Source of the DNA: Pseudomonas nicosulfuronedens
Lineage (GTDB): Bacteria; Pseudomonadota; Gammaproteobacteria; Pseudomonadales; Pseudomonadaceae
Direction of reading: 5' to 3'
DNA length: 64,000 nucleotides
Assembly: GCF_005877905.1 (NCBI RefSeq)
Contig: NZ_SWDV01000041.1
Coordinates: 1-64,000, forward strand
In this document: one piece after another, positions 1 to 64,000 of the stretch
Layout: each line of letters starts with the position of its first letter
How positions within the stretch are numbered: the stretch's first letter is position 1
Program-made: the position numbers and the translations under genes
Notes under the pieces: generated by a model
Told to the model about the DNA's origin: nothing
The model's database searches: none
What the model saw: the letters and a program-made list of their open reading frames with translations, nothing else

Positions 1-1224
1 ATATCGCTGCTGGTTGCGCCCATTCGTCGCGACCTAGGTATCTCCGACTTTGAACTCTCTCTACTTCAGGGCTTCGCATTTGGCGTGTTCTATGCGATCT
101 GCGGATTACCTTTGGGCTGGCTGGTAGATCGATTTAGCCGCCGCTGGATCATCTTCGGAGGGGTGTCAATTTGGACTCTTGCGACGGTCCTCTGCGGTGC
201 CGCCCAGAACTATTGGCACCTGTTCCTTGCGCGGATCGGAGTAGGGGCTGGTGAGGCAGCACTGAGCCCCGCAGCATACTCGCTAATGGCCGATAGTTTT
301 CCACCGCACAGGCTAACCACGGCACTGGCAGTTTACTCACTGGGTTCGCTGTTTGGGACCGGCATGGCCTATCTCATGGGTGGGCTAATCGTGCAAATGG
401 TGGCCGCCCATGAGCACGTAGTCTTGCCCCTACTTGGAGAGGTACGCTCCTGGCAGTTGGTCTTCATCGCCATAGGTCTGCCAGGACTATTTTTGGGGCT
501 TCTTGTGTTCACCTTCCGCGAACCGGCTCGCCGACAGCCTGCTGGGCTTGGTGATTCAGCACGCAATGCACTCGGGGAGGTATTTGGCTACATACGAGAG
601 CATGGTCGTTTCTTTCTATGCCACCATGCCGGCTTCACCATCTGCGTAATGGCTGTAACAGGTCTCGCTCTCTGGGCCCCGACCTATTTGAGCCGCAGCT
701 TTGCATGGAGCGCGGGGCAGATTGGCGCATGGCTTGGGATTGTCGGCACTGCGGGTGGAGTTATCGGAGCTTTCCTGTGCGGCCAATTGATTGACCGGCA
801 AGTTGCTAAGGGCGGCCATGACGCACACATGCGCCTATTCAGCGGAACCTGCCTACTGAGTTGCCCAATTGCCGTGGCTGGAGTTCTTTGGAACGACCCC
901 TACATTTTTCTAGGTGCGTTCTTCCTGGTGCAGATCCTGGTTAGCCCAATCATGGGGATTTCTGCCGCAGCCTTGCAGTTAGCTGCTCCTGCCCGCTTAC
1001 GCGGAAGGCTCTCTTCGATTTATCTCTTCGTCATGATCCTACTGGGCATCGGTGCTGGTCCATCTGTAGTGGCTGCATTCACCGATTTTCTCTTTAGAGA
1101 TGATGCGAAGCTGGGTTACTCCCTTGCGCTACTGTTCGCCATGGCCTGCCCCATAGCTGCGCTCATTTTGCATCTGGGCAGAGGTTCTATGCGGAATGCT
1201 GTTTCCAGGAACATTTCAGCGTAA
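1..1224 (+). CDS. MFS transporter, 5' end cut off by window edge
   Basis: Major facilitator superfamily permease of the inner membrane, probably importing or exporting a small organic substrate. The frame is open from base 1 (I-S-L-L-V-A-P-I-R-R-D-L-G), matching the segment that precedes the MFS loop 'GLPLGWLVDRFSRR' seen near codon 35, so the start codon lies outside the window and the GTG at 85 is internal. 407 residues are visible, with repeated hydrophobic helices and a second loop motif 'GQLIDRQVAKGG' between the two halves. Base composition is visibly more AT-rich, with TTA, CTA and ATA codons, than the downstream genes, which suggests separate acquisition. The substrate cannot be inferred. 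It converges on the SDR at 1272. Confidence 0.85.
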   Translation: MSLLVAPIRRDLGISDFELSLLQGFAFGVFYAICGLPLGWLVDRFSRRWIIFGGVSIWTLATVLCGAAQNYWHLFLARIGVGAGEAALSPAAYSLMADSFPPHRLTTALAVYSLGSLFGTGMAYLMGGLIVQMVAAHEHVVLPLLGEVRSWQLVFIAIGLPGLFLGLLVFTFREPARRQPAGLGDSARNALGEVFGYIREHGRFFLCHHAGFTICVMAVTGLALWAPTYLSRSFAWSAGQIGAWLGIVGTAGGVIGAFLCGQLIDRQVAKGGHDAHMRLFSGTCLLSCPIAVAGVLWNDPYIFLGAFFLVQILVSPIMGISAAALQLAAPARLRGRLSSIYLFVMILLGIGAGPSVVAAFTDFLFRDDAKLGYSLALLFAMACPIAALILHLGRGSMRNAVSRNISA

Positions 1225-1227
1225 CTT

Positions 1228-1264
1228 CAGCACCGACTTGCCTGGTCCAGGACAGTCGGTGCTG
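1228..1264. terminator. Convergent hairpin terminator candidate
   Basis: An 11-bp perfect inverted repeat (CAGCACCGACT / AGTCGGTGCTG) encloses a smaller 5-bp hairpin (CCTGG/CCAGG). It lies four bases after the MFS stop and eight before the SDR stop, so it could serve both strands. No strong T-tract follows. Confidence 0.6.
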
Positions 1265-1271
1265 TCAAAGA

Positions 1272-2042
1272 CTACCGGAAGGAGACAGTATGACCGCCGT
1301 CTACAGCGATTGTCTGACCATTGATATAGCCCCCAGAAGGTGAAGCCAACAGAACTGCCAATCCAGCGAGTTCGTCAACTTCACCAAACCGCTGCGAAGG
1401 ATTTCGTCCCTGGTACCACTTAACCATGGCCTCATCTTCCCACTGCGATCGAGCCATCTCTGTCTTGAACGTCCCCGGCGCAATGCAGTTGGCGGTGATG
1501 CCCTTGCTTGCGAATTCGTTGGCCATGTTTCGGACGAATTGCATGTCCGCCGCCTTGGTCAAGCCGTAGGTGCCGGTCATGGCATCACCTAGCAAGCCGA
1601 CGATCGAAGCCACCACGATGAAGCGGCCATAGCCGCGCTCGATCATCCCCGGAACTGTCATCTGCGCTAGCCAGATACTGCTCTGGACGTTTACCTGCAT
1701 GAACTTGCCGAAAGTCTCCTCCTGCAGGTCCAGCACTGACCCTACCCACGGGTGGATCGCGGCGTTCGCCATAACGATATCCACCCTGCCCCAGGTCTCC
1801 ACGGCGCTGCTCACCAGGTTCTGCAACTCCTCCTTACGACCGATGTTGCAGGGTACCGCGATGGCTTCCCCGCCCCGCTCGCGAATCTGCGCCACGGCGG
1901 CCTCGCAGGCCTCCGCCTTGCGCCCGGAAATCACCACCCTGGCGCCCTGCTCTGCCATCCCCATGGCGCTGGCCAACCCCAGGCCACGGCTCGAGCCGGT
2001 GACGATCGCAACCTTGCCGCGCAAATCGAAGAGTGAAGACAT
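1272..2042 (-). CDS. SDR-family NAD(P)-dependent oxidoreductase
   Basis: Classical short-chain dehydrogenase/reductase, 256 aa, cytosolic. It shows the N-terminal cofactor motif TGSSRGLG (about residues 15-22), the NAG-region variant 'MANAAIHP', the catalytic Ser region, and the YxxxK motif as Y-G-L-T-K. The C-terminus 'GQTIAVDGGHT' is typical. It probably oxidises or reduces a hydroxyl/keto group of a pathway intermediate; the substrate is unknown. It is divergent from the IclR regulator with a perfect palindrome between them, so IclR control is plausible. Confidence 0.85.
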   Translation of the reverse strand: MSSLFDLRGKVAIVTGSSRGLGLASAMGMAEQGARVVISGRKAEACEAAVAQIRERGGEAIAVPCNIGRKEELQNLVSSAVETWGRVDIVMANAAIHPWVGSVLDLQEETFGKFMQVNVQSSIWLAQMTVPGMIERGYGRFIVVASIVGLLGDAMTGTYGLTKAADMQFVRNMANEFASKGITANCIAPGTFKTEMARSQWEDEAMVKWYQGRNPSQRFGEVDELAGLAVLLASPSGGYINGQTIAVDGGHTVSFR

Positions 2043-2067
2043 CGTATCGGAACCTCTCGCTGAATTT

Positions 2068-2082
2068 ATTCGCTATGCGAAT
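2068..2082. promoter_or_regulatory. Palindrome between SDR and iclR-type gene
   Basis: ATTCGC-TAT-GCGAAT is a perfect 6+3+6 inverted repeat in the divergent SDR/IclR intergenic region. The position suits an operator for the adjacent IclR protein; this is inferred from position only. Confidence 0.5.
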
Positions 2083-2141
2083 TTGACATCCGCACTGTGA
2101 ATTACGAATATACGTGGAAACGAGATTTCGAAGGCAACACC

Positions 2142-2936
2142 ATGACCGCAACGCCGTTGAATGAAGTCGTCAATGAGGTCGAAGAAAAGGATCGCCAGTA
2201 CGTCACGGCACTGGCGCGTGGCCTGCAGATTCTTCGCTGCTTCAGCCATGACAGGCCGGAACTGACACCTCAGCAGTTGGTCCGCATGACCGGCTTGCCA
2301 CAACCCACCGTCTGGCGCCTATGCCACACGCTGGTCAAGGAAGGCTTCATCGTCTGCGCCGGGGAAAACAACCGCATGGCGCTTGGCCTTCCGGCATTGG
2401 CCCTGGGTTATGCCGCGCAGGCCCGCCATGCGCTGCCGCGTACCGCCCTGCCCTACATGCAGGAACTGACCGACCGCCACCGCCTGGGCCTGTCGCTGGC
2501 CGTGCGCGATGGCCTGGAGATGCTCTACATCCAGCGCACCCACGGCGACTTCATCTACATGAACGACCCGGTCGGGGCGCGCCGCCCATTCGCAACAGCG
2601 CCCACCGCCTGGGCTTGCTTCGCCGCCTATGACGCCGCCGAGCGCGCCCAGGTGTTGCAGCTGCTCGCTGCCGCCAATCGAGAGGCCCAGAGGGAGATAT
2701 CGCGGCAACTAGAGCACGCCGCCAGCGAGTACGCCGCCACCGGCTTCATCACCAGCATCGGCGTCATGCACGAGCACATGAATGTCGTCGCGGTACCGAT
2801 CCGCTCTCCTCACAGCGGCACCGTCTACGGGCTCTCGGCCGCAGGCCTGGCCACCGATTGGCCGCGAGAGCGCCTGCTGGAGATCGGCCAGGAACTGCTT
2901 CACCTGGCGCGACAGCTGACGGTAGCCGCCGATTGA
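2142..2936 (+). CDS. IclR-family transcriptional regulator
   Basis: DNA-binding regulator of 264 aa with an N-terminal winged helix-turn-helix (about residues 30-85, including 'LTPQQLVRMTGLPQPTVWR') and a C-terminal effector domain ('GLSLAVRDGLEMLYIQR', 'HMNVVAVPI'), the standard IclR layout and length. The ATG at 2142 is chosen because GAAGG lies seven bases upstream; a GTG at 2097 would add 15 residues that do not look like the family. It sits between the divergent SDR and a co-directional NmrA/SDR/crotonase run, its likely targets. IclR proteins usually sense aromatic or small acid metabolites; the effector here is unknown. Confidence 0.88.
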   Translation: MTATPLNEVVNEVEEKDRQYVTALARGLQILRCFSHDRPELTPQQLVRMTGLPQPTVWRLCHTLVKEGFIVCAGENNRMALGLPALALGYAAQARHALPRTALPYMQELTDRHRLGLSLAVRDGLEMLYIQRTHGDFIYMNDPVGARRPFATAPTAWACFAAYDAAERAQVLQLLAAANREAQREISRQLEHAASEYAATGFITSIGVMHEHMNVVAVPIRSPHSGTVYGLSAAGLATDWPRERLLEIGQELLHLARQLTVAAD

Positions 2937-2957
2937 ATCCGCACCTCACTACACGAG

Positions 2958-2965
2958 AAAAACAA
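2958..2965 (+). promoter_or_regulatory. AAnAAnAA element upstream of NmrA-like gene
   Basis: AAAAACAA just before the AAGGA ribosome-binding site of the gene at 2978. It matches the catabolite-activity motif recognised by Hfq/Crc in Pseudomonas; function here is inferred. Confidence 0.4.
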
Positions 2966-2977
2966 GGATAAAAAAAC

Positions 2978-3910
2978 GTGAATATCGAACAACCTCTGAT
3001 TCTCGTTACCGGCGCGACGGGCGCCCAAGGCGGCGCCACCGCTCGCCACCTCCTCGCCGCTGGCTTGCGGGTACGCTTCCTGACCCGAAACCCAGAGTCC
3101 TCCGCCGCCCAGGCACTGATCGCGGCGGGCGCCGAAGCGATTCGTGGCGACCTCGAAGCGGCGGATAGCGTGGCAACCGCCGTCGCTGGCTGCCAGGGCG
3201 TGTTCTCGGTGCAGTTGCCAGACGCCCAGGGCACCGACGCGGAAAGGCGCCACGCCTTCACCCTGATCGAAGCGGCGAAGGACGCCGAGGTCCGCCACTT
3301 CGTGCATACCTCGGTCTGCGAGGCAGGCAAACACGCGGCGTTTCCCCGCTGGGGCAGCGGCTACTGGTGGCAGAAGTACTGGACCGACAAATGGGACATC
3401 GAGCAGGCCGTACGCGCCGCCGGCTTCGAGCGCTGGACGGTGCTCAAGCCCGCTTTCATGATGGACAACTTCGCCCTGCCCAAGTCGAAGTACATGTTCC
3501 CCCACCTGCGCCAGGGCCGGCTCGTCACCGCCCTGCTGCCGACCACCCGCATGCAACTGATCGCCGCCGACGATGTCGGCCTGCTGGCCTGTTCGGCTTT
3601 CCGCGACCCGGAATATTTCAACCGGCAGAACATCGACCTCGCTGCGGAATCGCTGACCATGACGGAAATCGCCGCCACCTTGGCGCGGGTGCTGGGCAAA
3701 CCCGTGGCGGCCGAAAGCGTATCGCCTGCAGGAGCGCTGGAGAGCGGACTGTTTGCCGGCTGGGTGCGCTCCCAGGAGTGGACCAACGAGGTGGGTTATC
3801 GCGCGGATATCGCCGCACTCACGGTCGCACTGGGCAGTCGTGAGATCCAGCTCACGCCATTCACCCGCTGGGTCGAACGCCACGCCAACGCTATTCGCAT
3901 CGACGCCTGA
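2978..3910 (+). CDS. NmrA-like NAD(P)-binding protein
   Basis: 310-aa atypical SDR of the NmrA/HSCARG type. The Rossmann motif GATGAQGG appears at about residues 11-18, followed by 'LRVRFLTRNP', where an Arg is positioned to contact NADP. The start is GTG, with AAGGA about seven bases upstream. Members are redox-sensing regulators or isoflavone-reductase-like enzymes, and which applies here cannot be told. It is co-directional with the SDR at 3935 (24-bp gap) and the crotonase at 4727, forming a likely three-gene operon downstream of the IclR gene. Confidence 0.8.
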   Translation: MNIEQPLILVTGATGAQGGATARHLLAAGLRVRFLTRNPESSAAQALIAAGAEAIRGDLEAADSVATAVAGCQGVFSVQLPDAQGTDAERRHAFTLIEAAKDAEVRHFVHTSVCEAGKHAAFPRWGSGYWWQKYWTDKWDIEQAVRAAGFERWTVLKPAFMMDNFALPKSKYMFPHLRQGRLVTALLPTTRMQLIAADDVGLLACSAFRDPEYFNRQNIDLAAESLTMTEIAATLARVLGKPVAAESVSPAGALESGLFAGWVRSQEWTNEVGYRADIAALTVALGSREIQLTPFTRWVERHANAIRIDA

Positions 3911-3934
3911 TCGCGCTTCCGAAGGAGCTCCGTC

Positions 3935-4708
3935 ATGAAGCTGAACGATAACGTCAGCGCCGTCGTCGTGGGTGGCGCATCGGGCATGGGCGAAGCGACG
4001 GTTCGCACCCTGCGTTCGCGGGGAGTGAAAGTCGCGATACTCGACCTGAACGAAGAGCGCGGCGCCAGTGTCGCAGCGGAAACCGGGGCTAGTTATTTTC
4101 GCGCGGACATCACCAACGAAGAGAGCGTACTCGGGGCCTTCGAGCAGGCCCGCGCCCGGAATGGCCAGGAACGCATACTGGTCGCCACGCCAGGCGGCGG
4201 AGGCCTGTCCTACACGGCATGGCGGGACGGCGAATCAGGTGCCATCCGCCGCCATGATTTCCAGCGTTTCGGCCGCATCGTCACACTGAACCTGAATGGC
4301 ACCTTCCTCTGCGCCTCTATCGCCGCGCAGGGGATGATGACACTGCCGATCGGGACGGACGGCGACAAGGGAGTGATACTGATGACCTCGTCCGTCGCCT
4401 CTCAGGATGGACCAGCCGCCACCATCGCCTACGTCGCTGCCAAGGCCGGCATCAACGGCATGACACTGTCGATGGCCCGCGACTTGGCACCCGAGGCCAT
4501 TCGCGTCAACACCCTGCTCCCCGGCAATTTCGAGACCCCTCTGCTGTCTTCCGTGCCCGCCAACTACAAGTCCGGCATGCGCGACTGGAACCTGCATCCC
4601 AAGCGCTTCGGGCATCCAGACGAGTACGCGACGCTGGCCCTGCAGATCATCGAGAACGGCTACCTGAACGCGGCGCTCCTGCGCCTCGATGGCGGCGCCC
4701 GGGTCTGA
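3935..4708 (+). CDS. SDR, HSD10-like
   Basis: 257-aa short-chain dehydrogenase, with 'VVGGASGMG' as the cofactor motif, catalytic Ser in 'MTSSVAS' and Y-V-A-A-K. The run 'PIGTDGDKGVILMTSSVAS' is typical of type-2 3-hydroxyacyl-CoA dehydrogenases (HSD10), so oxidation of a hydroxyacyl-CoA is the favoured role. AAGGAG lies upstream of the ATG. It is followed after 18 bp by a crotonase, consistent with consecutive beta-oxidation steps. Confidence 0.85.
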   Translation: MKLNDNVSAVVVGGASGMGEATVRTLRSRGVKVAILDLNEERGASVAAETGASYFRADITNEESVLGAFEQARARNGQERILVATPGGGGLSYTAWRDGESGAIRRHDFQRFGRIVTLNLNGTFLCASIAAQGMMTLPIGTDGDKGVILMTSSVASQDGPAATIAYVAAKAGINGMTLSMARDLAPEAIRVNTLLPGNFETPLLSSVPANYKSGMRDWNLHPKRFGHPDEYATLALQIIENGYLNAALLRLDGGARV

Positions 4709-4726
4709 CCCTAGCGAGAGAACCCT

Positions 4727-5530
4727 ATGACCAACCTCTACGATCTTCCCGACGACATCCTCGTGCAGGCCGAAGGTGGCCTGCGCATCATCACGCTCAA
4801 TCGTCCCGACGACCTGAACGCCTCGACCACGGAAATGCTGTTCGCCTATCCCAAGCTGTTCCGGGCGCTGGCCGAAGACACCGAGGCACGAGTAGCGATA
4901 CTGACCGGCGCCGGACGCGCATTCAGTGCCGGCGGCGACATGGGCCACTTCGTCAAGACGCTCGACGACACGGACTTCGCCAGGGCGGTACAAGAGAACG
5001 CGCGGCGGACCATCCACGGCTTCATCGACGTGCCGATCCCCATCATCGCCGCGGTGAACGGCGCCGCAGTGGGCTGGGGCGCCACGCTGGCCACGCTGTG
5101 CGACATTGTGCTGATGTCGGAGAAGTCCTTCATGGCGGAGCCGCATATCAATATCGGCCTGGTGGTCGGCGACGGCATCTCTGTTTCCTGGCCGCTGTAC
5201 ACCAGCCTGCTGAAGGCCAAGGAACTGATCTTCACCGGCGATCGCATCCTGCCCCAGCAGGCCGTGGAGTTTGGCTTGGCCAATCGCGTCGTGCCGGCCG
5301 ACAAGCTGATGAACGAGGCCCGCGAACTGGCGGCGAAACTGCTGAAACAGCCGGCCCAGGCACTGCGCGAAACCAAGAAGCTGATGAACCTGTACCTGCA
5401 CCGCTCCGCGGCGCAGATGCTCGACGCCACCTTGGGTCGGCAGTTGGCCGCGACCTTGAGCGAAGAGCATCACGAAATCGCTTCGGCGTTCATCCAGCAA
5501 CAGAAACGCAACCAGGCCGAGCGGGATTAG
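4727..5530 (+). CDS. Enoyl-CoA hydratase/isomerase family protein
   Basis: 267-aa crotonase-fold protein. The first oxyanion-hole segment is 'GAGRAFSAGGDM' (about residues 61-72) and the second 'AAVNGAAVGWGATLATLCD'. The stretch 'MAEPHINIGLVVGDG' carries candidate acid/base residues (Glu in A-E-P-H, Asp in G-D-G). It probably hydrates an enoyl-CoA, but isomerase or hydrolase activity cannot be excluded. It is the last gene of the plus-strand NmrA/SDR/crotonase run and converges on the TetR gene 80 bp away. Confidence 0.85.
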   Translation: MTNLYDLPDDILVQAEGGLRIITLNRPDDLNASTTEMLFAYPKLFRALAEDTEARVAILTGAGRAFSAGGDMGHFVKTLDDTDFARAVQENARRTIHGFIDVPIPIIAAVNGAAVGWGATLATLCDIVLMSEKSFMAEPHINIGLVVGDGISVSWPLYTSLLKAKELIFTGDRILPQQAVEFGLANRVVPADKLMNEARELAAKLLKQPAQALRETKKLMNLYLHRSAAQMLDATLGRQLAATLSEEHHEIASAFIQQQKRNQAERD

Positions 5531-5609
5531 CGGAGGGAAACGGGCCCCGGCGCGGCAATGAAGTCAGCCGCGGCCATCCTCCCGCACCGTCCGGACAGGG
5601 CAAAGGAAA

Positions 5610-6275
5610 CTAGGCGGGGATGGGGCAGGCCGCTCGGCTCTGCGCGTACTCCTTTTCGACCGCTTCCAGGTAGGCGGTCAGCGCGCGCGGCGCCTCCTCA
5701 GAAAACAAACCCCAGGAATTCTGGTCGTTGCCGGGAACGTCCCAGAGAAGGAAGCCCATGGGCAGCCGATAGAGGCCCTGGGCGTATTTGCTGATTGCCG
5801 TCCGGCTTGCCTCTGGCATGCGCAATGACAGCACTCGCTCATATAGCGCCAGTAGGTCGAGGCTGACGACGGAACCGTGCTTGGTATTGAAGCGGGCTTC
5901 ATTCCACAAGATACGAACGTCGGGATTCTCTTGCACGTATATGATGTTGAGGGAGTGCAGTTCCAGCATCACCGTACGCGGCGGCCACTCGATCCATTTT
6001 CGGTCCGGGACGGACGTCAGCTTTTCAAGGATCCGCGCGCCACCCTCGACGTGCCTGATCACCAAGGCATCAATGACGGCCTGCTTGTCCGCGAAGAAGT
6101 GGTAGAGCGAACCAATCGAGGTTTTTGCCTCTTCGGCCAGGCCATGCATGGTGAAATTCGAACTCGAGTTACGAACCAGCAACCGAGCGCAGGCATCAAG
6201 AATCAACGAAACGCGCATTTCCCCCCGACTTTGCGCCGGTATGCGCTTTCGCATTCGCGAGTTGGGCATGCTCAT
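5610..6275 (-). CDS. TetR-family transcriptional regulator
   Basis: 221-aa one-component regulator with an N-terminal TetR DNA-binding domain: helix-turn-helix near residues 41-63, including 'MHGLAEEAKTSIGSLYHFFADK'. The C-terminal ligand domain is divergent. The start is uncertain: ATGs at 6275, 6269 and 6254 all lack a strong Shine-Dalgarno, and the reading frame extending to 6386 would run through the hairpin at 6355. A TTGAGT-N18-TATAAG promoter lies just upstream. It may control the adjacent esterase/hydrolase/GMC/P450 operon. Its own promoter does not carry the TGAACG-N-CGTTCA operator found elsewhere in the window. Confidence 0.85.
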   Translation of the reverse strand: MSMPNSRMRKRIPAQSRGEMRVSLILDACARLLVRNSSSNFTMHGLAEEAKTSIGSLYHFFADKQAVIDALVIRHVEGGARILEKLTSVPDRKWIEWPPRTVMLELHSLNIIYVQENPDVRILWNEARFNTKHGSVVSLDLLALYERVLSLRMPEASRTAISKYAQGLYRLPMGFLLWDVPGNDQNSWGLFSEEAPRALTAYLEAVEKEYAQSRAACPIPA

Positions 6276-6314
6276 TATTTGAATTGGACGACAGTGGTTC
6301 CCGATAGTCGGGTG

Positions 6315-6344
6315 CTTATAACACCCAGCGGGGAAGCAACTCAA
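6315..6344 (-). promoter_or_regulatory. Promoter for tetR-type gene
   Basis: On the minus strand TTGAGT (6339-6344), an 18-base spacer and TATAAG (6315-6320) form a good sigma-70-like promoter. The -10 lies inside an imperfect inverted repeat GGGTG...CACCC, a possible autoregulatory operator. Confidence 0.5.
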
Positions 6345-6354
6345 ATTCTCGGCC

Positions 6355-6389
6355 GGTGTGAGCGGCGCCCGGCGGGCGCCGCTCACACC
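6355..6389. terminator. Strong hairpin after esterase gene
   Basis: A perfect 16-bp stem (arms 6355-6370 and 6374-6389) with a 3-base loop begins four bases after the TAA of the esterase at 6393. It separates that operon from the TetR gene. The T-tract is weak on both strands, but stem strength and position fit a terminator. Confidence 0.7.
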
Positions 6390-6392
6390 CCT

Positions 6393-7550
6393 TTAGAGCC
6401 CCAGCGCCTCGCGCACCGCCTGAGCAATCGGCAGCAGCGGGTCTTCCTCCACCGAGGTTGGGTTGAACAGCCGATTATGGCAGATGGCCACGGCGAGGTT
6501 GAGATCCGGGTCAGCCCAACCGATGGAGTTGCCCTGCCCCGGATGACAAATGGCCCTGGGGTTTCGCACACAACTCACCGGCGGATGCTCGCCACCAAAC
6601 CAGAAGCCGCCAATGGTGATGGGGATGGGGAAGCCGAACATAACCGGATCGGGCTCCTCGCTGTTGGCCCTTGGCGTGTTCAGCGTCGCCACCCGCTCGG
6701 CGGACAGTAGGCGAACACCGTCGAGTTCCCCGCCATTGGCCAGGAAGGCCCAAAAGCGTGCTTCCGAGCGGGCGTTGAAGATGCCACCGACACCAGCCAC
6801 CTCGGCCCGACGCACATCCGAGCGCTCAAACACTTCGGGCACCAGGGCGACCTGTTCGGGCATGGAAGCTAGGAACAGCGGCGGCAGGTATTCCGCCGGC
6901 ACGGGCAGCATGCCGTTGACCTGCTTCGCCACGCGCGGCTCCACCTCATCTGGGATGCCGATCCAAAGGTCGTCGATACCCAGCGGCTGGGCGATCTCCT
7001 CGCGGACGAAACGCCCCAACGAACGCTGTTGGGGATCGGCGCGACGCACCAATTCACCGACGATCCAACCGAAGGTCATGGACAGGTAGAGTGTCTTGCT
7101 GCCAGGCTCGGCGAGCGGCTCCAGATTGGCGATGGCGTTGGTCATCCAGTTCCAGTCACACATGCGCTCGGGGGTCACGTCGGCCGGCATCTGCGGCACA
7201 CAGGCGCGATGAGTAAGCACATGGTTCACGGTGGTGCCGCCCTTGCCGTTGGCAGCGTACTCGGGCCAATAGCGGCTCACCGGAGCGTCGTAGTCGATGT
7301 GCCCGCGCTCGGCCAGGATATGCAGCGCGGTGGCAGCGACCGCCTTGGTCACCGAGTAGACGTTGAAAAGGGTGTCACCATTCACTGCACGCCCGCTGGT
7401 GGGATCGGCGCTGCCGCTCCAGGCGTCGATGACCAGCTTGCCGTCCAGGTACGCGGCAACTTGCACGCCCACCTCGCCACCCGCGCCGGTCGCATAGTCC
7501 AGCGCTTTCTGCACGATGGCCTGCGCGCGCGGGTCAAGATTGTTCTGCAT
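6393..7550 (-). CDS. Serine hydrolase, beta-lactamase/EstB-like
   Basis: 385-aa protein of the class C beta-lactamase fold (Beta-lactamase Pfam family), which in catabolic clusters usually acts as an esterase rather than a lactamase. The nucleophile motif S-x-x-K is S66-V-T-K69. No secretion signal is seen, so it is probably cytosolic. It is last in the minus-strand order P450 / GMC oxidoreductase / oxocamphor-hydrolase-like / esterase, so an ester or lactone made from the ring-cleavage product is a plausible substrate. It ends at a 16-bp hairpin. Confidence 0.8.
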   Translation of the reverse strand: MQNNLDPRAQAIVQKALDYATGAGGEVGVQVAAYLDGKLVIDAWSGSADPTSGRAVNGDTLFNVYSVTKAVAATALHILAERGHIDYDAPVSRYWPEYAANGKGGTTVNHVLTHRACVPQMPADVTPERMCDWNWMTNAIANLEPLAEPGSKTLYLSMTFGWIVGELVRRADPQQRSLGRFVREEIAQPLGIDDLWIGIPDEVEPRVAKQVNGMLPVPAEYLPPLFLASMPEQVALVPEVFERSDVRRAEVAGVGGIFNARSEARFWAFLANGGELDGVRLLSAERVATLNTPRANSEEPDPVMFGFPIPITIGGFWFGGEHPPVSCVRNPRAICHPGQGNSIGWADPDLNLAVAICHNRLFNPTSVEEDPLLPIAQAVREALGL

Positions 7551-7566
7551 GGGAGATTCTCCTGGG

Positions 7567-8328
7567 TCAGTGACTCATGGCGATGGTCGCGAGGCCTTCG
7601 AGGGCTAGGCCATGGCCGAGCTCGTCAAGCAGTCGACGCTTAATAGGCTGAGTGAAGGCTACCCGCGTATAACGAGCGGTAAGCGCCGGTTGCCGGGCTA
7701 TGTCATGGGCCAGTGCCCAGGCTCGCTCCAGCAGTTGATCCGCCGGCAGTACTTCGGCGACCACACCCAAGGCTTGGGCCTCAATCGCCGAAAGGCGCTG
7801 GCCTGTTAACAGGAAGTAGCGCCCGCGGTTTGTCCCCAGCAGCATGGGCCAGACCACCTGCACGCCATCGCCGGGCACCACGCCGTGGATGAAATGCGCC
7901 ATGTCGGCCAACTCAGCGGTCTCGCTGGCTAGGACGATGTCGGACAGCGCCGGGATTTCCGCATGGATATAGGCCGGACCGTTGATCGCGCCGATCACCG
8001 GCACCTCGATGTCGAGGAGGTTCATCAGCAGGTCCTTGCCTTCGCGTAGCAAACGGTGCCAGCCGTGGGCCATGGGCTCCTGAGGAATTTCCTGGAAATT
8101 CATCCCGGCGCAGAAAGCGTCACCCTTGCCGGTGATGATCAGTACGCGCACGTCCGGGTCCCGGGCGATTTCTCGGAAGCATTCGCCCAACTGGGTGTGG
8201 ATGCTGCCGTCCAGCGCGCCCCACTGTAGCGCCCCACCATTCGTGTGAAGGCTCATCTGCAGGATGCCATCTCGCTGGAACAGCTCGATGTTGGCGAAGC
8301 GCGTGGCGTAGGTATCGAAGCAACTCAT
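7567..8328 (-). CDS. 6-oxocamphor hydrolase-like beta-diketone hydrolase
   Basis: 253-aa crotonase-superfamily protein that closely resembles Rhodococcus 6-oxocamphor hydrolase, which cleaves a C-C bond in a cyclic beta-diketone by a retro-Claisen reaction. Recognisable shared stretches are '[16 protein letters not shown]', '[10 protein letters not shown]' and '[11 protein letters not shown]'. With the ATG at 8328, His122, His145 and Asp154 fall at the same numbers as the residues I recall as catalytic in the Rhodococcus enzyme. This supports both the start and the assignment, and the protein is unlikely to be a CoA-dependent hydratase. The start overlaps the GMC stop (ATGA). Context: P450, GMC dehydrogenase, this hydrolase, then an esterase. 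The comparison is from memory, not a computed alignment. Confidence 0.82.
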
Positions 8329-9929
8329 TGGGCATCCTCCAGGATAAGGTCGGCAGCGCGCCAAGCCATGGCCATCATCGGGCCGTTGGTATTGCCAGAA
8401 ATCAAAGTCGGGATTACCGACAGGTCCATTACTCGCAACCCCGTGACGCCCCTGACACGCAAGCGCGGATCAAGCACCGCCGAGTCGTCCGATCCCATCG
8501 CGCAGGTCCCGCTGGCGTGATAGCCGGACTGCCCGCGCCGGCGGAACTCGTCGATGATTTCGTCGTCGGTCTGCACCTGCATGCCGGGATGGGTTTCCTC
8601 CATCACGAGGTGGCTCATGGGAGCGCTGTGGATCACTTTGCGCATGAAGCGGAAGGCGCCGATCGACACCTCGCGGTCGTACTCGTCGGCCAAGTAGTTG
8701 GTGACGATACGCGCCGGCTGCGCCGGATCGGCCGATTCGATGCTCACGCTGCCGAGACTGCGTGGACGCAGCGGGTAGGTGAACAGCTGCATGCCGGGGT
8801 AGTCTTCGAAACGGTAGGTCGGTGAGCTGAAGTCCATTGAGTAAGGCGCCATCATCAGCTGTGCGTCCGGACGCTCCAGCCCCGCGCGGGTGCGGAAAAA
8901 CCCGCCGACCTGATATGACCCCAGCGACATCACCCCGCCCCGGGTGAGCATGTACTGCAGGGCGTTCTTCACCAGGCGCGGGCCGGCGAATTCGCGGTTC
9001 TGGCTGTCTCGCCAATTACGCAGACGCACCTGGAGGAAATACAGCAGGTGCTCGCGCATATTTCGGCCCACATTGGGGCTGTGCGCGACGAGGGGAATAC
9101 CGAGCCCGGCCAGCATCGCGCTGTCACCGATCCCCGACAGCTGCAATAGACGCGGCGACTCCAGGGCGCCAGCGCTGAGGATGACCTCGCGATGGGCACG
9201 ATAGGAAACCGCTTCGCCATCGCCTCGGCGCGCCTCTACACCGATCACCCGAGAGCCGTCGAAGAGTAGCCGCTGGACCTGGGTGTCGGTGACCACTTCC
9301 AGGTTGCGGCGCTTGCGCGCCGGCTTCAGGAACGCCTGCGCGGAGCTCTGCCGAACGCCACCGGAAATCGTGTAAGTGAGGTATGCGACCCCTTCGTGGT
9401 CCAGTTCGTTGATGTCTTCCTTGCGTTTCAGGCCAAGGCTTTCGCAGGCTTCGATCACCGCTTCGCCGATACCGTTGCGCTCGGCATAGGGCGCCACCTT
9501 TAACGGGCCGTTTCCGCCCCTCAGTTCACTGGCGCCCAGGGCATGGTTCTCGATGCTGCGGAAGGCCTCGGCCATGTTGTCCCAGCCCCAACCGATGGCG
9601 CCATTGGCCTGCCACTCGTCGTAGTCGGCGGGATGGCCGCGCATGTAGACCATGCCGTTGACCGCGCTGGATCCCCCCAGCAGCTTGCCGCGGGCCCAGA
9701 CCTCCTGGCTGCGGCCGCTCGCCGGATCGACGGCCACCGGCAGGTGCCAGGCATGCGCGGGGTCGGTTAGCAGCTTGCCGAAGCCCTTGGGCATGCGCAC
9801 CAGCGGGTTGCGATCCTCCGGCCCGGCCTCTATCAACAAGACGTTGTGCTTACCGCTTTCGGAAAGCCGGTTGGCCAGCACGCAGCCCGCCGAACCCGCT
9901 CCGACGATGATGTAATCGAATTCCTTCAT
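8325..9929 (-). CDS. GMC-family FAD alcohol dehydrogenase
   Basis: 534-aa glucose-methanol-choline oxidoreductase. The FAD-binding motif '[17 protein letters not shown]' is at the N-terminus, the GMC signature '[18 protein letters not shown]' is near residue 80, and the C-terminal active site shows '[11 protein letters not shown]' with the catalytic His and 'SGNTNGP' with the partner Asn. It probably oxidises an alcohol made by the upstream P450 to a ketone or aldehyde. It follows the P450 after 67 bp and overlaps the oxocamphor-hydrolase-like gene by four bases, so tight coupling is expected. Confidence 0.88.
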
Positions 9930-9996
9930 ATGATTTGGCTCGCTTGCCCGTCCGCCACTAGTTCGTCGCAGACGGGAGAACTCAGAGGGGCGGCGG

Positions 9997-11244
9997 TCAG
10001 CCGAATTTCACGTGGATCGAGTGCGGCACCCGCATCATGCTTCCGCGGATTTCCGGAGCCGGCTTGTCCGGATCCAGACGCAGGTTGGGCAACTTGTCGA
10101 GAATCGCGCTGAGCGCCCGGGTCATCTCCACGCGGGCCAGGTGTTGGCCGATGCAGACGTGCGGCCCGAAGGCGAAAGCGAAGTGCCGGTGCTGCGGCTT
10201 GCGGAAGATGTCGAAGCGTTCCGGGTCAGGGAACTTGCGCTCGTCGCGGTTGGCCGAGCCAGCCACTACGTCAATGAAGGCGCCCTGAGGAATCTCGATG
10301 CCACCCAGCGTCGTGGCCTTGCTGGCGTAGCGCGACTGCATGAGCACCGGCCCATCCCAGCGCACGGCCTCCTCGATGGCTTGCGGAATCAGCGAGCGGT
10401 CCTGTCGGATCGCTTCCAGCTGCTCCGGATGGCTCAGCAGTGCGGTGAGCAGCACGCTGGTGGCGCGGTAAGTGGTGTCACCGGCGGCGTTGATCAATTG
10501 ACGGAGGAAGGAGATCAGCACTTCCTCGGGCAGGTACTCACCCTCTACCTCGGCCACGGCCAGGGCGCTGATCAGGTCGTCACCCGGGTTTGCCCGGCGT
10601 TCGGCGACCAGGCGTTTGAAGTAGGTGCCAAGTTTGCGCGAAGCCTCGGTGCCGTGCTCGATATCCACGGAGACTACGGTTTGCGCGATGGCTAGCTTGT
10701 GGAAGGTGCTGACGTCTTCCGGCGGCAGCGCCAGTTGGCGGTAGATGATGTGGAAGGGATAGTGCAGGGTGAACTCCTGCACCAGGTCGGCCTCGCCGCG
10801 CCCTTCGAATTTCGCCATCAGGTCGTGCACCACCGGGTCGACCAACTCGTCGCCCCAGGCCGCCACGGTCTGCGGCAGGAAGGCCTTCTGGAAGATCCGG
10901 CGGAAGCGCGGATGCTCCGGCGCGTCCATGGTAGAAATGCTGCGGCCGAAGCTAATGCCCAAGTTGTACGAATAGGCGTGGTTGCTGAAGGTCTGCGGAT
11001 CGCCGAGCACCTGCGCCACTTCGTCGTAGCCGAATACCGAGTAATGCTGGGCATCCGGCGGGCAGGTGATGTCCGGATACAGCCCCATCATCGCCCGATA
11101 CTCGCCTGGCAGCACTGAAGCGTTATGTCTCAGCTCGGCGATCCTGGCGTATGGATCCAAGTGATCGCCGAATACCAGGGCATCCTCCATGAACGGATTG
11201 AACGACGGATCGTCAAAATCCTCGATAGACTGCACTGCACCCAT
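9997..11244 (-). CDS. Cytochrome P450
   Basis: 415-aa soluble bacterial P450 monooxygenase. The I-helix oxygen-activation motif is '[11 protein letters not shown]', the K-helix ExxR is E-A-V-R, and the haem loop is '[14 protein letters not shown]' with Cys364 as the ligand. It needs a ferredoxin and reductase, probably the pair at 13740-15344. The CYP family cannot be fixed by eye. It heads the run P450/GMC/oxocamphor-hydrolase-like/esterase, so it likely hydroxylates an alicyclic ring. The ATG at 11244 begins '[12 protein letters not shown]'. It is preceded by AAnAAnAA elements and, about 75-105 bp upstream, by a paired operator. Confidence 0.9.
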
Positions 11245-11254
11245 TGTTTTTATT
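11244..11254 (-). promoter_or_regulatory. AAnAAnAA elements at P450 start
   Basis: The minus strand reads AATAAAAACAATG into the start codon, giving two overlapping AAnAAnAA matches. A Hfq/Crc translational repression site is inferred. Confidence 0.45.
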
Positions 11255-11318
11255 CTCCGACTTCGGCAAAAGGTTGAGTGCGCCTGTGCCAACTTCTTGC
11301 GGCCGATCGCCGCCGGCA

Positions 11319-11350
11319 ACACGCGCATTCAGTTATGCGAACGTCGTTCA
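11319..11350 (-). promoter_or_regulatory. Paired operator upstream of P450
   Basis: The 13-mer at 11338-11350 reads CGAACGTCGTTCA on the plus strand (12 of 13 match to TGAACG-N-CGTTCA). A second partial site at 11319-11331 keeps the arm CATTCA. The centres are 19 bp apart, as at the six other loci. It is positioned to control the P450/GMC/hydrolase/esterase operon. Confidence 0.65.
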
Positions 11351-11421
11351 ATTTAAAACAGGGGCAACGACTTGGCAAGATGCGCTTTGCCAGGCCATCG
11401 CTCCCCAGGTGACAAGTGCAC

Positions 11422-12198
11422 TCAGCTGATCAGGAAGCCCCCGTCCACCGCTAGCAACTGGCCAGTGATGTAGCGGGCTGCCGGGCTGGCGAGGAACAGC
11501 GCGGCGTTAGCGATATCCTCCACCCCGCCCATGCCGCCCAAAGGCACCCGCCCCGGACTGAGGATCGGTCCCTTGAGTTCGATCGCCGCCGAGGCCGCAC
11601 GCGCACCCGGTGTAGGAATGCCTCCCGGCAGAACGGCGTTCACCCGAATGCCGTCGCCGCCGAACTCCAGCGCCGTGGTTCGCGTCAAGCTGTTAACTCC
11701 CGCCTTGCTGGCGTTGTAGGTAGCATTGTGGTGAACCACGGCCTGCATCGAGGAAACCGAGGAGATGTTGACGATGGCGCCGCCACCGCGCTCCTTCATG
11801 CGCAGGATGCATTCCCGCAGGCACAGGAAGGTGCCGCGCAGGTTCACCGCCTGCAGCCGATCCCAGAACTCAGTGTCCACCTCCAGAAACGGCCGCTTGG
11901 GAAAGATCGCAGCGTTGTTCACCAGTACATCGAGGCTGCCGTAGGCGGCGAGCGCTGCGTCAAACAGCGCCGCCACCTCGCCTTCATTGGACACGTCGAC
12001 CTTCACGGCCCTTGCCTGGCCGCCGCCGGCAACTATGGCCTCGGCGACAGCACGAGCCGCGTCCAGATCGATATCGGCGACCACCACCCGGGCACCGACG
12101 TCGGCGAAAGTCTCGGCGATGCAGCGTCCGATACCGGCGGCTGCGCCGGTCACCACGGCAGTCTTGTCATCGAGGCGAAAGGCGTTTTGCGTAGTCAT
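11422..12198 (-). CDS. SDR-family oxidoreductase
   Basis: 258-aa classical SDR, with TGAAAGIG near residue 18, NNAAIFP, catalytic Ser in 'NISSVSS', Y-N-A-S-K, and C-terminal 'GQLLAVDGGF'. The ATG at 12198 has AAGGAG upstream. The gene lies directly downstream of the CYP101-like P450 (25-bp gap), the same P450/alcohol-dehydrogenase pairing as in camphor clusters, so it may oxidise that P450's alcohol product. Confidence 0.88.
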   Translation of the reverse strand: MTTQNAFRLDDKTAVVTGAAAGIGRCIAETFADVGARVVVADIDLDAARAVAEAIVAGGGQARAVKVDVSNEGEVAALFDAALAAYGSLDVLVNNAAIFPKRPFLEVDTEFWDRLQAVNLRGTFLCLRECILRMKERGGGAIVNISSVSSMQAVVHHNATYNASKAGVNSLTRTTALEFGGDGIRVNAVLPGGIPTPGARAASAAIELKGPILSPGRVPLGGMGGVEDIANAALFLASPAARYITGQLLAVDGGFLIS

Positions 12199-12223
12199 TT
12201 CCAGCTCCTTGGCAGTGAAAGGT

Positions 12224-13423
12224 TCAGAGGTCCCAGACGAGCGGCAGGTGGTGCAGGCAGCCGTTGACGCCGCCACTCACGCCCACGCTAGCGCCCGGCT
12301 TGATGCGGAAGTCCGGGATGCGCTTGAGCCACTCCACCAGGAACACTTTCATTTCCACCCGCGCAAGGAAGGAGCCCGGGCAACGATGCGGACCATTGCC
12401 GAAGGTTGAATAGGTACGCGAGGTACGCTCGAAGTCGACCTCCAGGGGGCGCTCGAAGCAGCGCTCATCCAGGCCATGCAAGGTGGTCGGCAGGATGATC
12501 ATTTCGCCCTTCTTCATCGTCACGCCCTTGTAGACCAGGTCGTGGTCGACCACCCTCCCCTGGTTGACCACGGGGAAGCGTCGCAGGAACTCGTCGGCCG
12601 CGCGCGGCGCGAGCTCTGGATTTTCGATGAGCTTGCGGCGGTGCTCCGGATTGCGTGCCAGGAAATGCGCGACAAAGCCTAACGCCGAGGCCACGGTGTC
12701 CAGTCCACCGATCAGCACCAGCGAGCACAGCCCAATCAGTTCCTGGTCGGACAGCGCCGCGCCCTCGCGGACGATGCGGCTGATCAGGTCGTCACCAGGC
12801 TTGGCGCGCCGTTCGGCAATCACCTTGCCGACGTACTCGAAGATCTTGCCGATGGTCTCAACCTTCACCTCGTGACCGAACGGGCGGACCATCTTGTCTG
12901 CTAGCGACAGCAGGTAGCCACGGTCTTCGCTGGGGAGCTTGACCATGTTCATGAAGATGCCGATCGGCAGGTGCTGGGCGAACTCGCTGACGAACTCGCA
13001 CTCGCCCCTGGGCTGGATACCATCAAGGAGTTCCAAGGTCAGCTGGCGCGCCTGCTCCTCAAGGGACCCCACCGCCTGCGGCGTGAAGGCCGGCGCGATC
13101 AGAGAGCGGTAGGTGGTGTGCTGCGGCGGGTTGAAGTGGATCGGCGGCAGGCGGCCGTGTTCCTCTCGGGGCACAGTGCTCCACTCCGAGGAGAACTGCT
13201 CGTAGTCCTTGAAGATGTGGTAGATGTCCTCGCCACGGGTCGCCACCCAGTGCCCGCCGCGCCGCGGAGTCCAGAAGATGTCCGGCACTCCCTGGCGGTG
13301 TAGCGCGTGGAAAGCCAGGTGGTAATCGTCCTCCGCTCCCGGTGGGTTGTAGACGTCGAAATCGAAGACCAGTTCCGGCGGTACGTGCGCCGGAACGGGG
13401 GCTGCTGCAGTCGGGTCGGTCAT
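12224..13423 (-). CDS. Cytochrome P450, CYP101-like
   Basis: 399-aa P450 that resembles P450cam along its length: N-terminal 'VPPELVFDFDVYNPP', 'GGHWVATRGEDI', 'FSSEWSTVPRE', I-helix 'GGLDTVASALGF' keeping the Asp-Thr pair, haem loop 'FGNGPHRCPG' with Cys348, and the C-terminal 'LPLVWD'. CYP101 enzymes hydroxylate compact terpenoids using a putidaredoxin-type ferredoxin, and such a ferredoxin and its reductase are encoded divergently at 13740-15344. The ATG at 13423 is chosen for the P450cam-like N-terminus; an upstream extension in the same frame is not family-like. Substrate unknown. Confidence 0.92.
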   Translation of the reverse strand: MTDPTAAAPVPAHVPPELVFDFDVYNPPGAEDDYHLAFHALHRQGVPDIFWTPRRGGHWVATRGEDIYHIFKDYEQFSSEWSTVPREEHGRLPPIHFNPPQHTTYRSLIAPAFTPQAVGSLEEQARQLTLELLDGIQPRGECEFVSEFAQHLPIGIFMNMVKLPSEDRGYLLSLADKMVRPFGHEVKVETIGKIFEYVGKVIAERRAKPGDDLISRIVREGAALSDQELIGLCSLVLIGGLDTVASALGFVAHFLARNPEHRRKLIENPELAPRAADEFLRRFPVVNQGRVVDHDLVYKGVTMKKGEMIILPTTLHGLDERCFERPLEVDFERTSRTYSTFGNGPHRCPGSFLARVEMKVFLVEWLKRIPDFRIKPGASVGVSGGVNGCLHHLPLVWDL

Positions 13424-13430
13424 TGTTCTT
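13423..13430 (-). promoter_or_regulatory. AAnAAnAA element at CYP101-like start
   Basis: Minus strand AAGAACAATG runs into the start codon. Candidate Hfq/Crc site. Confidence 0.45.
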
Positions 13431-13542
13431 GTCTCTCGCTGGCAGTGGATCAAAGAGGCGTCCGGGGCGCGGCTACCCACCCCGCTGGTGACGGCACCCG
13501 TCCAATCTATGCAAGCTGAGTGCATGGATAAACGCGCATGAG

Positions 13543-13559
13543 TTGAAGGAATCCTTCAA
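13543..13559. promoter_or_regulatory. 17-bp perfect palindrome upstream of CYP101-like gene
   Basis: TTGAAGGA-A-TCCTTCAA, 8+1+8 with no mismatch, lies 120 bp upstream of the P450 start and 80 bp upstream of the divergent promoter. The sequence differs from the TGAACG-N-CGTTCA operator, so a separate regulator is implied. The rest of the 317-bp intergenic region holds that operator pair and nothing else I recognise. Confidence 0.6.
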
Positions 13560-13647
13560 GAAAATTGAATAATCCCCCCACCGACCGGCTTTCCCTTCCC
13601 GCGCTTTCCTTCCGGCTTCTTCAGCACCCCTTCGCGCCATCGAGCAT

Positions 13648-13692
13648 TTGACAGTTCGCGCGCACAGCGTTCAGAATTCCTAACGACGTTCC
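13648..13692 (+). promoter_or_regulatory. Promoter with paired operator for ferredoxin reductase operon
   Basis: TTGACA (13648-13653), an 18-base spacer and CAGAAT (13672-13677) form the promoter. Operator 1 (13661-13673) has an intact right arm CGTTCA and overlaps the last part of the spacer. Operator 2 (13680-13692, CTAACGACGTTCC) begins eight bases after the first base of the -10. The centres are 19 bp apart. The layout is identical to the ETF promoter near 47 kb, and binding there should block transcription. Confidence 0.7.
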
Positions 13693-13739
13693 AAAAATAC
13701 AAAAGCTGCTCGACGCAGCATCGTCCAGTCAGGTGCCGA

Positions 13740-14996
13740 ATGACCGAAACTGCTTCGCTCACTGCCATCATCGTTGGTGCCGGCCACGCCGCCGGCGAAC
13801 TGGCGACCAGTCTGCGTGACAACGGCTGGGAGGGCCGTATCCTGCTCATCGGTGAGGAGCCGCAGCTCCCCTACCATCGGCCGCCCCTGTCGAAAGCCTA
13901 CCTCTCTGGCGCCGCCACCTCGGAAAGCTTGCTGATCAAGCCCCGCGCTACCTATGAAAAGGCCAACGTGGAAATCATCAGCGGCGTGCGCGTCGACAGG
14001 ATCGACCGCGAAACCGCCACGGTTCACCTGGCCGACGGCCGCACCGCACAGTACGACCGCCTCATCCTTGCGACCGGCGGGCGACCGCGCCCGCTGCCGA
14101 TCCCGCAGATCGAGCAGGCCGAGCGCTCGGGCAATTTCCACTACCTGAGAACGCTGCAGGACGTGGACCGCATCCGCCGCCAGTTCGAGCCGGGCATGCG
14201 CCTGGTCATCGTCGGCGGCGGCTACATTGGCCTCGAAGTGGCCGCAGTGGCGATCAAGCGCGGCCTCAAGGTCACCGTTCTGGAAGCATTGCCGCGGGTA
14301 CTGGCGCGCGTGACCGCGCCGGAGCTTTCGGCGTTCTATGAGTCGCGCCATCGCGCCGCTGGCGTCGAGATCCGCACTGACACTCAGGTCCGCGACGTGC
14401 AGCTGGACCCTTCGGGCGACGCGGTCGCCGCCCTGCAGTGCGCCGACGGCAGCAGCGTACCGGCGGACCTGGTGGTGGTCGGCATCGGCCTGCTTCCCAA
14501 CGTGGAATTGGCGGTCGACGCGGGCCTGGAAGTCGACAACGGTATCCTAGTCGACGAGTTCGGCCAGACCAGCGACTCGAACATCTACGCCGCCGGCGAC
14601 TGTAGCAACCACCCCAACCCCCTGCTCGGCCGGCGCTTGCGCCTGGAGTCAGTGCCCAACGCCCTGGAGCAGGCGCGCAGCGTGGCAGCCTCGATCTGCG
14701 GCAAGCCCAAGGCCTACGCCTCCATCCCGTGGTTCTGGTCGGATCAGTACGAGCTCAAGCTGAAGATGGTCGGCCTGTCCCAGGGTTACGACCAACTGGT
14801 TATCCGCGGCACTCCGGAAAGCGACTCCTTCTCGGCCTTCTACCTGAAGGACGGCAGCATCTTGGCCGCCGATACCGTGAACCGCCCTCCGGAATTCATG
14901 CTCGCCAAGCGCTTTATCGCGGAGAAGGTCCGCGTGGACCCCGCGCGACTCGCGGATGACAGCCAACCCCTGAAAGACCTGTTGCCCAGCGCCTGA
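13740..14996 (+). CDS. FAD-dependent ferredoxin reductase (putidaredoxin reductase-like)
   Basis: 418-aa NAD(P)H-dependent flavoprotein that reduces the adjacent [2Fe-2S] ferredoxin. The first dinucleotide motif is 'IIVGAGHAAGELA' (residues 11-23), followed by the 'YHRPPLSKAYL' segment typical of this family, a second motif 'VIVGGGYIGLEVAA' for NAD(P)H, and the FAD motif 'NIYAAGDCSN'. Length matches putidaredoxin reductase (about 420 aa). Together with the ferredoxin at 15024 and the P450s it completes a class I P450 electron chain; it could also feed the Rieske oxygenase at 41295, which lacks a local reductase. Its promoter carries the paired operator. Confidence 0.92.
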   Translation: MTETASLTAIIVGAGHAAGELATSLRDNGWEGRILLIGEEPQLPYHRPPLSKAYLSGAATSESLLIKPRATYEKANVEIISGVRVDRIDRETATVHLADGRTAQYDRLILATGGRPRPLPIPQIEQAERSGNFHYLRTLQDVDRIRRQFEPGMRLVIVGGGYIGLEVAAVAIKRGLKVTVLEALPRVLARVTAPELSAFYESRHRAAGVEIRTDTQVRDVQLDPSGDAVAALQCADGSSVPADLVVVGIGLLPNVELAVDAGLEVDNGILVDEFGQTSDSNIYAAGDCSNHPNPLLGRRLRLESVPNALEQARSVAASICGKPKAYASIPWFWSDQYELKLKMVGLSQGYDQLVIRGTPESDSFSAFYLKDGSILAADTVNRPPEFMLAKRFIAEKVRVDPARLADDSQPLKDLLPSA

Positions 14997-15023
14997 TATC
15001 CCAACTCGCCAGGAATAGAAAAA

Positions 15024-15344
15024 ATGCCAACGATCATCTTCGTCCAGCAAGACGGTAGCGAACAGCGGGTGCACGCCGACGTCGGCCAGTCCGTCATGCA
15101 GGTGGCGGTCAACAACCAGGTGCCGGGCATCCTCGGCGACTGCGGCGGTAGCTGCAGCTGCGCGACCTGCCATGGCTACGTGGAAAAGGACTGGGCCGCG
15201 CACATGCCGGCCGCCGAGTCCTACGAGAACGACATGCTGACCTGCGCCATGGATGTCACCGATGCCAGCCGCCTGACCTGCCAGATCATCGTCACGCCCG
15301 AATTGGATGGCCTGGTAGTCCGGCTGCCGGCCTTGCAGACCTGA
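15024..15344 (+). CDS. [2Fe-2S] ferredoxin, putidaredoxin-like
   Basis: 106-aa vertebrate-type/putidaredoxin-like ferredoxin. Cluster ligands C40, C46, C49 and C86 follow the CX5CX2C...C pattern ('GDCGGSCSCATCH'), and 'CQIIVTPELDGLVV' near the C-terminus is nearly that of putidaredoxin. It carries electrons from the upstream reductase (27-bp gap) to the P450s. Two further cysteines (C44, C74) are not expected ligands. The C-terminus ends '-LPALQT' and lacks the terminal Trp that putidaredoxin uses with its partners. Confidence 0.93.
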   Translation: MPTIIFVQQDGSEQRVHADVGQSVMQVAVNNQVPGILGDCGGSCSCATCHGYVEKDWAAHMPAAESYENDMLTCAMDVTDASRLTCQIIVTPELDGLVVRLPALQT

Positions 15345-15381
15345 GCCGGCCCAGCCCGGCCGTACCACTCACCGCAACGAC

Positions 15382-15389
15382 AATAAGAA
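15382..15389 (+). promoter_or_regulatory. AAnAAnAA element upstream of SDR
   Basis: AATAAGAA just upstream of the GGAGAGG ribosome-binding region of the gene at 15406. Candidate Hfq/Crc site. Confidence 0.4.
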
Positions 15390-15405
15390 TGGAGAGGACC
15401 AACAG

Positions 15406-16362
15406 ATGAGTGCAGTCGATTTCAACGGCCGCGTGGCCATCGTGACCGGCGCCGGCGGCGGCCTGGGGCGTACCTATGCCATGGATCTGGCCAAGCGCGG
15501 CGCCGCCGTGGTGGTGAATGACCTCGGCGGAAGCTTCGACGGCCAGGGCAGCTCCCACAACATGGCCGACCAGGTGGTCGAGGAGATCCGCGCTGCCGGT
15601 GGCAAGGCGGTGGCGAACTACGACTCCGTGGGCACCCGAGCGGGCGGCGAAGGGATAGTGCAGTCCGCGCTGGACGCCTTCGGCCGGGTCGACGTGGTTA
15701 TCAACAACGCCGGTCACCTGCGCAACGCAGCGTTCGACGAGATCGACGACGAGATCCTCGACTCGCTGATCAACGTTCACCTCAAGGGCGCCATCTACGT
15801 GACCCAGCCGGCCTACAAGGTGATGAAGCAGCAGGGCTACGGCCGAGTGGTATTCGCCTCCTCAGCGGCCGGCGCCTTTGGCAATCCGCAGCAGGGGGCC
15901 TATGCCGCCGCCAAAGCGGGCCTGCTTGGAGTCATGAATGTGCTATCGCTGGAAGGCAAGCAGCACGGGGTACTGTGCAATGCCCTGCTACCCACCGCCA
16001 ACAGCCGAATGGCGGCGGCGATGGATCCCAAACAGCTGGAAGCCTTCGGTGCACAATACGCCGCCTTTGGCGAACAGCTCGGCAACGCTTACCTGCCGGA
16101 CTTCGTCACGCCGCTGGTGGTCTACCTGGCCAGCGAGGCCTGCACCAGCACCCATGGCATTTACTCCGCGTCCGTCGGCCACTACGCGCGAGCATTCATC
16201 GCCGTGAACGATGGTTGGACCGGCCCGCGCGAGGCTCCGGCCAGCGCCGACGAACTCGCCAGCCACTTCCAGCAGATCGCGGAAATCGGTGAATTCAGCA
16301 TCCCCGAATCGCTTTCGGATGAGTTCGCTATCATCCAGCGCAATTTCAGCAAGAGCCGCTAA
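15406..16362 (+). CDS. SDR, MFE-2/17beta-HSD4-like (3-hydroxyacyl-CoA dehydrogenase type)
   Basis: 318-aa SDR with TGAGGGLGRTYA near residue 15, 'VVVNDLGG' after the second strand, 'VINNAGHLRN' and Y-A-A-A-K. The 'VNDLGG' and 'NAG-LR(N/D)' signatures are typical of the dehydrogenase domain of peroxisomal multifunctional enzyme type 2 and of actinobacterial steroid-degradation relatives. The expected reaction is oxidation of a (3R)-hydroxyacyl-CoA. It is third in the ferredoxin reductase/ferredoxin operon, so it may instead oxidise a P450 product. Confidence 0.85.
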   Translation: MSAVDFNGRVAIVTGAGGGLGRTYAMDLAKRGAAVVVNDLGGSFDGQGSSHNMADQVVEEIRAAGGKAVANYDSVGTRAGGEGIVQSALDAFGRVDVVINNAGHLRNAAFDEIDDEILDSLINVHLKGAIYVTQPAYKVMKQQGYGRVVFASSAAGAFGNPQQGAYAAAKAGLLGVMNVLSLEGKQHGVLCNALLPTANSRMAAAMDPKQLEAFGAQYAAFGEQLGNAYLPDFVTPLVVYLASEACTSTHGIYSASVGHYARAFIAVNDGWTGPREAPASADELASHFQQIAEIGEFSIPESLSDEFAIIQRNFSKSR

Positions 16363-16374
16363 TACCGCAGCACA

Positions 16375-16408
16375 CTGCCTCGATGGCCACGGATAGTCAT
16401 CGGGGCAG
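16375..16408 (+). terminator. Hairpin after SDR
   Basis: An 11-bp stem with one G-T wobble (CTGCCTCGATG / CATCGGGGCAG) and a 12-base loop, 13 bases after the SDR stop. It probably terminates the plus-strand operon. No T-tract follows. Confidence 0.5.
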
Positions 16409-16421
16409 CCCCTTCCGCCGC

Positions 16422-17133
16422 CTACACCCTAACCACGACATTGCCGACCTGCTCGTTGGACTCGAGCATGCGCTGGACGTCCTGGATGTCGCTCAAGGCG
16501 AATGTCTTGGTGATAATCGGCAGTAGCGCTCTCGCCTCTAGCCCCTCGAGAATGAACGCCTTGGCCTGCGGGTAAGACGCGATCTCGGCGTAGTGATAGC
16601 CCTTAAGCGTGAGGCTCTTCCCCAGGCGTTGAACAACGGGGAAGGTTTCGGTTCGGGACTGAGTGAGCCGTAGTCCAACAGGATGCCGTCGTGCGCCGTA
16701 GTATGGGTGAGTGATTCAAAAGCCGGCCCGCCGACGGGGACGAACACCACCGGCGCACCCTGCCCGCCGTCAGCACCATGACTCGTTCGAAGATATCTTC
16801 CTCGCCGCTGACGATGACATGGGCGACCCCGGCATAAAGCAGCGCCTGTTTCTTGGCCGCTCGGGCAGTTGCACCGACCATCTTGGCTATCTGAAAAGCC
16901 GTCGTGCCTAAGCTGCTCGAGGCGGCGGTGACCAGCAGCGTATCGCTCTGACGCAACTTCGCCCGATCCACAAGCGCGCCCCATGCCGTGACTACTGCAT
17001 CCAGGATGCGGCGGCTTCTTCGAACGACAGGTTCGCAGGGATTCCAACCACCAGTCTGGCCGGAGCATTCGCCAACTCGCCATAGGTGCCCCAGCGGGCG
17101 ATATCCAGCGGCGGAATCAGTGCGCTCCGTTGC
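16422..17133 (-). pseudogene. Quinone oxidoreductase/MDR-family pseudogene
   Basis: Reading the minus strand from about 17133 to the TAG at 16422 gives recognisable medium-chain dehydrogenase sequence in four pieces: 'DIARWGTYGELANAPARL' up to 'AAASWMQ', then 'VTAWGALVDRAKL' through 'LLVTAASSSLGTTAFQIAK', then 'APVVFVPVGGPAFESL', then 'KGYHYAEIASYPQAKAF' to the C-terminus. Each junction needs one added base to restore frame (near 16990, 16760 and 16630). The first roughly 90 residues are missing and are replaced by a LysR remnant on the other strand. Three frameshifts plus a lost N-terminus make this a dead gene; sequencing error could explain single shifts but not the truncation. Confidence 0.8.
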
Positions 17134-17300
17134 TGGCCACCGCCTTCGCCGGACTGGATATCGTGTCGCAACCACTAGAGCTGGTAGGCGGCGCGCTACG
17201 TAACGGCACCTTGGTAAACCTGCTTCCTCACTACCCGGCGCCGCAATCGCCCATGCACCTGCTCTACGCCCCCGTCCGTCGCCTGACGCCTGACGCCTGA
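17116..17300 (+). pseudogene. LysR-family regulator C-terminal fragment
   Basis: A plus-strand frame reading 'TAFAGLDIVSQPLELVGGA', then 'LVNLLPHYPAPQSPMHLLY' and 'APVRRLT', ending at TGA 17298-17300, is the C-terminal end of a LysR substrate-binding domain. No DNA-binding domain precedes it; instead the neighbouring minus-strand MDR pseudogene begins. The stop falls inside a 7-bp tandem repeat, so the last residues of the domain are also lost. It is a remnant of a rearranged gene. Confidence 0.7.
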
Positions 17301-17307
17301 CGCCTAG
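17280..17307. repeat. 7-bp tandem repeat CGCCTGA
   Basis: Three exact copies of CGCCTGA (17280, 17287, 17294) and a degenerate fourth (CGCCTAG), at the broken end of the LysR fragment. Slippage there may have created the stop codon. The sequence from 17308 to 17440 holds nothing I recognise. Confidence 0.85.
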
Positions 17308-17440
17308 GCTGGGCAGCTTCATCTACTTTACCGTGAGGCATTCCGAGTCTGGCAAGAAGTGTAAGTGCACCGCCTGGGGGCCGGCTGAACGACCGGGGCG
17401 GCCCCTATGCCGACAAAGCGCCCCGGCTCCGGCTAGCCGA

Positions 17441-18226
17441 TCAACTGGTCAGCGCCAACAGATTCTGCGCCTTCAGCAACACCGGCAGGTCGACCATGGC
17501 GCCATCCACGGACACAGCAGCACCAGCCGACTGTTCCGTGGCGGCAATCACTCGCCGAGCCCAGTCCAGCTCCTTGGTCGAGGGGCTGAACGCCTGGTTG
17601 ACCGCTGCCACTTGGCGCGGGTGGATGCAAAGCTTGCCGACAAAACCCAGGGTACGACTACGGCGTGACTCCAGTGCGATAAGAGCCTCGTCGTCAAGGA
17701 CGACCGATACCCCGTCGATCGGCGCCTGCAGCCCCGCCACCCGGGATGCCAGGACAATCTGCGAACGAGCATGGAGCAACGCTTCGTCGCTGCCGTCGCA
17801 GCCGATATCTACCTGGAAGTCAATCGAGCCAAAGGCAAGGCGCTCGACACCAGGAGCCCTGGCGACGTTCAGTACCTGCCAAAGTCCCAGCGCACTCTCG
17901 ATCAGCGGAATGATCGGAGCAGTGGTCGCCGCAGCCAGCTCGACCATCGGTTCCACAGTTTCCGCCTTCGGCAGCATCACGCCACGCACCGGTAGATCAC
18001 GCAGCAATGCCAGGTCCTGGGCAAAATCGCTGCTGCCGAAACCGTTGATGCGCAGCACAACGTCGGCACCGCCCTCAATCGCCTTGCGCACGTGTTCCCG
18101 GGCTGCGGCCTTGTTCTGCGCTGGCACAGCGTCTTCCAGGTCCAGAATCACTACGTCGGCGCCGGCCGCCAGCGCCTTGGCAAAGCGCTCGGGCCTATCG
18201 CCCGGTACGAAAAGATAGGATCGCAT
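17441..18226 (-). CDS. CitE/HpcH-family CoA-ester lyase
   Basis: 261-aa TIM-barrel lyase that cleaves a 3-hydroxyacyl-CoA (citramalyl-, malyl- or methylmalyl-CoA type) by retro-Claisen/aldol chemistry. The N-terminal 'RSYLFVPGDRPERF', 'VILDLEDAV', the Mg-binding Glu in 'IPLIESALGLW' and Asp in 'FGSIDFQVDIG', and 'GKLCIHPRQV' are all family signatures. The ATG at 18226 gives the standard start; a longer frame to 18301 is not family-like. It lies downstream of an HTD2-like hydratase, which would supply its hydroxyacyl-CoA substrate. Confidence 0.88.
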   Translation of the reverse strand: MRSYLFVPGDRPERFAKALAAGADVVILDLEDAVPAQNKAAAREHVRKAIEGGADVVLRINGFGSSDFAQDLALLRDLPVRGVMLPKAETVEPMVELAAATTAPIIPLIESALGLWQVLNVARAPGVERLAFGSIDFQVDIGCDGSDEALLHARSQIVLASRVAGLQAPIDGVSVVLDDEALIALESRRSRTLGFVGKLCIHPRQVAAVNQAFSPSTKELDWARRVIAATEQSAGAAVSVDGAMVDLPVLLKAQNLLALTS

Positions 18227-18319
18227 CGTTACCTCAAATTCATGAAAGTCAGACACAGAACGAGCAACCAGAGCAGCACCCAGCTCAGGTTGTTTCGCCA
18301 CGATTCGCGGATAGTCATC

Positions 18320-19183
18320 TCAGGCAAGCTCCGCCTGGGCGTCCATGCACAGGAAGCCGTCGGCGTCCTCGGCCCACAACTGGATACTGCTGCCGTTGGC
18401 TTCGGGTTTCGCGCAGACGCGGAACGCTCGGGTATCGAAAAGCGGCCGGACGGCGCGGAACGAGAAGCCCACGACTCGCGCCTGCGGCAACTCGTCCCGC
18501 AACAGATTCATTAGCAGCGTGGCTATCAACGGCCCGTGCACGACCAATCCCGGATAGCCCTCGTCGTGCATCGCGTAGGGGCGGTCGTAGTGGATGCGAT
18601 GTCCGTTGAACGTCAGCGCGGAATAGCGGAACAGCAGGACCGGGTCAGGCACAACCTCCCTCGACCACTTCGCCCTTTCGGGCGCGGCCTGTGGCGCCGG
18701 CAACGGGTCACCCGGGCGAGGCGGGTCGCGGTAGACAATGTCCTGCTCCTCGCGCACCAGCACGTCCCCGGCATGCGAAAGCTCATGGCGAACCTTGACG
18801 AACACCAGGTCGCCACTGCGGCCACTCTTATGCGAGACATCGAGGATGGTGGATAGGCGCTCAACCTCGGCGTCGACCGGCAGCGCGTCATAGAAACGTA
18901 GGCGGCCCCCCGCCCACATCCGCCGCGGCAGGCTCACCGGCGGCAGGAACCCGCCTCGCTGTGGGTGGCCGTCGCTACTGATTGCCGACTGCCGAGCGAT
19001 CGGTAGGAAGTACAGCCAGTGCCAGAGTGCCGGCACCGACGCGCCGGCGACGTAGCCGCGCTCTTCACGGTCCAGGGTTGCCGCCAGGGCGTTCAGGGGC
19101 GCAAGAGTCAGACGGTCGCGTTGCCGCTCCTGGCGCCCCACCCATTGCTTGAGGTACTGCTCGTCGATACTCACGTACGCCAT
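18320..19183 (-). CDS. HTD2/mesaconyl-CoA hydratase-like hot-dog protein
   Basis: 287-aa protein with an N-terminal MaoC-like (FAS1_DH_region) hot-dog half and a C-terminal MaoC half containing 'ALTFNGHRIHYDRPYA' and 'GLVVHGPLIATLL', the signature of mesaconyl-C4-CoA hydratase and HTD2 proteins. The expected reaction is reversible hydration of an enoyl-CoA with a carboxylate or branched group. It is followed by the CitE-like lyase (93 bp). The pair recalls mesaconyl/itaconyl-CoA to citramalyl-CoA to pyruvate plus acetyl-CoA. AAGGA sits very close to the ATG. Confidence 0.82.
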   Translation of the reverse strand: MAYVSIDEQYLKQWVGRQERQRDRLTLAPLNALAATLDREERGYVAGASVPALWHWLYFLPIARQSAISSDGHPQRGGFLPPVSLPRRMWAGGRLRFYDALPVDAEVERLSTILDVSHKSGRSGDLVFVKVRHELSHAGDVLVREEQDIVYRDPPRPGDPLPAPQAAPERAKWSREVVPDPVLLFRYSALTFNGHRIHYDRPYAMHDEGYPGLVVHGPLIATLLMNLLRDELPQARVVGFSFRAVRPLFDTRAFRVCAKPEANGSSIQLWAEDADGFLCMDAQAELA

Positions 19184-19208
19184 TCCTTGTCTGGGTTTCC
19201 GGTTTCAA

Positions 19209-20081
19209 TCAGCGCGCCGCGGGAGATGCGAGGAAACGCTCGCGGCTTCGGATGATTCGCTCATCGGCCATCAGGGCGTCATACAAGCGTCGGGCAGTGG
19301 CCAGCCCATCGTCGAAGCAAGGGCTAAGCACTGCGGCTTCGATGGCCTGGAAGGCGGCCTGCGCCACAACGTTGGGCTGGCGCAGCGCCAGCCACAGTTC
19401 GGCGTCGGTCAGAGCACATTCGGGGTCGGCTTCGCGCCAGGGATGATTGCGCACCAAGCGTTGCGCCAGGGCATCGGCCGCAGGCGGATCGGCGAGTATC
19501 TGGGTGGCCAGCCTCCTTGCCGCGTCCAGCCCGCAATCGACCGCCACGACCTGGTGGAACAGCGGTCCGCAGGCGTGATCCCGCGCCGTTTGCTGCGTTC
19601 CCTCCACCATCAGCCGCAGTGCCGGCAGGATGCCCAGAAGGCGTGGTAGGCGTTGCGTCGCCGATAGCGCGAGCGTGCCCAGGCTCACCTCCGGGAGAGC
19701 CAGACGAGTATCGGTTTCCGCTATCCGGTAGTGGCAGGCCAGCAGGGTTTCCAGGCCACCGCCCATGGCGAAGCCGTGGGCCAGGGCGATCACCGGCTTG
19801 CCCAGCTTCTCGATGGTCACGTGTATATGGCTCGACAGCCCAGGCTCAGCGGCGGCATCTGGCGTGCCGAACTCGCGGATATCCCCGCCAGCGCTGAAGC
19901 CGCGCCCGGCACCAGTCAATATCACAACCGCCACCAACGGATCGGCGCCGGCGCGCTGTAACGCACACAGCAACTCTCGACGCAAGGCCAAGCTAAAGGC
20001 GTTAACCGGAGGCGCCACCATGCGTAGCACGGCGACGCGCCCCTGTGCCTCGTGGGTGTATTCGACTTGAGCTTGGGTCAT
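19209..20081 (-). CDS. Enoyl-CoA hydratase/isomerase family protein
   Basis: 290-aa crotonase, with oxyanion-hole segments 'GAGRGFSAGGDIREFG' and 'ALAHGFAMGGGLETLLAC'. The Glu in 'GGGLE' and 'LPEVSLGTL' provide the acid/base positions of FadB-type hydratases. The start is set at ATG 20081 (M-T-Q-A-Q-V-E-Y); an in-frame extension to 20186 would run over the operator. It heads the minus-strand operon with the HTD2-like hydratase and CitE-like lyase, and its promoter carries a complete operator pair. Confidence 0.85.
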   Translation of the reverse strand: MTQAQVEYTHEAQGRVAVLRMVAPPVNAFSLALRRELLCALQRAGADPLVAVVILTGAGRGFSAGGDIREFGTPDAAAEPGLSSHIHVTIEKLGKPVIALAHGFAMGGGLETLLACHYRIAETDTRLALPEVSLGTLALSATQRLPRLLGILPALRLMVEGTQQTARDHACGPLFHQVVAVDCGLDAARRLATQILADPPAADALAQRLVRNHPWREADPECALTDAELWLALRQPNVVAQAAFQAIEAAVLSPCFDDGLATARRLYDALMADERIIRSRERFLASPAAR

Positions 20082-20172
20082 TGCGTATGCCTCAACTTGC
20101 AACGCCTCTCCAGGGGGACGAGTAGTGGACCGAGCAACGCGCCGATGCTCAGCGCGAGCGGTGTTCGACCCA

Positions 20173-20204
20173 TGAACGCTATTCATATTTCTGAATGGCG
20201 TTCA
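20173..20204 (-). promoter_or_regulatory. Paired operator between crotonase and lysR-type gene
   Basis: TGAACGCTATTCA (20173-20185) and TGAATGGCGTTCA (20192-20204), both near-complete inverted repeats, with centres 19 bp apart. On the minus strand a CAGAAA -10 (20188-20193) starts eight bases before the downstream copy, and TTTGCA lies 17 bases upstream of it. The geometry matches the ETF and ferredoxin-reductase promoters. Confidence 0.7.
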
Positions 20205-20344
20205 ATTTATTGCAAATCATGGGCGGGTGGCAAGTGGAATTGCAATGCCACGGAGCAATGGCACGATTCCATGCGGAAATGCTAGATAAAATCGAAAGCT
20301 GCAGATTAGGATTGCATCAGGATTGATAAATAACGAGAGCACCG

Positions 20345-21298
20345 ATGGATAAGTTGCGCAGCATGGAAGTCTTCATGACCGTAGTCGATCGCGGCAGCCT
20401 CAGCGCCGCGGCGGCGGCACTGAGCCTCTCCCCGTCGATGGTCTCCACGCACCTGAGCAATCTCGAAACGGACCTGGGGGTGCGCCTGCTCAATCGCACC
20501 ACGCGGCGCCTGAGCCTCACCGACGAGGGTGCCGTCTACTACTCGCATTGCCAGCATGTGCACGAGGAGATCGCCAGCGTCGAGTCCATGCTCGCCGGCA
20601 ATCACATGCAGCCGCGTGGGCGCCTGCGCGTGGACATCCCGAGCACCATCGCGCAGTGCTTGATCGTCCCGCTGCTGCGGGAGTTCCGCCGCCGCTACCC
20701 GGACATCCAGCTCGACTTTTCCGACTCGGAGCAAATCTCGAACACGGTGGAGAGTCAGCACGACGTGATGATCCGCCTCGGCCCGCTGGGCGACTCGGGC
20801 ATGATTGCCCGCCAGTTGGGGCACACCCCCCTGCTCACCGTGGCGTCCCCCGGATACCTGGAATCACGGGGGACGCCGCAGTCTCCCGAGGAGCTGCGCC
20901 AGCACGATTGCATCAGCTATATGGTCGAGCGCACCGGGAGAATGCTGCCCTGGACCTTCGAGCGCCATGGTCAGCGCAAAATCCTGCAATTGCAGAGCAG
21001 CTTGTCGATCACCCAAGGCAACACGCGGGTCGAAGCCGCGCTGAATGGTCTGGGAATCATCCAGGGCATGGGCTTTCATCTGCACGGGCATCTGAGTACC
21101 GGCGCGCTGCGCCAGGTGTTGCCGGACTGGAGCGTCCTCGCGCCGGCCATCGAGGTGCTCTATCCGCGCGGACGCCGGGAATCGCGCAAAGTGCACACCT
21201 TCGTGGACTTCCTGCTAGAGCACTACCCGGCAGGACGGGAAATCCGCGTGCCGGCGCCCTCCCGTGGAGAGAGCGCCAAGAGCGGAGTGCTCGACTGA
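20345..21298 (+). CDS. LysR-family transcriptional regulator
   Basis: 317-aa LTTR with an N-terminal winged HTH ('MEVFMTVVDRGSLSAAAAAL', 'VSTHLSNLETDLGVRLLNR') and a C-terminal periplasmic-binding-like effector domain. It resembles the large AaeR/DsdC-like subgroup with 'TRRLSLTDEG'. It is divergent from the crotonase/HTD2/CitE operon with 264 bp between them, so it is a candidate activator of that operon. The paired operator in this gap does not have the usual T-N11-A LysR box. The effector is unknown. Confidence 0.9.
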   Translation: MDKLRSMEVFMTVVDRGSLSAAAAALSLSPSMVSTHLSNLETDLGVRLLNRTTRRLSLTDEGAVYYSHCQHVHEEIASVESMLAGNHMQPRGRLRVDIPSTIAQCLIVPLLREFRRRYPDIQLDFSDSEQISNTVESQHDVMIRLGPLGDSGMIARQLGHTPLLTVASPGYLESRGTPQSPEELRQHDCISYMVERTGRMLPWTFERHGQRKILQLQSSLSITQGNTRVEAALNGLGIIQGMGFHLHGHLSTGALRQVLPDWSVLAPAIEVLYPRGRRESRKVHTFVDFLLEHYPAGREIRVPAPSRGESAKSGVLD

Positions 21299-21322
21299 GC
21301 CATTGCATCTCGCTCCAGGAGC

Positions 21323-21355
21323 GGCCCCGCATCGGGGCCGGGCTGCTCGGCCCCG
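21323..21355. terminator. Overlapping hairpins between converging genes
   Basis: GGCCCCG-CAT-CGGGGCC (21323-21339) and CGGGGCCG-N7-CGGCCCCG (21333-21355) are mutually exclusive stems between the LysR stop and the CMD-gene stop. This is probably a bidirectional terminator; no T-tract is seen. Confidence 0.55.
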
Positions 21356-21781
21356 TCAGAGCAGACCGCTCTCGCTCGCCGTGCGAGTACCGCCGTCCAG
21401 GCCGCGTTCACGCAGCACTTCGATGGCCACGCCGAGGGCGCTGGAAACGGCCGGGAAGCCGACGTAGGGCAGTGTCTGGATGATGATTTCCTCGATCTCC
21501 TGGACACTTAGACCATTGTTCAGGCCGAAGCGCAGATGGTTGCGCAACTCGTCCGGCTGCCGCGAGGCTATCAGCGCGCCGATCACCACCGCGCTGCGAT
21601 GCTTGAGTTCCAGCCCCGGGCGCGACCAGACCGCGCCGAAGGCGAACTCCACCGCCATGCGTCCGACGTCGGCGGCGAAGCGCCCCGAGTTGGCATTGGC
21701 TTCCATGGTCTTGGCGAACTCTGGGCCCATCATCCGCACCATGTGGGCGTAGCCCTCTTCCCAATAGTTCTTTTCGCTCAT
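21356..21781 (-). CDS. Carboxymuconolactone decarboxylase-family protein
   Basis: 141-aa CMD/AhpD-fold protein. The core 'LELKHRSAVVIGALIA', 'ELRNHLRFGLNNGLSVQEI' and 'IIQTLPYVGFPA' matches 4-carboxymuconolactone decarboxylase-like proteins, and there is no CxxC redox pair, so an AhpD peroxidase role is unlikely. Members decarboxylate or isomerise cyclic acids; the substrate here is unknown. It is at the 3' end of a minus-strand run with the SDR at 21827 and PhyH dioxygenase at 22656. Confidence 0.82.
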   Translation of the reverse strand: MSEKNYWEEGYAHMVRMMGPEFAKTMEANANSGRFAADVGRMAVEFAFGAVWSRPGLELKHRSAVVIGALIASRQPDELRNHLRFGLNNGLSVQEIEEIIIQTLPYVGFPAVSSALGVAIEVLRERGLDGGTRTASESGLL

Positions 21782-21826
21782 CGTTGAATGCTCCGTGTAA
21801 CAGTGTGGTCGGTGAGTCCAGGCGGC

Positions 21827-22645
21827 TCAGCCCTGCACTAGGTCGAATGCGGTCAGCGGCGCGACCTCTGTGACGCCGCCGTCCACCGCGAGGCAGCTGG
21901 CGGTGATGAAGCGGGCCTCATCGCTGGCCAGGAACAGCGCGGCGGAGGCCACGTCCCAGGCGTCACCTTCGATCGGCAACGGCGCGATGCGCCGGCGCCG
22001 GGTGCGTAGTTCTTCGCTCAGCAGGCCATCCACCAGCGGCGTGAAGATGTGCCCAGGCGCCACCGTGTTGGCACGCAATCCCTTGCCGCCGTAGTGGGTC
22101 GCAAGGTCGCGAGTGAACTGCACCATGGCTGCCTTCGAAGGCCCATAGGGACCACTGCCCATGCCTTGCAGGCCGGCGGTCGATGAGATGTTGACCACTG
22201 CCGAGCGGGGGTTGGCCGTCAGGTGCGGAAGCGCATGGCGACACATGCGGAACACGCTGCCAAGGTTGATATCGAGTATGCGGTTCCACTGCTCGGGCGG
22301 ATATTCCTCGTAGGGCAGTGCGCGGCTGGCGACGCCCACGTTGTTGACCAGGATGTGCAGGGCGCCGTAGCGCCGGACACTGTCCTCGACGAAGCGTGCG
22401 CAGTCCTCGTCGCGCGTCACGTCGCCGGCTGCGACGAACGCTTCGCCGCCGTCAGCCAGAATCATCCGCAGGGTCTCCTCCGCGCGTTCGGGGTGCTGGT
22501 CAACCAGGCAGACGCGGGCGCCTTCGCGGGCAAACTGGTAGGCGATCGCCTTGCCGGTTCCGACGCCCTCTCCCTGAGACCCAGCCCCGGTAACGATGGC
22601 GACCTTGCCAGCCAAGCGCTGGTAGTAAACGGTGGGTTTTGGCAT
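21827..22645 (-). CDS. SDR-family oxidoreductase
   Basis: 272-aa SDR. The cofactor loop is expanded (T-G-A-G-S-Q-G-E-G-V-G-T-G), then 'LVNNVGVASR', 'NISSTAGLQG', Y-G-P-S-K and a C-terminal 'CLAVDGGVTEV'. The expanded glycine loop is unusual but the catalytic residues are intact. It lies between the CMD protein and the PhyH dioxygenase; with PhyH upstream it could oxidise a newly introduced hydroxyl. Confidence 0.85.
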   Translation of the reverse strand: MPKPTVYYQRLAGKVAIVTGAGSQGEGVGTGKAIAYQFAREGARVCLVDQHPERAEETLRMILADGGEAFVAAGDVTRDEDCARFVEDSVRRYGALHILVNNVGVASRALPYEEYPPEQWNRILDINLGSVFRMCRHALPHLTANPRSAVVNISSTAGLQGMGSGPYGPSKAAMVQFTRDLATHYGGKGLRANTVAPGHIFTPLVDGLLSEELRTRRRRIAPLPIEGDAWDVASAALFLASDEARFITASCLAVDGGVTEVAPLTAFDLVQG

Positions 22646-22655
22646 GGCGGCGACC

Positions 22656-23624
22656 TCAGTGCGGCGGACGGATCAGGGTGGCGCGGCCGCCCTCGAAGGC
22701 GACAATGGCCGGGTCGCCGGCCTGCATGCGCATGGGGATTTCGGCCTGCGGTACCTTGCGCCCGTCTATGCCCCGGCAGTAGGTGTCCGTGTCCACCCGG
22801 AAGGTACCGCTACGGCCGTCCTCGCCGAGCACGCTGACGGACGTCGAGGTCAGATCGGTTAGGTGACCGATAATCGGGGTATGCCCCGAGGCGGGCATGA
22901 CGCGAATATCCATGGACAGGCGGAAGCGCCCGGAGTAGTTAGCTAGGCCGCTGTGCGGCGTGTTGATATGCATCATCAGCAGGTCGCCAGGCTGGTAAGT
23001 GGCGCGCCGCCAGGCATCGTCCGGGACCGACCCTGCGGGGATCGGGAACAACGGCGGCTGGTTCACGTCATGCAGGTAGGGTCCCTTGTGTAGGCCCTCC
23101 GCAAGCGCCAGGCCGCCCACCTGCTCATCGATGGTGGACAGCGGAATCCAGCAGATCTGGAAGGGAATGCCCTTGTTGTAGAAGCCGTCCTGGTGCAGGT
23201 AGTCGAAGCGGCTGCGCTCGCGGGTCTGTGCCGGTGGCGTCGCGCGGTACTCGACCGTGGGAATCCAGAACGGGTCGTCGCCCAATACGCGCTGGAAAAA
23301 GGCATGGATGGGAGCTTCGCCAACGAATTCGCGCCAGGGTTCGCGCGCGACCAAAGGCTCCATGCGGAACGGAAAGCCCGTCAGGTCCTCGCCGGTGTAG
23401 TCGGCCTCAGGGTCGTCCGCCCGGGCCACCCTGTGCTCGTCGAGAACCGACATGTAGACCTTGCGCAGCCGGGCGACCGCGCCCTGGTCCAGTACGTCAC
23501 GGAAGAACCAGTAGCCGTCTCGTTCCCAGGCGGCCGCCAGGGCCTCCCGGTCATCAAGCAGATGATTGGAGACATTCAGTTCGCGCATGCTCGGCAGCGC
23601 GTCTATCGGCATCGGATGGGTCAT
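22656..23624 (-). CDS. Phytanoyl-CoA dioxygenase (PhyH)-family protein
   Basis: 322-aa Fe(II)/2-oxoglutarate-dependent oxygenase. The metal triad is H144-x-D146 ('YLHQDGFY') and H224 ('NTPHSGLAN'), with R235 ('GRFRLSMDIR') placed to bind 2-oxoglutarate. It hydroxylates an unactivated carbon; family substrates range from acyl-CoAs to free terpenoids. The ATG at 23624 has AGGAAAG upstream and an AAGAACAA element; a longer frame to 23786 is not family-like. It is probably the first gene of the PhyH/SDR/CMD operon. Confidence 0.87.
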   Translation of the reverse strand: MTHPMPIDALPSMRELNVSNHLLDDREALAAAWERDGYWFFRDVLDQGAVARLRKVYMSVLDEHRVARADDPEADYTGEDLTGFPFRMEPLVAREPWREFVGEAPIHAFFQRVLGDDPFWIPTVEYRATPPAQTRERSRFDYLHQDGFYNKGIPFQICWIPLSTIDEQVGGLALAEGLHKGPYLHDVNQPPLFPIPAGSVPDDAWRRATYQPGDLLMMHINTPHSGLANYSGRFRLSMDIRVMPASGHTPIIGHLTDLTSTSVSVLGEDGRSGTFRVDTDTYCRGIDGRKVPQAEIPMRMQAGDPAIVAFEGGRATLIRPPH

Positions 23625-23635
23625 GCTCTTTCCTA

Positions 23636-23643
23636 TTGTTCTT
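23636..23643 (-). promoter_or_regulatory. AAnAAnAA element upstream of PhyH gene
   Basis: Minus strand AAGAACAATAGG overlaps the ribosome-binding site of the PhyH gene. Candidate Hfq/Crc site. Confidence 0.45.
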
Positions 23644-23659
23644 GTGGTAAATACGACAG

Positions 23660-23674
23660 GCCTTTGGCAAAGGC
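23660..23674. promoter_or_regulatory. 15-bp palindrome upstream of PhyH gene
   Basis: GCCTTTG-G-CAAAGGC, a perfect 7+1+7 inverted repeat 36 bp upstream of the PhyH start. Candidate operator; its regulator is unknown and it is unlike the TGAACG sites. Confidence 0.4.
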
Positions 23675-23789
23675 ATGAACCGATGGTAGCGAGCGAGCCC
23701 TTCTGGAAAATCCGCGCCGGGCTCAAAACACCTTTCAGTTGTACCGATGAATCGATTCCGGCTTTTATTCTCGCCGATGAGTTCACTGC

Positions 23790-25085
23790 CTAGCCGCCCA
23801 CCCTAGCGTCACTCAGGTCGTTGCCGTTTCCATCATCCAGGCCTGGCGCGGCAGCGAAGTCCGGGTAGCGCCCCAAGGCCAGGTAGCTAAGGGAGGAACA
23901 CAGGAAGCAGCCGGACGCGACCAGCAGCGCTAAGTCGTAGTTGCCGAAACGGTCGTAGGCCTGACCGATCAGCGAGCCGGCGAGGGCCACCAGGGCCGCG
24001 ATGAACAGAACGCTGAGCCCGTAGATCGCGGCGTAGGAGCGCAGGCCGAAGTAACGGGCGACCATGAATGCCAGCAGGTCGATCTCCGCGCCCTGCCCCA
24101 GCCCCAGCAGCACCAGCGCGAGCACCGCCATCCCGGTCGACAGGTGCGGCTGCAGCAGTATCAGGCAGCCCAGCGCTGGGCCCAAGGTGAACACGCAGGC
24201 CACCAGGGGTGCCCAGAATCGATCGACGAGCAGGCCGGTCAGCAAGGCGCCGGCCAGGGCCGACAAGCCAACCAGGCCAATGGCCGCCGCAGCCTCGCCG
24301 GCCGCCAACCCCTTGCCGGTAAGCAGCGGCTGGAACTGGCTGAGAAGTGCGACTATGGGCGCGTAGCTCAAAGACGCGGCAAGGCAGATCAAAAGCACCC
24401 GCCGGTTACCCAACAAGGCGAACCAAGAAGGCCGCGTTGCGGAACCGGAATGCCCAGCGCCCGCCAGAGGTGCCACGCTAGCGCCGCGAATCCAGAGCCA
24501 ACTGCTCGGCAGCGCCAGTATCAGGATCAGCGCTCCGAGCGTGACGAAGCCCATTCGCCAGCCGTACCAACTGATGACGCCGAAGATCAACGAGGGCAGC
24601 AGCGCGCCCGACAGGGCCAACCCCGATCGCGTCATCGCTAGTGCCAGCCCGCGGGACGACACGAAGGCTCCGTTGACCACTCGCGTATAGCTCAACCCAC
24701 TGGTGGTCACGCCGACAATGCTGAGGAAGGTGTACAGCACGTAATACAGCGGCAACGAGCCTTGAAGCAAGGCCAGGAGGAAATACGCAAGACTGGTGAG
24801 CAGCAAGCCGCCGAGCAGTACCGGGCGCACCCCAAGCCGGTCGATCAGGCGTCCCAACACGGGCGACAGCAGCGCCGCCGCCAGATTGGCATTCTGCGCC
24901 AGCGCGATCTCGCCACGGCTCCAGCCGAAGGAGTCTTGCAGGGGCGCGATGAATAGGCTGGAGAGCGACGGCCACACAGAGAAGGACACGGCCGTGCCTA
25001 CCAGCGCGGCCGTACCCAAGCGCCATTGCTCGCGCCATTCCTTCAGCGCCCCGCCAGTAGGCGAGGGGCGAGTATCGATGGTCAT
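23790..25085 (-). CDS. MFS transporter
   Basis: 431-aa permease with twelve apparent hydrophobic segments and the MFS loop 'LGRLIDRLGVRPVLLGG' between helices 2 and 3. It resembles monocarboxylate/oxalate-formate-type MFS members ('GWSRGEIALAQN'). Inner-membrane uptake of the catabolic substrate or an acidic intermediate is plausible. It is followed by 166 bp and then the PhyH operon, and preceded by the OYE-family gene (32-bp gap), so it is probably the last gene of the 23.8-29.2 kb unit. Confidence 0.88.
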   Translation of the reverse strand: MTIDTRPSPTGGALKEWREQWRLGTAALVGTAVSFSVWPSLSSLFIAPLQDSFGWSRGEIALAQNANLAAALLSPVLGRLIDRLGVRPVLLGGLLLTSLAYFLLALLQGSLPLYYVLYTFLSIVGVTTSGLSYTRVVNGAFVSSRGLALAMTRSGLALSGALLPSLIFGVISWYGWRMGFVTLGALILILALPSSWLWIRGASVAPLAGAGHSGSATRPSWFALLGNRRVLLICLAASLSYAPIVALLSQFQPLLTGKGLAAGEAAAAIGLVGLSALAGALLTGLLVDRFWAPLVACVFTLGPALGCLILLQPHLSTGMAVLALVLLGLGQGAEIDLLAFMVARYFGLRSYAAIYGLSVLFIAALVALAGSLIGQAYDRFGNYDLALLVASGCFLCSSLSYLALGRYPDFAAAPGLDDGNGNDLSDARVGG

Positions 25086-25117
25086 GGTGCGATCCTTCCT
25101 ATCGTGGGGAGCTCGGC

Positions 25118-26290
25118 TCAGGTGAGGACTTTCAGGGAGTCGTTGGAGAACGGTTCGAAGGTCTCACCGAGGCGCGCCTTGCGGGTCCAGTCGGGGTCGT
25201 GCAGCAACGACCGGCCAACCCCCACCAGGTCGAATTCGCCACGCTGGAAGCGCTCCATAAGCAGGTCCAGGTTGTCGCTGGCGTTGGAGCCTCCCTGCTT
25301 GTTGCTGTCGTACATACCGTTACTCAGGCCGACGCCGCCGACAGTCATCGTTAGCCGGCCGGTGATCTTGCGCGCCCAGCCGGCGAGGTTCAGTTGCCCG
25401 TCGGCGCCCGGCAGGTCGGCGAATTCCGCGCGGTTGAAATAGCGCACGCTGGCGTCAAAGATGTCCACGCCGGCCTCAGCGATGGGTAGCAGGATTTCCT
25501 CAAGCTCGCCGGGCGTCCGGGCCAGCTTGGCCTTGAAGTCCTGCTGCTTCCATTGCGAGAAGCGGAAGAGGATCGGCATGTCCGGGCCCACCGAGCGGCG
25601 GATGGCACGCACCACCTCGGCTGCAAAGCGGCTCCGCTCGCGGCGCCCGCCGCCCCAGGCATCGGTACGGCGATTGGTCACGTCCCAGAGAAAGGTGTCG
25701 ATCAGGTAGCCGTGGGCTCCGTGTATGGCTATCCCATCGAAGCCGCACAGGTGAGCGTGGACGGCGCTACGCGCATAAGCGTCGATGACGTCCTGAATTT
25801 CGCTGTCAGCCATCGGCGCAGTTGGCAGCAACTGCTGCTGCACGTATTCCGCAGTGGACGAGGTGAGCCCATCGGCGGGCCCCCAGAGTCCGGAGGGACG
25901 CATGGAGGCCGCACCGGGGTTTGGCCCGGTGCCAACCACACGCATTACTCCCTGGTGCCACAGCTGCGGAAAGATCAGCCCGCCGGCCGCGTGCACCTGC
26001 TCGACAACATGCCGCCAGCCGGCCAGCGCCCGCTCTCCATGCAGCTGCGGCAGATCGCTCTCGCCGATACCCGCCTCCCCCAGGGCTGCGGGGTGATCGA
26101 TACCCACACCTTCCGTGATGATCAGCCCGGTCTCGCCGTAGGCGCGGCGACGGTAGTAGCCGGCGACGTCATCCCCGGGCACACCACCGGGGCAGAAATT
26201 GCGGGTCATGGGCGCCATGACGATGCGGTTCCTGAGTACCGCAGAACCGATCCGCAGGGGTTCGAACAGGGGCGCTAGCGTTGCATTCAT
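25118..26290 (-). CDS. NADH:flavin oxidoreductase, Old Yellow Enzyme family
   Basis: 390-aa FMN-dependent TIM-barrel enoate/enone reductase. Typical segments are 'LRNRIVMAPMTRNF' near residue 20, 'TEGVGIDHP', 'FPQLWHQGVMR' and 'DGIAIHGAHGYLIDTFL' with the substrate-binding His, then 'TDAWGG'. It probably reduces an activated C=C bond of a cyclic intermediate. The ATG at 26290 overlaps the stop of the SnoaL-like gene (ATGA), so translation is coupled. Confidence 0.88.
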   Translation of the reverse strand: MNATLAPLFEPLRIGSAVLRNRIVMAPMTRNFCPGGVPGDDVAGYYRRRAYGETGLIITEGVGIDHPAALGEAGIGESDLPQLHGERALAGWRHVVEQVHAAGGLIFPQLWHQGVMRVVGTGPNPGAASMRPSGLWGPADGLTSSTAEYVQQQLLPTAPMADSEIQDVIDAYARSAVHAHLCGFDGIAIHGAHGYLIDTFLWDVTNRRTDAWGGGRRERSRFAAEVVRAIRRSVGPDMPILFRFSQWKQQDFKAKLARTPGELEEILLPIAEAGVDIFDASVRYFNRAEFADLPGADGQLNLAGWARKITGRLTMTVGGVGLSNGMYDSNKQGGSNASDNLDLLMERFQRGEFDLVGVGRSLLHDPDWTRKARLGETFEPFSNDSLKVLT

Positions 26291-26886
26291 TTCGAGGGTT
26301 CCTTCGGCTCGCAGGGCTGGCGGCTGACGCTTGCGCGTTGCTGCGGTGAGGTGCGCGACCAGAATCCCTGCCAGGTCGGGAAGCTGGCCGGCAGGCGCGG
26401 TTGGAAGCGCTCGCCGGTGTACTTGCCGGGCCAGTTCTGCCAGTGCGGCGCGCCGGGACGTTGCAGCCAGTCGGTGGAATACCAGTGGCGCTCGTCGCGA
26501 CGGGCGAAGTACCACTGACCGTCACGGCGCTCGTAGTGGTCGAAGTAACAGATGGCCATCACCACCCAGTGGTCGCCGTCCTCGTGCTCGGCACGGCAGT
26601 AAACGGTGCCGGTGGCGTGGTCGGCGTCTTGGAAGTCGAGGGTCTGCCCGCAGATCTGGTGTACGCAGCGATAGAACGCCTGCAACACTGGTTCGGAGGC
26701 GTAGTACACCTGCAGGGCTTCGCGCCCGCTCCCCCAGCGACCACAATCAACATCCTCGACGAACAGCGCGGTGAGGCCTTCGAGGTCGCGGGAATCCACG
26801 GCCAGTGCGTAACGCGCCGGCAACTGGCCAATGGCAAGCTGTGCCTCAACCCGTTCCATCCGCGCCAATAGTGCCTGGTCGCTCAT
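26287..26886 (-). CDS. SnoaL/NTF2-like protein
   Basis: 199-aa alpha+beta-barrel protein of the nuclear transport factor 2 superfamily: 'ARYALAVDSRDLEGLTALFVEDVD' near residue 25 and 'WVVMAICYFDHYERRDGQWYF' near residue 110. The superfamily includes ketosteroid isomerase-like, dehydratase and hydratase proteins; no catalytic function can be assigned. It overlaps by four bases the SDR upstream and the OYE gene downstream, so all three are tightly coupled. About 50 C-terminal residues beyond the fold are low in recognisable structure. Confidence 0.75.
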   Translation of the reverse strand: MSDQALLARMERVEAQLAIGQLPARYALAVDSRDLEGLTALFVEDVDCGRWGSGREALQVYYASEPVLQAFYRCVHQICGQTLDFQDADHATGTVYCRAEHEDGDHWVVMAICYFDHYERRDGQWYFARRDERHWYSTDWLQRPGAPHWQNWPGKYTGERFQPRLPASFPTWQGFWSRTSPQQRASVSRQPCEPKEPSK

Positions 26887-27704
26887 GCTCCCATCTCCTT
26901 CCCCGCCTGGCGGAAGCGCATTTCATCTGCGTAATAGGGCTGATGGGAAAGCAACCCGCCATCGACGTTGATGATCTGCCCGGTGATGAACGCTGCCTCG
27001 TCGCTGGCCAGGAAAAGCACCGCGTTGGCGATGTCGTCGACGTTGCCCAGGCGCGGCGTCAGGTGATGTGCAAGCATCATCTCGCCAGCCGGTCCGGCGT
27101 AGTTGTCGGCGGTCGCCGGGGTCACGATTAGGCCCGGCGCCAGCGCATTGCAGCGAATGCCCTGCTTTCCGTGCTGAGCGGCGACATAGCGCGTGAGGTT
27201 CTCGATGCCGGCCTTAGACACCGCATAGGCGCTGTAACCCAGCGCGCCAGCCTGGGCCGAGCCGGAGCTGGTGTTGATGATCGAGCCACCACCGCGGGGC
27301 AGCATCGCTGCGAGCGCGTACTTGCTCGCCAACATGGTGCCGCGCAGGTTGATGCGCAGGGTGTCGTCCCAGACCTGGGTGTCCATGTCCGCGACAGGCG
27401 CATCGAGCCGCGACGAGATATGCGTTGCAGCCGCATTATTGAACAGCACGTCGAGGCCCGCGAACAAAGAGACCGTCTGCTCCACCAGCACGCGGATCGA
27501 CGCCTCGTCTCCCAGGTCGACCGCCAATGCGGCGGCTTGCAGCCCTGCCCCGCGCAACGCAGCTGCCTGCTCCTGGGCGGCGCTGAGATTGATGTCTGCG
27601 AGCACCACCCGGGCGCCCTCTTCTGCGAGCCGCCTGGCCGCGGCGAGGCCGATACCGGAGGCCGCGCCGGTTACGATGGCGACCTTGTCTTGTAGACGTT
27701 TCAT
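26883..27704 (-). CDS. SDR-family oxidoreductase
   Basis: 273-aa SDR with TGAASGIG near residue 12, 'LFNNAAATH', 'NTSSGSAQAG', catalytic Y-A-V-S-K and 'GQIINVDGGLL'. It has about 25 extra residues after the usual SDR end. AGGAAG precedes the ATG. It lies in the run SDR/SDR/SDR/SnoaL/OYE, probably carrying out ring alcohol/ketone chemistry on the same substrate series. Confidence 0.86.
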   Translation of the reverse strand: MKRLQDKVAIVTGAASGIGLAAARRLAEEGARVVLADINLSAAQEQAAALRGAGLQAAALAVDLGDEASIRVLVEQTVSLFAGLDVLFNNAAATHISSRLDAPVADMDTQVWDDTLRINLRGTMLASKYALAAMLPRGGGSIINTSSGSAQAGALGYSAYAVSKAGIENLTRYVAAQHGKQGIRCNALAPGLIVTPATADNYAGPAGEMMLAHHLTPRLGNVDDIANAVLFLASDEAAFITGQIINVDGGLLSHQPYYADEMRFRQAGKEMGA

Positions 27705-27716
27705 GGCACTTCTTCC

Positions 27717-28502
27717 TCAGACGGCGGTGTACAGGCCGCCATCGACCTGAATGATCTGCCCGGTGACATAGCCCATTCCTGGTCCGCAGAGCCCGGCGAC
27801 GGCGCGCCCGACGTCGTCCCGCTCATGGCCCATGCGGCCCAGCGGGAACTTGGCGAGATAAGCCTCGCGCAAGGCGGGTTCAGTGGCGAAGAACGCATCC
27901 GCCGCGGCAGTCAGGGCCGCCGGGGAAATCGCGTTGACGGTGATGCCGAAGGGACCCCACTCGCGCGCCAGGGACTTGGTCAGGCCGCGTATACCGCCCT
28001 TGATGGCGGCGTAAGCCGGGTTCAGCGCGGCACCGTGCAGGCCGAACGCAGAGCAGAGGAAAATCGCCCGGCCCGCGTCGCTGGCGCGCAACGCTTCAAA
28101 AGCGGCGATGGCGCAGTGGTGGGCGCCGGCCAGGTCCACCGCAACCTGCGCGTCCCAATCCTGATCATCGAAGTTCTCCAGTTGCTTGGGATGCCCGGAG
28201 GCGCCGTGGGTCGCGTTGTGCACCAGAATGTCCAGTCCGCCGAAGTGCCGAAGCGTGGTGGCCACGGCTTCCTGCAGCGAGGCTAGGACGGTCACATCGA
28301 CTTCCAGCGCCAGCGCCTCGCCGCCTTCGGCGCGAATCAACCCGGCGGTTTCCTCGCCGGTCGCGCCGCGGCGTGCGGCGATCACAACTTTCGCACCCAT
28401 CTCAGCCATTGCCAGGGCGATACCCCGGCCCACGCCGCCGCCGGCGCCAGTTACCAGGGCGACACGCCCGACCAGGGTTTGTGCTTGCGTGATCTGCTTC
28501 AT
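27717..28502 (-). CDS. SDR-family oxidoreductase
   Basis: 261-aa SDR with TGAGGGVGRG near residue 18, 'ILVHNATHG', 'FLCSAFGLHG', Y-A-A-I-K and 'GQIIQVDGGLYT'. The ATG at 28502 overlaps the stop of the upstream degenerate SDR (ATGA), which suggests a stoichiometric pair. The N-terminal extension of this frame to 28736 overlaps that upstream gene and is discounted. Confidence 0.85.
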   Translation of the reverse strand: MKQITQAQTLVGRVALVTGAGGGVGRGIALAMAEMGAKVVIAARRGATGEETAGLIRAEGGEALALEVDVTVLASLQEAVATTLRHFGGLDILVHNATHGASGHPKQLENFDDQDWDAQVAVDLAGAHHCAIAAFEALRASDAGRAIFLCSAFGLHGAALNPAYAAIKGGIRGLTKSLAREWGPFGITVNAISPAALTAAADAFFATEPALREAYLAKFPLGRMGHERDDVGRAVAGLCGPGMGYVTGQIIQVDGGLYTAV

Positions 28503-29212
28503 GGCACCATCCAGAAACCGCCGTCGACGGGAATAGAGGCGCCGGTGAATGCATGGGCGCCGATCAGCAGGGCGAGGCTTTCGAGCACCCCGGTAGCGAG
28601 GTCGGGGGTGTAGCCGAGCGCCGGTACGGGCGTGCCCATCTCCGGGCTCTGGGCGAGCATGCCGGCGCCCAGTTCGCTGGCGAACACTTGGGAATCGACA
28701 CCCAGCCAGTTCAACTGGATACCCTGTCCGCCCCATTGCCGGGCAGCGGACTTCATCAGGCCGCGCTGCCCTTCACTGAGCACGGAAAGTGCCGTGAGCC
28801 CGGCTGCACCGGTCAGCGCCAGGTTCGGACCGACCAGAACGATGCGCGCCGGGCGCCCGCCCAGGGTCCGCCAGGCGGCCTGCAGGCAATGGCGGGTGGT
28901 ACGCAATGGGTCCAGGCAGGCGCTCTGCCATTCCCCGACCGAAAGAGACACCAGCGGTCGCGGCTGGCGGTTGAGCGAACTGCCGACCGCGAGAACCAGC
29001 GCGTCGAGCCCGCCGAGTTCGCGCAGCGCGGCATCGAAGGCCGACTGGATGGTCGAGAGGCTGAGGAAGTCGCCCTCGGAGGCCAGTTGGCGGCACTCGG
29101 CGCCCTGGCCCTGCATTCCCGCGCAGAGCCCTTCCAGCGCCCAGCAGCCAGGCGTGGCGATTAGCACACGACGGCCGGCGAGCGATGGCGCCATGCATTC
29201 TTTCCCGGTCAT
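28499..29212 (-). CDS. Degenerate SDR-fold protein lacking catalytic motifs
   Basis: 237-aa protein with an SDR-like course ('IPVDGGFWM' at the C-terminus, 'LDALVLAVGSSLN' in place of the NNAG strand). The glycine-rich cofactor motif is replaced by 'ATPGCWALEG', and the catalytic YxxxK region reads 'LSVLSEGQRGLMK' with neither Tyr nor Lys in place. It may be non-catalytic, perhaps a partner of the SDR at 27717, whose start it overlaps. The ATG at 29212 has a strong GAGGAGGGG site, so it is clearly expressed rather than decaying. It is the first gene after the operator at 29270-29315. Confidence 0.75.
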   Translation of the reverse strand: MTGKECMAPSLAGRRVLIATPGCWALEGLCAGMQGQGAECRQLASEGDFLSLSTIQSAFDAALRELGGLDALVLAVGSSLNRQPRPLVSLSVGEWQSACLDPLRTTRHCLQAAWRTLGGRPARIVLVGPNLALTGAAGLTALSVLSEGQRGLMKSAARQWGGQGIQLNWLGVDSQVFASELGAGMLAQSPEMGTPVPALGYTPDLATGVLESLALLIGAHAFTGASIPVDGGFWMVP

Positions 29213-29224
29213 ACGCCCCTCCTC

Positions 29225-29232
29225 TTGTTTTT
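29225..29232 (-). promoter_or_regulatory. AAnAAnAA element upstream of degenerate SDR
   Basis: Minus strand AAAAACAAGAGGAGG leads into the ribosome-binding site. Candidate Hfq/Crc site. Confidence 0.45.
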
Positions 29233-29269
29233 ATCGGGGTCCTAGTGGGTCACCTCGCGAATCGATAGC

Positions 29270-29315
29270 GAAGCAACATTCATTTATACAAACATCGTTC
29301 ATAATAATGTGTCAA
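29270..29315 (-). promoter_or_regulatory. Promoter with paired operator for SDR/SnoaL/OYE operon
   Basis: On the minus strand TTGACA (29310-29315) is followed after eight bases by operator 1 (29289-29301, TGAACGATGTTTG) and 19 bp on by a weaker copy (29270-29282, TGAATGTTGCTTC). A TGTATA hexamer begins eight bases before the second copy with a 19-base spacer, one longer than at the other promoters. Confidence 0.62.
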
Positions 29316-29390
29316 CCGTGCCGCACCGCTCCGCGCATAGACCGGTCGTTACTGGAAAAAGGGAAAGAGATGGGCCGGGCGCCCACCAAG

Positions 29391-30470
29391 TCAGCCGAGC
29401 AGCGCCGCGAAGGTGCCGTGGTCCAGTGCGGCCATGGCGAATCGCGGCACTACCGCGCAGTTGTTCACCTCGGCCTGGAATTCGACCGGGTTAACCAGCC
29501 AGAAGTACAGGCCGTCGAGAATCTGCCGGCGGAATGCCTCGTAGGCTTCCTCGAAGCTCGGTGGACGCTCCACGCCATGTAGACGCAAGCGTTCCAGGTA
29601 GTAGCCGAGCAAGGCCATGTCCCAACGTTTACGATCGGCAATGTCGAGCGCCGAAACCATGAAGTAGGTGACGTCGTGCGACCAGTGCCCCTTGCAGAAA
29701 GACTGCCAGTCGAGCGTCCCAGGGCGACCGTCGGCGTCGCTGTAGAGGTTGCCCAAGTGGTAGTCACCATGCAGGAAGCAGTGAGGTTCGGCGCGCCCGA
29801 ACGCGCTCAGGGCTAGCAACGCCGCCTGCATGCGTTCGCGATCGAGCATGTGCCGTGGCACGGTGACCCCGCGCGGCAGGCGGATGTACTCGGCCCAGAC
29901 CTCGGGCTGCAGCTGGCCCCAGTGATAGGCGCCGGCTTCTCCGGGAGGCAGCGCCTCCCAGATCGGCAGATCTCCCAGCAAGCCGCCCGGGCGAAGTTCG
30001 GGGCTGTCCCACCAGCGCGCTTGGTAGCGGGCGATGATGTCGAGGTGCGCCGCGGCCTGGGCGAAGTCCAGTGGATCCTGCACGCGGCAGAAGCGCACCC
30101 CGCGCAGGTCGAGATCCTCGAGGAGGACGATATGTTGCCGGGCCTCGGGATCGTCGCCGGTGAAGAGCGCTTGTGGCGCGTTCAGGCCGAGCAACGGTTG
30201 CAGGTCGCGGTAGAAGCGGGCCTCCAGTTCGTAGCAGCGCTCCATCAGCGCGCGGTGCTCGGCGAAACCGCCCTTCACGTACAGCGCGTCGGGCAAGCCA
30301 TGGGCTCGGCCCCGGTCGTTATACTGCAGCTCGACGCGCACCTTGGTCCCGGTGCCCCAGAGCACCTTGTCGACGCGGCTGGCGGTGACACGGGTGCCCG
30401 GATAACGCTGGTCGAGCGCATCGCTCAACCAGTCCGACGTAATGTCTTCGATGCGCACCGGAAGCCGCAT
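29391..30470 (-). CDS. APH/ecdysteroid-kinase-like phosphotransferase
   Basis: 359-aa kinase-fold protein. The catalytic loop is 'HGDYHLGNLY' and the metal motif D-W-Q follows ('GTLDWQSFCKGHW'). It belongs to the aminoglycoside phosphotransferase/EcKinase group rather than to resistance enzymes. In acyl-CoA catabolism related kinases (ACAD10/11 N-terminal domains, Pseudomonas LvaA) phosphorylate 4-hydroxyacyl-CoA so the hydroxyl can be eliminated. Given the neighbouring acyl-CoA dehydrogenases that is a reasonable hypothesis. The ATG at 30470 has GAGGGAG upstream. It is the last gene of the long 29.4-42.7 kb unit. Confidence 0.82.
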   Translation of the reverse strand: MRLPVRIEDITSDWLSDALDQRYPGTRVTASRVDKVLWGTGTKVRVELQYNDRGRAHGLPDALYVKGGFAEHRALMERCYELEARFYRDLQPLLGLNAPQALFTGDDPEARQHIVLLEDLDLRGVRFCRVQDPLDFAQAAAHLDIIARYQARWWDSPELRPGGLLGDLPIWEALPPGEAGAYHWGQLQPEVWAEYIRLPRGVTVPRHMLDRERMQAALLALSAFGRAEPHCFLHGDYHLGNLYSDADGRPGTLDWQSFCKGHWSHDVTYFMVSALDIADRKRWDMALLGYYLERLRLHGVERPPSFEEAYEAFRRQILDGLYFWLVNPVEFQAEVNNCAVVPRFAMAALDHGTFAALLG

Positions 30471-30522
30471 GTTCTCCCTCCTTGTGGAATGCCCGTCCCA
30501 GGCGGCCACGGGCTAGACTCGG

Positions 30523-31533
30523 TCAATCTATGGCGACCACCAACTTTCCGAAGTGACGACCCGCCCGCAGCGCCTGGAAGGCATGGGGTACCTCGTCGAA
30601 GCGGAACACCTGCTCGATGACCGGGCGCAGGCGATGTACCTCAATGGCGCGGCACATCTGCTCGAACTGCTCACGGCTACCGACGCGGATGCTGTGCAGG
30701 GAAAGCCCCCGATAGAAGAAGGCCTCGCTCAGCTTCGGGCCGCCGCTCAATAGGCCGACCAGACTGATTCGTCCGCCAACCCGAGTGGCCTGAACCGATT
30801 GCTCTACGGTGCCGCCGCCGCCCACTTCGACAGCCAGGTCGACGCCCTCGCCCGCGGTATGTTGCAGGACCGCCAGGTACCATTTCGGCTGTTTCCGGTA
30901 GTCGATAACTTCGTCCGCGCCCAGCGCACGCAACCGCGCCAGGCGTTCGGCGCTGGAGGATAGGGCGATGACCCGCGCGCCGAACAGCCGGGCCAGTTGT
31001 AGGGCGAATACCGACACACCGCCGCCGCCCTGGGTGAGCACGCTCTGCCCCGGCGACAGGCCAGGACCTGCGGTAAGCGCGGCCCACGCGGTGAGCGCTG
31101 CGCACGGCAGCGTAGCGGCTTCCTCGAAGGACAGGTGATCGGGGATCCTCACCAGCTCTTCCTGGCTCACACAGGCGAATTCGCACAGAGTACCGTCGAC
31201 CGAGCCACCACGCCCCAGCACGTCCCGCCCGACCGGCATCTCGCCGCTGATCCAGTGCGGATGGAAGGTCAACATCACCCGCTCACCCACGGCGGTGCGC
31301 GTCACGCCGGTGCCGACCGCCACGACCTCACCTGCTCCATCGGAACAGGGAATCAGCTGCGGTTTGCACAACGCGCTGTATTGTCCTGCCAAGATCAGCA
31401 GCTCGCGAAAGTTCAGCGACGCGGCGCGCAAGCGCACCAGCACCTGTCCCGGACCGGGAGCGCCAGGTACCGTCAGTTCGCGCAGCGCCAAGCCATCGAC
31501 ATCGCCGTAGCGATCGATCACATATGCCCGCAT
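30523..31533 (-). CDS. Zinc-independent MDR-family NAD(P)-dependent oxidoreductase
   Basis: 336-aa medium-chain dehydrogenase/reductase with an N-terminal GroES-like domain ('ASLNFRELLILAGQY', 'PCSDGAGEVVAVG') and a nucleotide-binding motif 'LTQGGGGVSVFALQLA' near residue 165. The cysteine cluster for structural zinc is absent, which points to a quinone-oxidoreductase or enoyl-reductase type enzyme. It lies between an APH-like kinase and a SnoaL-like protein; substrate unknown. Confidence 0.86.
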   Translation of the reverse strand: MRAYVIDRYGDVDGLALRELTVPGAPGPGQVLVRLRAASLNFRELLILAGQYSALCKPQLIPCSDGAGEVVAVGTGVTRTAVGERVMLTFHPHWISGEMPVGRDVLGRGGSVDGTLCEFACVSQEELVRIPDHLSFEEAATLPCAALTAWAALTAGPGLSPGQSVLTQGGGGVSVFALQLARLFGARVIALSSSAERLARLRALGADEVIDYRKQPKWYLAVLQHTAGEGVDLAVEVGGGGTVEQSVQATRVGGRISLVGLLSGGPKLSEAFFYRGLSLHSIRVGSREQFEQMCRAIEVHRLRPVIEQVFRFDEVPHAFQALRAGRHFGKLVVAID

Positions 31534-31548
31534 GGAAAACTCCCGAGG

Positions 31549-32094
31549 TCAGGGACGACGTGCGCGCAATGGACGCTGATAGGACACGTCCTGGCGATCG
31601 CGGCTGCTGTGCGCATTGCCCATCTGGACCTTGCGGAATACGTCCGGCAGATCCGTCGGGGTGATCTCGTTGACCGACTCAGTGACGCATACGCGCTCGG
31701 CGATGGCCCAGCGCCCGGCGCGCTTCTCGAAGCGGTCGATGTAGCGGCCGACCGCCAGACTGTCGGGCTTGCTGCGGTTCTCGCCGAAGAACAGCCAGTA
31801 GGTTTCGGCGTGCGCTTGGTCGCCGTCCAGCTCGACGCTGTGATTGAAGATCATGTGGTGGTGCGACAGTTGGTATTCGTTGTGATAGCCCAGCGCCCAC
31901 TCGACGAAGTCGTCGCGCCCCCCACAGAAGCTGCCATGGTCGTCGATGGCGTCTTCGTGGTAAACGCTGCGCAGCATCTCCCGGTCGAAACGGTCCACCG
32001 CGCGGCAGTAACGGGTGACGCAGTCGAGGATATCCTGACGGTCGAGCAAAGCCTGGATGCGGTCCTGCGGAACATTGTTCTTGTTGTCGTTCAT
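31549..32094 (-). CDS. SnoaL/NTF2-like protein
   Basis: 181-aa NTF2-fold protein ('LDRQDILDCVTRYCRAVDRF', 'DDHGSFCGGRDDFVEWALGY', 'SHHHMIFNHSVELDGDQAHA'). This arrangement matches the SnoaL_4 group, which includes dehydrochlorinase LinA-like and dehydratase proteins; the Asp and His pair ('AVDRF', 'SHHH') could be catalytic. The first codons themselves encode an A-rich AACAAGAACAA stretch. The gene lies between the acyl-CoA dehydrogenase pair and the MDR reductase. Confidence 0.78.
   Translation of the reverse strand: MNDNKNNVPQDRIQALLDRQDILDCVTRYCRAVDRFDREMLRSVYHEDAIDDHGSFCGGRDDFVEWALGYHNEYQLSHHHMIFNHSVELDGDQAHAETYWLFFGENRSKPDSLAVGRYIDRFEKRAGRWAIAERVCVTESVNEITPTDLPDVFRKVQMGNAHSSRDRQDVSYQRPLRARRP
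32075..32085 (-). promoter_or_regulatory. AAnAAnAA elements inside SnoaL-like start region
   Basis: Codons 4-7 read AACAAGAACAA on the minus strand, two overlapping AAnAAnAA matches just inside the coding start. Candidate Hfq/Crc site. Confidence 0.4.
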
Positions 32095-32141
32095 GCGAGG
32101 CTCCTGGGGTTAGCCGCGCCGCCAGGCGGCGCGGTGTCGGT

Positions 32142-33263
32142 TCAATAACCGGCGGCGAAGCGCGCCAGGTGGAAGTCGATGTCGCCGAACTGCTTTTCCA
32201 GCAACGTCATCAGGCGGAAGTAGTGCCCGACCGGATACTCCTCGGTCATGCCGATGCCGCCGTGCAACTGCACCCCCTGAGCACAGACGAAGCGCCCGGA
32301 CTTTCCGGCCGCCGCTTTGGCAGCGGAAATCGCCTTGCTCCGCTCGGGCGCCGGTTTGTCCAGGTAAGCCATGCCACGGTAGAGGATCGAGCGAGTGTGC
32401 TGGGCCTCGACGAACATCTCCGCCATACGGTGCTGTAGCGCCTGGAACTTACCGATGGGCTGTCCGAACTGGTTGCGTGTCTTGATGTATTCCTGGGTCA
32501 TGTCCATGACCCCCTGCATGACGCCGAGGGTCTGCGCGACCACCGCAAGTGCGGCGCGATCATGGGCCTCCTCGAGAATCGCCTGACTATGCGAAGGTTC
32601 GATAAGCAGAGCGGCGTCCGCCAGCTCGACCTTGGAGAAGCGCACATCGGCGGCCCGCGATCCGTCGACCAGGATGTACTCGTTGAGCTCCACGCCGGGA
32701 GCGTCACGGTCGACGATGAACACTGCAGGGTGGCTGCAATCCTCGAAACGTGCGGTCACCAGCAGCTTGTCCGCGGACGGGGCGTTGAACACCAGGGTCT
32801 TGACGCCGCTGAGCTGGAAGCCCTGCGCAGTCCTGCGGGCGATGGTATCTTCCGCGCAACCGACGCTGAAGCGCGAGCCGCATTCGGAATCGGCCAAGGC
32901 CAGCAGCAGGCGACCCTCGATCAGCGCGGGCAGCAGGTCGTTACGATGGTAGTCGGAGCCGCTGCGGTCGACGATCCGCGCGCATAGCACCGCGCTACTG
33001 ACGAAGGGTTCGAGCACCATGCCGCGACCGAAGGACTCAAGCACCAGCGAGGTCTCGACGAAGGAACAATCCAGCCCACCGACATCTTCCGGCAAAGTAA
33101 GCGCCAGCCAGCCCAGGTCGGCGAACTGCTGCCAGTGCGCGCGACTGAAGCCTTCGCCACTGCCGGCCTGGTGCCGACGCTCTTCGAAGGCGTAATCCTC
33201 GCGGATGTATCGCTCAACGCCATCGCGCAGCATTAGTTGCTCTTCGGAAAGGTTGAAATCCAT
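32142..33263 (-). CDS. Acyl-CoA dehydrogenase, small subunit of a heteromeric pair
   Basis: 373-aa acyl-CoA dehydrogenase-fold protein of the shorter type found in alpha2beta2 steroid-degradation enzymes. It begins 'MDFNLSEEQLMLRDGVERYI' and keeps 'TRNQFGQPIGKFQALQHRMA' and 'GVQLHGGIGMTEEYPVGHYF'. The position corresponding to the catalytic Glu of the larger partner is not obvious ('EEAHDRAALAV'), so it is probably the non-catalytic or FAD-sharing half. It lies 10 bp after the larger subunit at 33274. Confidence 0.88.
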   Translation of the reverse strand: MDFNLSEEQLMLRDGVERYIREDYAFEERRHQAGSGEGFSRAHWQQFADLGWLALTLPEDVGGLDCSFVETSLVLESFGRGMVLEPFVSSAVLCARIVDRSGSDYHRNDLLPALIEGRLLLALADSECGSRFSVGCAEDTIARRTAQGFQLSGVKTLVFNAPSADKLLVTARFEDCSHPAVFIVDRDAPGVELNEYILVDGSRAADVRFSKVELADAALLIEPSHSQAILEEAHDRAALAVVAQTLGVMQGVMDMTQEYIKTRNQFGQPIGKFQALQHRMAEMFVEAQHTRSILYRGMAYLDKPAPERSKAISAAKAAAGKSGRFVCAQGVQLHGGIGMTEEYPVGHYFRLMTLLEKQFGDIDFHLARFAAGY

Positions 33264-33273
33264 AGGGCAGTCC

Positions 33274-34497
33274 TCAGAGTCCGAATGCCAGTTTGGCGAT
33301 GATGTTCTTCTGCACTTCGCGGGCGCCGCCATAGATGGTCGCGGCACGTTGGAAGAAATACATGTTGTTACGGCCCGGCGCGTAGGCCGGCCACAGGTCG
33401 TCCCACTCGCTGGGTTGTGGCGCGTGCGCCGCGCGACCTGGGCCGTGGTCGTAGAAGCGCAGCGAGCGTGGGCCGAGGGCGTCAACCTGGAGTTCGGTCA
33501 CCCGTTGCTGCAGCTCCGAACCACGCACCTTGAGCGTGGATACCACGGCATCGAGGTTGTCGCGGAACGACTCCTGAGCCAGAACGCGCAGGACCGACCA
33601 CTCCAGCGCCAGGATATCGGCCTCAATCTCCGCCACTCGGCGGGCGAATGCCGGGGTCTCCAGCAGCGGTACGCCATCCAGAGTCTCGGCGCGGGCGATG
33701 GCCTTTGCCTTTTCCAGCTCGCGTTTATTGAAGTAGATGAAAGCGCTGGAGGTACGCTCCTTCTCCAACAGGTACTTGGCGTAGGTCCAGCCCATACCGG
33801 GTTCGCCCACCAGGTTTTCCTTCGGTACCCGGACGTTCTCCAGGAACACCTCCGCCAGGCCATCGCCGCCATCGATGGAAACGATTGGGCGCACGGTGAT
33901 ACCCGGGCTCTTCATGTCGATGAGCAGGAAGGAGATACCGCGCTGCGGCTTTACCGTCGAGTCGGTGCGAACCAGGAAGAAGCCCCAGTCAGCGATCTTG
34001 GCGTCGCTGGTCCAGATTTTCTGGCCGTTGACGACGTAGTGGGTGCCCGCATCGTCCAGCTCGGCGCGGGTCTTCAGGCTGGCGAGATCGGACCCGGAGT
34101 TGGGCTCGGAGAACCCCTGGCACCAGAACACGTCGCCGGACAGCAGCGGCGGCAGGAAGGTCTCCTGCTGCCACTGGTTGCCGAAGGCGATCACCACGGG
34201 CGCCATCATGTGCGTGCCTTGCCAGCCGTAGTCTAGGCCGTCGGCGTTGACCAGTTCCTCGAGGAAGATGTGTTTGCGCAGGGGCGACCAGTCGGTGCCG
34301 CCGAATTTCTTGGGCCAATGCGGCGCGCCCCAGCCGCGCTCGTGCAGGATCTTCTGCCACTTGCGCAACACATCGCGAGGCACCGGATGGGCGCCCTCGA
34401 AACCGTAGTGCGCCACTTCAGCAGTGACGTGCTCGCGGAAGAACTGCCGGACTTCCTGGCGGAACGCCTCGTCCTCCGGGCTGAACTCAAAATGCAT
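33274..34497 (-). CDS. Acyl-CoA dehydrogenase, large subunit of a heteromeric pair
   Basis: 407-aa flavoprotein ('FSPEDEAFRQEVRQFFREHV', 'GFSEPNSGSDLASLKTRA', 'YVVNGQKIWTSDAK', C-terminal 'YGGAREVQKNIIAKLAFG'). The usual C-terminal Glu is Gly here, while 'EKERTSSAF' supplies a Glu at the position used by isovaleryl-CoA and ChsE-type dehydrogenases. With the 32142 gene it probably forms an alpha2beta2 enzyme that introduces a double bond in a bulky acyl-CoA, passing electrons to ETF. Confidence 0.9.
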   Translation of the reverse strand: MHFEFSPEDEAFRQEVRQFFREHVTAEVAHYGFEGAHPVPRDVLRKWQKILHERGWGAPHWPKKFGGTDWSPLRKHIFLEELVNADGLDYGWQGTHMMAPVVIAFGNQWQQETFLPPLLSGDVFWCQGFSEPNSGSDLASLKTRAELDDAGTHYVVNGQKIWTSDAKIADWGFFLVRTDSTVKPQRGISFLLIDMKSPGITVRPIVSIDGGDGLAEVFLENVRVPKENLVGEPGMGWTYAKYLLEKERTSSAFIYFNKRELEKAKAIARAETLDGVPLLETPAFARRVAEIEADILALEWSVLRVLAQESFRDNLDAVVSTLKVRGSELQQRVTELQVDALGPRSLRFYDHGPGRAAHAPQPSEWDDLWPAYAPGRNNMYFFQRAATIYGGAREVQKNIIAKLAFGL

Positions 34498-34573
34498 GGT
34501 GCTACCTCCTCATCTCGCCTCGAGGGCGCCAGGGCAGGCCCGGCGTCCATTCAGTAATCTTGGAAATCCGGAT

Positions 34574-36109
34574 TCAGGCGGCGCGCTCACGTTCACGCAG
34601 CGCCACCTTGTTGATCTTGCCGGTGGCCATGCGCGGCAGTTCGGCGACGAACTCGATCACCTTCGGGCACTTGTAGCTGGCCAGTACCGTCTTGCAGTGG
34701 GCTATGAGATCGGCCTCGCCGAGGCTAGCGCCGAGGGCCAGGACAACCACCGCCTTCACCGATTCGCCCCACTTCGGATCGGCGATACCGATCACAGCCG
34801 ACTCCAGCACCTGTGGGTGCAGTTCCAGGGCCACCTCGACCTCGCGGCTGTAGATGTTCTCGCCGCCGGAAATGATCATGTCCTTCTTGCGATCAACCAG
34901 GTACAGGTAGCCCTCGGTGTCGCGATACCCCATGTCGCCGGTGTGGTACCAGCCGTCACGCAGTGCCTCGACGGTGGCCACCGAGTTATTCCAATAGCTG
35001 CTGAGCTGGGTTTCCGAGCGCAGCACCACCTCGCCGGGGGTACCGTCCGTGCATTCGTTGCCCTGCTCGTCAAGGATGCGTAGCTCAATGCCGGGGCATG
35101 GCACGCCGACCGACTCGAGGCGATGGACCTCATTCGGCGTGCCAAATGGGTTGACTTCGTGTCGCGGCAGCACGCAGGCGTTGCTTTCGGTCATGCCGTA
35201 CTGGATCGAGAAGATCGGGCCGAGGACGTCGAAGGCGCGCTTGAGCAGCGGGGTAGGAATCGGCGCGGCCGCAGTCACCACGTGCACCAGGCTGGCGAGG
35301 CGATAGTCGCCGATGTCCGCAACGTCCAGCACCGCTTGCAGCATGGCGGCGACCATGAAGGTAAAGGTGACCTTCTCTTCCTGCACCGCCTGCAATACCG
35401 CGCGGGGGTCGAAGCCCTGGTGGATGACGGTAGAACCGCCGACCCAAGCGGCCGAATTGACGAAGCCAATGCCGCCAATGTGGAACGCCGGGGTGGTCTG
35501 CAGGACACGCGTGGCGCCACTGAAATCGCTCATCAGCGCGCAGCTGTCGGCGGTTCGACACATGGCGTGGTGCGTACGCACCACGCCCTTGGGCCGCCCC
35601 GTTGTGCCACTCGTGTACATCAGGTAGGCGAAGTCCTCAGGCAGCGAACGGATCGGCGGCCCAGCGGTGTCGCCTTCGGCCATAGCCTGTTCGAAGGGTA
35701 CTGCCCACTCCGGGGTGGCGCCGATGCACAGATAGCGTTCGATGCCCGGAAGCTCGCCGCGCAACTGTTCCACCACGGCGGCGTACTGCGCCTCGAAGAC
35801 CAGGGTCTTGGGCGCCGCGTCCTGGAGGATGTAGAGGATTTCCCGCGGGGCCAGACGGAAATTGACGGTCGCCGCGATGAATCCCGCCCATTCGCAGGCA
35901 CGATAGGTTTCGTAATACTCAACGCAGTTCATCGCCAGGATCGCCACACGGTCCTGGCGGCGCAGGCCTTGCCGGTACAAGTAGGCGGAGAGCCGACGCG
36001 CCCGCTCCGCCAGTTCGCCGTTGCTCACCCGTCGCGAGGCGGAAGTGAACGCATTGCCGGCAGGGAAAAAGCGAGCATTGCGCTCGATCATTTCACCGAG
36101 AGTCTTCAT
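34574..36109 (-). CDS. Acyl-CoA synthetase (AMP-forming)
   Basis: 511-aa ANL-superfamily ligase. P-loop 'MYTSGTTGRPKG' near residue 165, A5 'QYGMTESNACVLPRHE', A7 'GWYHTGDMGYRDTEGYLYLVDRK' (split here only for reading), and A10 'PRMATGKINKVALR' with the catalytic Lys. It activates a carboxylic acid, probably a cyclic or branched intermediate, to its CoA thioester. It is a paralogue of the ligase at 42845 (shared N-terminal plan 'TLGE--ERNAR-FP'). It precedes the acyl-CoA dehydrogenase pair in the same unit. Confidence 0.9.
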   Translation of the reverse strand: MKTLGEMIERNARFFPAGNAFTSASRRVSNGELAERARRLSAYLYRQGLRRQDRVAILAMNCVEYYETYRACEWAGFIAATVNFRLAPREILYILQDAAPKTLVFEAQYAAVVEQLRGELPGIERYLCIGATPEWAVPFEQAMAEGDTAGPPIRSLPEDFAYLMYTSGTTGRPKGVVRTHHAMCRTADSCALMSDFSGATRVLQTTPAFHIGGIGFVNSAAWVGGSTVIHQGFDPRAVLQAVQEEKVTFTFMVAAMLQAVLDVADIGDYRLASLVHVVTAAAPIPTPLLKRAFDVLGPIFSIQYGMTESNACVLPRHEVNPFGTPNEVHRLESVGVPCPGIELRILDEQGNECTDGTPGEVVLRSETQLSSYWNNSVATVEALRDGWYHTGDMGYRDTEGYLYLVDRKKDMIISGGENIYSREVEVALELHPQVLESAVIGIADPKWGESVKAVVVLALGASLGEADLIAHCKTVLASYKCPKVIEFVAELPRMATGKINKVALRERERAA

Positions 36110-36158
36110 CGATTTTCCGTCATTGTTATCGGTCTGTTGTTGAACGGATAGCGCGACG

Positions 36159-36479
36159 CTATGGCTCGCTCGCGGGCAGCCAGAGGCTGGCAGACACGCT
36201 CCCAAGATCCAGCGCCGGGCTGATCAGCAGAGCCGCGCTGTCGACTTTGGCCCGCAGCCGCTTCAGCGCCGCTACCGGGTCGCGGCCTACCACTTCGTAC
36301 ATCGCCAGGTAACGTGTACCGTCCGGCCCCTCGCCGGCGGCGCTGCGAAATCGTTGAGCCGCGACGAACCCCGGGGTCGCCAGCACATCCTTCAGGTGAC
36401 GGCGGTCGTACCAGGCGTCAAACTCCGCCTCCCGACCCGGCACAGGATTGCTGAACACTAGGTAGCGACTGCGCGCCAT
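36159..36479 (-). CDS. Small DUF4286/EthD-like protein
   Basis: 106-aa protein with the start 'YLVFSNPVPGREAEFDAWYDRRHLKDV' characteristic of DUF4286, a ferredoxin-like (dimeric alpha-beta barrel) fold common in aromatic and terpenoid catabolic clusters. No enzymatic role is known with certainty. It lies three bases after the E2 gene's stop and 49 bp before the ligase, so it is clearly part of the operon. Confidence 0.75.
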   Translation of the reverse strand: MARSRYLVFSNPVPGREAEFDAWYDRRHLKDVLATPGFVAAQRFRSAAGEGPDGTRYLAMYEVVGRDPVAALKRLRAKVDSAALLISPALDLGSVSASLWLPASEP

Positions 36480-36482
36480 TGG

Positions 36483-37292
36483 CTAGCCCTCCAGCGCCTC
36501 AACGGTGCCCAGCAGCTCCGCCAACCTGGCGGTAAATCGGGCCGCGTCGGCGCCATTGATGACGCGATGGTCATAGCTCAGCGACAGGGGCAGGACCTGA
36601 CGCCAGTCGATTCCATCGTCCGCGCCGCGGCGCGGCTTCTCTTGGGTACGGGTAACACCCAGGATGGCCACTTCGGGAGCATTGACGATGGGCGTGAAGC
36701 CGGTACCGCCAAAACTGCCCAGCGAGCTGATGGTGAAGCAGCCGCCAGACATTTCGGCCATCGACAGCCCCTTGTCCCGAGCCTTCAGCGAAATGGCCTG
36801 CAGTTCAGCGGCCAGCTCGGCGACGCTCTTGCGGTCACAGTCACGCAGCACGGGCACGAGTAGGCCAAAACGAGTGTCGACGGCCACACCGATATGGAAG
36901 TACTTCTTCAGCACCAGGTTCTTGCCACTGCCATCGAGCGAGGCATTGAACTGCGGGAAAGCCTTAAGTGCTTCCACCACCGCTTTGATCAGGTACGGCA
37001 GCAGGGTCAGCTTGACCGCCTCGCCTGCCGCATTGCGCGCCTTGCGCTGATGCTCCAGCGCAGTGATGTCGGCATCGTCCTGGTGGGTGACATGGGGAAT
37101 CATCACCCAGTTGCGCGACATGTATTGAGCTGTGAGTTTCTGCACCCGCGACAACGGGCGCGACTCGACTTCACCGAATTCGCTGAAGTCCACTTGCGGC
37201 CAGACCGGCAGGTCGCTGCCGAAGGTCGTCGGCGGCTGCGCTGCAGCTGTGGGCTTGGCATTACCGGCACTCACGGGAACATCGGCGCTCAT
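36483..37292 (-). CDS. 2-oxoacid dehydrogenase E2 catalytic core without lipoyl or E3-binding domain
   Basis: 269-aa dihydrolipoamide acyltransferase core (2-oxoacid_dh family). The active-site segment 'SYDHRVINGADAARF' places His242 and Asn246, the same His/Asn spacing as in Azotobacter pyruvate dehydrogenase E2. The first 45 residues are a low-complexity linker, and there is no lipoyl domain and no peripheral subunit-binding domain. A free lipoyl domain is encoded just upstream at 37319. The ATG at 37292 is chosen; a longer frame has no homology. Together with E1alpha/E1beta it would convert a 2-oxoacid to acyl-CoA. Confidence 0.88.
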   Translation of the reverse strand: MSADVPVSAGNAKPTAAAQPPTTFGSDLPVWPQVDFSEFGEVESRPLSRVQKLTAQYMSRNWVMIPHVTHQDDADITALEHQRKARNAAGEAVKLTLLPYLIKAVVEALKAFPQFNASLDGSGKNLVLKKYFHIGVAVDTRFGLLVPVLRDCDRKSVAELAAELQAISLKARDKGLSMAEMSGGCFTISSLGSFGGTGFTPIVNAPEVAILGVTRTQEKPRRGADDGIDWRQVLPLSLSYDHRVINGADAARFTARLAELLGTVEALEG

Positions 37293-37318
37293 GGGTATTT
37301 CCTCTACCGCAACGCGGC

Positions 37319-37549
37319 TCAGATGATCTCGGCCAGCACGGTGCCGACTTCGTAGGTCTCGCCCGCCTGGGCGATGATCTTCAGCGTGCCGCTGGCCGGC
37401 GCCTCGATCTCCTGCATCGACTTGTCGCTCTCCAGGGCATAGAGCACCTGTCCCTCCTCCACCTGGCCGCCGTCGGCGACCAACCATTCGGCTAGGGTGC
37501 CTTCATTCATCGAAAAGCCCAGTTTGGGCAGCAGGACTTGAGTACTCAT
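37319..37549 (-). CDS. Free-standing lipoyl-domain protein
   Basis: 76-aa single biotinyl/lipoyl domain: 'VLLPKLGFSMNEGTLAEWLV', with the modified lysine K43 in 'ALESDKSMQEIEAPASG' and the closing 'VGTVLAEII'. It ends right after the domain, with no linker to a catalytic core. It would act as a mobile swinging-arm protein between E1 (37575-39544) and the separate E2 core (36483). Genes on both sides are co-directional with gaps of 25-30 bp. Confidence 0.93.
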   Translation of the reverse strand: MSTQVLLPKLGFSMNEGTLAEWLVADGGQVEEGQVLYALESDKSMQEIEAPASGTLKIIAQAGETYEVGTVLAEII

Positions 37550-37574
37550 GGGTTTTTCCTTGAACGATTAGGTA

Positions 37575-38564
37575 TCACTTGAGAGTGGTGCGTACGGCGC
37601 TTTCGATCTGTTCCGCGCCTGGAACGTGAGCGTCCTCCAGCGGCTTGGAGAACGGCACCGGCGCATAGTTGGCGCCGACACGCTGTACCGGTGCCTTGAG
37701 CTGGCCATAGAGCGACTCATAGATGAGCGAGGAGATCTCGGCGCCGACGCCGAAGGGTTTCACCGCTTCGTGGACGATCACGGCGCGGCCGGTCTTGCCC
37801 ACGGAGGCAAGGATGCAGTCGGTGTCCAGCGGCGAGATGGTGCGCAGGTCGATGACCTCCACCGAGACGCCCTCGGCGGCCAGCTTCTCTGCCACCGCAC
37901 AGCAGTCCAGCACGCGGCGGCTGTAGCTGATCAGGGTGACGTCAGTGCCCTCGCGGACCACGTTGGCCTTGCCCAGCGGAATCTTCACGCCGCGCTCGGG
38001 GGCGGCACCGGGGTTCCAGTAGGTCGGCATGTTCTCGATGAACAGCACCGGATCGTCGTCCTCGATGGCAGACAACATCAGGCCATAGGCGTCAGCCGGG
38101 CTGGACGGCGCCACCACCTTGATCCCGGCGGTATGCGCGAACCAGGCCTCTAGATAGTCGGCATGCTGGCCGCCGGTGCCGAAACCGGCACCGGTCATGG
38201 TGCGGATGACCATCGGCACATGGGTCTGGCCGCCGGACATGAAGCGCAGCTTTGCGGCATGGTTGATGATCATGTCCATCGCCACGGTGGTGAAGTTCAT
38301 CAGCATGATCTCGGCCACCGGACGCATGCCGACGATGGCCGCGCCGATGGCGGCGCCGATGATTGCCTGCTCGGAAATCGGCGTGGAGCGCACGCGCGCA
38401 TCGCCGTACTTGCCGGACAGGCCGCGGGTGACGCCGACGATGCCACCCTCCTCCTTGTCGCCGACGTCCTCACCCAGCACGATGACGTTCGGATCGGCTG
38501 CCATGGCGTCGTCGAGCGCCAGGTTGATCGCCTGAATACTGTTGAGCTTGGCTGCTTGGTTCAT
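37575..38564 (-). CDS. 2-oxoacid dehydrogenase E1 beta subunit
   Basis: 329-aa transketolase-like subunit: 'VIVLGEDVGDKEEGGIVGVT', 'RSTPISEQAIIGAAIGAA', 'GGQHADYLEAWFAHTAGIKV' and C-terminal 'VIVHEAVKPFGVGAEIS'. It supplies half of the ThDP site with E1alpha. It resembles the acetoin/branched-chain dehydrogenase E1beta group. The ATG overlaps the E1alpha stop (ATGA). Confidence 0.92.
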   Translation of the reverse strand: MNQAAKLNSIQAINLALDDAMAADPNVIVLGEDVGDKEEGGIVGVTRGLSGKYGDARVRSTPISEQAIIGAAIGAAIVGMRPVAEIMLMNFTTVAMDMIINHAAKLRFMSGGQTHVPMVIRTMTGAGFGTGGQHADYLEAWFAHTAGIKVVAPSSPADAYGLMLSAIEDDDPVLFIENMPTYWNPGAAPERGVKIPLGKANVVREGTDVTLISYSRRVLDCCAVAEKLAAEGVSVEVIDLRTISPLDTDCILASVGKTGRAVIVHEAVKPFGVGAEISSLIYESLYGQLKAPVQRVGANYAPVPFSKPLEDAHVPGAEQIESAVRTTLK

Positions 38565-39544
38565 ACGCTCACCTCATCCTTGAAGACGTCACGCTTGAGT
38601 TCGGCGACATCCGGGTAGGGGCTGTTCAGGGTGAATTCCAGGGCCTCGTCGATTTCGCCCTCGATGTCGCTTTCCAGGGTCGCCAGCTCCTCTTCGCTGG
38701 CGTTGCCGGTGGCGATAAGCCAGGCGCGATACAACGGCACCGGGTCCTTGGCCATCCAGGCGTCCTTCTCGCCCTTGTCCATGTAAGCATCGGCGTCACC
38801 GAACACATGGCCATGGAAGCGGAAGGTCTTGGCCTCGATCAGGGTCGGACCCTGGCCGGCGCGAGCACGCTCCACCGCCTCGCGGGCGGTGTGGTACATG
38901 GCCACGGGATCGTTACCGTCGACGGTTACCCCAGGCATGGCGTAGGCCACCGCGCGCTGGGCAACGTTGGGCACGGAGGTGCCGTAGGCGTACTTGGTGT
39001 GTTCGGCGTAGCCGTTGTTCTGGCAGACGAAGATCACCGGCAGCTTCCACACAGAGGCCATGTTCAACGCCTCATGGAAGGCACCGATGTTGCTCGCGCC
39101 ATCGCCGAAGTAGGCCACCGCGACGCGTTTCTCGCCACGGATCTGGGCGGCCAGCGCCAGCCCGTTGGCGATCGGCATCGAGCTGCCGACGATGCCGGTG
39201 GTGACCATGACGCCGGTGGCCGGGTGGGTCACGTGCATCGGCCCACCTTTACCTTTGCAGGTGCCGGTCACCCGGCCACCGAACTCAGCCCAAAGGTCCT
39301 TGAGCGGGATACCCTTGGCAATCATGTCGTGCACGCCACGATAAATGGTGCAGATGTAGTCCTCGTCGGACAGGCACGCCGAGACGGCCGAAGGAATCAC
39401 CTCCTGGCCCCGAGGGGAGTAGTAGGGCATGACCAACTTGCCGGACTTCAGCACGGCGCGGAAACGCTCGTCGTTCTGCTTGATCCGGGTCATGCGCCGG
39501 TAGATGCCGACCAGGACGTCGCGGTCTGGAATTGCGGCTGTCAT
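38561..39544 (-). CDS. 2-oxoacid dehydrogenase E1 alpha subunit
   Basis: 327-aa ThDP-dependent subunit. The ThDP/Mg motif runs from G-D-G-A-S-N to 'FVCQNNGYAEH'; 'KTFRFHGHVFGDADAYM' matches the phosphorylation-loop region of acetoin-type E1alpha. The ATG at 39544 is preceded by GGAG and by an AACAACAA element; a TTG at 39568 is less likely. It decarboxylates a 2-oxoacid from the pathway and passes the acyl group to lipoyl protein 37319. No E3 gene is present, so a housekeeping lipoamide dehydrogenase would be needed. Confidence 0.92.
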   Translation of the reverse strand: MTAAIPDRDVLVGIYRRMTRIKQNDERFRAVLKSGKLVMPYYSPRGQEVIPSAVSACLSDEDYICTIYRGVHDMIAKGIPLKDLWAEFGGRVTGTCKGKGGPMHVTHPATGVMVTTGIVGSSMPIANGLALAAQIRGEKRVAVAYFGDGASNIGAFHEALNMASVWKLPVIFVCQNNGYAEHTKYAYGTSVPNVAQRAVAYAMPGVTVDGNDPVAMYHTAREAVERARAGQGPTLIEAKTFRFHGHVFGDADAYMDKGEKDAWMAKDPVPLYRAWLIATGNASEEELATLESDIEGEIDEALEFTLNSPYPDVAELKRDVFKDEVSV

Positions 39545-39545
39545 C

Positions 39546-39553
39546 TTGTTGTT
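39546..39553 (-). promoter_or_regulatory. AAnAAnAA element at E1alpha start
   Basis: Minus strand GGAGAACAACAAGATG: a perfect AACAACAA lies between the Shine-Dalgarno and the start codon, the classical location of a Crc/Hfq target. Confidence 0.55.
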
Positions 39554-39588
39554 CTCCGTATGAGCCAAAACGCGGGGGGCGTGCGCCC

Positions 39589-41295
39589 TTACCAGATCTT
39601 GTGGTGCCCGGCCGAATGCTGGGCGGCGATGTAACCGAAGATGAAGGAGGCGGCGATGCTGGTGCCTGCCCCCGGGTAGCAGCGCCCGGTGACGCCGGCG
39701 GTAGCGTTGCCGGTGGCGTACAGGCCGGGGATGCAGCTACCGTCTTCGCGCAGGACCCGGGCGTATTCGTCGGTGACCAGGCCACCGGCGGTGCCCACAT
39801 CACCGGGATACATGCGCACGGCGTAGAACGGGCCTTCCTCGATGCTGCCGAGGTTGGGGTTCGGGCTTACAGTGGGGTCGCCATGACAGCGGTCGAAGGC
39901 GCGGGAGCCGCGACCGAAGTCCTGATCCACGCCGCTGGTGCAGAAACCGTTGAAGCGCTCCACCGTGTCGAGCAGGCCGGCACGGTCGATACCGCACATG
40001 CTCGCCAGCTGCTCCAGGGAGTCGGCCTTAATCATGTAGCCGCTTTCCAGCCACTGCTTGGGCACTTGCCCGGGCATTGCGGTGCCCCAGGGGTAGTACT
40101 TGCGCTGGCGGCTGTCCATCACCACCCAGCTGGGCACCGCTTTGCCGGTTTCCGCCTGGCGCCGGTACATGCGCTGGCCAATCTCCATATAGGAGCCGGC
40201 CTCATCGCAGAAGCGCTGGCCATCCTGGTCGACCATGATCGAGTACGGCAGCGATAGATCGAGGTGGTGCATGAACGGCAATGGCTCGCCCTTCGCGGTG
40301 CGGGCACCCTCGGGCAGGGTCTCGTTGGGCCCCAGAGAGGTGACCACCCACCACGCCTCGTCCATGCAATCCACGGCGGCGCCCAGTGCCATTGCGGCCT
40401 GGATAACCTCGCCGGTATCGCCTGGGTTTGCGTTGGTCCATTGCGCGGACGACGGTTGTGGCTGGTAGCGCTTGCGCATCTCAGCGTTGCGCGAGAAACC
40501 GCCGGTATTGATCAGAACGCCGTCCAGCGCCTGAACCCGTACCTGCCGCCCGTTATGCCGCACGACAACGCCGCTCACTCGACCGTCTTCGACCACCAGC
40601 TCCTCGACCGGCGTCGAGGTCCAGATCGGAAGCTTCTCGCGCAAGGCGATCTGCAACATACGCCCCTGGATCGCCGCACCACCGCCGAGAATCTCCTTGC
40701 CGCTGAGCTTCTGCCGAAGCATGCGAATGCCCAGTTGCATCGCCTTCAGCTTGCCGGCCCAGGTACGTTTCATCAGGAACAACGTGGGAAACTCGTTGGA
40801 GTTGGCCGGGATGGCCGGGCCCTGGTAGCGCGACAGACGTCCCGCCCACTCCCCCAGTTCGCGCACGTTGAACAGTTTCGCCACCAGCGACCGGCCGCGC
40901 GGTTGGCCACCAGGCCGGTCGTCGTAATAGTCGGCCCAACCGTCGGCGTACTCGAAGGCCATGCCCGCGCGTTCGAGGAAATCCACCATCAGCGGGCCAG
41001 TGCGCAGGAACGCTTCGCGGCGCTGCGGGTTCGTGGACGGCCCCTCGTAGGTCACGGTGCTCTGCAGGTACTGCTGGGCCTTCTCGTAGGAGTCATCAAC
41101 GCCATGGCGCTTCATCACCGGGTTGTTGGGCACCCACCAGACGCCGCCGGAATAGCCGGTGGAACCACCGACTTTGTCGAGTTTCTCGACGATCAGGGCG
41201 CGCTTGCCCAACTCCTTGGCCTTGAGCGCGGCACACATGGAGCCGCCGCCACTACCGACGATCACCAGGTCGAAGCTTTCGTCCCATTGACTCAT
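39589..41295 (-). CDS. KstD-like FAD-dependent dehydrogenase
   Basis: 568-aa flavoprotein of the 3-ketosteroid-delta1-dehydrogenase/fumarate-reductase family. The N-terminal FAD motif is 'VIVGSGGGSMCAALKAKELG' and the C-terminal signature 'LYATGNATAGVTGRCYPGAG' contains the Tyr and Gly that KstD uses for catalysis and keto binding. The 'GGSTGYSGG' segment near residue 45 is also typical. It probably introduces a C=C bond beside a ring ketone. The ATG at 41295 shares a base with the Rieske stop (TGATG), so the two enzymes are translationally coupled. Confidence 0.88.
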   Translation of the reverse strand: MSQWDESFDLVIVGSGGGSMCAALKAKELGKRALIVEKLDKVGGSTGYSGGVWWVPNNPVMKRHGVDDSYEKAQQYLQSTVTYEGPSTNPQRREAFLRTGPLMVDFLERAGMAFEYADGWADYYDDRPGGQPRGRSLVAKLFNVRELGEWAGRLSRYQGPAIPANSNEFPTLFLMKRTWAGKLKAMQLGIRMLRQKLSGKEILGGGAAIQGRMLQIALREKLPIWTSTPVEELVVEDGRVSGVVVRHNGRQVRVQALDGVLINTGGFSRNAEMRKRYQPQPSSAQWTNANPGDTGEVIQAAMALGAAVDCMDEAWWVVTSLGPNETLPEGARTAKGEPLPFMHHLDLSLPYSIMVDQDGQRFCDEAGSYMEIGQRMYRRQAETGKAVPSWVVMDSRQRKYYPWGTAMPGQVPKQWLESGYMIKADSLEQLASMCGIDRAGLLDTVERFNGFCTSGVDQDFGRGSRAFDRCHGDPTVSPNPNLGSIEEGPFYAVRMYPGDVGTAGGLVTDEYARVLREDGSCIPGLYATGNATAGVTGRCYPGAGTSIAASFIFGYIAAQHSAGHHKIW

Positions 41296-42653
41296 CACTT
41301 GGACTCCGCGCCGTAGAGGTATTCGTTGAGCTCACGGTGGAAGTTGGAGATCGCCGACTCCTGCAGCGGGCTTGTCCTGGCGCCTGCGAAGCCGCGGGAC
41401 TTCATGCCCTGCTGCACCTGCCCCATGTTATTGAAGTCCTGGCTGAGGATCAGGCCGAAGTTCTCCACGGTGTTGGTCTTCCAGTCGTCGACCCCGTGGT
41501 AGAACTCGCGGTTGAGCTTCGGCTCCTGGCCCGGCGCGTAACGCTTCAGCGACCAGATGTCATAGATGCAAGAATCGGGGTTGTCGCCATCCGGGCGCGC
41601 GCGATAGAACAGCGCGCCGTCCGGGTAGAGCAGGAACACCAGGTTAGGGAACACGTGCCAGTCGGTGCCGGCGCGACCCATCTGCTCAAACGAGATGTCC
41701 GGCCAGCCGGCACCTTCCTTGATGGCGGCCTCGCGCTGGAACTCCATGGCCTTGCTCAGCACCAGGAATTGGTCCTGGGTCGGCTCGACCTCGGTCAGCA
41801 GGCGCTTGGTGGCCTCGTTGTCTCGGTCGGTGAAGATCGCTTTGAGCTGGTCTTCCATGATCTGGTAGAACTTCACGAGCCCCGGGCGGATGTCGTCCGG
41901 AATCGGCTTGCCGGTGCGCGGCGACGGTGTGCCGGGCAGGCGAGTAGCGGTGGGATAGCCGAACATGCCGTGCTTGCCGAAGGCGAAGCTGCGGGTGACG
42001 TCGTCACCCTGGGTATCGAGGATCTGCGGGTGGGTCGCTGCGACGTGGTAACCCTCGTTGAAGGCTTCCAGGGCGACTTTCCAATTGCACGGCAGGCGCA
42101 CCGACTTGTACCAGCGGTAGCGCATCTTCTCGAACTCGAAGCAGTCGGTGATTTCCGGCACCGGGGCGAGGTACTGGGCCAGTGGCTCAGCCTTGGGATC
42201 CATGTTGATGAAGACGAAACCGCCCCAGGTGTCCACCAGCACTTCCTTGAGCGCCAGCTCTTCGCGGCTCATGTTCGGGCAGCCGGCCCAGTCGTCCTCG
42301 TCGAGTACCCGCAGCACGCTGCCGTCGAGGTTCCACTGCCAGCCGTGGTAGTTGCAATGGAACTTGGTGGCATGGCCACAGCCGCTGGTGAGGCGCCGCC
42401 CACGGTGCTGGCAGACGTTGTAGTAGGCCTTGATCCGATCGCCGGTCAGGCGGGTGATGATGATCGACTCGTCGATCACGTCGAAGGTCACGTAATCTCC
42501 GACGTTGGGAATCTCCTCGAGGCGGCAGGCAACTTGCCAGACCTTCGGCCACATCCGCTCCTTTTCGAGTTGCACATAGTCCTTGGAAATGTAGCCATCG
42601 CGCGGAACGAAATCCGGCCGTACAGCTTGCGGTGCCGATTCTCGAGCAGTCAT
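41295..42653 (-). CDS. Rieske non-haem iron oxygenase, alpha subunit
   Basis: 452-aa ring-hydroxylating-type oxygenase. Rieske ligands C81/H83 and C100/H103 ('CQHRGR', 'FHCNYHGW'); mononuclear iron His203 and His208 in 'FNEGYHVAATHPQ'. Glu200 occupies the place of the bridging Asp of naphthalene dioxygenase, as in the alpha-only choline/carnitine monooxygenase group, and no beta-subunit gene is present. No dedicated reductase or ferredoxin is adjacent; the pair at 13740-15344 could serve. The ATG at 42653 has GGAGG upstream. It is the first gene of the 29.4-42.7 kb unit. Confidence 0.9.
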   Translation of the reverse strand: MTARESAPQAVRPDFVPRDGYISKDYVQLEKERMWPKVWQVACRLEEIPNVGDYVTFDVIDESIIITRLTGDRIKAYYNVCQHRGRRLTSGCGHATKFHCNYHGWQWNLDGSVLRVLDEDDWAGCPNMSREELALKEVLVDTWGGFVFINMDPKAEPLAQYLAPVPEITDCFEFEKMRYRWYKSVRLPCNWKVALEAFNEGYHVAATHPQILDTQGDDVTRSFAFGKHGMFGYPTATRLPGTPSPRTGKPIPDDIRPGLVKFYQIMEDQLKAIFTDRDNEATKRLLTEVEPTQDQFLVLSKAMEFQREAAIKEGAGWPDISFEQMGRAGTDWHVFPNLVFLLYPDGALFYRARPDGDNPDSCIYDIWSLKRYAPGQEPKLNREFYHGVDDWKTNTVENFGLILSQDFNNMGQVQQGMKSRGFAGARTSPLQESAISNFHRELNEYLYGAESK

Positions 42654-42697
42654 CTGGAACCTCCTGCATCGGCAGCCCACGGGGCTTGCCTACTGCC

Positions 42698-42708
42698 TTC
42701 TTATTTTT
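42698..42708 (-). promoter_or_regulatory. AAnAAnAA elements in Rieske leader
   Basis: Minus strand AAAAATAAGAA, two overlapping AAnAAnAA matches, in the leader about 45-55 bases upstream of the start codon. Candidate Hfq/Crc site, farther from the start than usual. Confidence 0.4.
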
Positions 42709-42743
42709 GTAGAGAAGGGCAGCTGCGCTGCCCTACAATATTC

Positions 42744-42788
42744 TGAACGACGTTCAAGACTATAAACGCGCGTCGGTTCTACTGTCAA
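42744..42788 (-). promoter_or_regulatory. Promoter with operator heading the Rieske operon
   Basis: On the minus strand TTGACA (42783-42788), 18 bases, TATAGT (42759-42764). The perfect 13-bp palindrome TGAACGTCGTTCA (42744-42756) begins eight bases after the first base of the -10 and covers the expected transcription start. A partial second copy (42763-42775, arm CGTTTA in transcript direction) is centred 19 bp upstream. Repressor control is strongly suggested. Confidence 0.75.
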
Positions 42789-42844
42789 CGCACTGAAAGC
42801 ACCCTGAAGTCAGGCCGAAAAGCCCTGGCTTGAGGGATCGAGAA

Positions 42845-44377
42845 TCAGCTCCGGTACTGCTGGCGCAGGGCGATCTTGCTGATTTTTCCGCTGGGCAGGC
42901 GCGGCAGTTCCGCTACGAACTCGATGCTGGTGGGGCGCTTGTAGCGAGCGATACGGGTACCGCAGAATTCAATCAGTTCATCAGCCGGTAGCGTTGCGCC
43001 ACCCTTGAGCACCACTACCGCCTTGACGGTTTCCCCCCACTTCTCGTGGGGCACGCCGATGACGGCGGCGTCCTGCACCTGCGGGTGGTGCATGAGCGCC
43101 TGCTCGACCTCCTGGCAATAGATATTCTCGCCGCCGGAAATGATCATGTCCTTCTTGCGATCGACCAGGAACAGGAAGTCCTGGTCGTCGCGCCAGGCCA
43201 TGTCGCCGGTACGCAACCAACCGTCTCGCAGGGTTTCCAGGGTGGCGACGCTGTTATTCCAGTAGAAAGCCATGTTGGCCGGCGAGCGGATCCAGATCTC
43301 CCCGGCGGTGCCATTCGGGCAATCCTGGCCGTGCTCGTCAACTATGCGAATCTCACAGAACGTCATCGGCTGGCCGATGGATCCCAGTCGACGCACCTCC
43401 TCCTCACTGCCCTGCAGCTTATGCAAATGCCTCGGCAATACCGTTCCGGTGGTTTCGGTCATGCCCCAGGAGTTGACGAAGATCTGCCCGAGCAACTCCA
43501 CCCCGCGCTGCAATACTGCCACCGGCATGGGCGCGGCAGCGTAGAGGATGGTCTCCAGGCTGGATAGGTCGTAGTCACGGATGTCCGCAAGGTCGAGTAC
43601 CTGCTGAACGATGGTCGGCGCCATGTGCACGGTGACGATTCGCTCGTGCTCGATGGTGCGCAATACCTCGCGAGCGTCGAACTTACGGTGCAGTACCACG
43701 CAGCCGGCATGCCAGAATTCGGAGAGCATCATCGACAGCCCTCCGGCATGGAACATCGGCATCATTACCAGCACTCTGCCGTTGGTGCGCATGTCCATGG
43801 TCGCAGACTGGTTCTGTGCCAGAGCAAGATCGCCGCGCTGGCTGCGCGCCGCGCCCTTAGGACGGCCGGTGGTACCGCTGGTGTAGATCAGGTGGACGAT
43901 GTCGTCGGGAGTCGCGCGCAAGGGCGCGCCCTGTGGGTCACCGCCGGCGAGCGCGTTGTCGTAGGGCTCGGCCCAGGCCGGGCACTCGCCGATGCACAGG
44001 TAGTGCTCGACTGATGGCAGGCTGCCGCGCAGTGACTCGATCACCTCGGCGTACTGGGCCTCGAACACCAGCACCCGGGGAGCGCTGTCCTGCAGGATGA
44101 ACTCGATTTCCGGCGCCGCCAGGCGGAAGTTCACCGTGGCGCAGATGAAGCCCGAGAGATGGCAGGCGGTGTAGACGTCAAAGTATTCATTGCAGTTCAT
44201 CGCCAAGATCGCCACCCGATCCTGGTGACGCATTCCGCGCTGATGCAATGCCGAGGACAGGCGCTGCGCGCGCTCGTGCAACTGGCGGTAAGTGATACGA
44301 CGGTCTTCGTAGACCACCGCTTCCTGGTCGGGGAACAGACGGGCGTTGCGCTCCAGCAACTCACCGAGTGTATTCAT
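42845..44377 (-). CDS. Acyl-CoA synthetase (AMP-forming)
   Basis: 510-aa ANL ligase with P-loop 'IYTSGTTGRPKGAARS', A5 'SWGMTETTGTVLPRH', 'GWLRTGDMAWRDDQDFLFLV' and A10 'PRLPSGKISKIALR'. It is a paralogue of the 34574 ligase with the same length and domain plan, suggesting that two different acids in the pathway are activated. It is the last gene of the ETF/SDR/ligase unit and lies 57 bp upstream of the Rieske promoter. Confidence 0.9.
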   Translation of the reverse strand: MNTLGELLERNARLFPDQEAVVYEDRRITYRQLHERAQRLSSALHQRGMRHQDRVAILAMNCNEYFDVYTACHLSGFICATVNFRLAAPEIEFILQDSAPRVLVFEAQYAEVIESLRGSLPSVEHYLCIGECPAWAEPYDNALAGGDPQGAPLRATPDDIVHLIYTSGTTGRPKGAARSQRGDLALAQNQSATMDMRTNGRVLVMMPMFHAGGLSMMLSEFWHAGCVVLHRKFDAREVLRTIEHERIVTVHMAPTIVQQVLDLADIRDYDLSSLETILYAAAPMPVAVLQRGVELLGQIFVNSWGMTETTGTVLPRHLHKLQGSEEEVRRLGSIGQPMTFCEIRIVDEHGQDCPNGTAGEIWIRSPANMAFYWNNSVATLETLRDGWLRTGDMAWRDDQDFLFLVDRKKDMIISGGENIYCQEVEQALMHHPQVQDAAVIGVPHEKWGETVKAVVVLKGGATLPADELIEFCGTRIARYKRPTSIEFVAELPRLPSGKISKIALRQQYRS

Positions 44378-44412
44378 GGCAGGGCTTTCTCCTGAGGGAT
44401 AGTAGGCGCGGA

Positions 44413-45195
44413 TCAGGCAACCGGGATCGGCAGGCAGAGCACTTCGGACACACCGCCATCGACCATCAGGGCGTGACCATTGACGTAGCTGCTGGCGTTG
44501 GAAGCGAGGAATATCGCCGCGCCCTGAAGCTCCTCCGGGTCACCCCAGCGCCCCAGCGAAATATGGCTGCGCACGCACTCCCAGAGCGCCGGGTTGGCGG
44601 CAACCGGTTCAGCCATGTCGGTCTGGAAATAGCCCGGGCAGATCGCGTTGCAGCGCACGCCGTGCTGTCCGAGTTCGCCAGCCAGGGACTTGGTCAGGCC
44701 GACCACGCCGTGCTTGCTGGCCACATAGGCCTGAAGCTTCTCCCGGCCAACGCGGGCAACGTAGGAGCCGACATTGATGATCGAGCCACTGCCCTGCCGG
44801 AGCATAGGCCGGGCCGCTTCGCGGGCCAGCAGGTAATTGGCGGTCAGGTTGATATCGAGGGTCTTGCGCCAGTCGTCCAGGCTGGACTCCAGCAATGGCT
44901 GCCAGAGGCAGATACCGGCGTTGTTTAGCAGGACGTCGAGCCGGCCGTGGCGGTTGACGATATCGGGGATCGCCGCGATCACCGCGCCTTCGTCGGCAAG
45001 GTCGAAGGCCTGGATATCGGCCGCTCCGCCCTGTTGGCGAATTTCTTCGGCGACCTCTAACAATCGCTGCCGATCGCGCGCCGCCAGCACAACCGTGGCA
45101 CCGGCGGCGGCAAGCCCCAGAGCCATCGACCGTCCGAGCCCACGGGAAGCACCGGTCACCAGCGCAACCTTGCCCTGCAGAGAGAACAGCTGCAT
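44413..45195 (-). CDS. SDR-family oxidoreductase
   Basis: 260-aa SDR with TGASRGLGRS near residue 13, 'LLNNAGICLW', 'INVGSYVARVG', Y-V-A-S-K and 'GHALMVDGGVSE'. The ATG at 45195 is favoured (M-Q-L-F-S-L-Q-G-K) with GAGGGG upstream; the frame extends to 45213. It is the middle gene between ETF and the second ligase. The substrate is probably an alcohol/ketone intermediate. Confidence 0.86.
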   Translation of the reverse strand: MQLFSLQGKVALVTGASRGLGRSMALGLAAAGATVVLAARDRQRLLEVAEEIRQQGGAADIQAFDLADEGAVIAAIPDIVNRHGRLDVLLNNAGICLWQPLLESSLDDWRKTLDINLTANYLLAREAARPMLRQGSGSIINVGSYVARVGREKLQAYVASKHGVVGLTKSLAGELGQHGVRCNAICPGYFQTDMAEPVAANPALWECVRSHISLGRWGDPEELQGAAIFLASNASSYVNGHALMVDGGVSEVLCLPIPVA

Positions 45196-45216
45196 AAGCC
45201 CATTACCCCTCATTTA

Positions 45217-45224
45217 TTGTTGTT
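45217..45224 (-). promoter_or_regulatory. AAnAAnAA element upstream of SDR
   Basis: Minus strand AACAACAATAAATGAGG directly upstream of the ribosome-binding site of the 45195 start. Candidate Hfq/Crc site. Confidence 0.5.
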
Positions 45225-45318
45225 CTGGGTCGTACCGTACGGGTGCGCTGCCGCTAGAAGGCGGCGCGCATGGAGTCGGCGAGAGCCGTGGCAGCGCCTG
45301 CCGCGGCTCTCGCAAGCA

Positions 45319-46248
45319 TCAGCCGAGGCTTCCGCTCATCTGCGGCACCGCCTCGAAGAGGTCGGCAACTAGGCCATAGTCGGCAACCTGGAAGATTGGT
45401 GCCTCCGGGTCCTTGTTGATCGCCACTATCACTTTGGAATCCTTCATCCCAGCCAGATGCTGGATGGCCCCGGAAATCCCGACGGCGAGGTACAGCTCCG
45501 GCGCGACAATCTTGCCGGTCTGGCCTACCTGGTAATCGTTAGGCATGAAACCGGCGTCAACCGCCGCGCGGGAGGCGCCCACCGCGCCACCGAGCTTGTC
45601 GGCCAGACCTTCGAGCAGCACGAAGTTTTCGCCGCTGCCCATACCGCGCCCGCCGGAAACCACCACCCGCGCAGAGGTCAGCTCAGGGCGGGACGAGTGC
45701 GTCACTTCCTGGCCGACAAAGCGCACTGCGGGATTGCCCTCCACCGCCGCGATGACCTCAACGGCAGCGCTGCCGCCATCTGCAGCGGCGTCGAAACCGG
45801 TGGTGCGCACGGTGACCACCTTGATCGGATCCGGACTCTGGACGGTCGCAAGCGCATTGCCGGCATAGATCGGGCGAACAAAGGTGTCGCTCGACTCCAC
45901 CGACACCACGTCGGACACTTGCGCACTATCCAGCAGCGCGGCCACACGTGGCATGAAGCTTTTACCGGAGGCGCTGGCGGCGGCCACCACATGGCTGTAC
46001 TGCCCGGCTATAGCCAGTACCTGCGACGCGAGGTTTTCCGCCGAAGCGTGTGCGTGGGCCGGCGCATCCGCCAGTAGCACCTTGCTCACGCCGAGCAACC
46101 GGGCGCCCTGTTCTGCCGCCGCAGCGCAATCGCTGCCAGCCACCAGCAGATGGACTTCCGCACCCATCTGCAGCGCAGCGGTCAATGCGTGGCGGGTCGC
46201 CGCCTTCAGCGATGCATTGTCGTGTTCGGCAATTACCAGTACAGCCAT
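45319..46248 (-). CDS. etfA: Electron transfer flavoprotein alpha subunit
   Basis: 309-aa ETF alpha: N-terminal '[20 protein letters not shown]' and the FAD-binding C-terminal half with '[14 protein letters not shown]', '[20 protein letters not shown]', '[20 protein letters not shown]' and '[13 protein letters not shown]'. With ETF beta it accepts electrons from the several acyl-CoA dehydrogenases here and passes them to ETF:quinone oxidoreductase, which is not encoded in the window. The 1-bp gap to etfB indicates cotranscription. Confidence 0.95.
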
Positions 46249-46249
46249 C

Positions 46250-46999
46250 TCAGATCACCTTCGCTTCGTTACGCAGTTTGTCCACCAGAGCCGCGACATC
46301 GGCCACCATCACACCACCGCTACGCTTGGGCGGCTCGACTACCTTGAGCGTCTTCAGGCGCGGCGCCAGGTCGACGCCCAACTCACCAGCGGTGAGGACA
46401 TCCAGGGGTTTCTTCTTGGCCTTCATGATGTTCGGCAGCGAGGCATAGCGCGGCGTGTTCAAGCGCAGATCGGTGGTCACCACAGCCGGCAGCGCCAGAT
46501 CCAGAGTTTCGAGGCCTCCATCGATCTCGCGGGTGACCTTCACCCGCCCACCGGAGACGTCCACCTGGGAGGCGAACGTGGCCTGCGGCCAGTCCAGCAG
46601 GGCGGCGACCATCTGCCCGGTCTGGCAGGCGTCGTCGTCAATGGCCTGCTTACCGAGAATCAGCAAGTCCGGCTGTTCGCGCTTGCACAGGGCGGCCAGC
46701 GCCTTGGCCACAGCCAGCGGCTGAACCTCGCCCTCGTCTTGCAGCAGGACGGCTCGATCGCCGCCCAGCGCCAGCGCCGTGCGCAGCACCTCTTGGGCGG
46801 CTGCGGGGCCGATGGAGACAACCACCACCTCGCTTGCAATTCCCCCTTCCTTCAGGCGTACTGCTTCCTCGACGGCGATCTCGTCGAAGGGGTTCATCGA
46901 CATCTTCAGGTTGGTCAGGTCGATGCCGCTGCCGTCCGGCTTGACCCGCGGCTTGGCGTTGTAGTCGATGACCCGTTTGACAGCGACGAGGACTTTCAT
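46250..46999 (-). CDS. etfB: Electron transfer flavoprotein beta subunit
   Basis: 249-aa ETF beta: '[20 protein letters not shown]', '[17 protein letters not shown]', AMP-binding '[19 protein letters not shown]'. Standard length. The ATG at 46999 has GTGGAG upstream. It is first in the unit etfB/etfA/SDR/ligase, transcribed from the best-formed paired-operator promoter in the window, so this ETF appears dedicated to the pathway rather than housekeeping. Confidence 0.95.
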
Positions 47000-47017
47000 T
47001 GCAACTCCACGATTATC

Positions 47018-47062
47018 TGAATGTCGTTCATAATTCTGAACTTCGTTCAGATAACTTGTCAA
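47018..47062 (-). promoter_or_regulatory. Promoter with complete operator pair for etfBA
   Basis: On the minus strand TTGACA (47057-47062), 18 bases, CAGAAT (47033-47038). The operators read TGAACGAAGTTCA (47037-47049) and TGAACGACATTCA (47018-47030) with centres 19 bp apart; each is a near-perfect inverted repeat. One covers the spacer, the other the start point. Confidence 0.78.
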
Positions 47063-47119
47063 CTGCCTGGACGCAGTGCCTCGTCGGCCACCACGCCCGA
47101 GCGAACCGGTGAGATGCGT

Positions 47120-48328
47120 TCAGTCCAGGCTCTCGCGACCCACGCCCCGCTCCTCTTGCCATTCGATTAGTGTGGGCGCAGCCATGTCTCCATCCATGCG
47201 ATGTACTACCTCGAAGTAGTCCTGCTTGAGCGGGTCCTGCATGATCTCCGCCCGCGGCTTTACCTTAAACACATACAGAGTCTGCAGATTCTGGTGATCG
47301 AAGGCGCGCCACTGCTGCTCGCCCTTGAGCAGCCGATAGACATGCCCTTCCAGCGCGGCTATCAGCTTGGCGGGGTCTGCGCTGGAACTACGTCGGGCAG
47401 CGTCGGCCCACTGCTGAAGGCTGGCATAGGTCGAGGCCGCCGCGCTCGACGGGTAGGCCTGGTAACGCTGTACAAAGGCGTCAATGAAGGCTTGGCCTGC
47501 CTGGCTACCTTCTAGGCGCGGGACCTGCGGGGCCCAGGTGTCGGCGCCAATAACTCCCTCCATGAGCCCGGGGCCGGCCTGTTCGACGATGTCCTGATTG
47601 AGATAGGGGACGACTACCTGCATGCGCTGACGCAACCCCAGCTTGTCCACCAGGGGCATGGCCTGGACCAGGTCGTCGCCGTAGAGCATCAGCACCAGAA
47701 CCTTGGCGTCGCTGCTGGCGGCCTGCTTGAGCGCCGCGCGATAGCTCTGGCCGGAGGCCCGATCGGCCATGGACGCCGCCTCCAGAAAGGCGCCGATATC
47801 GGCGTCGGCGTAGGTGTAGCCCGCAGTAACGTAGAAGAACTTCTGGTTGGGGAATTGCTGGTCCAGGTATTCGATCAGCGCTCTGCCCGCCATGCGCGCG
47901 CTGCATCCCTCCTGGAACAGGTTGCGCCTTCCCGAGCGCCCGGTGATGTCCGCGGAAGCGGCCTGGGGAACCAAATAGAGCATGCCGCGTCGGGCGGCAC
48001 TTTCGCCGATGGCCAGCACCTCCTCACTGGAAACCCCGCCAATCACTGTCCGCACATTGGCAGCGGCAAGCGCGTCGACCGCTCGCATGGCCTTATCTTT
48101 GCGCCCGCCGGTGTCCAGCGGACGCATCTGCACATTCTTGCCAAGGATGCCGCCCTGGGCATTGATCTCGTCGACAGCCAACAGCGCGGCACGCATCTGC
48201 GCCAGGCCCTGTTGCTTGAAGTTTCCCGTCCTGGGGTAGATGAGGCCAACCTCAAGGGCCTCTTCCGCCGGGGCTCGTGTACACAGACAGCAAACCGACA
48301 GCAGGACAACGGTAACGAATCTTCGCAT
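47120..48328 (-). CDS. ABC-type branched-chain amino acid-like substrate-binding protein (type I periplasmic)
   Basis: 402-aa periplasmic binding protein with an N-terminal signal peptide (M-R-R-F-V-T-V-V-L-L-S then a Cys-rich h-region, probable cleavage after A-P-A near residue 21). The LivK-like core has 'VGLIYPRTGNFKQQG', 'AVDEINAQGGILGKNVQMR' and 'VIGGVSSEEVLAIG'. No permease or ATPase gene is nearby, so it is orphan: either it works with a distant transporter or it is a sensor. It has its own upstream operator pair, which ties it to the catabolic genes. The ATG at 48328 is used; a GTG precedes it. Confidence 0.85.
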   Translation of the reverse strand: MRRFVTVVLLSVCCLCTRAPAEEALEVGLIYPRTGNFKQQGLAQMRAALLAVDEINAQGGILGKNVQMRPLDTGGRKDKAMRAVDALAAANVRTVIGGVSSEEVLAIGESAARRGMLYLVPQAASADITGRSGRRNLFQEGCSARMAGRALIEYLDQQFPNQKFFYVTAGYTYADADIGAFLEAASMADRASGQSYRAALKQAASSDAKVLVLMLYGDDLVQAMPLVDKLGLRQRMQVVVPYLNQDIVEQAGPGLMEGVIGADTWAPQVPRLEGSQAGQAFIDAFVQRYQAYPSSAAASTYASLQQWADAARRSSSADPAKLIAALEGHVYRLLKGEQQWRAFDHQNLQTLYVFKVKPRAEIMQDPLKQDYFEVVHRMDGDMAAPTLIEWQEERGVGRESLD

Positions 48329-48340
48329 CACCCATACCTT

Positions 48341-48351
48341 TTCTTGTTGTT
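48341..48351 (-). promoter_or_regulatory. AAnAAnAA elements upstream of binding-protein gene
   Basis: Minus strand AACAACAAGAAAAGG, two overlapping matches just upstream of the ribosome-binding site. Candidate Hfq/Crc site. Confidence 0.5.
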
Positions 48352-48428
48352 GTCAGGGTGCCCGGCCCGAATAGCGGCTTCGGCGTGCAGTGCAACCGTC
48401 CGTCGCGCCAAGCTGGCGGCCAAGATAG

Positions 48429-48460
48429 TTGATGCTATTTATATTTGTAAACGTCGTTCA
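48429..48460 (-). promoter_or_regulatory. Paired operator upstream of binding-protein gene
   Basis: TAAACGTCGTTCA (48448-48460, plus strand; 12 of 13 match) and a weak second copy TTGATGCTATTTA (48429-48441), centres 19 bp apart. An AT-rich TATAAA lies between them on the minus strand. Confidence 0.6.
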
Positions 48461-48580
48461 AATTAATCTTGCACTATGGCAAGATCGATCCAGCGCCCCG
48501 ATGGCCCTCGATGGACCACGCATCCTCGTTGGGCTGGGGCGCAAACGACTCCAATAACACTGCTTTAAGGCAGGTATCCC

Positions 48581-48745
48581 ATGAAAAGAGCACTGATGCT
48601 GTCGCTTTTCTTCTTCACACTGGTGGCTGCCGCCAGTACCGTCAACGAGCTCCGCTTGGCCGAGAAACGTGCCCAGTTGCACGATTGTCGACTAGCCCCC
48701 TATGGCTGCTTCTCCCCCTCTGTGAGTTTTGCTTCGCTGCGTTGA
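48581..48745 (+). CDS. Small secreted or membrane-anchored peptide, 54 aa
   Basis: An ATG at 48581 preceded by AAGGCAGG with a six-base gap opens a 54-codon frame. The first 20 residues (M-K-R-A-L then L-M-L-S-L-F-F-F-T-L-V-A-A-A) look like a signal peptide or N-terminal membrane anchor; the remainder is basic and contains two cysteines. I do not recognise the family. It is the only plus-strand gene for several kilobases and sits between the binding-protein promoter and a minus-strand terminator. A weak AGGCG/CGCCT hairpin with TTT at 48823-48839 could end it. The rest of 48746-48935 holds nothing recognisable. Confidence 0.45.
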   Translation: MKRALMLSLFFFTLVAAASTVNELRLAEKRAQLHDCRLAPYGCFSPSVSFASLR

Positions 48746-48935
48746 GCCGCCGCTCCGCGTCCAGTCAGGCTCGCGCTAGCTGGCGCCTGGGATTCAGGGA
48801 TGTTTGGGGCGCATAGCTCCTCAGGCGATTTCCGCCTTTATCGACCAGCAATGGATAGTCACGCACGTTTAAGCGCCCTACGCCGAGGCATAGAGTTAGC
48901 GGTATTGCCCGTGAGTCGTCCCTGAACACTGTGCG

Positions 48936-48973
48936 CAAAAACGGCCAAAGCCCCCGGAGGGGAGCTTTGGCCG
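48936..48973 (-). terminator. Intrinsic terminator of the 49-64 kb operon
   Basis: A 10-bp stem (CGGCCAAAGC / GCTTTGGCCG) with an inner CCCC/GGGG extension, followed on the minus strand by TTTTT (48937-48941). It lies 15 bases after the alpha/beta-hydrolase stop and is the clearest rho-independent terminator in the window. Confidence 0.88.
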
Positions 48974-48987
48974 TGAACGCGCTGCAG

Positions 48988-49875
48988 TCAGAATTCCGCG
49001 AGAATTGCCTTCAGAGCTGCTATGAGGGCGACAGGCTGGTCGAGCATGAGGTGATGGTAGCCACCTGGGATCACCACGGGAGCCTTGCCGTTGGGTAGCT
49101 GACGCAGCAGTTGATCCATGCGCCGCAAGCGATCGGGTGGCACCACGGTGCTCAACTCACCAGCGATCATCCGCAGCGGAACGCGAATCTGCGCAATCAG
49201 CGCCGGCCCGTCCGCTTCCACTTCCGGAGGTGGCAGCTGCGGGTCGAAACACCACGCCCAGCCCTCATCGACTTGGCGAATGGACTTCGCGGCGATATGC
49301 CGGCGCGCCCAGTCCAGCGACGGCTGTTCGGGCAGCAGCCGGAAGCGCTGCAGGGCCGACTCGCAGTTGGGGTAGACCTTGCCGCCCAGAGGCCGGTCCG
49401 CAGCGATTGGGCGAGCGCTGTCGGAGTAGCGGATCGAGCTGTCCACGATCACAGCCAGTCGTAGCAACTCGGGGATCAGTGTGCAGGCACGCAATACCCG
49501 CGAGCCGCCGAAGCTATGCCCCACCAGGGTTGCGCCTTCCAGACCGGCGTGTCGGACCACTGCAGCGATGTCGCCAGCGTAGAGCAATGGCGAATAACTC
49601 CGGCGCCAACCGCTCTCTCCCATCCCGCTTAAGTCCAGCGCATAGACTCGGAAGTCGTCGATGAACAGTGGCGCGATGTGGTCCCACCAATGCGCGTGCC
49701 CACGGAAGCCGTGGACGAAAACCAACCCCGGCTTACGATAGTCGTCGGGATTCCACGCCAGGTAGTGCACCGGGACTTTGTCCGAATCCGCATAGAACGA
49801 CTCCGGACGGGTGCGTAGCGCCGCTTGCGCCCAGGCCGGAATTTCCTGCTGCAGCACCCGTTCGCTCTGGCTCAC
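48988..49875 (-). CDS. Alpha/beta-fold hydrolase
   Basis: 295-aa hydrolase with the oxyanion segment 'LVFVHGFRGHAHWW', nucleophile S121 in 'LVGHSFGGS', and catalytic His in 'GGYHHLMLDQP'. It probably hydrolyses an ester, lactone or C-C bond of a pathway intermediate; it also resembles meta-cleavage-type hydrolases in length, but no ring-cleavage dioxygenase is in the window. The start is GTG, overlapping the acyl-CoA dehydrogenase stop (GTGA). It is the last gene before the strong terminator. Confidence 0.85.
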   Translation of the reverse strand: MSQSERVLQQEIPAWAQAALRTRPESFYADSDKVPVHYLAWNPDDYRKPGLVFVHGFRGHAHWWDHIAPLFIDDFRVYALDLSGMGESGWRRSYSPLLYAGDIAAVVRHAGLEGATLVGHSFGGSRVLRACTLIPELLRLAVIVDSSIRYSDSARPIAADRPLGGKVYPNCESALQRFRLLPEQPSLDWARRHIAAKSIRQVDEGWAWCFDPQLPPPEVEADGPALIAQIRVPLRMIAGELSTVVPPDRLRRMDQLLRQLPNGKAPVVIPGGYHHLMLDQPVALIAALKAILAEF

Positions 49876-51005
49876 AGCAGCGTACCGTAGCGCTCGACAT
49901 GATGGTCGCTGTCGCCCCAGGTCATGTCGATGACGGTCAGTCGCTTGAAGTACCAGCCCACTGCCAGTTCGTCGGTCATGCCCATTCCTCCGTGGAGCTG
50001 GACAGCCTGTTGACCGATGAAGCGCCCGGCCTTACCGATCAGTGCCTTTGCAGCGGAGACCGCACGCCCGCGCAGGCGCACATCCTCGTTGTCCAGGTTT
50101 GCTGCGGCGTAGCAGGTGATGGAACGCGCCTGCTCGACGAAGCCGAGCATTTCCGCCACCCGATGTTGCAGCGCCTGGAAGCTGCCGATGGGCTTACCGA
50201 ACTGCTTACGGGTCTGCAGGTATTCAACCGTCAGCTCAGTCAATCGGGCCATGCAGCCCACCGCCTCGGCAGACAGTGCGAAGCAGGCGCGGTCGGCCGC
50301 CCATTCGAGTTCAGCCAGGGCCAGATTCTCGGCCCCCAGCAGTGCATCGGCCGGCAGGAAGACGTCGCGCAGCTCGACCTCCGCCACACGCTGACCGTCC
50401 AATCCCGGGAAGCCGCGCACGCTTACACCCTGGGCCCGAGCGTCGACCAGAAACAGGCTGATGCCATGCCGGTCGTCACGCGCCCCGGCAGTGCGCGCCG
50501 ATACGATAAACCAGTCTGCAGAATCGCCGTGAGCGACAACGCTCTTGCGGCCATTGAGACGGAAGCCGGCGTCCGCCGGGCGCGCCTCGCACGCCACGTC
50601 CCACAGGTCAAAGCGCGCCTGCGGCTCGAGCGCGGCCAGGCTCACGCGGCACTCGCCGCTCGCCACCAGTGGCAACAGCTGCACTTTGGCCGATTCGTCG
50701 GCGACCCGCTGCAGCAGCTGCGCAGCCACCAGCGCAGAAGAAAGATAAGGCTCCAGGACCAAACCACGGCCGAATCCTTCCATGACCACCAGGACTTCCT
50801 CGGCACCCGCGCCGAGGCCACCGTATTGTTCGTCCAGCGCCAGCGCCAGCAGGCCTGTTTCCGCCAGCGCGGCCCAGTTCTCGGTCGACCAGCCGCGTGG
50901 CGTGGCCGCCAGCTTGCGGCGCGCCTCGAAGTCGTACTGCCGCTCGACGAATCGCGCGACCAGATCCGCGAGCATCTGCTGCTCGTCGTTGAGGGAGAAG
51001 TCCAT
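49872..51005 (-). CDS. Acyl-CoA dehydrogenase, small subunit of a heteromeric pair
   Basis: 377-aa acyl-CoA dehydrogenase-fold protein of the shorter type ('FSLNDEQQMLADLVARFVER', 'TRKQFGKPIGSFQALQHRVA', 'QAVQLHGGMGMTDELAVGWYF'). Partner of the large subunit at 51045 (39-bp gap). The residues after 'AELEWAADRACF' do not clearly preserve the base Glu, so catalysis is expected from the partner. Confidence 0.88.
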   Translation of the reverse strand: MDFSLNDEQQMLADLVARFVERQYDFEARRKLAATPRGWSTENWAALAETGLLALALDEQYGGLGAGAEEVLVVMEGFGRGLVLEPYLSSALVAAQLLQRVADESAKVQLLPLVASGECRVSLAALEPQARFDLWDVACEARPADAGFRLNGRKSVVAHGDSADWFIVSARTAGARDDRHGISLFLVDARAQGVSVRGFPGLDGQRVAEVELRDVFLPADALLGAENLALAELEWAADRACFALSAEAVGCMARLTELTVEYLQTRKQFGKPIGSFQALQHRVAEMLGFVEQARSITCYAAANLDNEDVRLRGRAVSAAKALIGKAGRFIGQQAVQLHGGMGMTDELAVGWYFKRLTVIDMTWGDSDHHVERYGTLL

Positions 51006-51044
51006 CGCGACAACCTCCAGAATTCCGCCTAGACGGCGGCGCGA

Positions 51045-52241
51045 TTAAAGGCCAAGGGTCAGCTTGGAGATGATGTTCTTCTGCACTTCATTGGAACCGC
51101 CGTAGATGGAAATCTTGCGCCAGTCCAAATAGTGCGGGGCCAGGGCGTTGAGCAGTTCGCCATTGGCCGTGTCGACGCCGGCGTCAGCCTCCAGCGCAGT
51201 TTCCACGAAGGGCACCGCGTAAGGTCCGGCGCACTCCATGATCAGCTCGGTGAGTCGCTGCTGGATCTCCGAACCGCGAATCTTCAGCACCGAGGCCTCG
51301 ATACCGCTGCCCTGGCGCTTGCCCTCCTGGTCAATCAGACGCAGCAGCGACCACTCGTGGGCCAGCAGCTCCATCTCGATGGCGACGACCTTGTCGCGGA
51401 AGCGCACGTCCTCGATCAGCGGTCGCCCGTGTTTCAAGCTGCTCGCGGCGATTTCCTTGAGCCGGCGCATGAAGCGCTTGCAGTTGCCCAAACCGGCAAT
51501 GTTGGTCCGCTCGTGGCCGAGCAGATACTTGGCGATCGACCAGCCCTTGTGCTCCTCCCCTACCAGATTCTCATACGGGACCCAGACGTTATCGAAGAAC
51601 ACCTCGTTGACGTCATGGCCGCCGTCGAGTGTCTTGATCGGGCGCACCTCGATGCCGGGCGTGGCCATGTCGATCAGCAGGAATGAGATACCTTCCTGTT
51701 GGCGGCCGTCGCTGTTGGTGCGCACCAGGCAGAAGATCCAGTTGGCCCACTGGGCGAAGGACGTCCAGATCTTCTGGCCATTGACCCGGTAGCCGTCGCC
51801 ATCGCGCTCGGCGCGGCAGCGCAGGGCCGACAGGTCGGAGCCGGCGCCGGGCTCCGAATAGCCCTGGCACCACCAGTCGTGCATGTCGAGAATGCGCGGT
51901 AAGAAACGCTCCTGCTGGGCCGGAGTACCGAACTTCTGGAGCACCGGCGCGACCATCGACAGGCCGAACGGCATCTGCCGGGGCGCGCCGGCGGTAAAGC
52001 ACTCCTCATCGAAGATATTGCGCTGCGCGGCGTTCCAGCCGGTGCCGCCGAACGCGGTCGGCCAGCCCGGTGCTCCCCATCCCCGGTCGGAGAGAATGCG
52101 CTGCCAGCGCACATAGTCCTCACGGCCCAGGTGCTGGAAATTCAGCACGCGGTCGCGGATGTCTGCCGGGAGGTGCTGCGCGACAAAATCGCGTACCTCC
52201 TGGCGGAAAGCCTTATCTTCGCTGCTTTCGCGGAAATCCAT
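51045..52241 (-). CDS. Acyl-CoA dehydrogenase, large subunit of a heteromeric pair
   Basis: 398-aa flavoprotein with 'GYSEPGAGSDLSALRCRAE', 'YRVNGQKIWTSFAQWANW', and C-terminal 'YGGSNEVQKNIISKLTLGL'. 'LLGHERTNIAGLG' supplies a Glu in the ChsE/isovaleryl-CoA dehydrogenase position, while the canonical C-terminal Glu is Gly. It is the second of three such pairs in the window and lies 10 bp downstream of the MaoC hydratase. Confidence 0.9.
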   Translation of the reverse strand: MDFRESSEDKAFRQEVRDFVAQHLPADIRDRVLNFQHLGREDYVRWQRILSDRGWGAPGWPTAFGGTGWNAAQRNIFDEECFTAGAPRQMPFGLSMVAPVLQKFGTPAQQERFLPRILDMHDWWCQGYSEPGAGSDLSALRCRAERDGDGYRVNGQKIWTSFAQWANWIFCLVRTNSDGRQQEGISFLLIDMATPGIEVRPIKTLDGGHDVNEVFFDNVWVPYENLVGEEHKGWSIAKYLLGHERTNIAGLGNCKRFMRRLKEIAASSLKHGRPLIEDVRFRDKVVAIEMELLAHEWSLLRLIDQEGKRQGSGIEASVLKIRGSEIQQRLTELIMECAGPYAVPFVETALEADAGVDTANGELLNALAPHYLDWRKISIYGGSNEVQKNIISKLTLGL

Positions 52242-52251
52242 CGAGCGCTCC

Positions 52252-53121
52252 TCAGGTCAGTTCGATCACGCCGTTGTTCAGCACGGTGACGTCGCGGGCC
52301 TCGACCCGTGCGCGGAGCTGGACGCGCCCATCGGCGCCGCTCCAGAACTGGAAGCGCAACGTCTCGCCGGGGTACACCGGAGAGGTGAAGCGCGCGGCTA
52401 GGCGCTTGAGCCGGCTGGCATCACCATCGGCGCAACGGCAAACAGCGGCGAAGGCAGCCATGCCGTAGGTGGCCAGACCGTGCAGGATCGGCTGGTGGAA
52501 GCCGGCTCGAGCAGCGACCTCCGGGTCCGCGTGCAGCGGGTTGCTGTCACCGGAAAGGCGGTAGATCAGAGCGGCCTGCGGCGGCGACAGGAGTTCGAAT
52601 TCGAAGTCCGGCGCACGCTCCGGCACCGCCGGCAGGCTCTGCGGAGGCTCGTCGCTGACACCGCCTTGTGCGGTGTAGCCACCGTCGCCACGCAGGAACG
52701 AAACCTGGCGGGTTTGCGCGATTCGCTCGCCACTATCGGCGTCGATGATGTCGCGCAGCAACTCGACGATGGCGCCTTTGCCGGCGCCCTTGTCGCAAAT
52801 GCGATTAACCCGCGTGCGGCTGGTCACCCGTGCTTCGGCCGGCATTGGCCGGAACCATTGTGTGTCCTGTTCGCCATGGACCAGTTTCAGGTAGTCCACT
52901 CCGGTATCCGGATTGGTCATCCACGGCTTGGGCCAGGCGATGGCCGCCGCCAGGGTCGGGACCGCCTGCAGGTCCTTCTCGAAGGTGAAGCGCAGCTGCA
53001 CCGGGTCCATCGGGTCGCCACCGACCCCCAGTCCCAGCGCGTAGAGGATGCTGTCGCGCTTGCTGTAGGACTGGGTAACTTCTTCGATGGGCCAGTGTTT
53101 GACGCGTTCGTAATTCAACAT
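52252..53121 (-). CDS. MaoC-family enoyl-CoA hydratase 2
   Basis: 289-aa double hot-dog protein like the hydratase-2 domain of peroxisomal MFE-2. The N-terminal half is 'YALGLGVGGDPMDPVQLRF' and 'YLKLVHGEQDTQWFRPMPAE'; the C-terminal half has the hydratase-2 motif 'YRLSGDSNPLHADPEVA' with D192, N194 and H197. It makes (3R)-hydroxyacyl-CoA from an enoyl-CoA, which the SDR just upstream (53192) would oxidise. Bacterial relatives act on steroid side chains. Confidence 0.92.
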   Translation of the reverse strand: MLNYERVKHWPIEEVTQSYSKRDSILYALGLGVGGDPMDPVQLRFTFEKDLQAVPTLAAAIAWPKPWMTNPDTGVDYLKLVHGEQDTQWFRPMPAEARVTSRTRVNRICDKGAGKGAIVELLRDIIDADSGERIAQTRQVSFLRGDGGYTAQGGVSDEPPQSLPAVPERAPDFEFELLSPPQAALIYRLSGDSNPLHADPEVAARAGFHQPILHGLATYGMAAFAAVCRCADGDASRLKRLAARFTSPVYPGETLRFQFWSGADGRVQLRARVEARDVTVLNNGVIELT

Positions 53122-53191
53122 GCCGGGATCACTCGCTGTCTGATCGTGGGGTCAGCCTGCCGACGCCGGTCGGCAGGCTTGGGGAAACGGC

Positions 53192-54109
53192 TCAGACCGG
53201 TTCCCAGCTGTACACCTCGTGGGTTTGCTGCAGCGGCAGGAAGCTCGGGCGCAGCGCCGGAATGGCGTGTTCCGCCACTTCGGCCGGGGTCCAGCCGTTG
53301 TCGCGGTGCACCGAGCGGGTCACGCGCGGCTGGCTGACCAGCATGATTTCGTTGGAGCGGACGTAGAAAATTTGCCCGGATACGTCTTTGGCTTGGTCCG
53401 AGGCCAGGAAGACCGCCAACGGCGCCTGTTTGGACGGGTGCATCATTCGTTCCATGCGCTCGGCTTGCAGTTTCTTCTCCGGAGTGTCGGTCGGCACGGC
53501 ACCGATCATGCGGCTCCAGGCCGCCGGCGAAATGCAGTTGGAGCGCACGCCGAAGGCGGCCATGTCCAGGGCGATGGCTTTGGACATGCCGACGATGCCC
53601 AGCTTCGCCGCCGCGTAGTTGACCTGGCCGACGTTGCCTACCAGACCAGTGTTGGAGGTCATGTGGATGTACGAACCCGAGCCTTGGGTACGGAAATGCG
53701 GGGCGGCGGCGCGCGCCATGAAGAACGAGCCGTTGAGGTGCACATTCAGCACCGCCAGCCACTCCTGCTCGTCCATCTTGTGGAACATGCGGTCGCGCAG
53801 GATGCCGGCGTTATTGACCACGCTGTCGATGCGCCCGAAGGTGTCCAGCGCGGTCTGCACGATGCGATGCGCAGAATCCCAGCCAGCGACGCTATCGGTG
53901 CTGGCGACAGCTTCACCACCGGCGGCCTTGATCTCATCGACCACACGCTGGGCCGGGCCTGCGTCCTGCCCATCTCCATGCACGGAGGAGCCCAGGTCGT
54001 TGACCACTACGCGGGCGCCCTCGGCGGCCATTGCCAGCGCGATGGCGCGGCCGATACCGTTGCCGGCGCCAGTCACTACTACTACCTTGCCTTCAACCAT
54101 TCCACTCAT
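53192..54109 (-). CDS. SDR, MFE-2/17beta-HSD4-like 3-hydroxyacyl-CoA dehydrogenase
   Basis: 305-aa SDR with TGAGNGIGRAIA near residue 14, 'VVVNDLGSSVHGDG', 'VVNNAGILRDRMFHKM', catalytic Y-A-A-A-K. These are hallmark segments of the dehydrogenase domain of MFE-2. GAGG precedes the ATG at 54109. With the MaoC gene 70 bp downstream it reconstitutes a split multifunctional enzyme for (3R)-specific beta-oxidation. The C-terminal 50 residues ('LRPSFLPLQQTHEVYSW') are typical of this subgroup. Confidence 0.92.
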   Translation of the reverse strand: MSGMVEGKVVVVTGAGNGIGRAIALAMAAEGARVVVNDLGSSVHGDGQDAGPAQRVVDEIKAAGGEAVASTDSVAGWDSAHRIVQTALDTFGRIDSVVNNAGILRDRMFHKMDEQEWLAVLNVHLNGSFFMARAAAPHFRTQGSGSYIHMTSNTGLVGNVGQVNYAAAKLGIVGMSKAIALDMAAFGVRSNCISPAAWSRMIGAVPTDTPEKKLQAERMERMMHPSKQAPLAVFLASDQAKDVSGQIFYVRSNEIMLVSQPRVTRSVHRDNGWTPAEVAEHAIPALRPSFLPLQQTHEVYSWEPV

Positions 54110-54168
54110 TGTGCGTTCCTCTTGTTATAGGTGGACGAGCCGCCCGTGGCGCGCTCGGCGTCCAGTGC

Positions 54169-54981
54169 TCAGATTTCGTCGTCGGGGAAGTTCGGCTTGC
54201 GCTTCTCCATGAAGCTGGCAATGCCTTCCTTGTAGTCGGGCCCCTGATTGGCAATCGGCATGTCCAGGCCGGCGCTCATCACTGCCTCATGGCAGGTCTG
54301 GAATGGCACTTCCCAGAGCTGCTGCTTCATGATTCGCATTGAGCGAGGCGAGCAGTTTTCCGCTAGGTCGCGGGCGTAGGCGTAGGTCTCCTCTACCAAC
54401 TGCTCGGCGGGAATCGCGCGGTTAACCAGGCCCATGCGCTGCGCCTCGATGCCCTTGATCTTGCGGGCAGACAGCAGCAGGTCCAGGGCGTTCGCATGGC
54501 CGACATGGCGCTCCAGGATCCAGGCCATGCCATATTCGGCAGTCAGCCCACGACGCGAGAACGCGGTAGTGATGGTGGCGTCCTCCGCAGCGAAGCGAAC
54601 GTCACAGAACAGCGCGTGAATCAAGCCGATGCCTACGGTGGCGCCATTGAGCATGGCGATTACCGGCTTTGGAATGGCTGGGTAATACGAGCAGCGAGTC
54701 TGCCAGTCCGGGCGTTTGCGCATGTCGAAGGGACGCGGAAGCTTGGTCATCAGCTTGTGCGGATCACCGCCGAAACTGTTGATGTCGCCGCCCGCGCAGA
54801 ACGCCTTGCCGGCGCCGGTGAAGACGATCACCCGCACGCCCTTGTTGGCGCCAGCTGTCTGCATGGCGTCGTACACCTCGGTGGCGACCTGGTCGTTCCA
54901 ACTGTTGAGCTGGTCCGGCCGGTTGATGGTGATGGTCGCGATGCGATCCTTCACCTCGTAGAGAATGCTCTCGTAGTTCAT
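54169..54981 (-). CDS. Enoyl-CoA hydratase/isomerase family protein
   Basis: 270-aa crotonase: 'FTGAGKAFCAGGDINSFGG' and 'AMLNGATVGIGLIHALFCDV' form the oxyanion hole. 'SRRGLTAEYGMAWILERHVG' places a Glu in the PaaG/EchA-like position, though the first acid position is Leu-Ile in place of Glu, so isomerase-type chemistry is possible. It lies between the single acyl-CoA dehydrogenase (13 bp) and the MFE-2-like SDR. Confidence 0.86.
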   Translation of the reverse strand: MNYESILYEVKDRIATITINRPDQLNSWNDQVATEVYDAMQTAGANKGVRVIVFTGAGKAFCAGGDINSFGGDPHKLMTKLPRPFDMRKRPDWQTRCSYYPAIPKPVIAMLNGATVGIGLIHALFCDVRFAAEDATITTAFSRRGLTAEYGMAWILERHVGHANALDLLLSARKIKGIEAQRMGLVNRAIPAEQLVEETYAYARDLAENCSPRSMRIMKQQLWEVPFQTCHEAVMSAGLDMPIANQGPDYKEGIASFMEKRKPNFPDDEI

Positions 54982-54994
54982 CCCACCACCTCGC

Positions 54995-56158
54995 TCAGAA
55001 AGACCGCGGCAGGCCGAGGATGTGCTCGGCTACGTAGGACAGGATCAGGTTGGTGGAGATCGGCGCCACCTGGTACAGGCGCGTCTCGCGGAACTTGCGC
55101 TCAATGTCGTACTCGCAGGCGAAGCCGAAACCGCCGTGGGTCTGCAGGCAGGCGTTGGCGGCCTTCCAAGAAGCGGTAGCGGCCAGGTGCTTGGCCATGT
55201 TCGCCTCTGCGCCGCAGTTCTGGTGCGCATCGAACAGCTCACAGGCGCGATAGCGCATCAGGTCGGCAGCGCGCAGATCGATGTAGGACTCGGCGATGGG
55301 GAACTGGATGCCCTGGTTCTGGCCGATCGGGCGGTCGAAGACCACGCGGTCGTTGGCGTAGCGGGTCGCCCGGTCGACGAACCAGTAGCCGTCGCCGATG
55401 CACTCGGCAGCAATCAGCGTACGTTCGGCGTTGAGGCCATCGAGGATGTACTTGAAGCCCTTGCCCTCCTCGCCGATCAGGTTTTCTTCTGGGATCTCCA
55501 GGTTGTCGAAGAACAGCTCGTTGGTCTCGTGGTTGACCATGTTCGGGATCGGCCGAACATCGAGCCCCTTGCCGATGGCGTCATGCAGGTCAACCAAGAA
55601 ACACGACAGGCCTTCGGACTTCTTCTTCACCTCGGCCAGCGGCGTGGTGCGCGCCAGCAAGATCATCATGTCCGAGTGCTGGACCCGAGAAATCCACACC
55701 TTCTGCCCGTTGACCACGTAACGGTCGCCTTTCTTCACCGCATTGGTCTTGAGCTTGGTAGTGTCGGTGCCAGTGGTCGGCTCGGTGACTGCCATGGACT
55801 GCAGGCGCAGCTCGCCGCTGGCAATCTTCGGCAGGTACTTGCGCTTCTGCTCTTCCGAGCCGTTACGCAGCAGGGTGTTCATGTTGTACATCTGCCCATG
55901 GCAGAAACCCGAGTTGCCGCCATTGCGGTTGATCTCTTCCATAATCACCGAGGCCTCGGCCAGGCCCAGGCCCGAGCCGCCGTACTCTTCCGGGATCAGC
56001 GCGGCCATCCAGCCGGCCTTGGTCAGGGCATCAACGAAGGCTTCGGGGTAGACGCGGGCGTGGTCGATCTTGCGCCAGTACTCGTCGGGGAACTCGGCGC
56101 ACAGGTCGCGCAGGGAGTCGCGCAGCTCGCGGTACGGATCGTTTGCGTCGTGCTTCAT
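54995..56158 (-). CDS. Acyl-CoA dehydrogenase (stand-alone type)
   Basis: 387-aa acyl-CoA dehydrogenase: 'GWMAALIPEEYGGSGLGLAE', 'MAVTEPTTGTDTTKLKT', 'YVVNGQKVWISRVQHSD', 'GFKYILDGLNAERTLIAAEC' with the likely base Glu, and 'CLQTHGGFGFACEYDIER'. Its architecture differs from the paired subunits; it is probably a homotetramer. The ATG at 56158 is used; a long in-frame extension to 56599 lies inside the upstream gene and is unrelated in sequence. It passes electrons to ETF. Confidence 0.9.
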   Translation of the reverse strand: MKHDANDPYRELRDSLRDLCAEFPDEYWRKIDHARVYPEAFVDALTKAGWMAALIPEEYGGSGLGLAEASVIMEEINRNGGNSGFCHGQMYNMNTLLRNGSEEQKRKYLPKIASGELRLQSMAVTEPTTGTDTTKLKTNAVKKGDRYVVNGQKVWISRVQHSDMMILLARTTPLAEVKKKSEGLSCFLVDLHDAIGKGLDVRPIPNMVNHETNELFFDNLEIPEENLIGEEGKGFKYILDGLNAERTLIAAECIGDGYWFVDRATRYANDRVVFDRPIGQNQGIQFPIAESYIDLRAADLMRYRACELFDAHQNCGAEANMAKHLAATASWKAANACLQTHGGFGFACEYDIERKFRETRLYQVAPISTNLILSYVAEHILGLPRSF

Positions 56159-56175
56159 ACAGGCTCTCTCGTCAG

Positions 56176-57330
56176 TCAGGCGTCGGCGGCAATCAGGCCG
56201 CCATCGCGGGCCAGTTGCGCCAGGTGGTGGTCGGCATCGCCGAAAAGGATTTCGATCATCGACAAGCGGCGCATGTAGTGGCCGACCTGGCATTCTTCGG
56301 TCACGCCGATGCCGCCGTGCAGTTGCACCGCCTGCTGGGCGACAAAACGCGCCGAACGGCTGATCTGCACCTTGGCCGCGGCGATGGCGCGGCGGCGCTC
56401 CAGGGCGTCGTCCTCGCCGACCATCATGCTGGCGTAGAGCGCCATGCTGCGGGCCTGCTCGATCATCACCAGCATGTCGACCGCCTGGTGTTGCAGAGCC
56501 TGGAATGAGCCGATGAGCACGCCGAATTGCTTGCGCACCTTCAGGTATTCGACGGTCATGTCGAAGGCTTGCTGCATGGCGCCGACAGCCTCGGCGCACA
56601 GCGCCGCTAGAGCGCCATCGACCGCCTTCTCGATCAGCGGGAGTGCTTGCCCTACAACGCCGAGCAGCGCCGCCTCAGGTACGCGCACGTCCTTCAGGGT
56701 GATATCCGCGGCGCGCAGTCGGTCCTGCGTCTGATAGCCGCGACGCTTCACGCCAGGGGCGTTGGCATCGACGAGGAAGAGAGCCAGGCCGTCGGCATCG
56801 CGGCGCGCGCCAGAGACGCGGGCGGAAACGATGATTTGATCCGCGCAATCGCCATGCAACACGTAGCGCTTGCTACCATCGAGCACCCAGTCATTGCCTT
56901 CACGGCGGGCGCTACTGGCAACATCGGCCAGGTCGTAACGCGCCTGGGACTCGCTGTGGGCGAAGGCGAGCAGGCGCTCGCCGGCGATCAGCGCCGGCAG
57001 GATATCGGCGCGCTGCGCCGGGCTCGCGGCGTTGGCAAGCAGGCCACCTGCGAGCACTACCGTCGCCAGATAGGGTTCGAGCAGTAGGCCACGGCCCGCC
57101 GCCTCCATGACGATCAGAGTTTCCGCCGGACCGCCGGCAAAGCCGCCATCGGCCTCGGCGAAAGGCAGCCCGAGCAGGCCGAGTTCGGCATAGCTGGCCC
57201 AGAGCGCACGGCTCCAGCCGTCTGCCTCGCCCATGTAGCGGTTGCGCTGCTCGAAGCCATAGCGGTCGGCAACCAGGCGCTCGACCGCATCCTTGAGCAT
57301 GCGTTGTTCTTCGTTCAGATCGAAATTCAT
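56176..57330 (-). CDS. Acyl-CoA dehydrogenase, small subunit of a heteromeric pair
   Basis: 384-aa shorter-type subunit ('MNFDLNEEQRMLKDAVERLV', 'VRKQFGVLIGSFQALQHQAV', 'QAVQLHGGIGVTEECQVGHY'). It lies two bases after the large subunit at 57333, the tightest of the three pairs. The base-Glu region reads 'LIEKAVDGALAAL', so the partner is expected to be catalytic. Confidence 0.88.
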   Translation of the reverse strand: MNFDLNEEQRMLKDAVERLVADRYGFEQRNRYMGEADGWSRALWASYAELGLLGLPFAEADGGFAGGPAETLIVMEAAGRGLLLEPYLATVVLAGGLLANAASPAQRADILPALIAGERLLAFAHSESQARYDLADVASSARREGNDWVLDGSKRYVLHGDCADQIIVSARVSGARRDADGLALFLVDANAPGVKRRGYQTQDRLRAADITLKDVRVPEAALLGVVGQALPLIEKAVDGALAALCAEAVGAMQQAFDMTVEYLKVRKQFGVLIGSFQALQHQAVDMLVMIEQARSMALYASMMVGEDDALERRRAIAAAKVQISRSARFVAQQAVQLHGGIGVTEECQVGHYMRRLSMIEILFGDADHHLAQLARDGGLIAADA

Positions 57331-57332
57331 GC

Positions 57333-58529
57333 TTAGAGTCCGAGCAGGGATTTGGCCAGGATGTTGTGCTGGATTTCGTTGGAGCCACCAACGATGGACA
57401 CGTGGCGCACCCAGTAGTAGTTGGGCGCGATGGTGCGTGCCCAATCGTCGTTACCCTCCACCTCGCGGTCGCCAACGACGAACTCGTGGTCGTATTCCAG
57501 AGCGTTGTAGCCGGCCACTTCCATCAGCAACTCGGTAGCGGCCTGCTGCAGTTCCGAGCCCTTCATCTTCAGGATCGAACTGCGCGGATCGGGCGCATGG
57601 CCGAACTTCTCGCTATCGGCGATGACGCGCATCTGGGTCATCTCCAGCGCCTTGAGCTCCACCTCCAGCGCGGCGACGCGCTCGCGGAAGCGCGACTCGT
57701 CGGCCAACACGCCATCACCGGCGGGCACCTGCGCGGCCAACTGCTTGGCACGGCGCACGCGGAACTTCGACAGGCCGACACGGGCGATGCCGCCGCGCTC
57801 GCTGCCGAGCAGGAACTTGGCGACATCCCAACCGCGGTTTTCCTCACCGACCAGGTTGGCCACTGGCACGCGCACGTTGTCGAGGAACATCTCGTTTGTT
57901 TCGTGGTGGCCGTCGAGGGTGACGATCGGGCGTATCGAGATGCCCGGAGTCTTCATGTCCATGAGCAGGAAACTGATGCCCTGCTGCTTCTTGGCCGTGG
58001 CGTCTGTGCGCACCAGCACGAAGCACCAGTCGGCATGGTGCGCGGTGGAGGTCCAGAGCTTCTGACCGTTAAGCACGTAGTGATCACCATCGCGAACGGC
58101 GCTGGTGCGCAGCGAGGCCAGGTCCGACCCCGAGCCCGGCTCCGAGAAGCCCTGGCAGAACCAGTAGTCCATCTTCGCCACGCGTGGCAGGAAGTGCTCT
58201 TTCTGCGCCTGGGTGCCGAAGGCGATCAGCACCGGGCCGATCATGTTCATGTTGAAAGAGATCGGTTCAGGCGCAGGTGCCATGTGCAGCTCTTCCTTGA
58301 AGATGTAGTGCTGCGTGGCGCTCCAGGCCTGACCGCCCCACTCCGGCGCCCAGGCCGGGCAAGACCAGCCCTTGGCGTGCAGGATTTTCACCCAGCTCAC
58401 CATTTCGTCCTTGGACAAGCGCTGTCCGAACTCGACCTTGCGCTGGATCGACGCCGGCACGGCGCTCTTCAGGAAGGCGCGGACCTCATCGCGAAAAGCC
58501 AGCTCTTCAGGGGTGAATCGCAGTTCCAT
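57333..58529 (-). CDS. Acyl-CoA dehydrogenase, large subunit of a heteromeric pair
   Basis: 398-aa flavoprotein: 'FTPEELAFRDEVRAFLKSAV', 'GFSEPGSGSDLASLRTSAV', 'YVLNGQKLWTSTAHHADW', 'LLGSERGGIARVGL' with the candidate base Glu, and 'VGGSNEIQHNILAKSLLGL'. It is the third alpha/beta pair. It follows the racemase-like CaiB gene by 10 bp, consistent with dehydrogenation of a (2S)-methyl-branched acyl-CoA. Confidence 0.9.
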   Translation of the reverse strand: MELRFTPEELAFRDEVRAFLKSAVPASIQRKVEFGQRLSKDEMVSWVKILHAKGWSCPAWAPEWGGQAWSATQHYIFKEELHMAPAPEPISFNMNMIGPVLIAFGTQAQKEHFLPRVAKMDYWFCQGFSEPGSGSDLASLRTSAVRDGDHYVLNGQKLWTSTAHHADWCFVLVRTDATAKKQQGISFLLMDMKTPGISIRPIVTLDGHHETNEMFLDNVRVPVANLVGEENRGWDVAKFLLGSERGGIARVGLSKFRVRRAKQLAAQVPAGDGVLADESRFRERVAALEVELKALEMTQMRVIADSEKFGHAPDPRSSILKMKGSELQQAATELLMEVAGYNALEYDHEFVVGDREVEGNDDWARTIAPNYYWVRHVSIVGGSNEIQHNILAKSLLGL

Positions 58530-58538
58530 AAGGGGTCC

Positions 58539-59684
58539 TCAGTCGATGATGCCGTTGCCGCGCAGCTCCGCGATCCGTTGCGGATCGAACCAGGCAGCTA
58601 AGGCAGCATCAGTGTTCTCGGTGGTGATCGGTTGCGGCGCAAACGGCGTGTGTGGAACGCTGCGCGAAAAGCGCGGCGCGGGCGCCGGCTGAGTCACGCC
58701 GTCGACTTCGATGAACGTGCCGCGGGCGCGCAAGTGCGGGTGCTCCGGCGCCTCTACGAAACTCAGCACACCGGCGGCACAGGCGTCGCTGGACTCCAGC
58801 AGCGCCGCCCACTCGTCTCGGGTGCGGCTGCGGAAGCGCTCAGCGATCGTCTGTTTGGCGGCAGCCCAAGCCGTGCGGTCCATCTGTGCGCCGAGGGTTG
58901 CCGGGTCCAGGTCCAGCAGGCGGAGCAATTCCGCGTAGAACTTGCTCTCGATGGGGCCGATGCTCAGGTACTTGCCGTCGCTGCACTGGTAGCAGTCGTA
59001 GAACGGCGAACCACTATCAGTAATGTTGGTCCCCCGCCCTTCCTTCCAGATCCCCGCGGCGATCATGCCGAAGAAGGTGGTGGCCAGATGCGCGGCACCA
59101 TCGACGATAGCCGCGTCGACCACCTGCCCCAGGCCGGAGCGTTGTGCCTCCAGAATCCCCGCCATCAGCCCCAGGGCCAGATACAGCGAGCCGCCGGCGT
59201 AGTCTCCCAGCAGGTTCAGCGGAATGCTCGGCGGCTGCCCTTCGCGCCCGATGGCATCGAGGATGCCGGTGAGCGCGAGGTAGTTCAGGTCATGCCCGGC
59301 GTATTTCGCCAGCGGTCCGTCCTGGCCCCAGCCGGTCATCCGGCCATAGACCAGGCGCGGATTGCGCGCCAGGCAATCGTCAGGCCCCAAGCCCAGGCGC
59401 TCGGTGACGCCAGGGCGGAAACCTTCGATCAGAGCGTCAGCCTGCTCGACCAGCTGCAGCACGGTCTCGACGCCCGCCGGATCCTTCAGGTCGACGGCGA
59501 TCGCGTAGCGATTGCGCAACAGGGTGTTGTATTGCAACGGGCGTTCGATACCCAGCTTGACCGGTTCCTTGCGGTCGACCCGGATCACCGTCGCACCTAG
59601 ATCAGCCAGCAACATGGCGCACATCGGCCCGGGCCCGATTCCTGCCAGCTCGACGACCTTGATCCCGGAAAGCGGACCTGCCAT
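58539..59684 (-). CDS. CaiB/BaiF family, alpha-methylacyl-CoA racemase-like
   Basis: 381-aa family III CoA-transferase fold. The N-terminal 'LAGIGPGPMCAMLLADLGA' and 'VIRVDR' are the signature of alpha-methylacyl-CoA racemases; H131 ('GHDLNYLALTG') and D161 ('LLGDYAGGS') correspond to the racemase catalytic His/Asp pair. Racemisation of a 2-methylacyl-CoA before dehydrogenation is the most likely reaction; CoA transfer is the alternative. It lies immediately upstream of an acyl-CoA dehydrogenase pair. Confidence 0.88.
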   Translation of the reverse strand: MAGPLSGIKVVELAGIGPGPMCAMLLADLGATVIRVDRKEPVKLGIERPLQYNTLLRNRYAIAVDLKDPAGVETVLQLVEQADALIEGFRPGVTERLGLGPDDCLARNPRLVYGRMTGWGQDGPLAKYAGHDLNYLALTGILDAIGREGQPPSIPLNLLGDYAGGSLYLALGLMAGILEAQRSGLGQVVDAAIVDGAAHLATTFFGMIAAGIWKEGRGTNITDSGSPFYDCYQCSDGKYLSIGPIESKFYAELLRLLDLDPATLGAQMDRTAWAAAKQTIAERFRSRTRDEWAALLESSDACAAGVLSFVEAPEHPHLRARGTFIEVDGVTQPAPAPRFSRSVPHTPFAPQPITTENTDAALAAWFDPQRIAELRGNGIID

Positions 59685-59791
59685 TCAGACTCTCCCCAGG
59701 CCGGATACGGCCTGCCATTGATCTTCTTGCCCGCGCCGCGTGATTCTGGAGCCGGGTCCCGGTGCCGCTGGCACGGTCAGGCGGCAGCGCA

Positions 59792-60784
59792 TTACGCTGC
59801 ACACACCCGGCGCGCCCAGGACTCGATGCGATCCCAGAGCAGGCGGCGAGTCCCGGCGAAGTTGTGCATGTGCGCCATGCGCGGCACGATGAACAGGCTG
59901 ACGTCCGGCGAGGCTAGGTAGGCCGTCGGCTCCGCATGCGGCTCGGGGCAGACGTCGCGCTCACCCATGGCGACCAGTACCGGTACCGTTATCGCGGCGG
60001 CCTCCTCCTTGACGATGCCCGGCGTCATCATGGTTACGGCGCACGGCGGCACAGTGAAGCTGCCGAAGCGCGGTGCGGTCTGCCGTATCGGATAGCCGCC
60101 GCCCATGTCTGCCTCAAGAATGTCCGGCGGCACGTCTTCCCAGTGGAACGGATAGACGAAATCGACCACCGTCTGGCTGCTGGCCTCGACGCTGATTTCC
60201 TCCAGCGGCTTGCCGCCCTGCACAAGGTGCCCCTGGATGCCGAGCTGGCGGTCGCTTTCGTCGCGCTGCGGCAGTACGGTATGCAGCGCGCTATAGCCCA
60301 GCGGAGCAATGCCGTCGAAGGTGGCATGGCGGCCCTGCATGGCGATGGTGACGTTGCCGCCCATCGACTGTCCAAGGCCGACCGCCTTCAATCCCGGGAG
60401 CGCCGGATAATCGGCGAGCAGGCGGCCCTCGCGCAGCTTGCCAAGCACTTCGCGGACCGCAGCGTCGTTGGCAGTGGCCAGCTGCTGCACGGTGTATTCG
60501 CGCAGGTGGTCACCGCTGCTGTCGCCCACGCCCAGGTGGTCGTAGCTGACGAAAATGAAGCCGTTGCGCACATGTGCGAGCGCTTGGCTGTAATCCACGT
60601 GGCCGGAAAAGTCCATGTCGTAGTAGTGCCGCGTGTAGCCACCACCGGGCGAAGCGAAAATCGCGACCGGTTGCGCGCCAAGCACCTCTGCCGGCGGCAA
60701 GTACACGCTCAACGCGATCCACTGGGGCGACTGATAGGGCAGCGCGGCGCTGACGTCGATGCGCAACTCGAGCGGATTAGCCAC
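59792..60784 (-). CDS. Alpha/beta-fold hydrolase
   Basis: 330-aa hydrolase with S140 in 'GLGQSMGGN' (G-x-S-x-G), oxyanion region 'AIFASPGGGYTRHYYDM' and a C-terminal 'PRMAHMHNFAGTR' His. Esterase or thioesterase activity on a pathway intermediate is plausible. It starts with GTG at 60784, overlapping the SDR stop by eight bases, with AGGAG inside the upstream gene, so translation is coupled. Confidence 0.82.
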   Translation of the reverse strand: MANPLELRIDVSAALPYQSPQWIALSVYLPPAEVLGAQPVAIFASPGGGYTRHYYDMDFSGHVDYSQALAHVRNGFIFVSYDHLGVGDSSGDHLREYTVQQLATANDAAVREVLGKLREGRLLADYPALPGLKAVGLGQSMGGNVTIAMQGRHATFDGIAPLGYSALHTVLPQRDESDRQLGIQGHLVQGGKPLEEISVEASSQTVVDFVYPFHWEDVPPDILEADMGGGYPIRQTAPRFGSFTVPPCAVTMMTPGIVKEEAAAITVPVLVAMGERDVCPEPHAEPTAYLASPDVSLFIVPRMAHMHNFAGTRRLLWDRIESWARRVCAA

Positions 60785-61619
60785 GACGAAGCTCCTGCCA
60801 TTGTTCTTCCGTCCAGTCCTGCATCGCGCGGAACGACGGCCCGCCTACGCCCTGCATCCAGCGGCCGCCGTCGATCACCACCATCTCGCCGGTGATGTAG
60901 CCGGAACCGTCGCTGGCCAGGTAGCTGTAAAGGTTGGCCAGCTCCTGGTGGTCGCCGAAGCGCCGCAGCGGAACGCCCTTGTCTTGCGGCTCGACCTGCG
61001 AGCCCGGCGGGTACAGCTGTTCCCAGGCCCCAGGTGTGGGGAACAGGCCCGGAGCCACACAGTTCAGGCGAATGCCCTTGGGGCCCCACTCCACCGCCAG
61101 GCTGCGGGTCATCGCCAGTACCCCGGCCTTGGCCGCCGCGCTCGGCGCAGTGAACGCCGAGCCAGTCATGGTCGGCGTGGAGACGGTGCTGATGACGTTG
61201 CCCGGCCGCCCCTCGGCTATCCAGCGTTTACCGGCAGCGATGGTGCAGTAGAAGCTGCCGTGCAGGACGATATCCAGCACCGCGTCCACCGCCCGAGGCG
61301 ACAGCGTTTCGGTGCGCGCGATGAAGTTGGCGGCAGCATTGCACAGCAGCACATCGAGCGGACCGCTGCTCCAGATTTCCTCCATCATCGCCTCGACCGA
61401 CTCGGCGTTGCGCACATCGGCCTGCACGGTGGCAACCCGCGCCCCCGGAATTGCCTCGCGGAATTCTGCGGCTGTGGCGTCCAGGACCTCCTTGCGACGA
61501 CCGGCAATCACCAGCTCGGCGCCCAGTTCCAGGTAGCGCTTGCCGATGCTCTTGCCCAGACCGGTGCCGCCACCAGTGATCAGAATCTTTTTCCCCGCCA
61601 GAAGCGTGCGTTCGAACAT
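60777..61619 (-). CDS. SDR, 2,4-dienoyl-CoA reductase-like
   Basis: 280-aa SDR with TGGGTGLGKSIG near residue 15 and 'LLCNAAANFI'. The YxxxK motif is replaced by S160-A-A-A-K164, the arrangement found in mammalian and bacterial SDR-type 2,4-dienoyl-CoA reductases (DECR), whose catalytic Tyr lies elsewhere. It probably reduces a dienoyl-CoA with NADPH. It lies between the crotonase at 61624 (4-bp gap) and the hydrolase. Confidence 0.87.
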   Translation of the reverse strand: MFERTLLAGKKILITGGGTGLGKSIGKRYLELGAELVIAGRRKEVLDATAAEFREAIPGARVATVQADVRNAESVEAMMEEIWSSGPLDVLLCNAAANFIARTETLSPRAVDAVLDIVLHGSFYCTIAAGKRWIAEGRPGNVISTVSTPTMTGSAFTAPSAAAKAGVLAMTRSLAVEWGPKGIRLNCVAPGLFPTPGAWEQLYPPGSQVEPQDKGVPLRRFGDHQELANLYSYLASDGSGYITGEMVVIDGGRWMQGVGGPSFRAMQDWTEEQWQELRRG

Positions 61620-61623
61620 GGCT

Positions 61624-62415
61624 TCAATTCCCGCTGAATGTCGGTTTGCGTTTTTCCAGGAAGGCCGTCACGGCTTCCTGGTGGTCCTGTGTCTGGCGGG
61701 TCAGCGGGTTGAGGTCGACCTCGCGCCGCCAGGCCGCTTCTATGCTGTTGCCGCCCTGCACCAGCGAGGCCTTGAGCAACGCCAGGGTCACCGGTGGCAG
61801 CTGGGCCAGCCGCGCAGCCTGGGCGATGGCAGCCTCCAGGGCCTGGCCGGGAGCGACTACCTGGTTGAACAGGCCGATGCGCCCGGCCTCGGCACCGTCG
61901 AAGGAGGCGCCACTGAGCATCAGTTCGCGGGCCTTGCCGGCCCCCACCTTCTGCGGCAGGGTCCAGAGCACGCCGGTGTCGGGCAGCAAACCGACCTTGA
62001 CAAATGCGCAGGACAGCTTCGCCGCCGTGCTGCCGATCGCCAGATCGCAGGCTGCGGCCAGAGAAACACCAGCCCCCATGCAACTGCCCTCAACCGCTGC
62101 GACAATCGGCTTGTCGCCGGTGAAGAGCATCCGGAATAGACGCACGCCGATGCTGATGCGCTCGCGCATATCCAGCAGTGAAGGCGAGACCTGGGTCATT
62201 TCAGAGAGATCGCCGCCGGCGCAGAAATGCTCGCCGGCCCCGGTGAGGACGATGGCGCGGCTTTGCGTGTCCTCGTGGAGCAGCTGGTGGAAGACCTCGA
62301 GCAGCGCGAGGCGCATCTTCAGCGAGAACGCGTTGCGCCGTTCGGGGTAGTTCATGGTGACGATGGCCACCTGGTCGCGGTGCTCGACCTGGACGATGTC
62401 GGTGTGTTCGCTCAT
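61624..62415 (-). CDS. Enoyl-CoA hydratase/isomerase family protein
   Basis: 263-aa crotonase, with 'LTGAGEHFCAGGDLSEMTQV' and 'AVEGSCMGAGVSLAAACDLA' as oxyanion-hole segments and 'CAFVKVGLLPDTGVLWTLPQ' around the Asp of the second acid position. 'NAFSLKMR' near residue 28 and overall layout make it a clear paralogue of the genes at 62426 and 63228. The ATG at 62415 is chosen; the frame continues upstream into the neighbour. Isomerase (PaaG-like) activity is as likely as hydratase. Confidence 0.88.
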   Translation of the reverse strand: MSEHTDIVQVEHRDQVAIVTMNYPERRNAFSLKMRLALLEVFHQLLHEDTQSRAIVLTGAGEHFCAGGDLSEMTQVSPSLLDMRERISIGVRLFRMLFTGDKPIVAAVEGSCMGAGVSLAAACDLAIGSTAAKLSCAFVKVGLLPDTGVLWTLPQKVGAGKARELMLSGASFDGAEAGRIGLFNQVVAPGQALEAAIAQAARLAQLPPVTLALLKASLVQGGNSIEAAWRREVDLNPLTRQTQDHQEAVTAFLEKRKPTFSGN

Positions 62416-62425
62416 CTCGGGTCCC

Positions 62426-63214
62426 TTATTGGCCGGTGAAGACCGGCGCGCGCTTCTCGATGAAGGCGTTGGCCGCTTCCAGGTGATCCTTCGACTGGCG
62501 CAGAAGCGGCTGGTAGTCGATTTCCGCGCGCAGCGAGGCTTCCATGTGGTCGGCACCGAAGGTCAGCGCGGACTTCAGCAGGGCCATGCCCAGCGGCGGT
62601 TGTTGCGCCAAGGCGCGGGCGTATTCGATGGCCGCCGGCAGCGCCTGCCCCGGCTCGACCACGCGGTTGGCCAGGCCGATGCGCAGGGCCTCGGCCGCGT
62701 CGATTTCTCGCGCCAGCGAGAGGAGCTCACGGGCCTTGCCCGGGCCGATCTTCTTCGGCAGGGTCCAGAGGATGCCGGTATCGGGAATCAGCCCGATGCG
62801 CATGAAGGCCGCGCAGAAGCGCGCGTCGGATGCCGCCACCAGGTAGTCGGTGGCGACCGCCAGCGACAGCCCGGCGCCGAAGGCCACACCTTCGACCGCG
62901 CTGACCACCGGCTTGGGGCCACCGAGCATGTCGCGCACCACTTCACAGGACTCGGCGAGAATCTCGCGGCTCTGCAGCACCGTGCGCTTGGTCATCTCGG
63001 AAATGTCGGCGCCAGCGCTGAATTGCCCGCCTGCGCCGGTGAGCACGATGGCCTTTGACTCGGGGTCGGCGACCAACAGGCGGTGCATGGTGTCGCGCAG
63101 GGCCAGGCGCATCTGCCGGCCCATGGCATTGCGCCGCTGCGGATTGTTGATGGTGACGATGGCAATTTCGCCATCGCGGCTGACCTGTATGCGCTCGTCG
63201 CTATGTTCGGACAT
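62426..63214 (-). CDS. Enoyl-CoA hydratase/isomerase family protein
   Basis: 262-aa crotonase and the middle of three tandem paralogues: 'LTGAGGQFSAGADISEMTKR', 'AVEGVAFGAGLSLAVATDYL' and 'CAAFMRIGLIPDTGILWTLPKK'. AAGGAG precedes the ATG at 63214. It differs from its neighbours in having Ala-Asp rather than Gly-Asp at the first loop (A-G-A-D). The exact reaction is unknown. Confidence 0.88.
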   Translation of the reverse strand: MSEHSDERIQVSRDGEIAIVTINNPQRRNAMGRQMRLALRDTMHRLLVADPESKAIVLTGAGGQFSAGADISEMTKRTVLQSREILAESCEVVRDMLGGPKPVVSAVEGVAFGAGLSLAVATDYLVAASDARFCAAFMRIGLIPDTGILWTLPKKIGPGKARELLSLAREIDAAEALRIGLANRVVEPGQALPAAIEYARALAQQPPLGMALLKSALTFGADHMEASLRAEIDYQPLLRQSKDHLEAANAFIEKRAPVFTGQ

Positions 63215-63227
63215 GTCGCACTCCTTA

Positions 63228-64000
63228 TCAGTTGCCGACAAACACGGCCGGACGTTTTTCCATAAAGGCCTTGGCGGCCTCCTGGTGGTCCTGGCTGCGA
63301 CGCAGGATCGGCTGTAGGTTGACTTCGGTCTCGATCGCCTCGTCCAGCGAGGCGATCCCCCCGGCCAACGCCGACTTCAGGTGAGCCACCGCCAGCGGCG
63401 GCATGCTCGCGTACTGGCGCGCAACTTCCAGCGCAGCCGACAGGGTCTCGCCAGGTGCTGTCAGTTGGTTGGCGAACCCCATATCCAGGGCCTCGCGGCC
63501 ATTGAACTCATCGGCGCCGAGCATCAGCTGGCGGGCCTTGCCGCCGCCGACGCGCTGAGCCAACGACCAGAACAGACCGGTATCGGGCATCAGTCCGACC
63601 TTGACGAAGGCGCAGGCATAGCGGGTATCGCTGGCAGTAACCACATAATCGCTGGCAGCGGCGAGGGACACGCCCGCGCCCATGGCGAAGCCTTCGACGG
63701 CAGCAACGACAGCCTTGGGGCCCTCTACCAGCAATCGGAAGATGTTCAGCGGAAGTAGATTGCGCTCGCGGTATTCCAGAACGGTGCGCTCTTTCATTTC
63801 CGAGATGTCGCCACCAGCGCAGAACACCTGATTAGCGCCGGTGAGCACGATCGCCCGGCAAGCACTGTCCTGATGCATCAGCCGATACAACACTTCGTAC
63901 AGCGACTCACGCATCTTCAACGAGAAGGCATTGCGCCGTTGCGGGTAGCTGAGCGTGACGATCGCCACCTCGCCGTCGCGTTCGACGCGCACCAACTGCT
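63228..64000 (-). CDS. Enoyl-CoA hydratase/isomerase family protein, N-terminus cut by window edge
   Basis: Third tandem crotonase paralogue: 'LTGANQVFCAGGDISEMKER', 'AVEGFAMGAGVSLAAASDYV', 'ACAFVKVGLMPDTGLFWSLAQ'. The frame is open to the last base of the window (Q-L-V-R-V-E-R-D), aligning with residues about 7-14 of the 62415 protein, so only a handful of N-terminal residues are missing. 256 complete codons are visible. The minus-strand operon therefore continues beyond the window. Confidence 0.88.
   Translation of the reverse strand, partial: QLVRVERDGEVAIVTLSYPQRRNAFSLKMRESLYEVLYRLMHQDSACRAIVLTGANQVFCAGGDISEMKERTVLEYRERNLLPLNIFRLLVEGPKAVVAAVEGFAMGAGVSLAAASDYVVTASDTRYACAFVKVGLMPDTGLFWSLAQRVGGGKARQLMLGADEFNGREALDMGFANQLTAPGETLSAALEVARQYASMPPLAVAHLKSALAGGIASLDEAIETEVNLQPILRRSQDHQEAAKAFMEKRPAVFVGN

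Follow-up and report, generated by a model that had tools for sequence, protein, structure and literature searches.

A short inverted repeat recurs upstream of catabolic genes in the window, a stretch of 64,000 nucleotides from Pseudomonas nicosulfuronedens, and raises the question of whether it is the operator of a single regulon and, if so, which protein reads it. A sequence-only reading had placed the repeat, TGAACG-N-CGTTCA, at seven promoters, and a check of the window letters found all of the listed sites at the positions claimed for them. The sites thus exist, but only 42744-42756 is a perfect copy. The sites at 11338, 20192, 47018, 47037, and 48448 contain 1 mismatch, the site at 20173 contains 2, and the sites at 13680 and 29289 contain 3. 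The predicted operators and the window genes referred to below are as follows.

11338..11350, predicted operator upstream of the P450 operon, with a half-site partner at 11319-11331
13661..13692, two weak copies at 19-bp spacing, preceding the ferredoxin reductase gene, with TTGACA 32 bp upstream on the plus strand
20173..20204, predicted double operator of the crotonase operon, in the region separating it from the divergent lysR gene
29270..29301, half-site and predicted operator of the SDR/OYE operon, with TTGACA on the minus strand starting 14 bp ahead of the strong site
42744..42775, perfect predicted operator and half-site upstream of the Rieske/KstD operon, with TTGACA-N18-TATAGT on the minus strand
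47018..47049, predicted double operator of the ETF genes, with TTGACA-N18-CAGAAT on the minus strand
48429..48460, half-site and predicted operator upstream of a periplasmic binding protein gene (product PF13458)
5610..6386, minus strand, TetR41, the TetR gene of the window itself, at the end of the gene run behind the P450 gene and a rival regulator
9997..11328, minus strand, cytochrome P450 (PF00067), opening the operon next to the 11338 operator; its true start probably lies downstream of the annotated one
13740..15344, plus strand, ferredoxin reductase and 2Fe-2S ferredoxin
19209..20186, minus strand, crotonase, opening the operon next to the 20173/20192 operator; here too the true start is probably downstream of the annotated one
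20345..21298, plus strand, LysR-type regulator, a rival regulator with a counterpart in the Azospirillum cluster only
25118..29212, minus strand, genes for three SDRs, a SnoaL-like protein and an old yellow enzyme, downstream of the 29289 operator
39589..42680, minus strand, KstD-like dehydrogenase and Rieske oxygenase, the leading genes downstream of the 42744 operator
45319..47062, minus strand, ETF alpha and beta; real beta start probably downstream of the operator
47120..48331, minus strand, periplasmic ligand-binding protein

Loose matches to the motif carry little information, whereas strong matches are informative. At 3 or fewer mismatches, 36 matches were counted in the window compared to 24.6 ± 5.2 in shuffled sequences, and with up to 2 mismatches there were 315 matches genome-wide compared to 261 for the reversed control. 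At no more than 1 mismatch, 15 of the 27 places in the genome were located on C41, the window's contig, and on contig C48, which together account for 126.8 of 6677 kb, or 1.9% of the P. nicosulfuronedens genome (6.68 Mb; binomial P about 2e-19). All 3 perfect copies in the genome were also located on these contigs. One of the 15 strong places, at 11630, lies well within a coding gene. A genome-wide count of TGAAN5TTCA-N6-TGAAN5TTCA, the paired pattern, gave 8 places at no more than 3 mismatches compared to 1 for the reversed control, and 6 of the 8 fall on C41 or C48, so that the paired motif is not as frequent elsewhere in the genome. Additional double sites were identified beyond the window on C41 (65642/65661 and 65884/65903) and on C48 (16340/16359), and 12 further loci on C48 have extragenic matches scoring at least 12, some of which may be due to chance. 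Contigs C72 and C88 also bear strong sites; the site at C72:7933 is located upstream of a second DUF1302 gene, while the C88 open reading frames examined comprised one VWA/CobT-like gene and two that match no Pfam family. The mild excess of loose matches is what would be expected if the motif were a chance product of a GC-rich genome rich in near-matches, but the strong matches and the pairs cluster on the island formed by C41 and C48 and recur at orthologous promoters, and we regard a chance origin as extremely improbable.

The recurrence was seen in homologous clusters in a betaproteobacterium, Paraburkholderia sprentiae (stretches L024 and L025, 100 kb), and an alphaproteobacterium, Azospirillum sp. 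B510 (stretches L026 and L031), which were scanned with a matrix trained solely on nine window sites. The intergenic regions of the clusters contained 15 matches scoring at least 12 in 33.9 kb, compared to 1 in 22.2 kb of control DNA from other stretches of the same plasmids (P = 0.004), and when the 30-kb L031, which has no intergenic match, was excluded, the 15 matches were found in 25.4 kb. Coding matches numbered 8 in the clusters and 9 in the controls. Sites were shared by the promoters of the Rieske gene (window 42744, L025:12516, L026:22530), the ETF genes (window 47018/47037, L025:14279, L026:47987) and the ferredoxin reductase gene (window 13661/13680, L024:46542/46561, L026:47987), as well as by the promoters of genes for DUF1302 proteins (C48:16340, L025:23427), acyl-CoA dehydrogenases (C41:65884/65903, L025:40416) and P450 enzymes (C48:52336, L024:37961). 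The enrichment in the own genome, together with conservation at orthologous promoters in two other bacteria, supports the earlier proposal of a single regulon. The plain pattern with one mismatch was found at 8 places on the whole P. sprentiae plasmid, compared to 4 for the reversed control, with a perfect copy at 346799, far beyond the cluster; in Azospirillum it was found at 1 place, compared to 2 for the reversed control. Of 115 predicted own genes, 71 could be paired by reciprocal best match with a gene of one or both other clusters, 23 of them with genes of both, the window P450 (9997..11328) being 74% identical to its reciprocal best match in P. sprentiae. With the CG core ignored, the paired pattern was present in 25 of 56 genomes (own and relatives); the own genome had 6 compared to 1 in the control, and several relatives also exceeded their control (up to 4 compared to 0), and co-occurrence over the 56 genomes is uninformative.

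The position of the sites relative to promoter elements bears on the mode of control. At 13 of 35 loci, compared to 1.4 expected, the strong site was preceded at a distance of 30 to 32 bp by a TTGACA-like -35 box, in all 13 cases on the strand reading towards the adjacent gene. The operators thus sit on core promoters, which suggests a repressor; the sites of an activator usually lie upstream of the -35 box, whereas these lie downstream of it.

The sequence-only reading had also claimed a full or partial second copy 19 bp away at every promoter. The spacing does stand out: 19 bp was the top offset among 1 to 60 around 74 matches scoring at least 9, and among 3 to 60 for the intergenic matches alone. 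A partner with a matrix score of at least 0 was present at this offset at 6 of the 7 window loci, and at no more than 1 locus for each other offset from 14 to 60, in a matrix built on those same window sites. A good second copy, however, was missing at 29 of 36 loci, and the partners at 11319, 29270, 42763, and 48429 deviate by 5 to 6 mismatches. What is kept on average at the 29 loci is the inner half (GTTCA), which matched at 3.24 of 5 bases compared to 1.73 ± 0.19 at other offsets, while the outer half was at background (1.14 compared to 1.21). In the other species, the inner half-site at 19 bp matched at a mean of 3.23 of 5 bases over 13 loci (other offsets 1.73 ± 0.29, maximum 2.38), and full partners with a score of at least 0 were rare, at 3 of 14 loci, which does not surpass the best other offset.

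The outer half at background would also be expected if the partner at single-strong loci merely reflected bases of the -10 box and a single dimer at each promoter sufficed; furthermore, where a -35 box sets the register, the inner half shares two bases with the -10 hexamer. On the other hand, the GTT of the inner half, upstream of the hexamer, is conserved too, and a -10 box leaves unexplained the 7 of 36 loci with two copies of no more than 4 mismatches each. We consider this explanation a real but minority possibility. The bolder idea, that a one-and-a-half operator (a full palindrome and an inner half-site 19 bp apart) in a fixed -35/-10 register was kept across distant Proteobacteria while the TetR protein diverged to about 35% identity, is somewhat more doubtful. 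If true, the operator and promoter would form a transferable module, which would allow the island to move between bacterial classes and yet stay controlled, and which would govern an isoprenoid-degradation island of a new pathway.

A candidate reader was found outside the window.

C48:27878-28588, TetR48, candidate TetR/AcrR repressor; real start probably 27953

Of the 23 genes common to all three clusters, TetR48 alone was recognized as a transcription factor, so that the motif-bearing clusters do share a regulator. Its N-terminal helix-turn-helix matched TetR_N (PF00440) with 53.8 bits (cut-off 24), and its C-terminal domain matched TetR_C_7. The best matches stand clear within both plasmid records (106.6 compared to 33.4 bits and 97.9 compared to 51 bits), and the counterparts are located inside both clusters, the Azospirillum gene adjoining the Rieske gene. 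TetR48 is flanked by sites at C48:27936 and C48:28617, the former scoring 13.9 and lying four bases ahead of a probable ATG, while the two counterpart genes had no strong site directly upstream (best scores 10.9, within the preceding gene, and 3.7). TetR48 is 36% and 35% identical to its counterparts, compared to 43% to 82% for the other 22 genes, and the recognition helices differ at likely base-contacting residues (STIYAHF, TTVYRQF, LTIYRRF). A search of genome contigs for close relatives yielded 8 loci with at most 52% identity in the best segment; three of them, the more distant relatives at Xanthomonas loci L016-L018, had no motif scoring at least 13 in the surrounding 15 to 20 kb. The best match in another of the 56 genomes was 33% identical over 152 residues.

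The TetR-type repressor suggested earlier is thus supported by the shared TetR gene and the core-promoter operators, and by association TetR48 is the most likely, though predicted, reader. Overall, we think it probable that the motif serves one regulon on the catabolic island, read by a TetR repressor, most likely TetR48. The motif would then be the operator for genes across C41 and C48: a TetR48 dimer may bind at the -10/+1 region, on the strong 13-bp palindrome, and a second dimer may bind alongside, at the palindrome or inner half-site 19 bp off, between the -35 and -10 boxes. Together, the dimers would block RNA polymerase until a pathway intermediate released the repressor.

Three other regulators were ranked below TetR48. 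TetR41 had no match in the four cluster loci. The LysR-type regulator at 20345-21298 might read the motif as a tetramer, since LysR boxes have the form T-N11-A, which the motif fits, and regulators of this family pair a strong recognition site with a degenerate activation site, which one strong and one degenerate site resemble. Its gene and the crotonase operon are transcribed divergently, and the double site separates them; the best match of the protein, among the matches listed (the best 10 of 3546 plasmid records), is part of the Azospirillum cluster, with 270 bits compared to 223 for the next in that record. However, the gap by the Azospirillum lysR gene has no site scoring at least 7, the sites lie downstream of the -35 box, unlike those of a usual activator, and no such gene occurs in the 100 kb analyzed of the motif-bearing Paraburkholderia cluster. 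A search of the P. sprentiae plasmid identified a best match of 38% identity about 66 kb before the cluster stretch and others of 26% to 33% about 10 kb behind it, and a distant LysR member of that cluster may exist. We hold this reading to be improbable. A slightly better, yet still low, chance is given to the reader being an HTH_3-MarR fusion protein (C48:38938-39678) or some other regulator, with separate targets for TetR48, which could instead serve the adjoining chemoreceptor gene. A strong site at C48:39690 is located directly behind the fusion gene, and a related MarR gene with 39% identity is present in the Paraburkholderia cluster, but no match was found in Azospirillum L026 and L031, one of which bears the motif.

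With TetR48 as the preferred reader, the operator system is a new regulon of a known kind. EdcR of Caenibius tardaugens, likewise of the TetR type, represses a catabolic cluster for a steroid (oestrogen), and its palindromic operator also overlaps the -10 box and is kept in another cluster-bearing species (PMC8700777). The EdcR operator itself differs, as TnnCnnTACnAnTnGTAnnGnnA, EdcR controls two operons compared to up to 22 loci here, and the passages describing it mention no 19-bp tandem (PMC8700777). The window contained no match to TnnCnnTACnAnTnGTAnnGnnA at up to 2 mismatches. KstR and KstR2 of mycobacteria (PMC8700777, PMC4810484) are also TetR repressors with large steroid catabolic regulons, but of actinobacterial pathway genes. 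The KstR operator has the form TnnAACnnGTTnnA, to which the window contained no exact match, and we know of no fixed tandem operator for KstR or KstR2. AefR (PDB 3cdl) matched a three-sequence profile at 6e-19, with five other solved sequences scoring higher, and TetR48 resembles AefR-like proteins in its C-terminal domain; AefR has roles in efflux or quorum control, whereas the neighbors of TetR48 are catabolic genes and a chemoreceptor gene. In QacR, one palindrome accommodates two overlapping dimers; here, too, a pair of TetR dimers per operator region is proposed, but on two palindromes 19 bp apart. In the literature surveyed, neither this operator nor a regulator for the cluster came up, although published accounts may exist.

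The analysis supplies a rare catabolic island with a predicted operator, a promoter register and a named candidate repressor. Regulon membership joins up to 22 loci on two contigs and thereby predicts genes that act together, and a repressor sensing a steroid-like or terpenoid intermediate would be a possible biosensor part. We infer that the substrate is steroid-like or another polycyclic isoprenoid. The window contains a KstD-like gene, and in a test for the canonical 9,10-seco steroid pathway the window's Rieske oxygenase was closest to other oxygenases in the PDB. No gene in the P. sprentiae stretches L024 and L025 was annotated as a meta-cleavage dioxygenase, and one short VOC-family gene was present. 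The island was probably acquired horizontally. At E-values up to 1e-80, the Rieske gene was identified in 1 of 25 members of the genus and in 1 of 398 genomes of the phylum, each time in P. nicosulfuronedens itself.

The 13-bp inverted repeat TGAACG-N-CGTTCA, which a sequence-only reading had proposed as a shared operator at seven promoters in the window, was found at every position claimed for it. Loose matches by themselves would not impress, since the window contained 36 with up to 3 mismatches against 24.6 ± 5.2 in shuffles, and the whole genome 315 with up to 2 mismatches against 261 for a reversed control pattern. The strong matches carry the signal. Among the 27 places in the genome with at most 1 mismatch, 15 were located on C41, the contig whose first 64 kb form the window, and on a second contig, C48, which together make up 1.9% of the genome (P about 2e-19). 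One of these 15, at 11630, lay well within a gene. The 15 included all 3 perfect copies. A genome scan found the paired form (up to 3 mismatches) at 8 places, compared with 1 for the reversed control, and concentrated on C41 and C48, which carried 6 of them.

Searches with the Rieske protein identified matches on plasmids from two other bacteria, Paraburkholderia sprentiae WSM5005 (75%) and Azospirillum sp. B510 (55%). Reciprocal best matches were identified in at least one of the two clusters for 71 of the 115 predicted genes on C41 and C48, and in both for 23 genes, as counted by eye. Counterparts of C41 and C48 genes were interleaved in the Paraburkholderia cluster, so that the two contigs, judged by gene order, probably represent a single island. 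A matrix built on the window sites, without these species, gave 15 intergenic matches with scores of at least 12 over 33.9 kb in the four cluster stretches and a single one over 22.2 kb in three control stretches from the same plasmids (P = 0.004), whereas the coding matches numbered 8 and 9, respectively; inside the clusters, the intergenic to coding difference was significant at P about 1e-6. All 15 were located in L024 to L026 (two Paraburkholderia stretches and one from Azospirillum), with no intergenic match at this threshold in the Azospirillum stretch L031, and 2 of them were copies at a single promoter. The plain pattern over whole plasmids was a weaker guide: with one mismatch, the 974-kb P. 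sprentiae plasmid contained 8 places against 4 for the reversed control, 4 of the 8 within the 100-kb cluster stretch and one perfect copy far outside it, and the only place in the Azospirillum plasmid was in the cluster, against 2 for the reversed control. Orthologous promoters carried the site in at least two species for the Rieske, ETF, ferredoxin reductase, DUF1302, acyl-CoA dehydrogenase, and C48 P450 genes.

To score the spacing between copies, we used a matrix of the nine strong copies from the sequence-only reading, which had claimed a constant 19-bp pairing. The best offset from 1 to 60 bp was 19 bp (around 74 matches), and this was again the best, from 3 to 60 bp, for the intergenic matches only. 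A partner with a score of at least 0 was present at 19 bp in 6 of the 7 window loci, against 1 at the best other offset of 14 to 60, a figure with some circularity, since window sites went into the matrix. For 15 other loci in the genome, invisible to that reading, the numbers were 8 and 3, and both were 3 for the 14 loci of the other two species, in which full pairs were rare, yet the mean score was highest at 19 bp. The 19-bp register was thus upheld as the best offset, but not the constant pairing of two copies: only 7 of 36 loci had two copies with at most 4 mismatches each, and the other 29, which lacked a second good copy, kept on average only the inner half, facing the strong site. The mean match of this half was 3.24 of 5 bases, compared with 1.73 ± 0.19 at other offsets, whereas the outer half was at background (1.14 versus 1.21). 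It had 4 or 5 matches in 11 of the 29 loci, compared with no more than 3 for every other offset from 14 to 45. The mean was the same over 16 loci of the own genome (3.25) and over 13 loci of the other two species (3.23), where the remaining offsets averaged 1.73 ± 0.29 and reached 2.38 at most. Since the inner half is conserved and the far half is at background, the common operator form is GTTCA-N6-TGAACGnCGTTCA. What makes the operator unusual is that several loci in the own genome have full tandem copies and that a palindrome combined with a half-site occurs in all three bacteria.

A TTGACA-like box (5 or 6 of 6 bases) began 32 to 30 bp upstream of the strong site in 13 of 35 loci, with 1.4 expected; this block was picked after looking, and P was about 2e-7 once 38 blocks were allowed for. 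At several loci no such box was found. In all 13 cases, the strand of the box read towards the adjacent gene in the gene tables. Examples were TTGACA-N18-TATAGT for the Rieske gene and TTGACA-N18-CAGAAT for the ETF genes. In this register, the −35 and −10 boxes enclosed the partner, and the strong site covered −10/+1. At some other loci (29289, for example), it was the strong site that lay close downstream of the −35 box. Two divergent promoters between C41:65604 and 65930, just beyond the window, each had a double operator, and the two operators mirrored each other:

C41:65642-65673 (L005:5643-5674), double operator, mirrored to the next
C41:65884-65915 (L005:5885-5916), double operator, mirrored to the preceding one

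This layout is that of a repressor. The KstR operator form had no exact match in the window. The closest published parallel found was EdcR, which belongs to the TetR family and represses oestrogen degradation. As outlined in PMC8700777, its operator likewise overlaps the −10 box; the operator form available from that source had no match in the window with up to 2 mismatches.

Of the 40 TetR_N matches in the genome, the window contained one, TetR41 (5610-6386), and C48 another, TetR48 (C48:27878-28588). TetR41 had no match in either of the other clusters. TetR48 was the sole transcription factor seen among the 23 genes common to the three clusters, and this conservation makes it the best candidate for the TetR-type repressor that had been predicted. 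Its counterpart in each of the other clusters was a TetR gene (36% and 35%), by a wide margin its best match in each whole plasmid, and the Azospirillum counterpart adjoins the Rieske gene. Sites flanked TetR48 at C48:27936, four bases before its probable start codon, and at C48:28617. Against TetR48, its identity is low compared with 43% to 82% for the other 22 shared genes, the recognition helices differ from those of the counterparts, and no strong site was found upstream of the counterpart genes in either cluster. A LysR protein (20345-21298) would be an alternative regulator; it matched only the Azospirillum stretches and none from Paraburkholderia, although weak matches were present about 10 kb beyond the Paraburkholderia stretch examined. 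The reverse was seen for an HTH_3-MarR fusion protein (C48:38938-39678), which matched only in the Paraburkholderia stretches and not in Azospirillum.

A wider palindrome, TGAACG-N4-CGTTCG, with a spacer of 4 rather than 1, preceded the probable start of TetR48 by about 60 bp (C48:27879-27894; L007:7879-7894). The strong site at C48:28617 was upstream of the neighboring gene for a methyl-accepting chemotaxis protein (C48:28828-30528, L007), and chemotaxis may be coupled to the regulon through it. The best foreign TetR48 match occurred twice, with identical scores, in a genome of the same genus (G007:C1:3450368 and 3793089), about 343 kb apart, which looks like a large duplication.

The island encodes three P450s with redox partners, a Rieske oxygenase, E1-type ketoacid dehydrogenase subunits, a CoA ligase, ETF, an acyl-CoA dehydrogenase, and a DUF1302 protein, to which counterpart annotation adds further acyl-CoA dehydrogenases, a thiolase, and an MMPL transporter. 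A KstD-like dehydrogenase scored above the NCBIfam model cut-off, and its closest solved structures were 3-ketosteroid dehydrogenases. We infer a substrate that is steroid-like or another polycyclic isoprenoid. An annotated meta-cleavage dioxygenase gene was absent from the Paraburkholderia stretches, although they had one short VOC-family gene, and degradation by the canonical 9,10-seco route is therefore not demonstrated. Within the island, the Paraburkholderia counterparts of C48:18618-24342 (L006/L007) were annotated as CysN, CysD, VOC-family, DUF1214, and sulfotransferase proteins; the substrate or an intermediate is perhaps sulfated. Two genes were kinase-like, one at 29391-30509 that matched APH and EcKL, and one at C48:6758-7825 with a reciprocal best match annotated as ecdysteroid 22-kinase family; a hint at an ecdysteroid-like substrate is possible. 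A strong motif copy was also noted on contig C72 (L010:7933-7945), upstream of a second DUF1302 gene, which is a possible distant member of the regulon.
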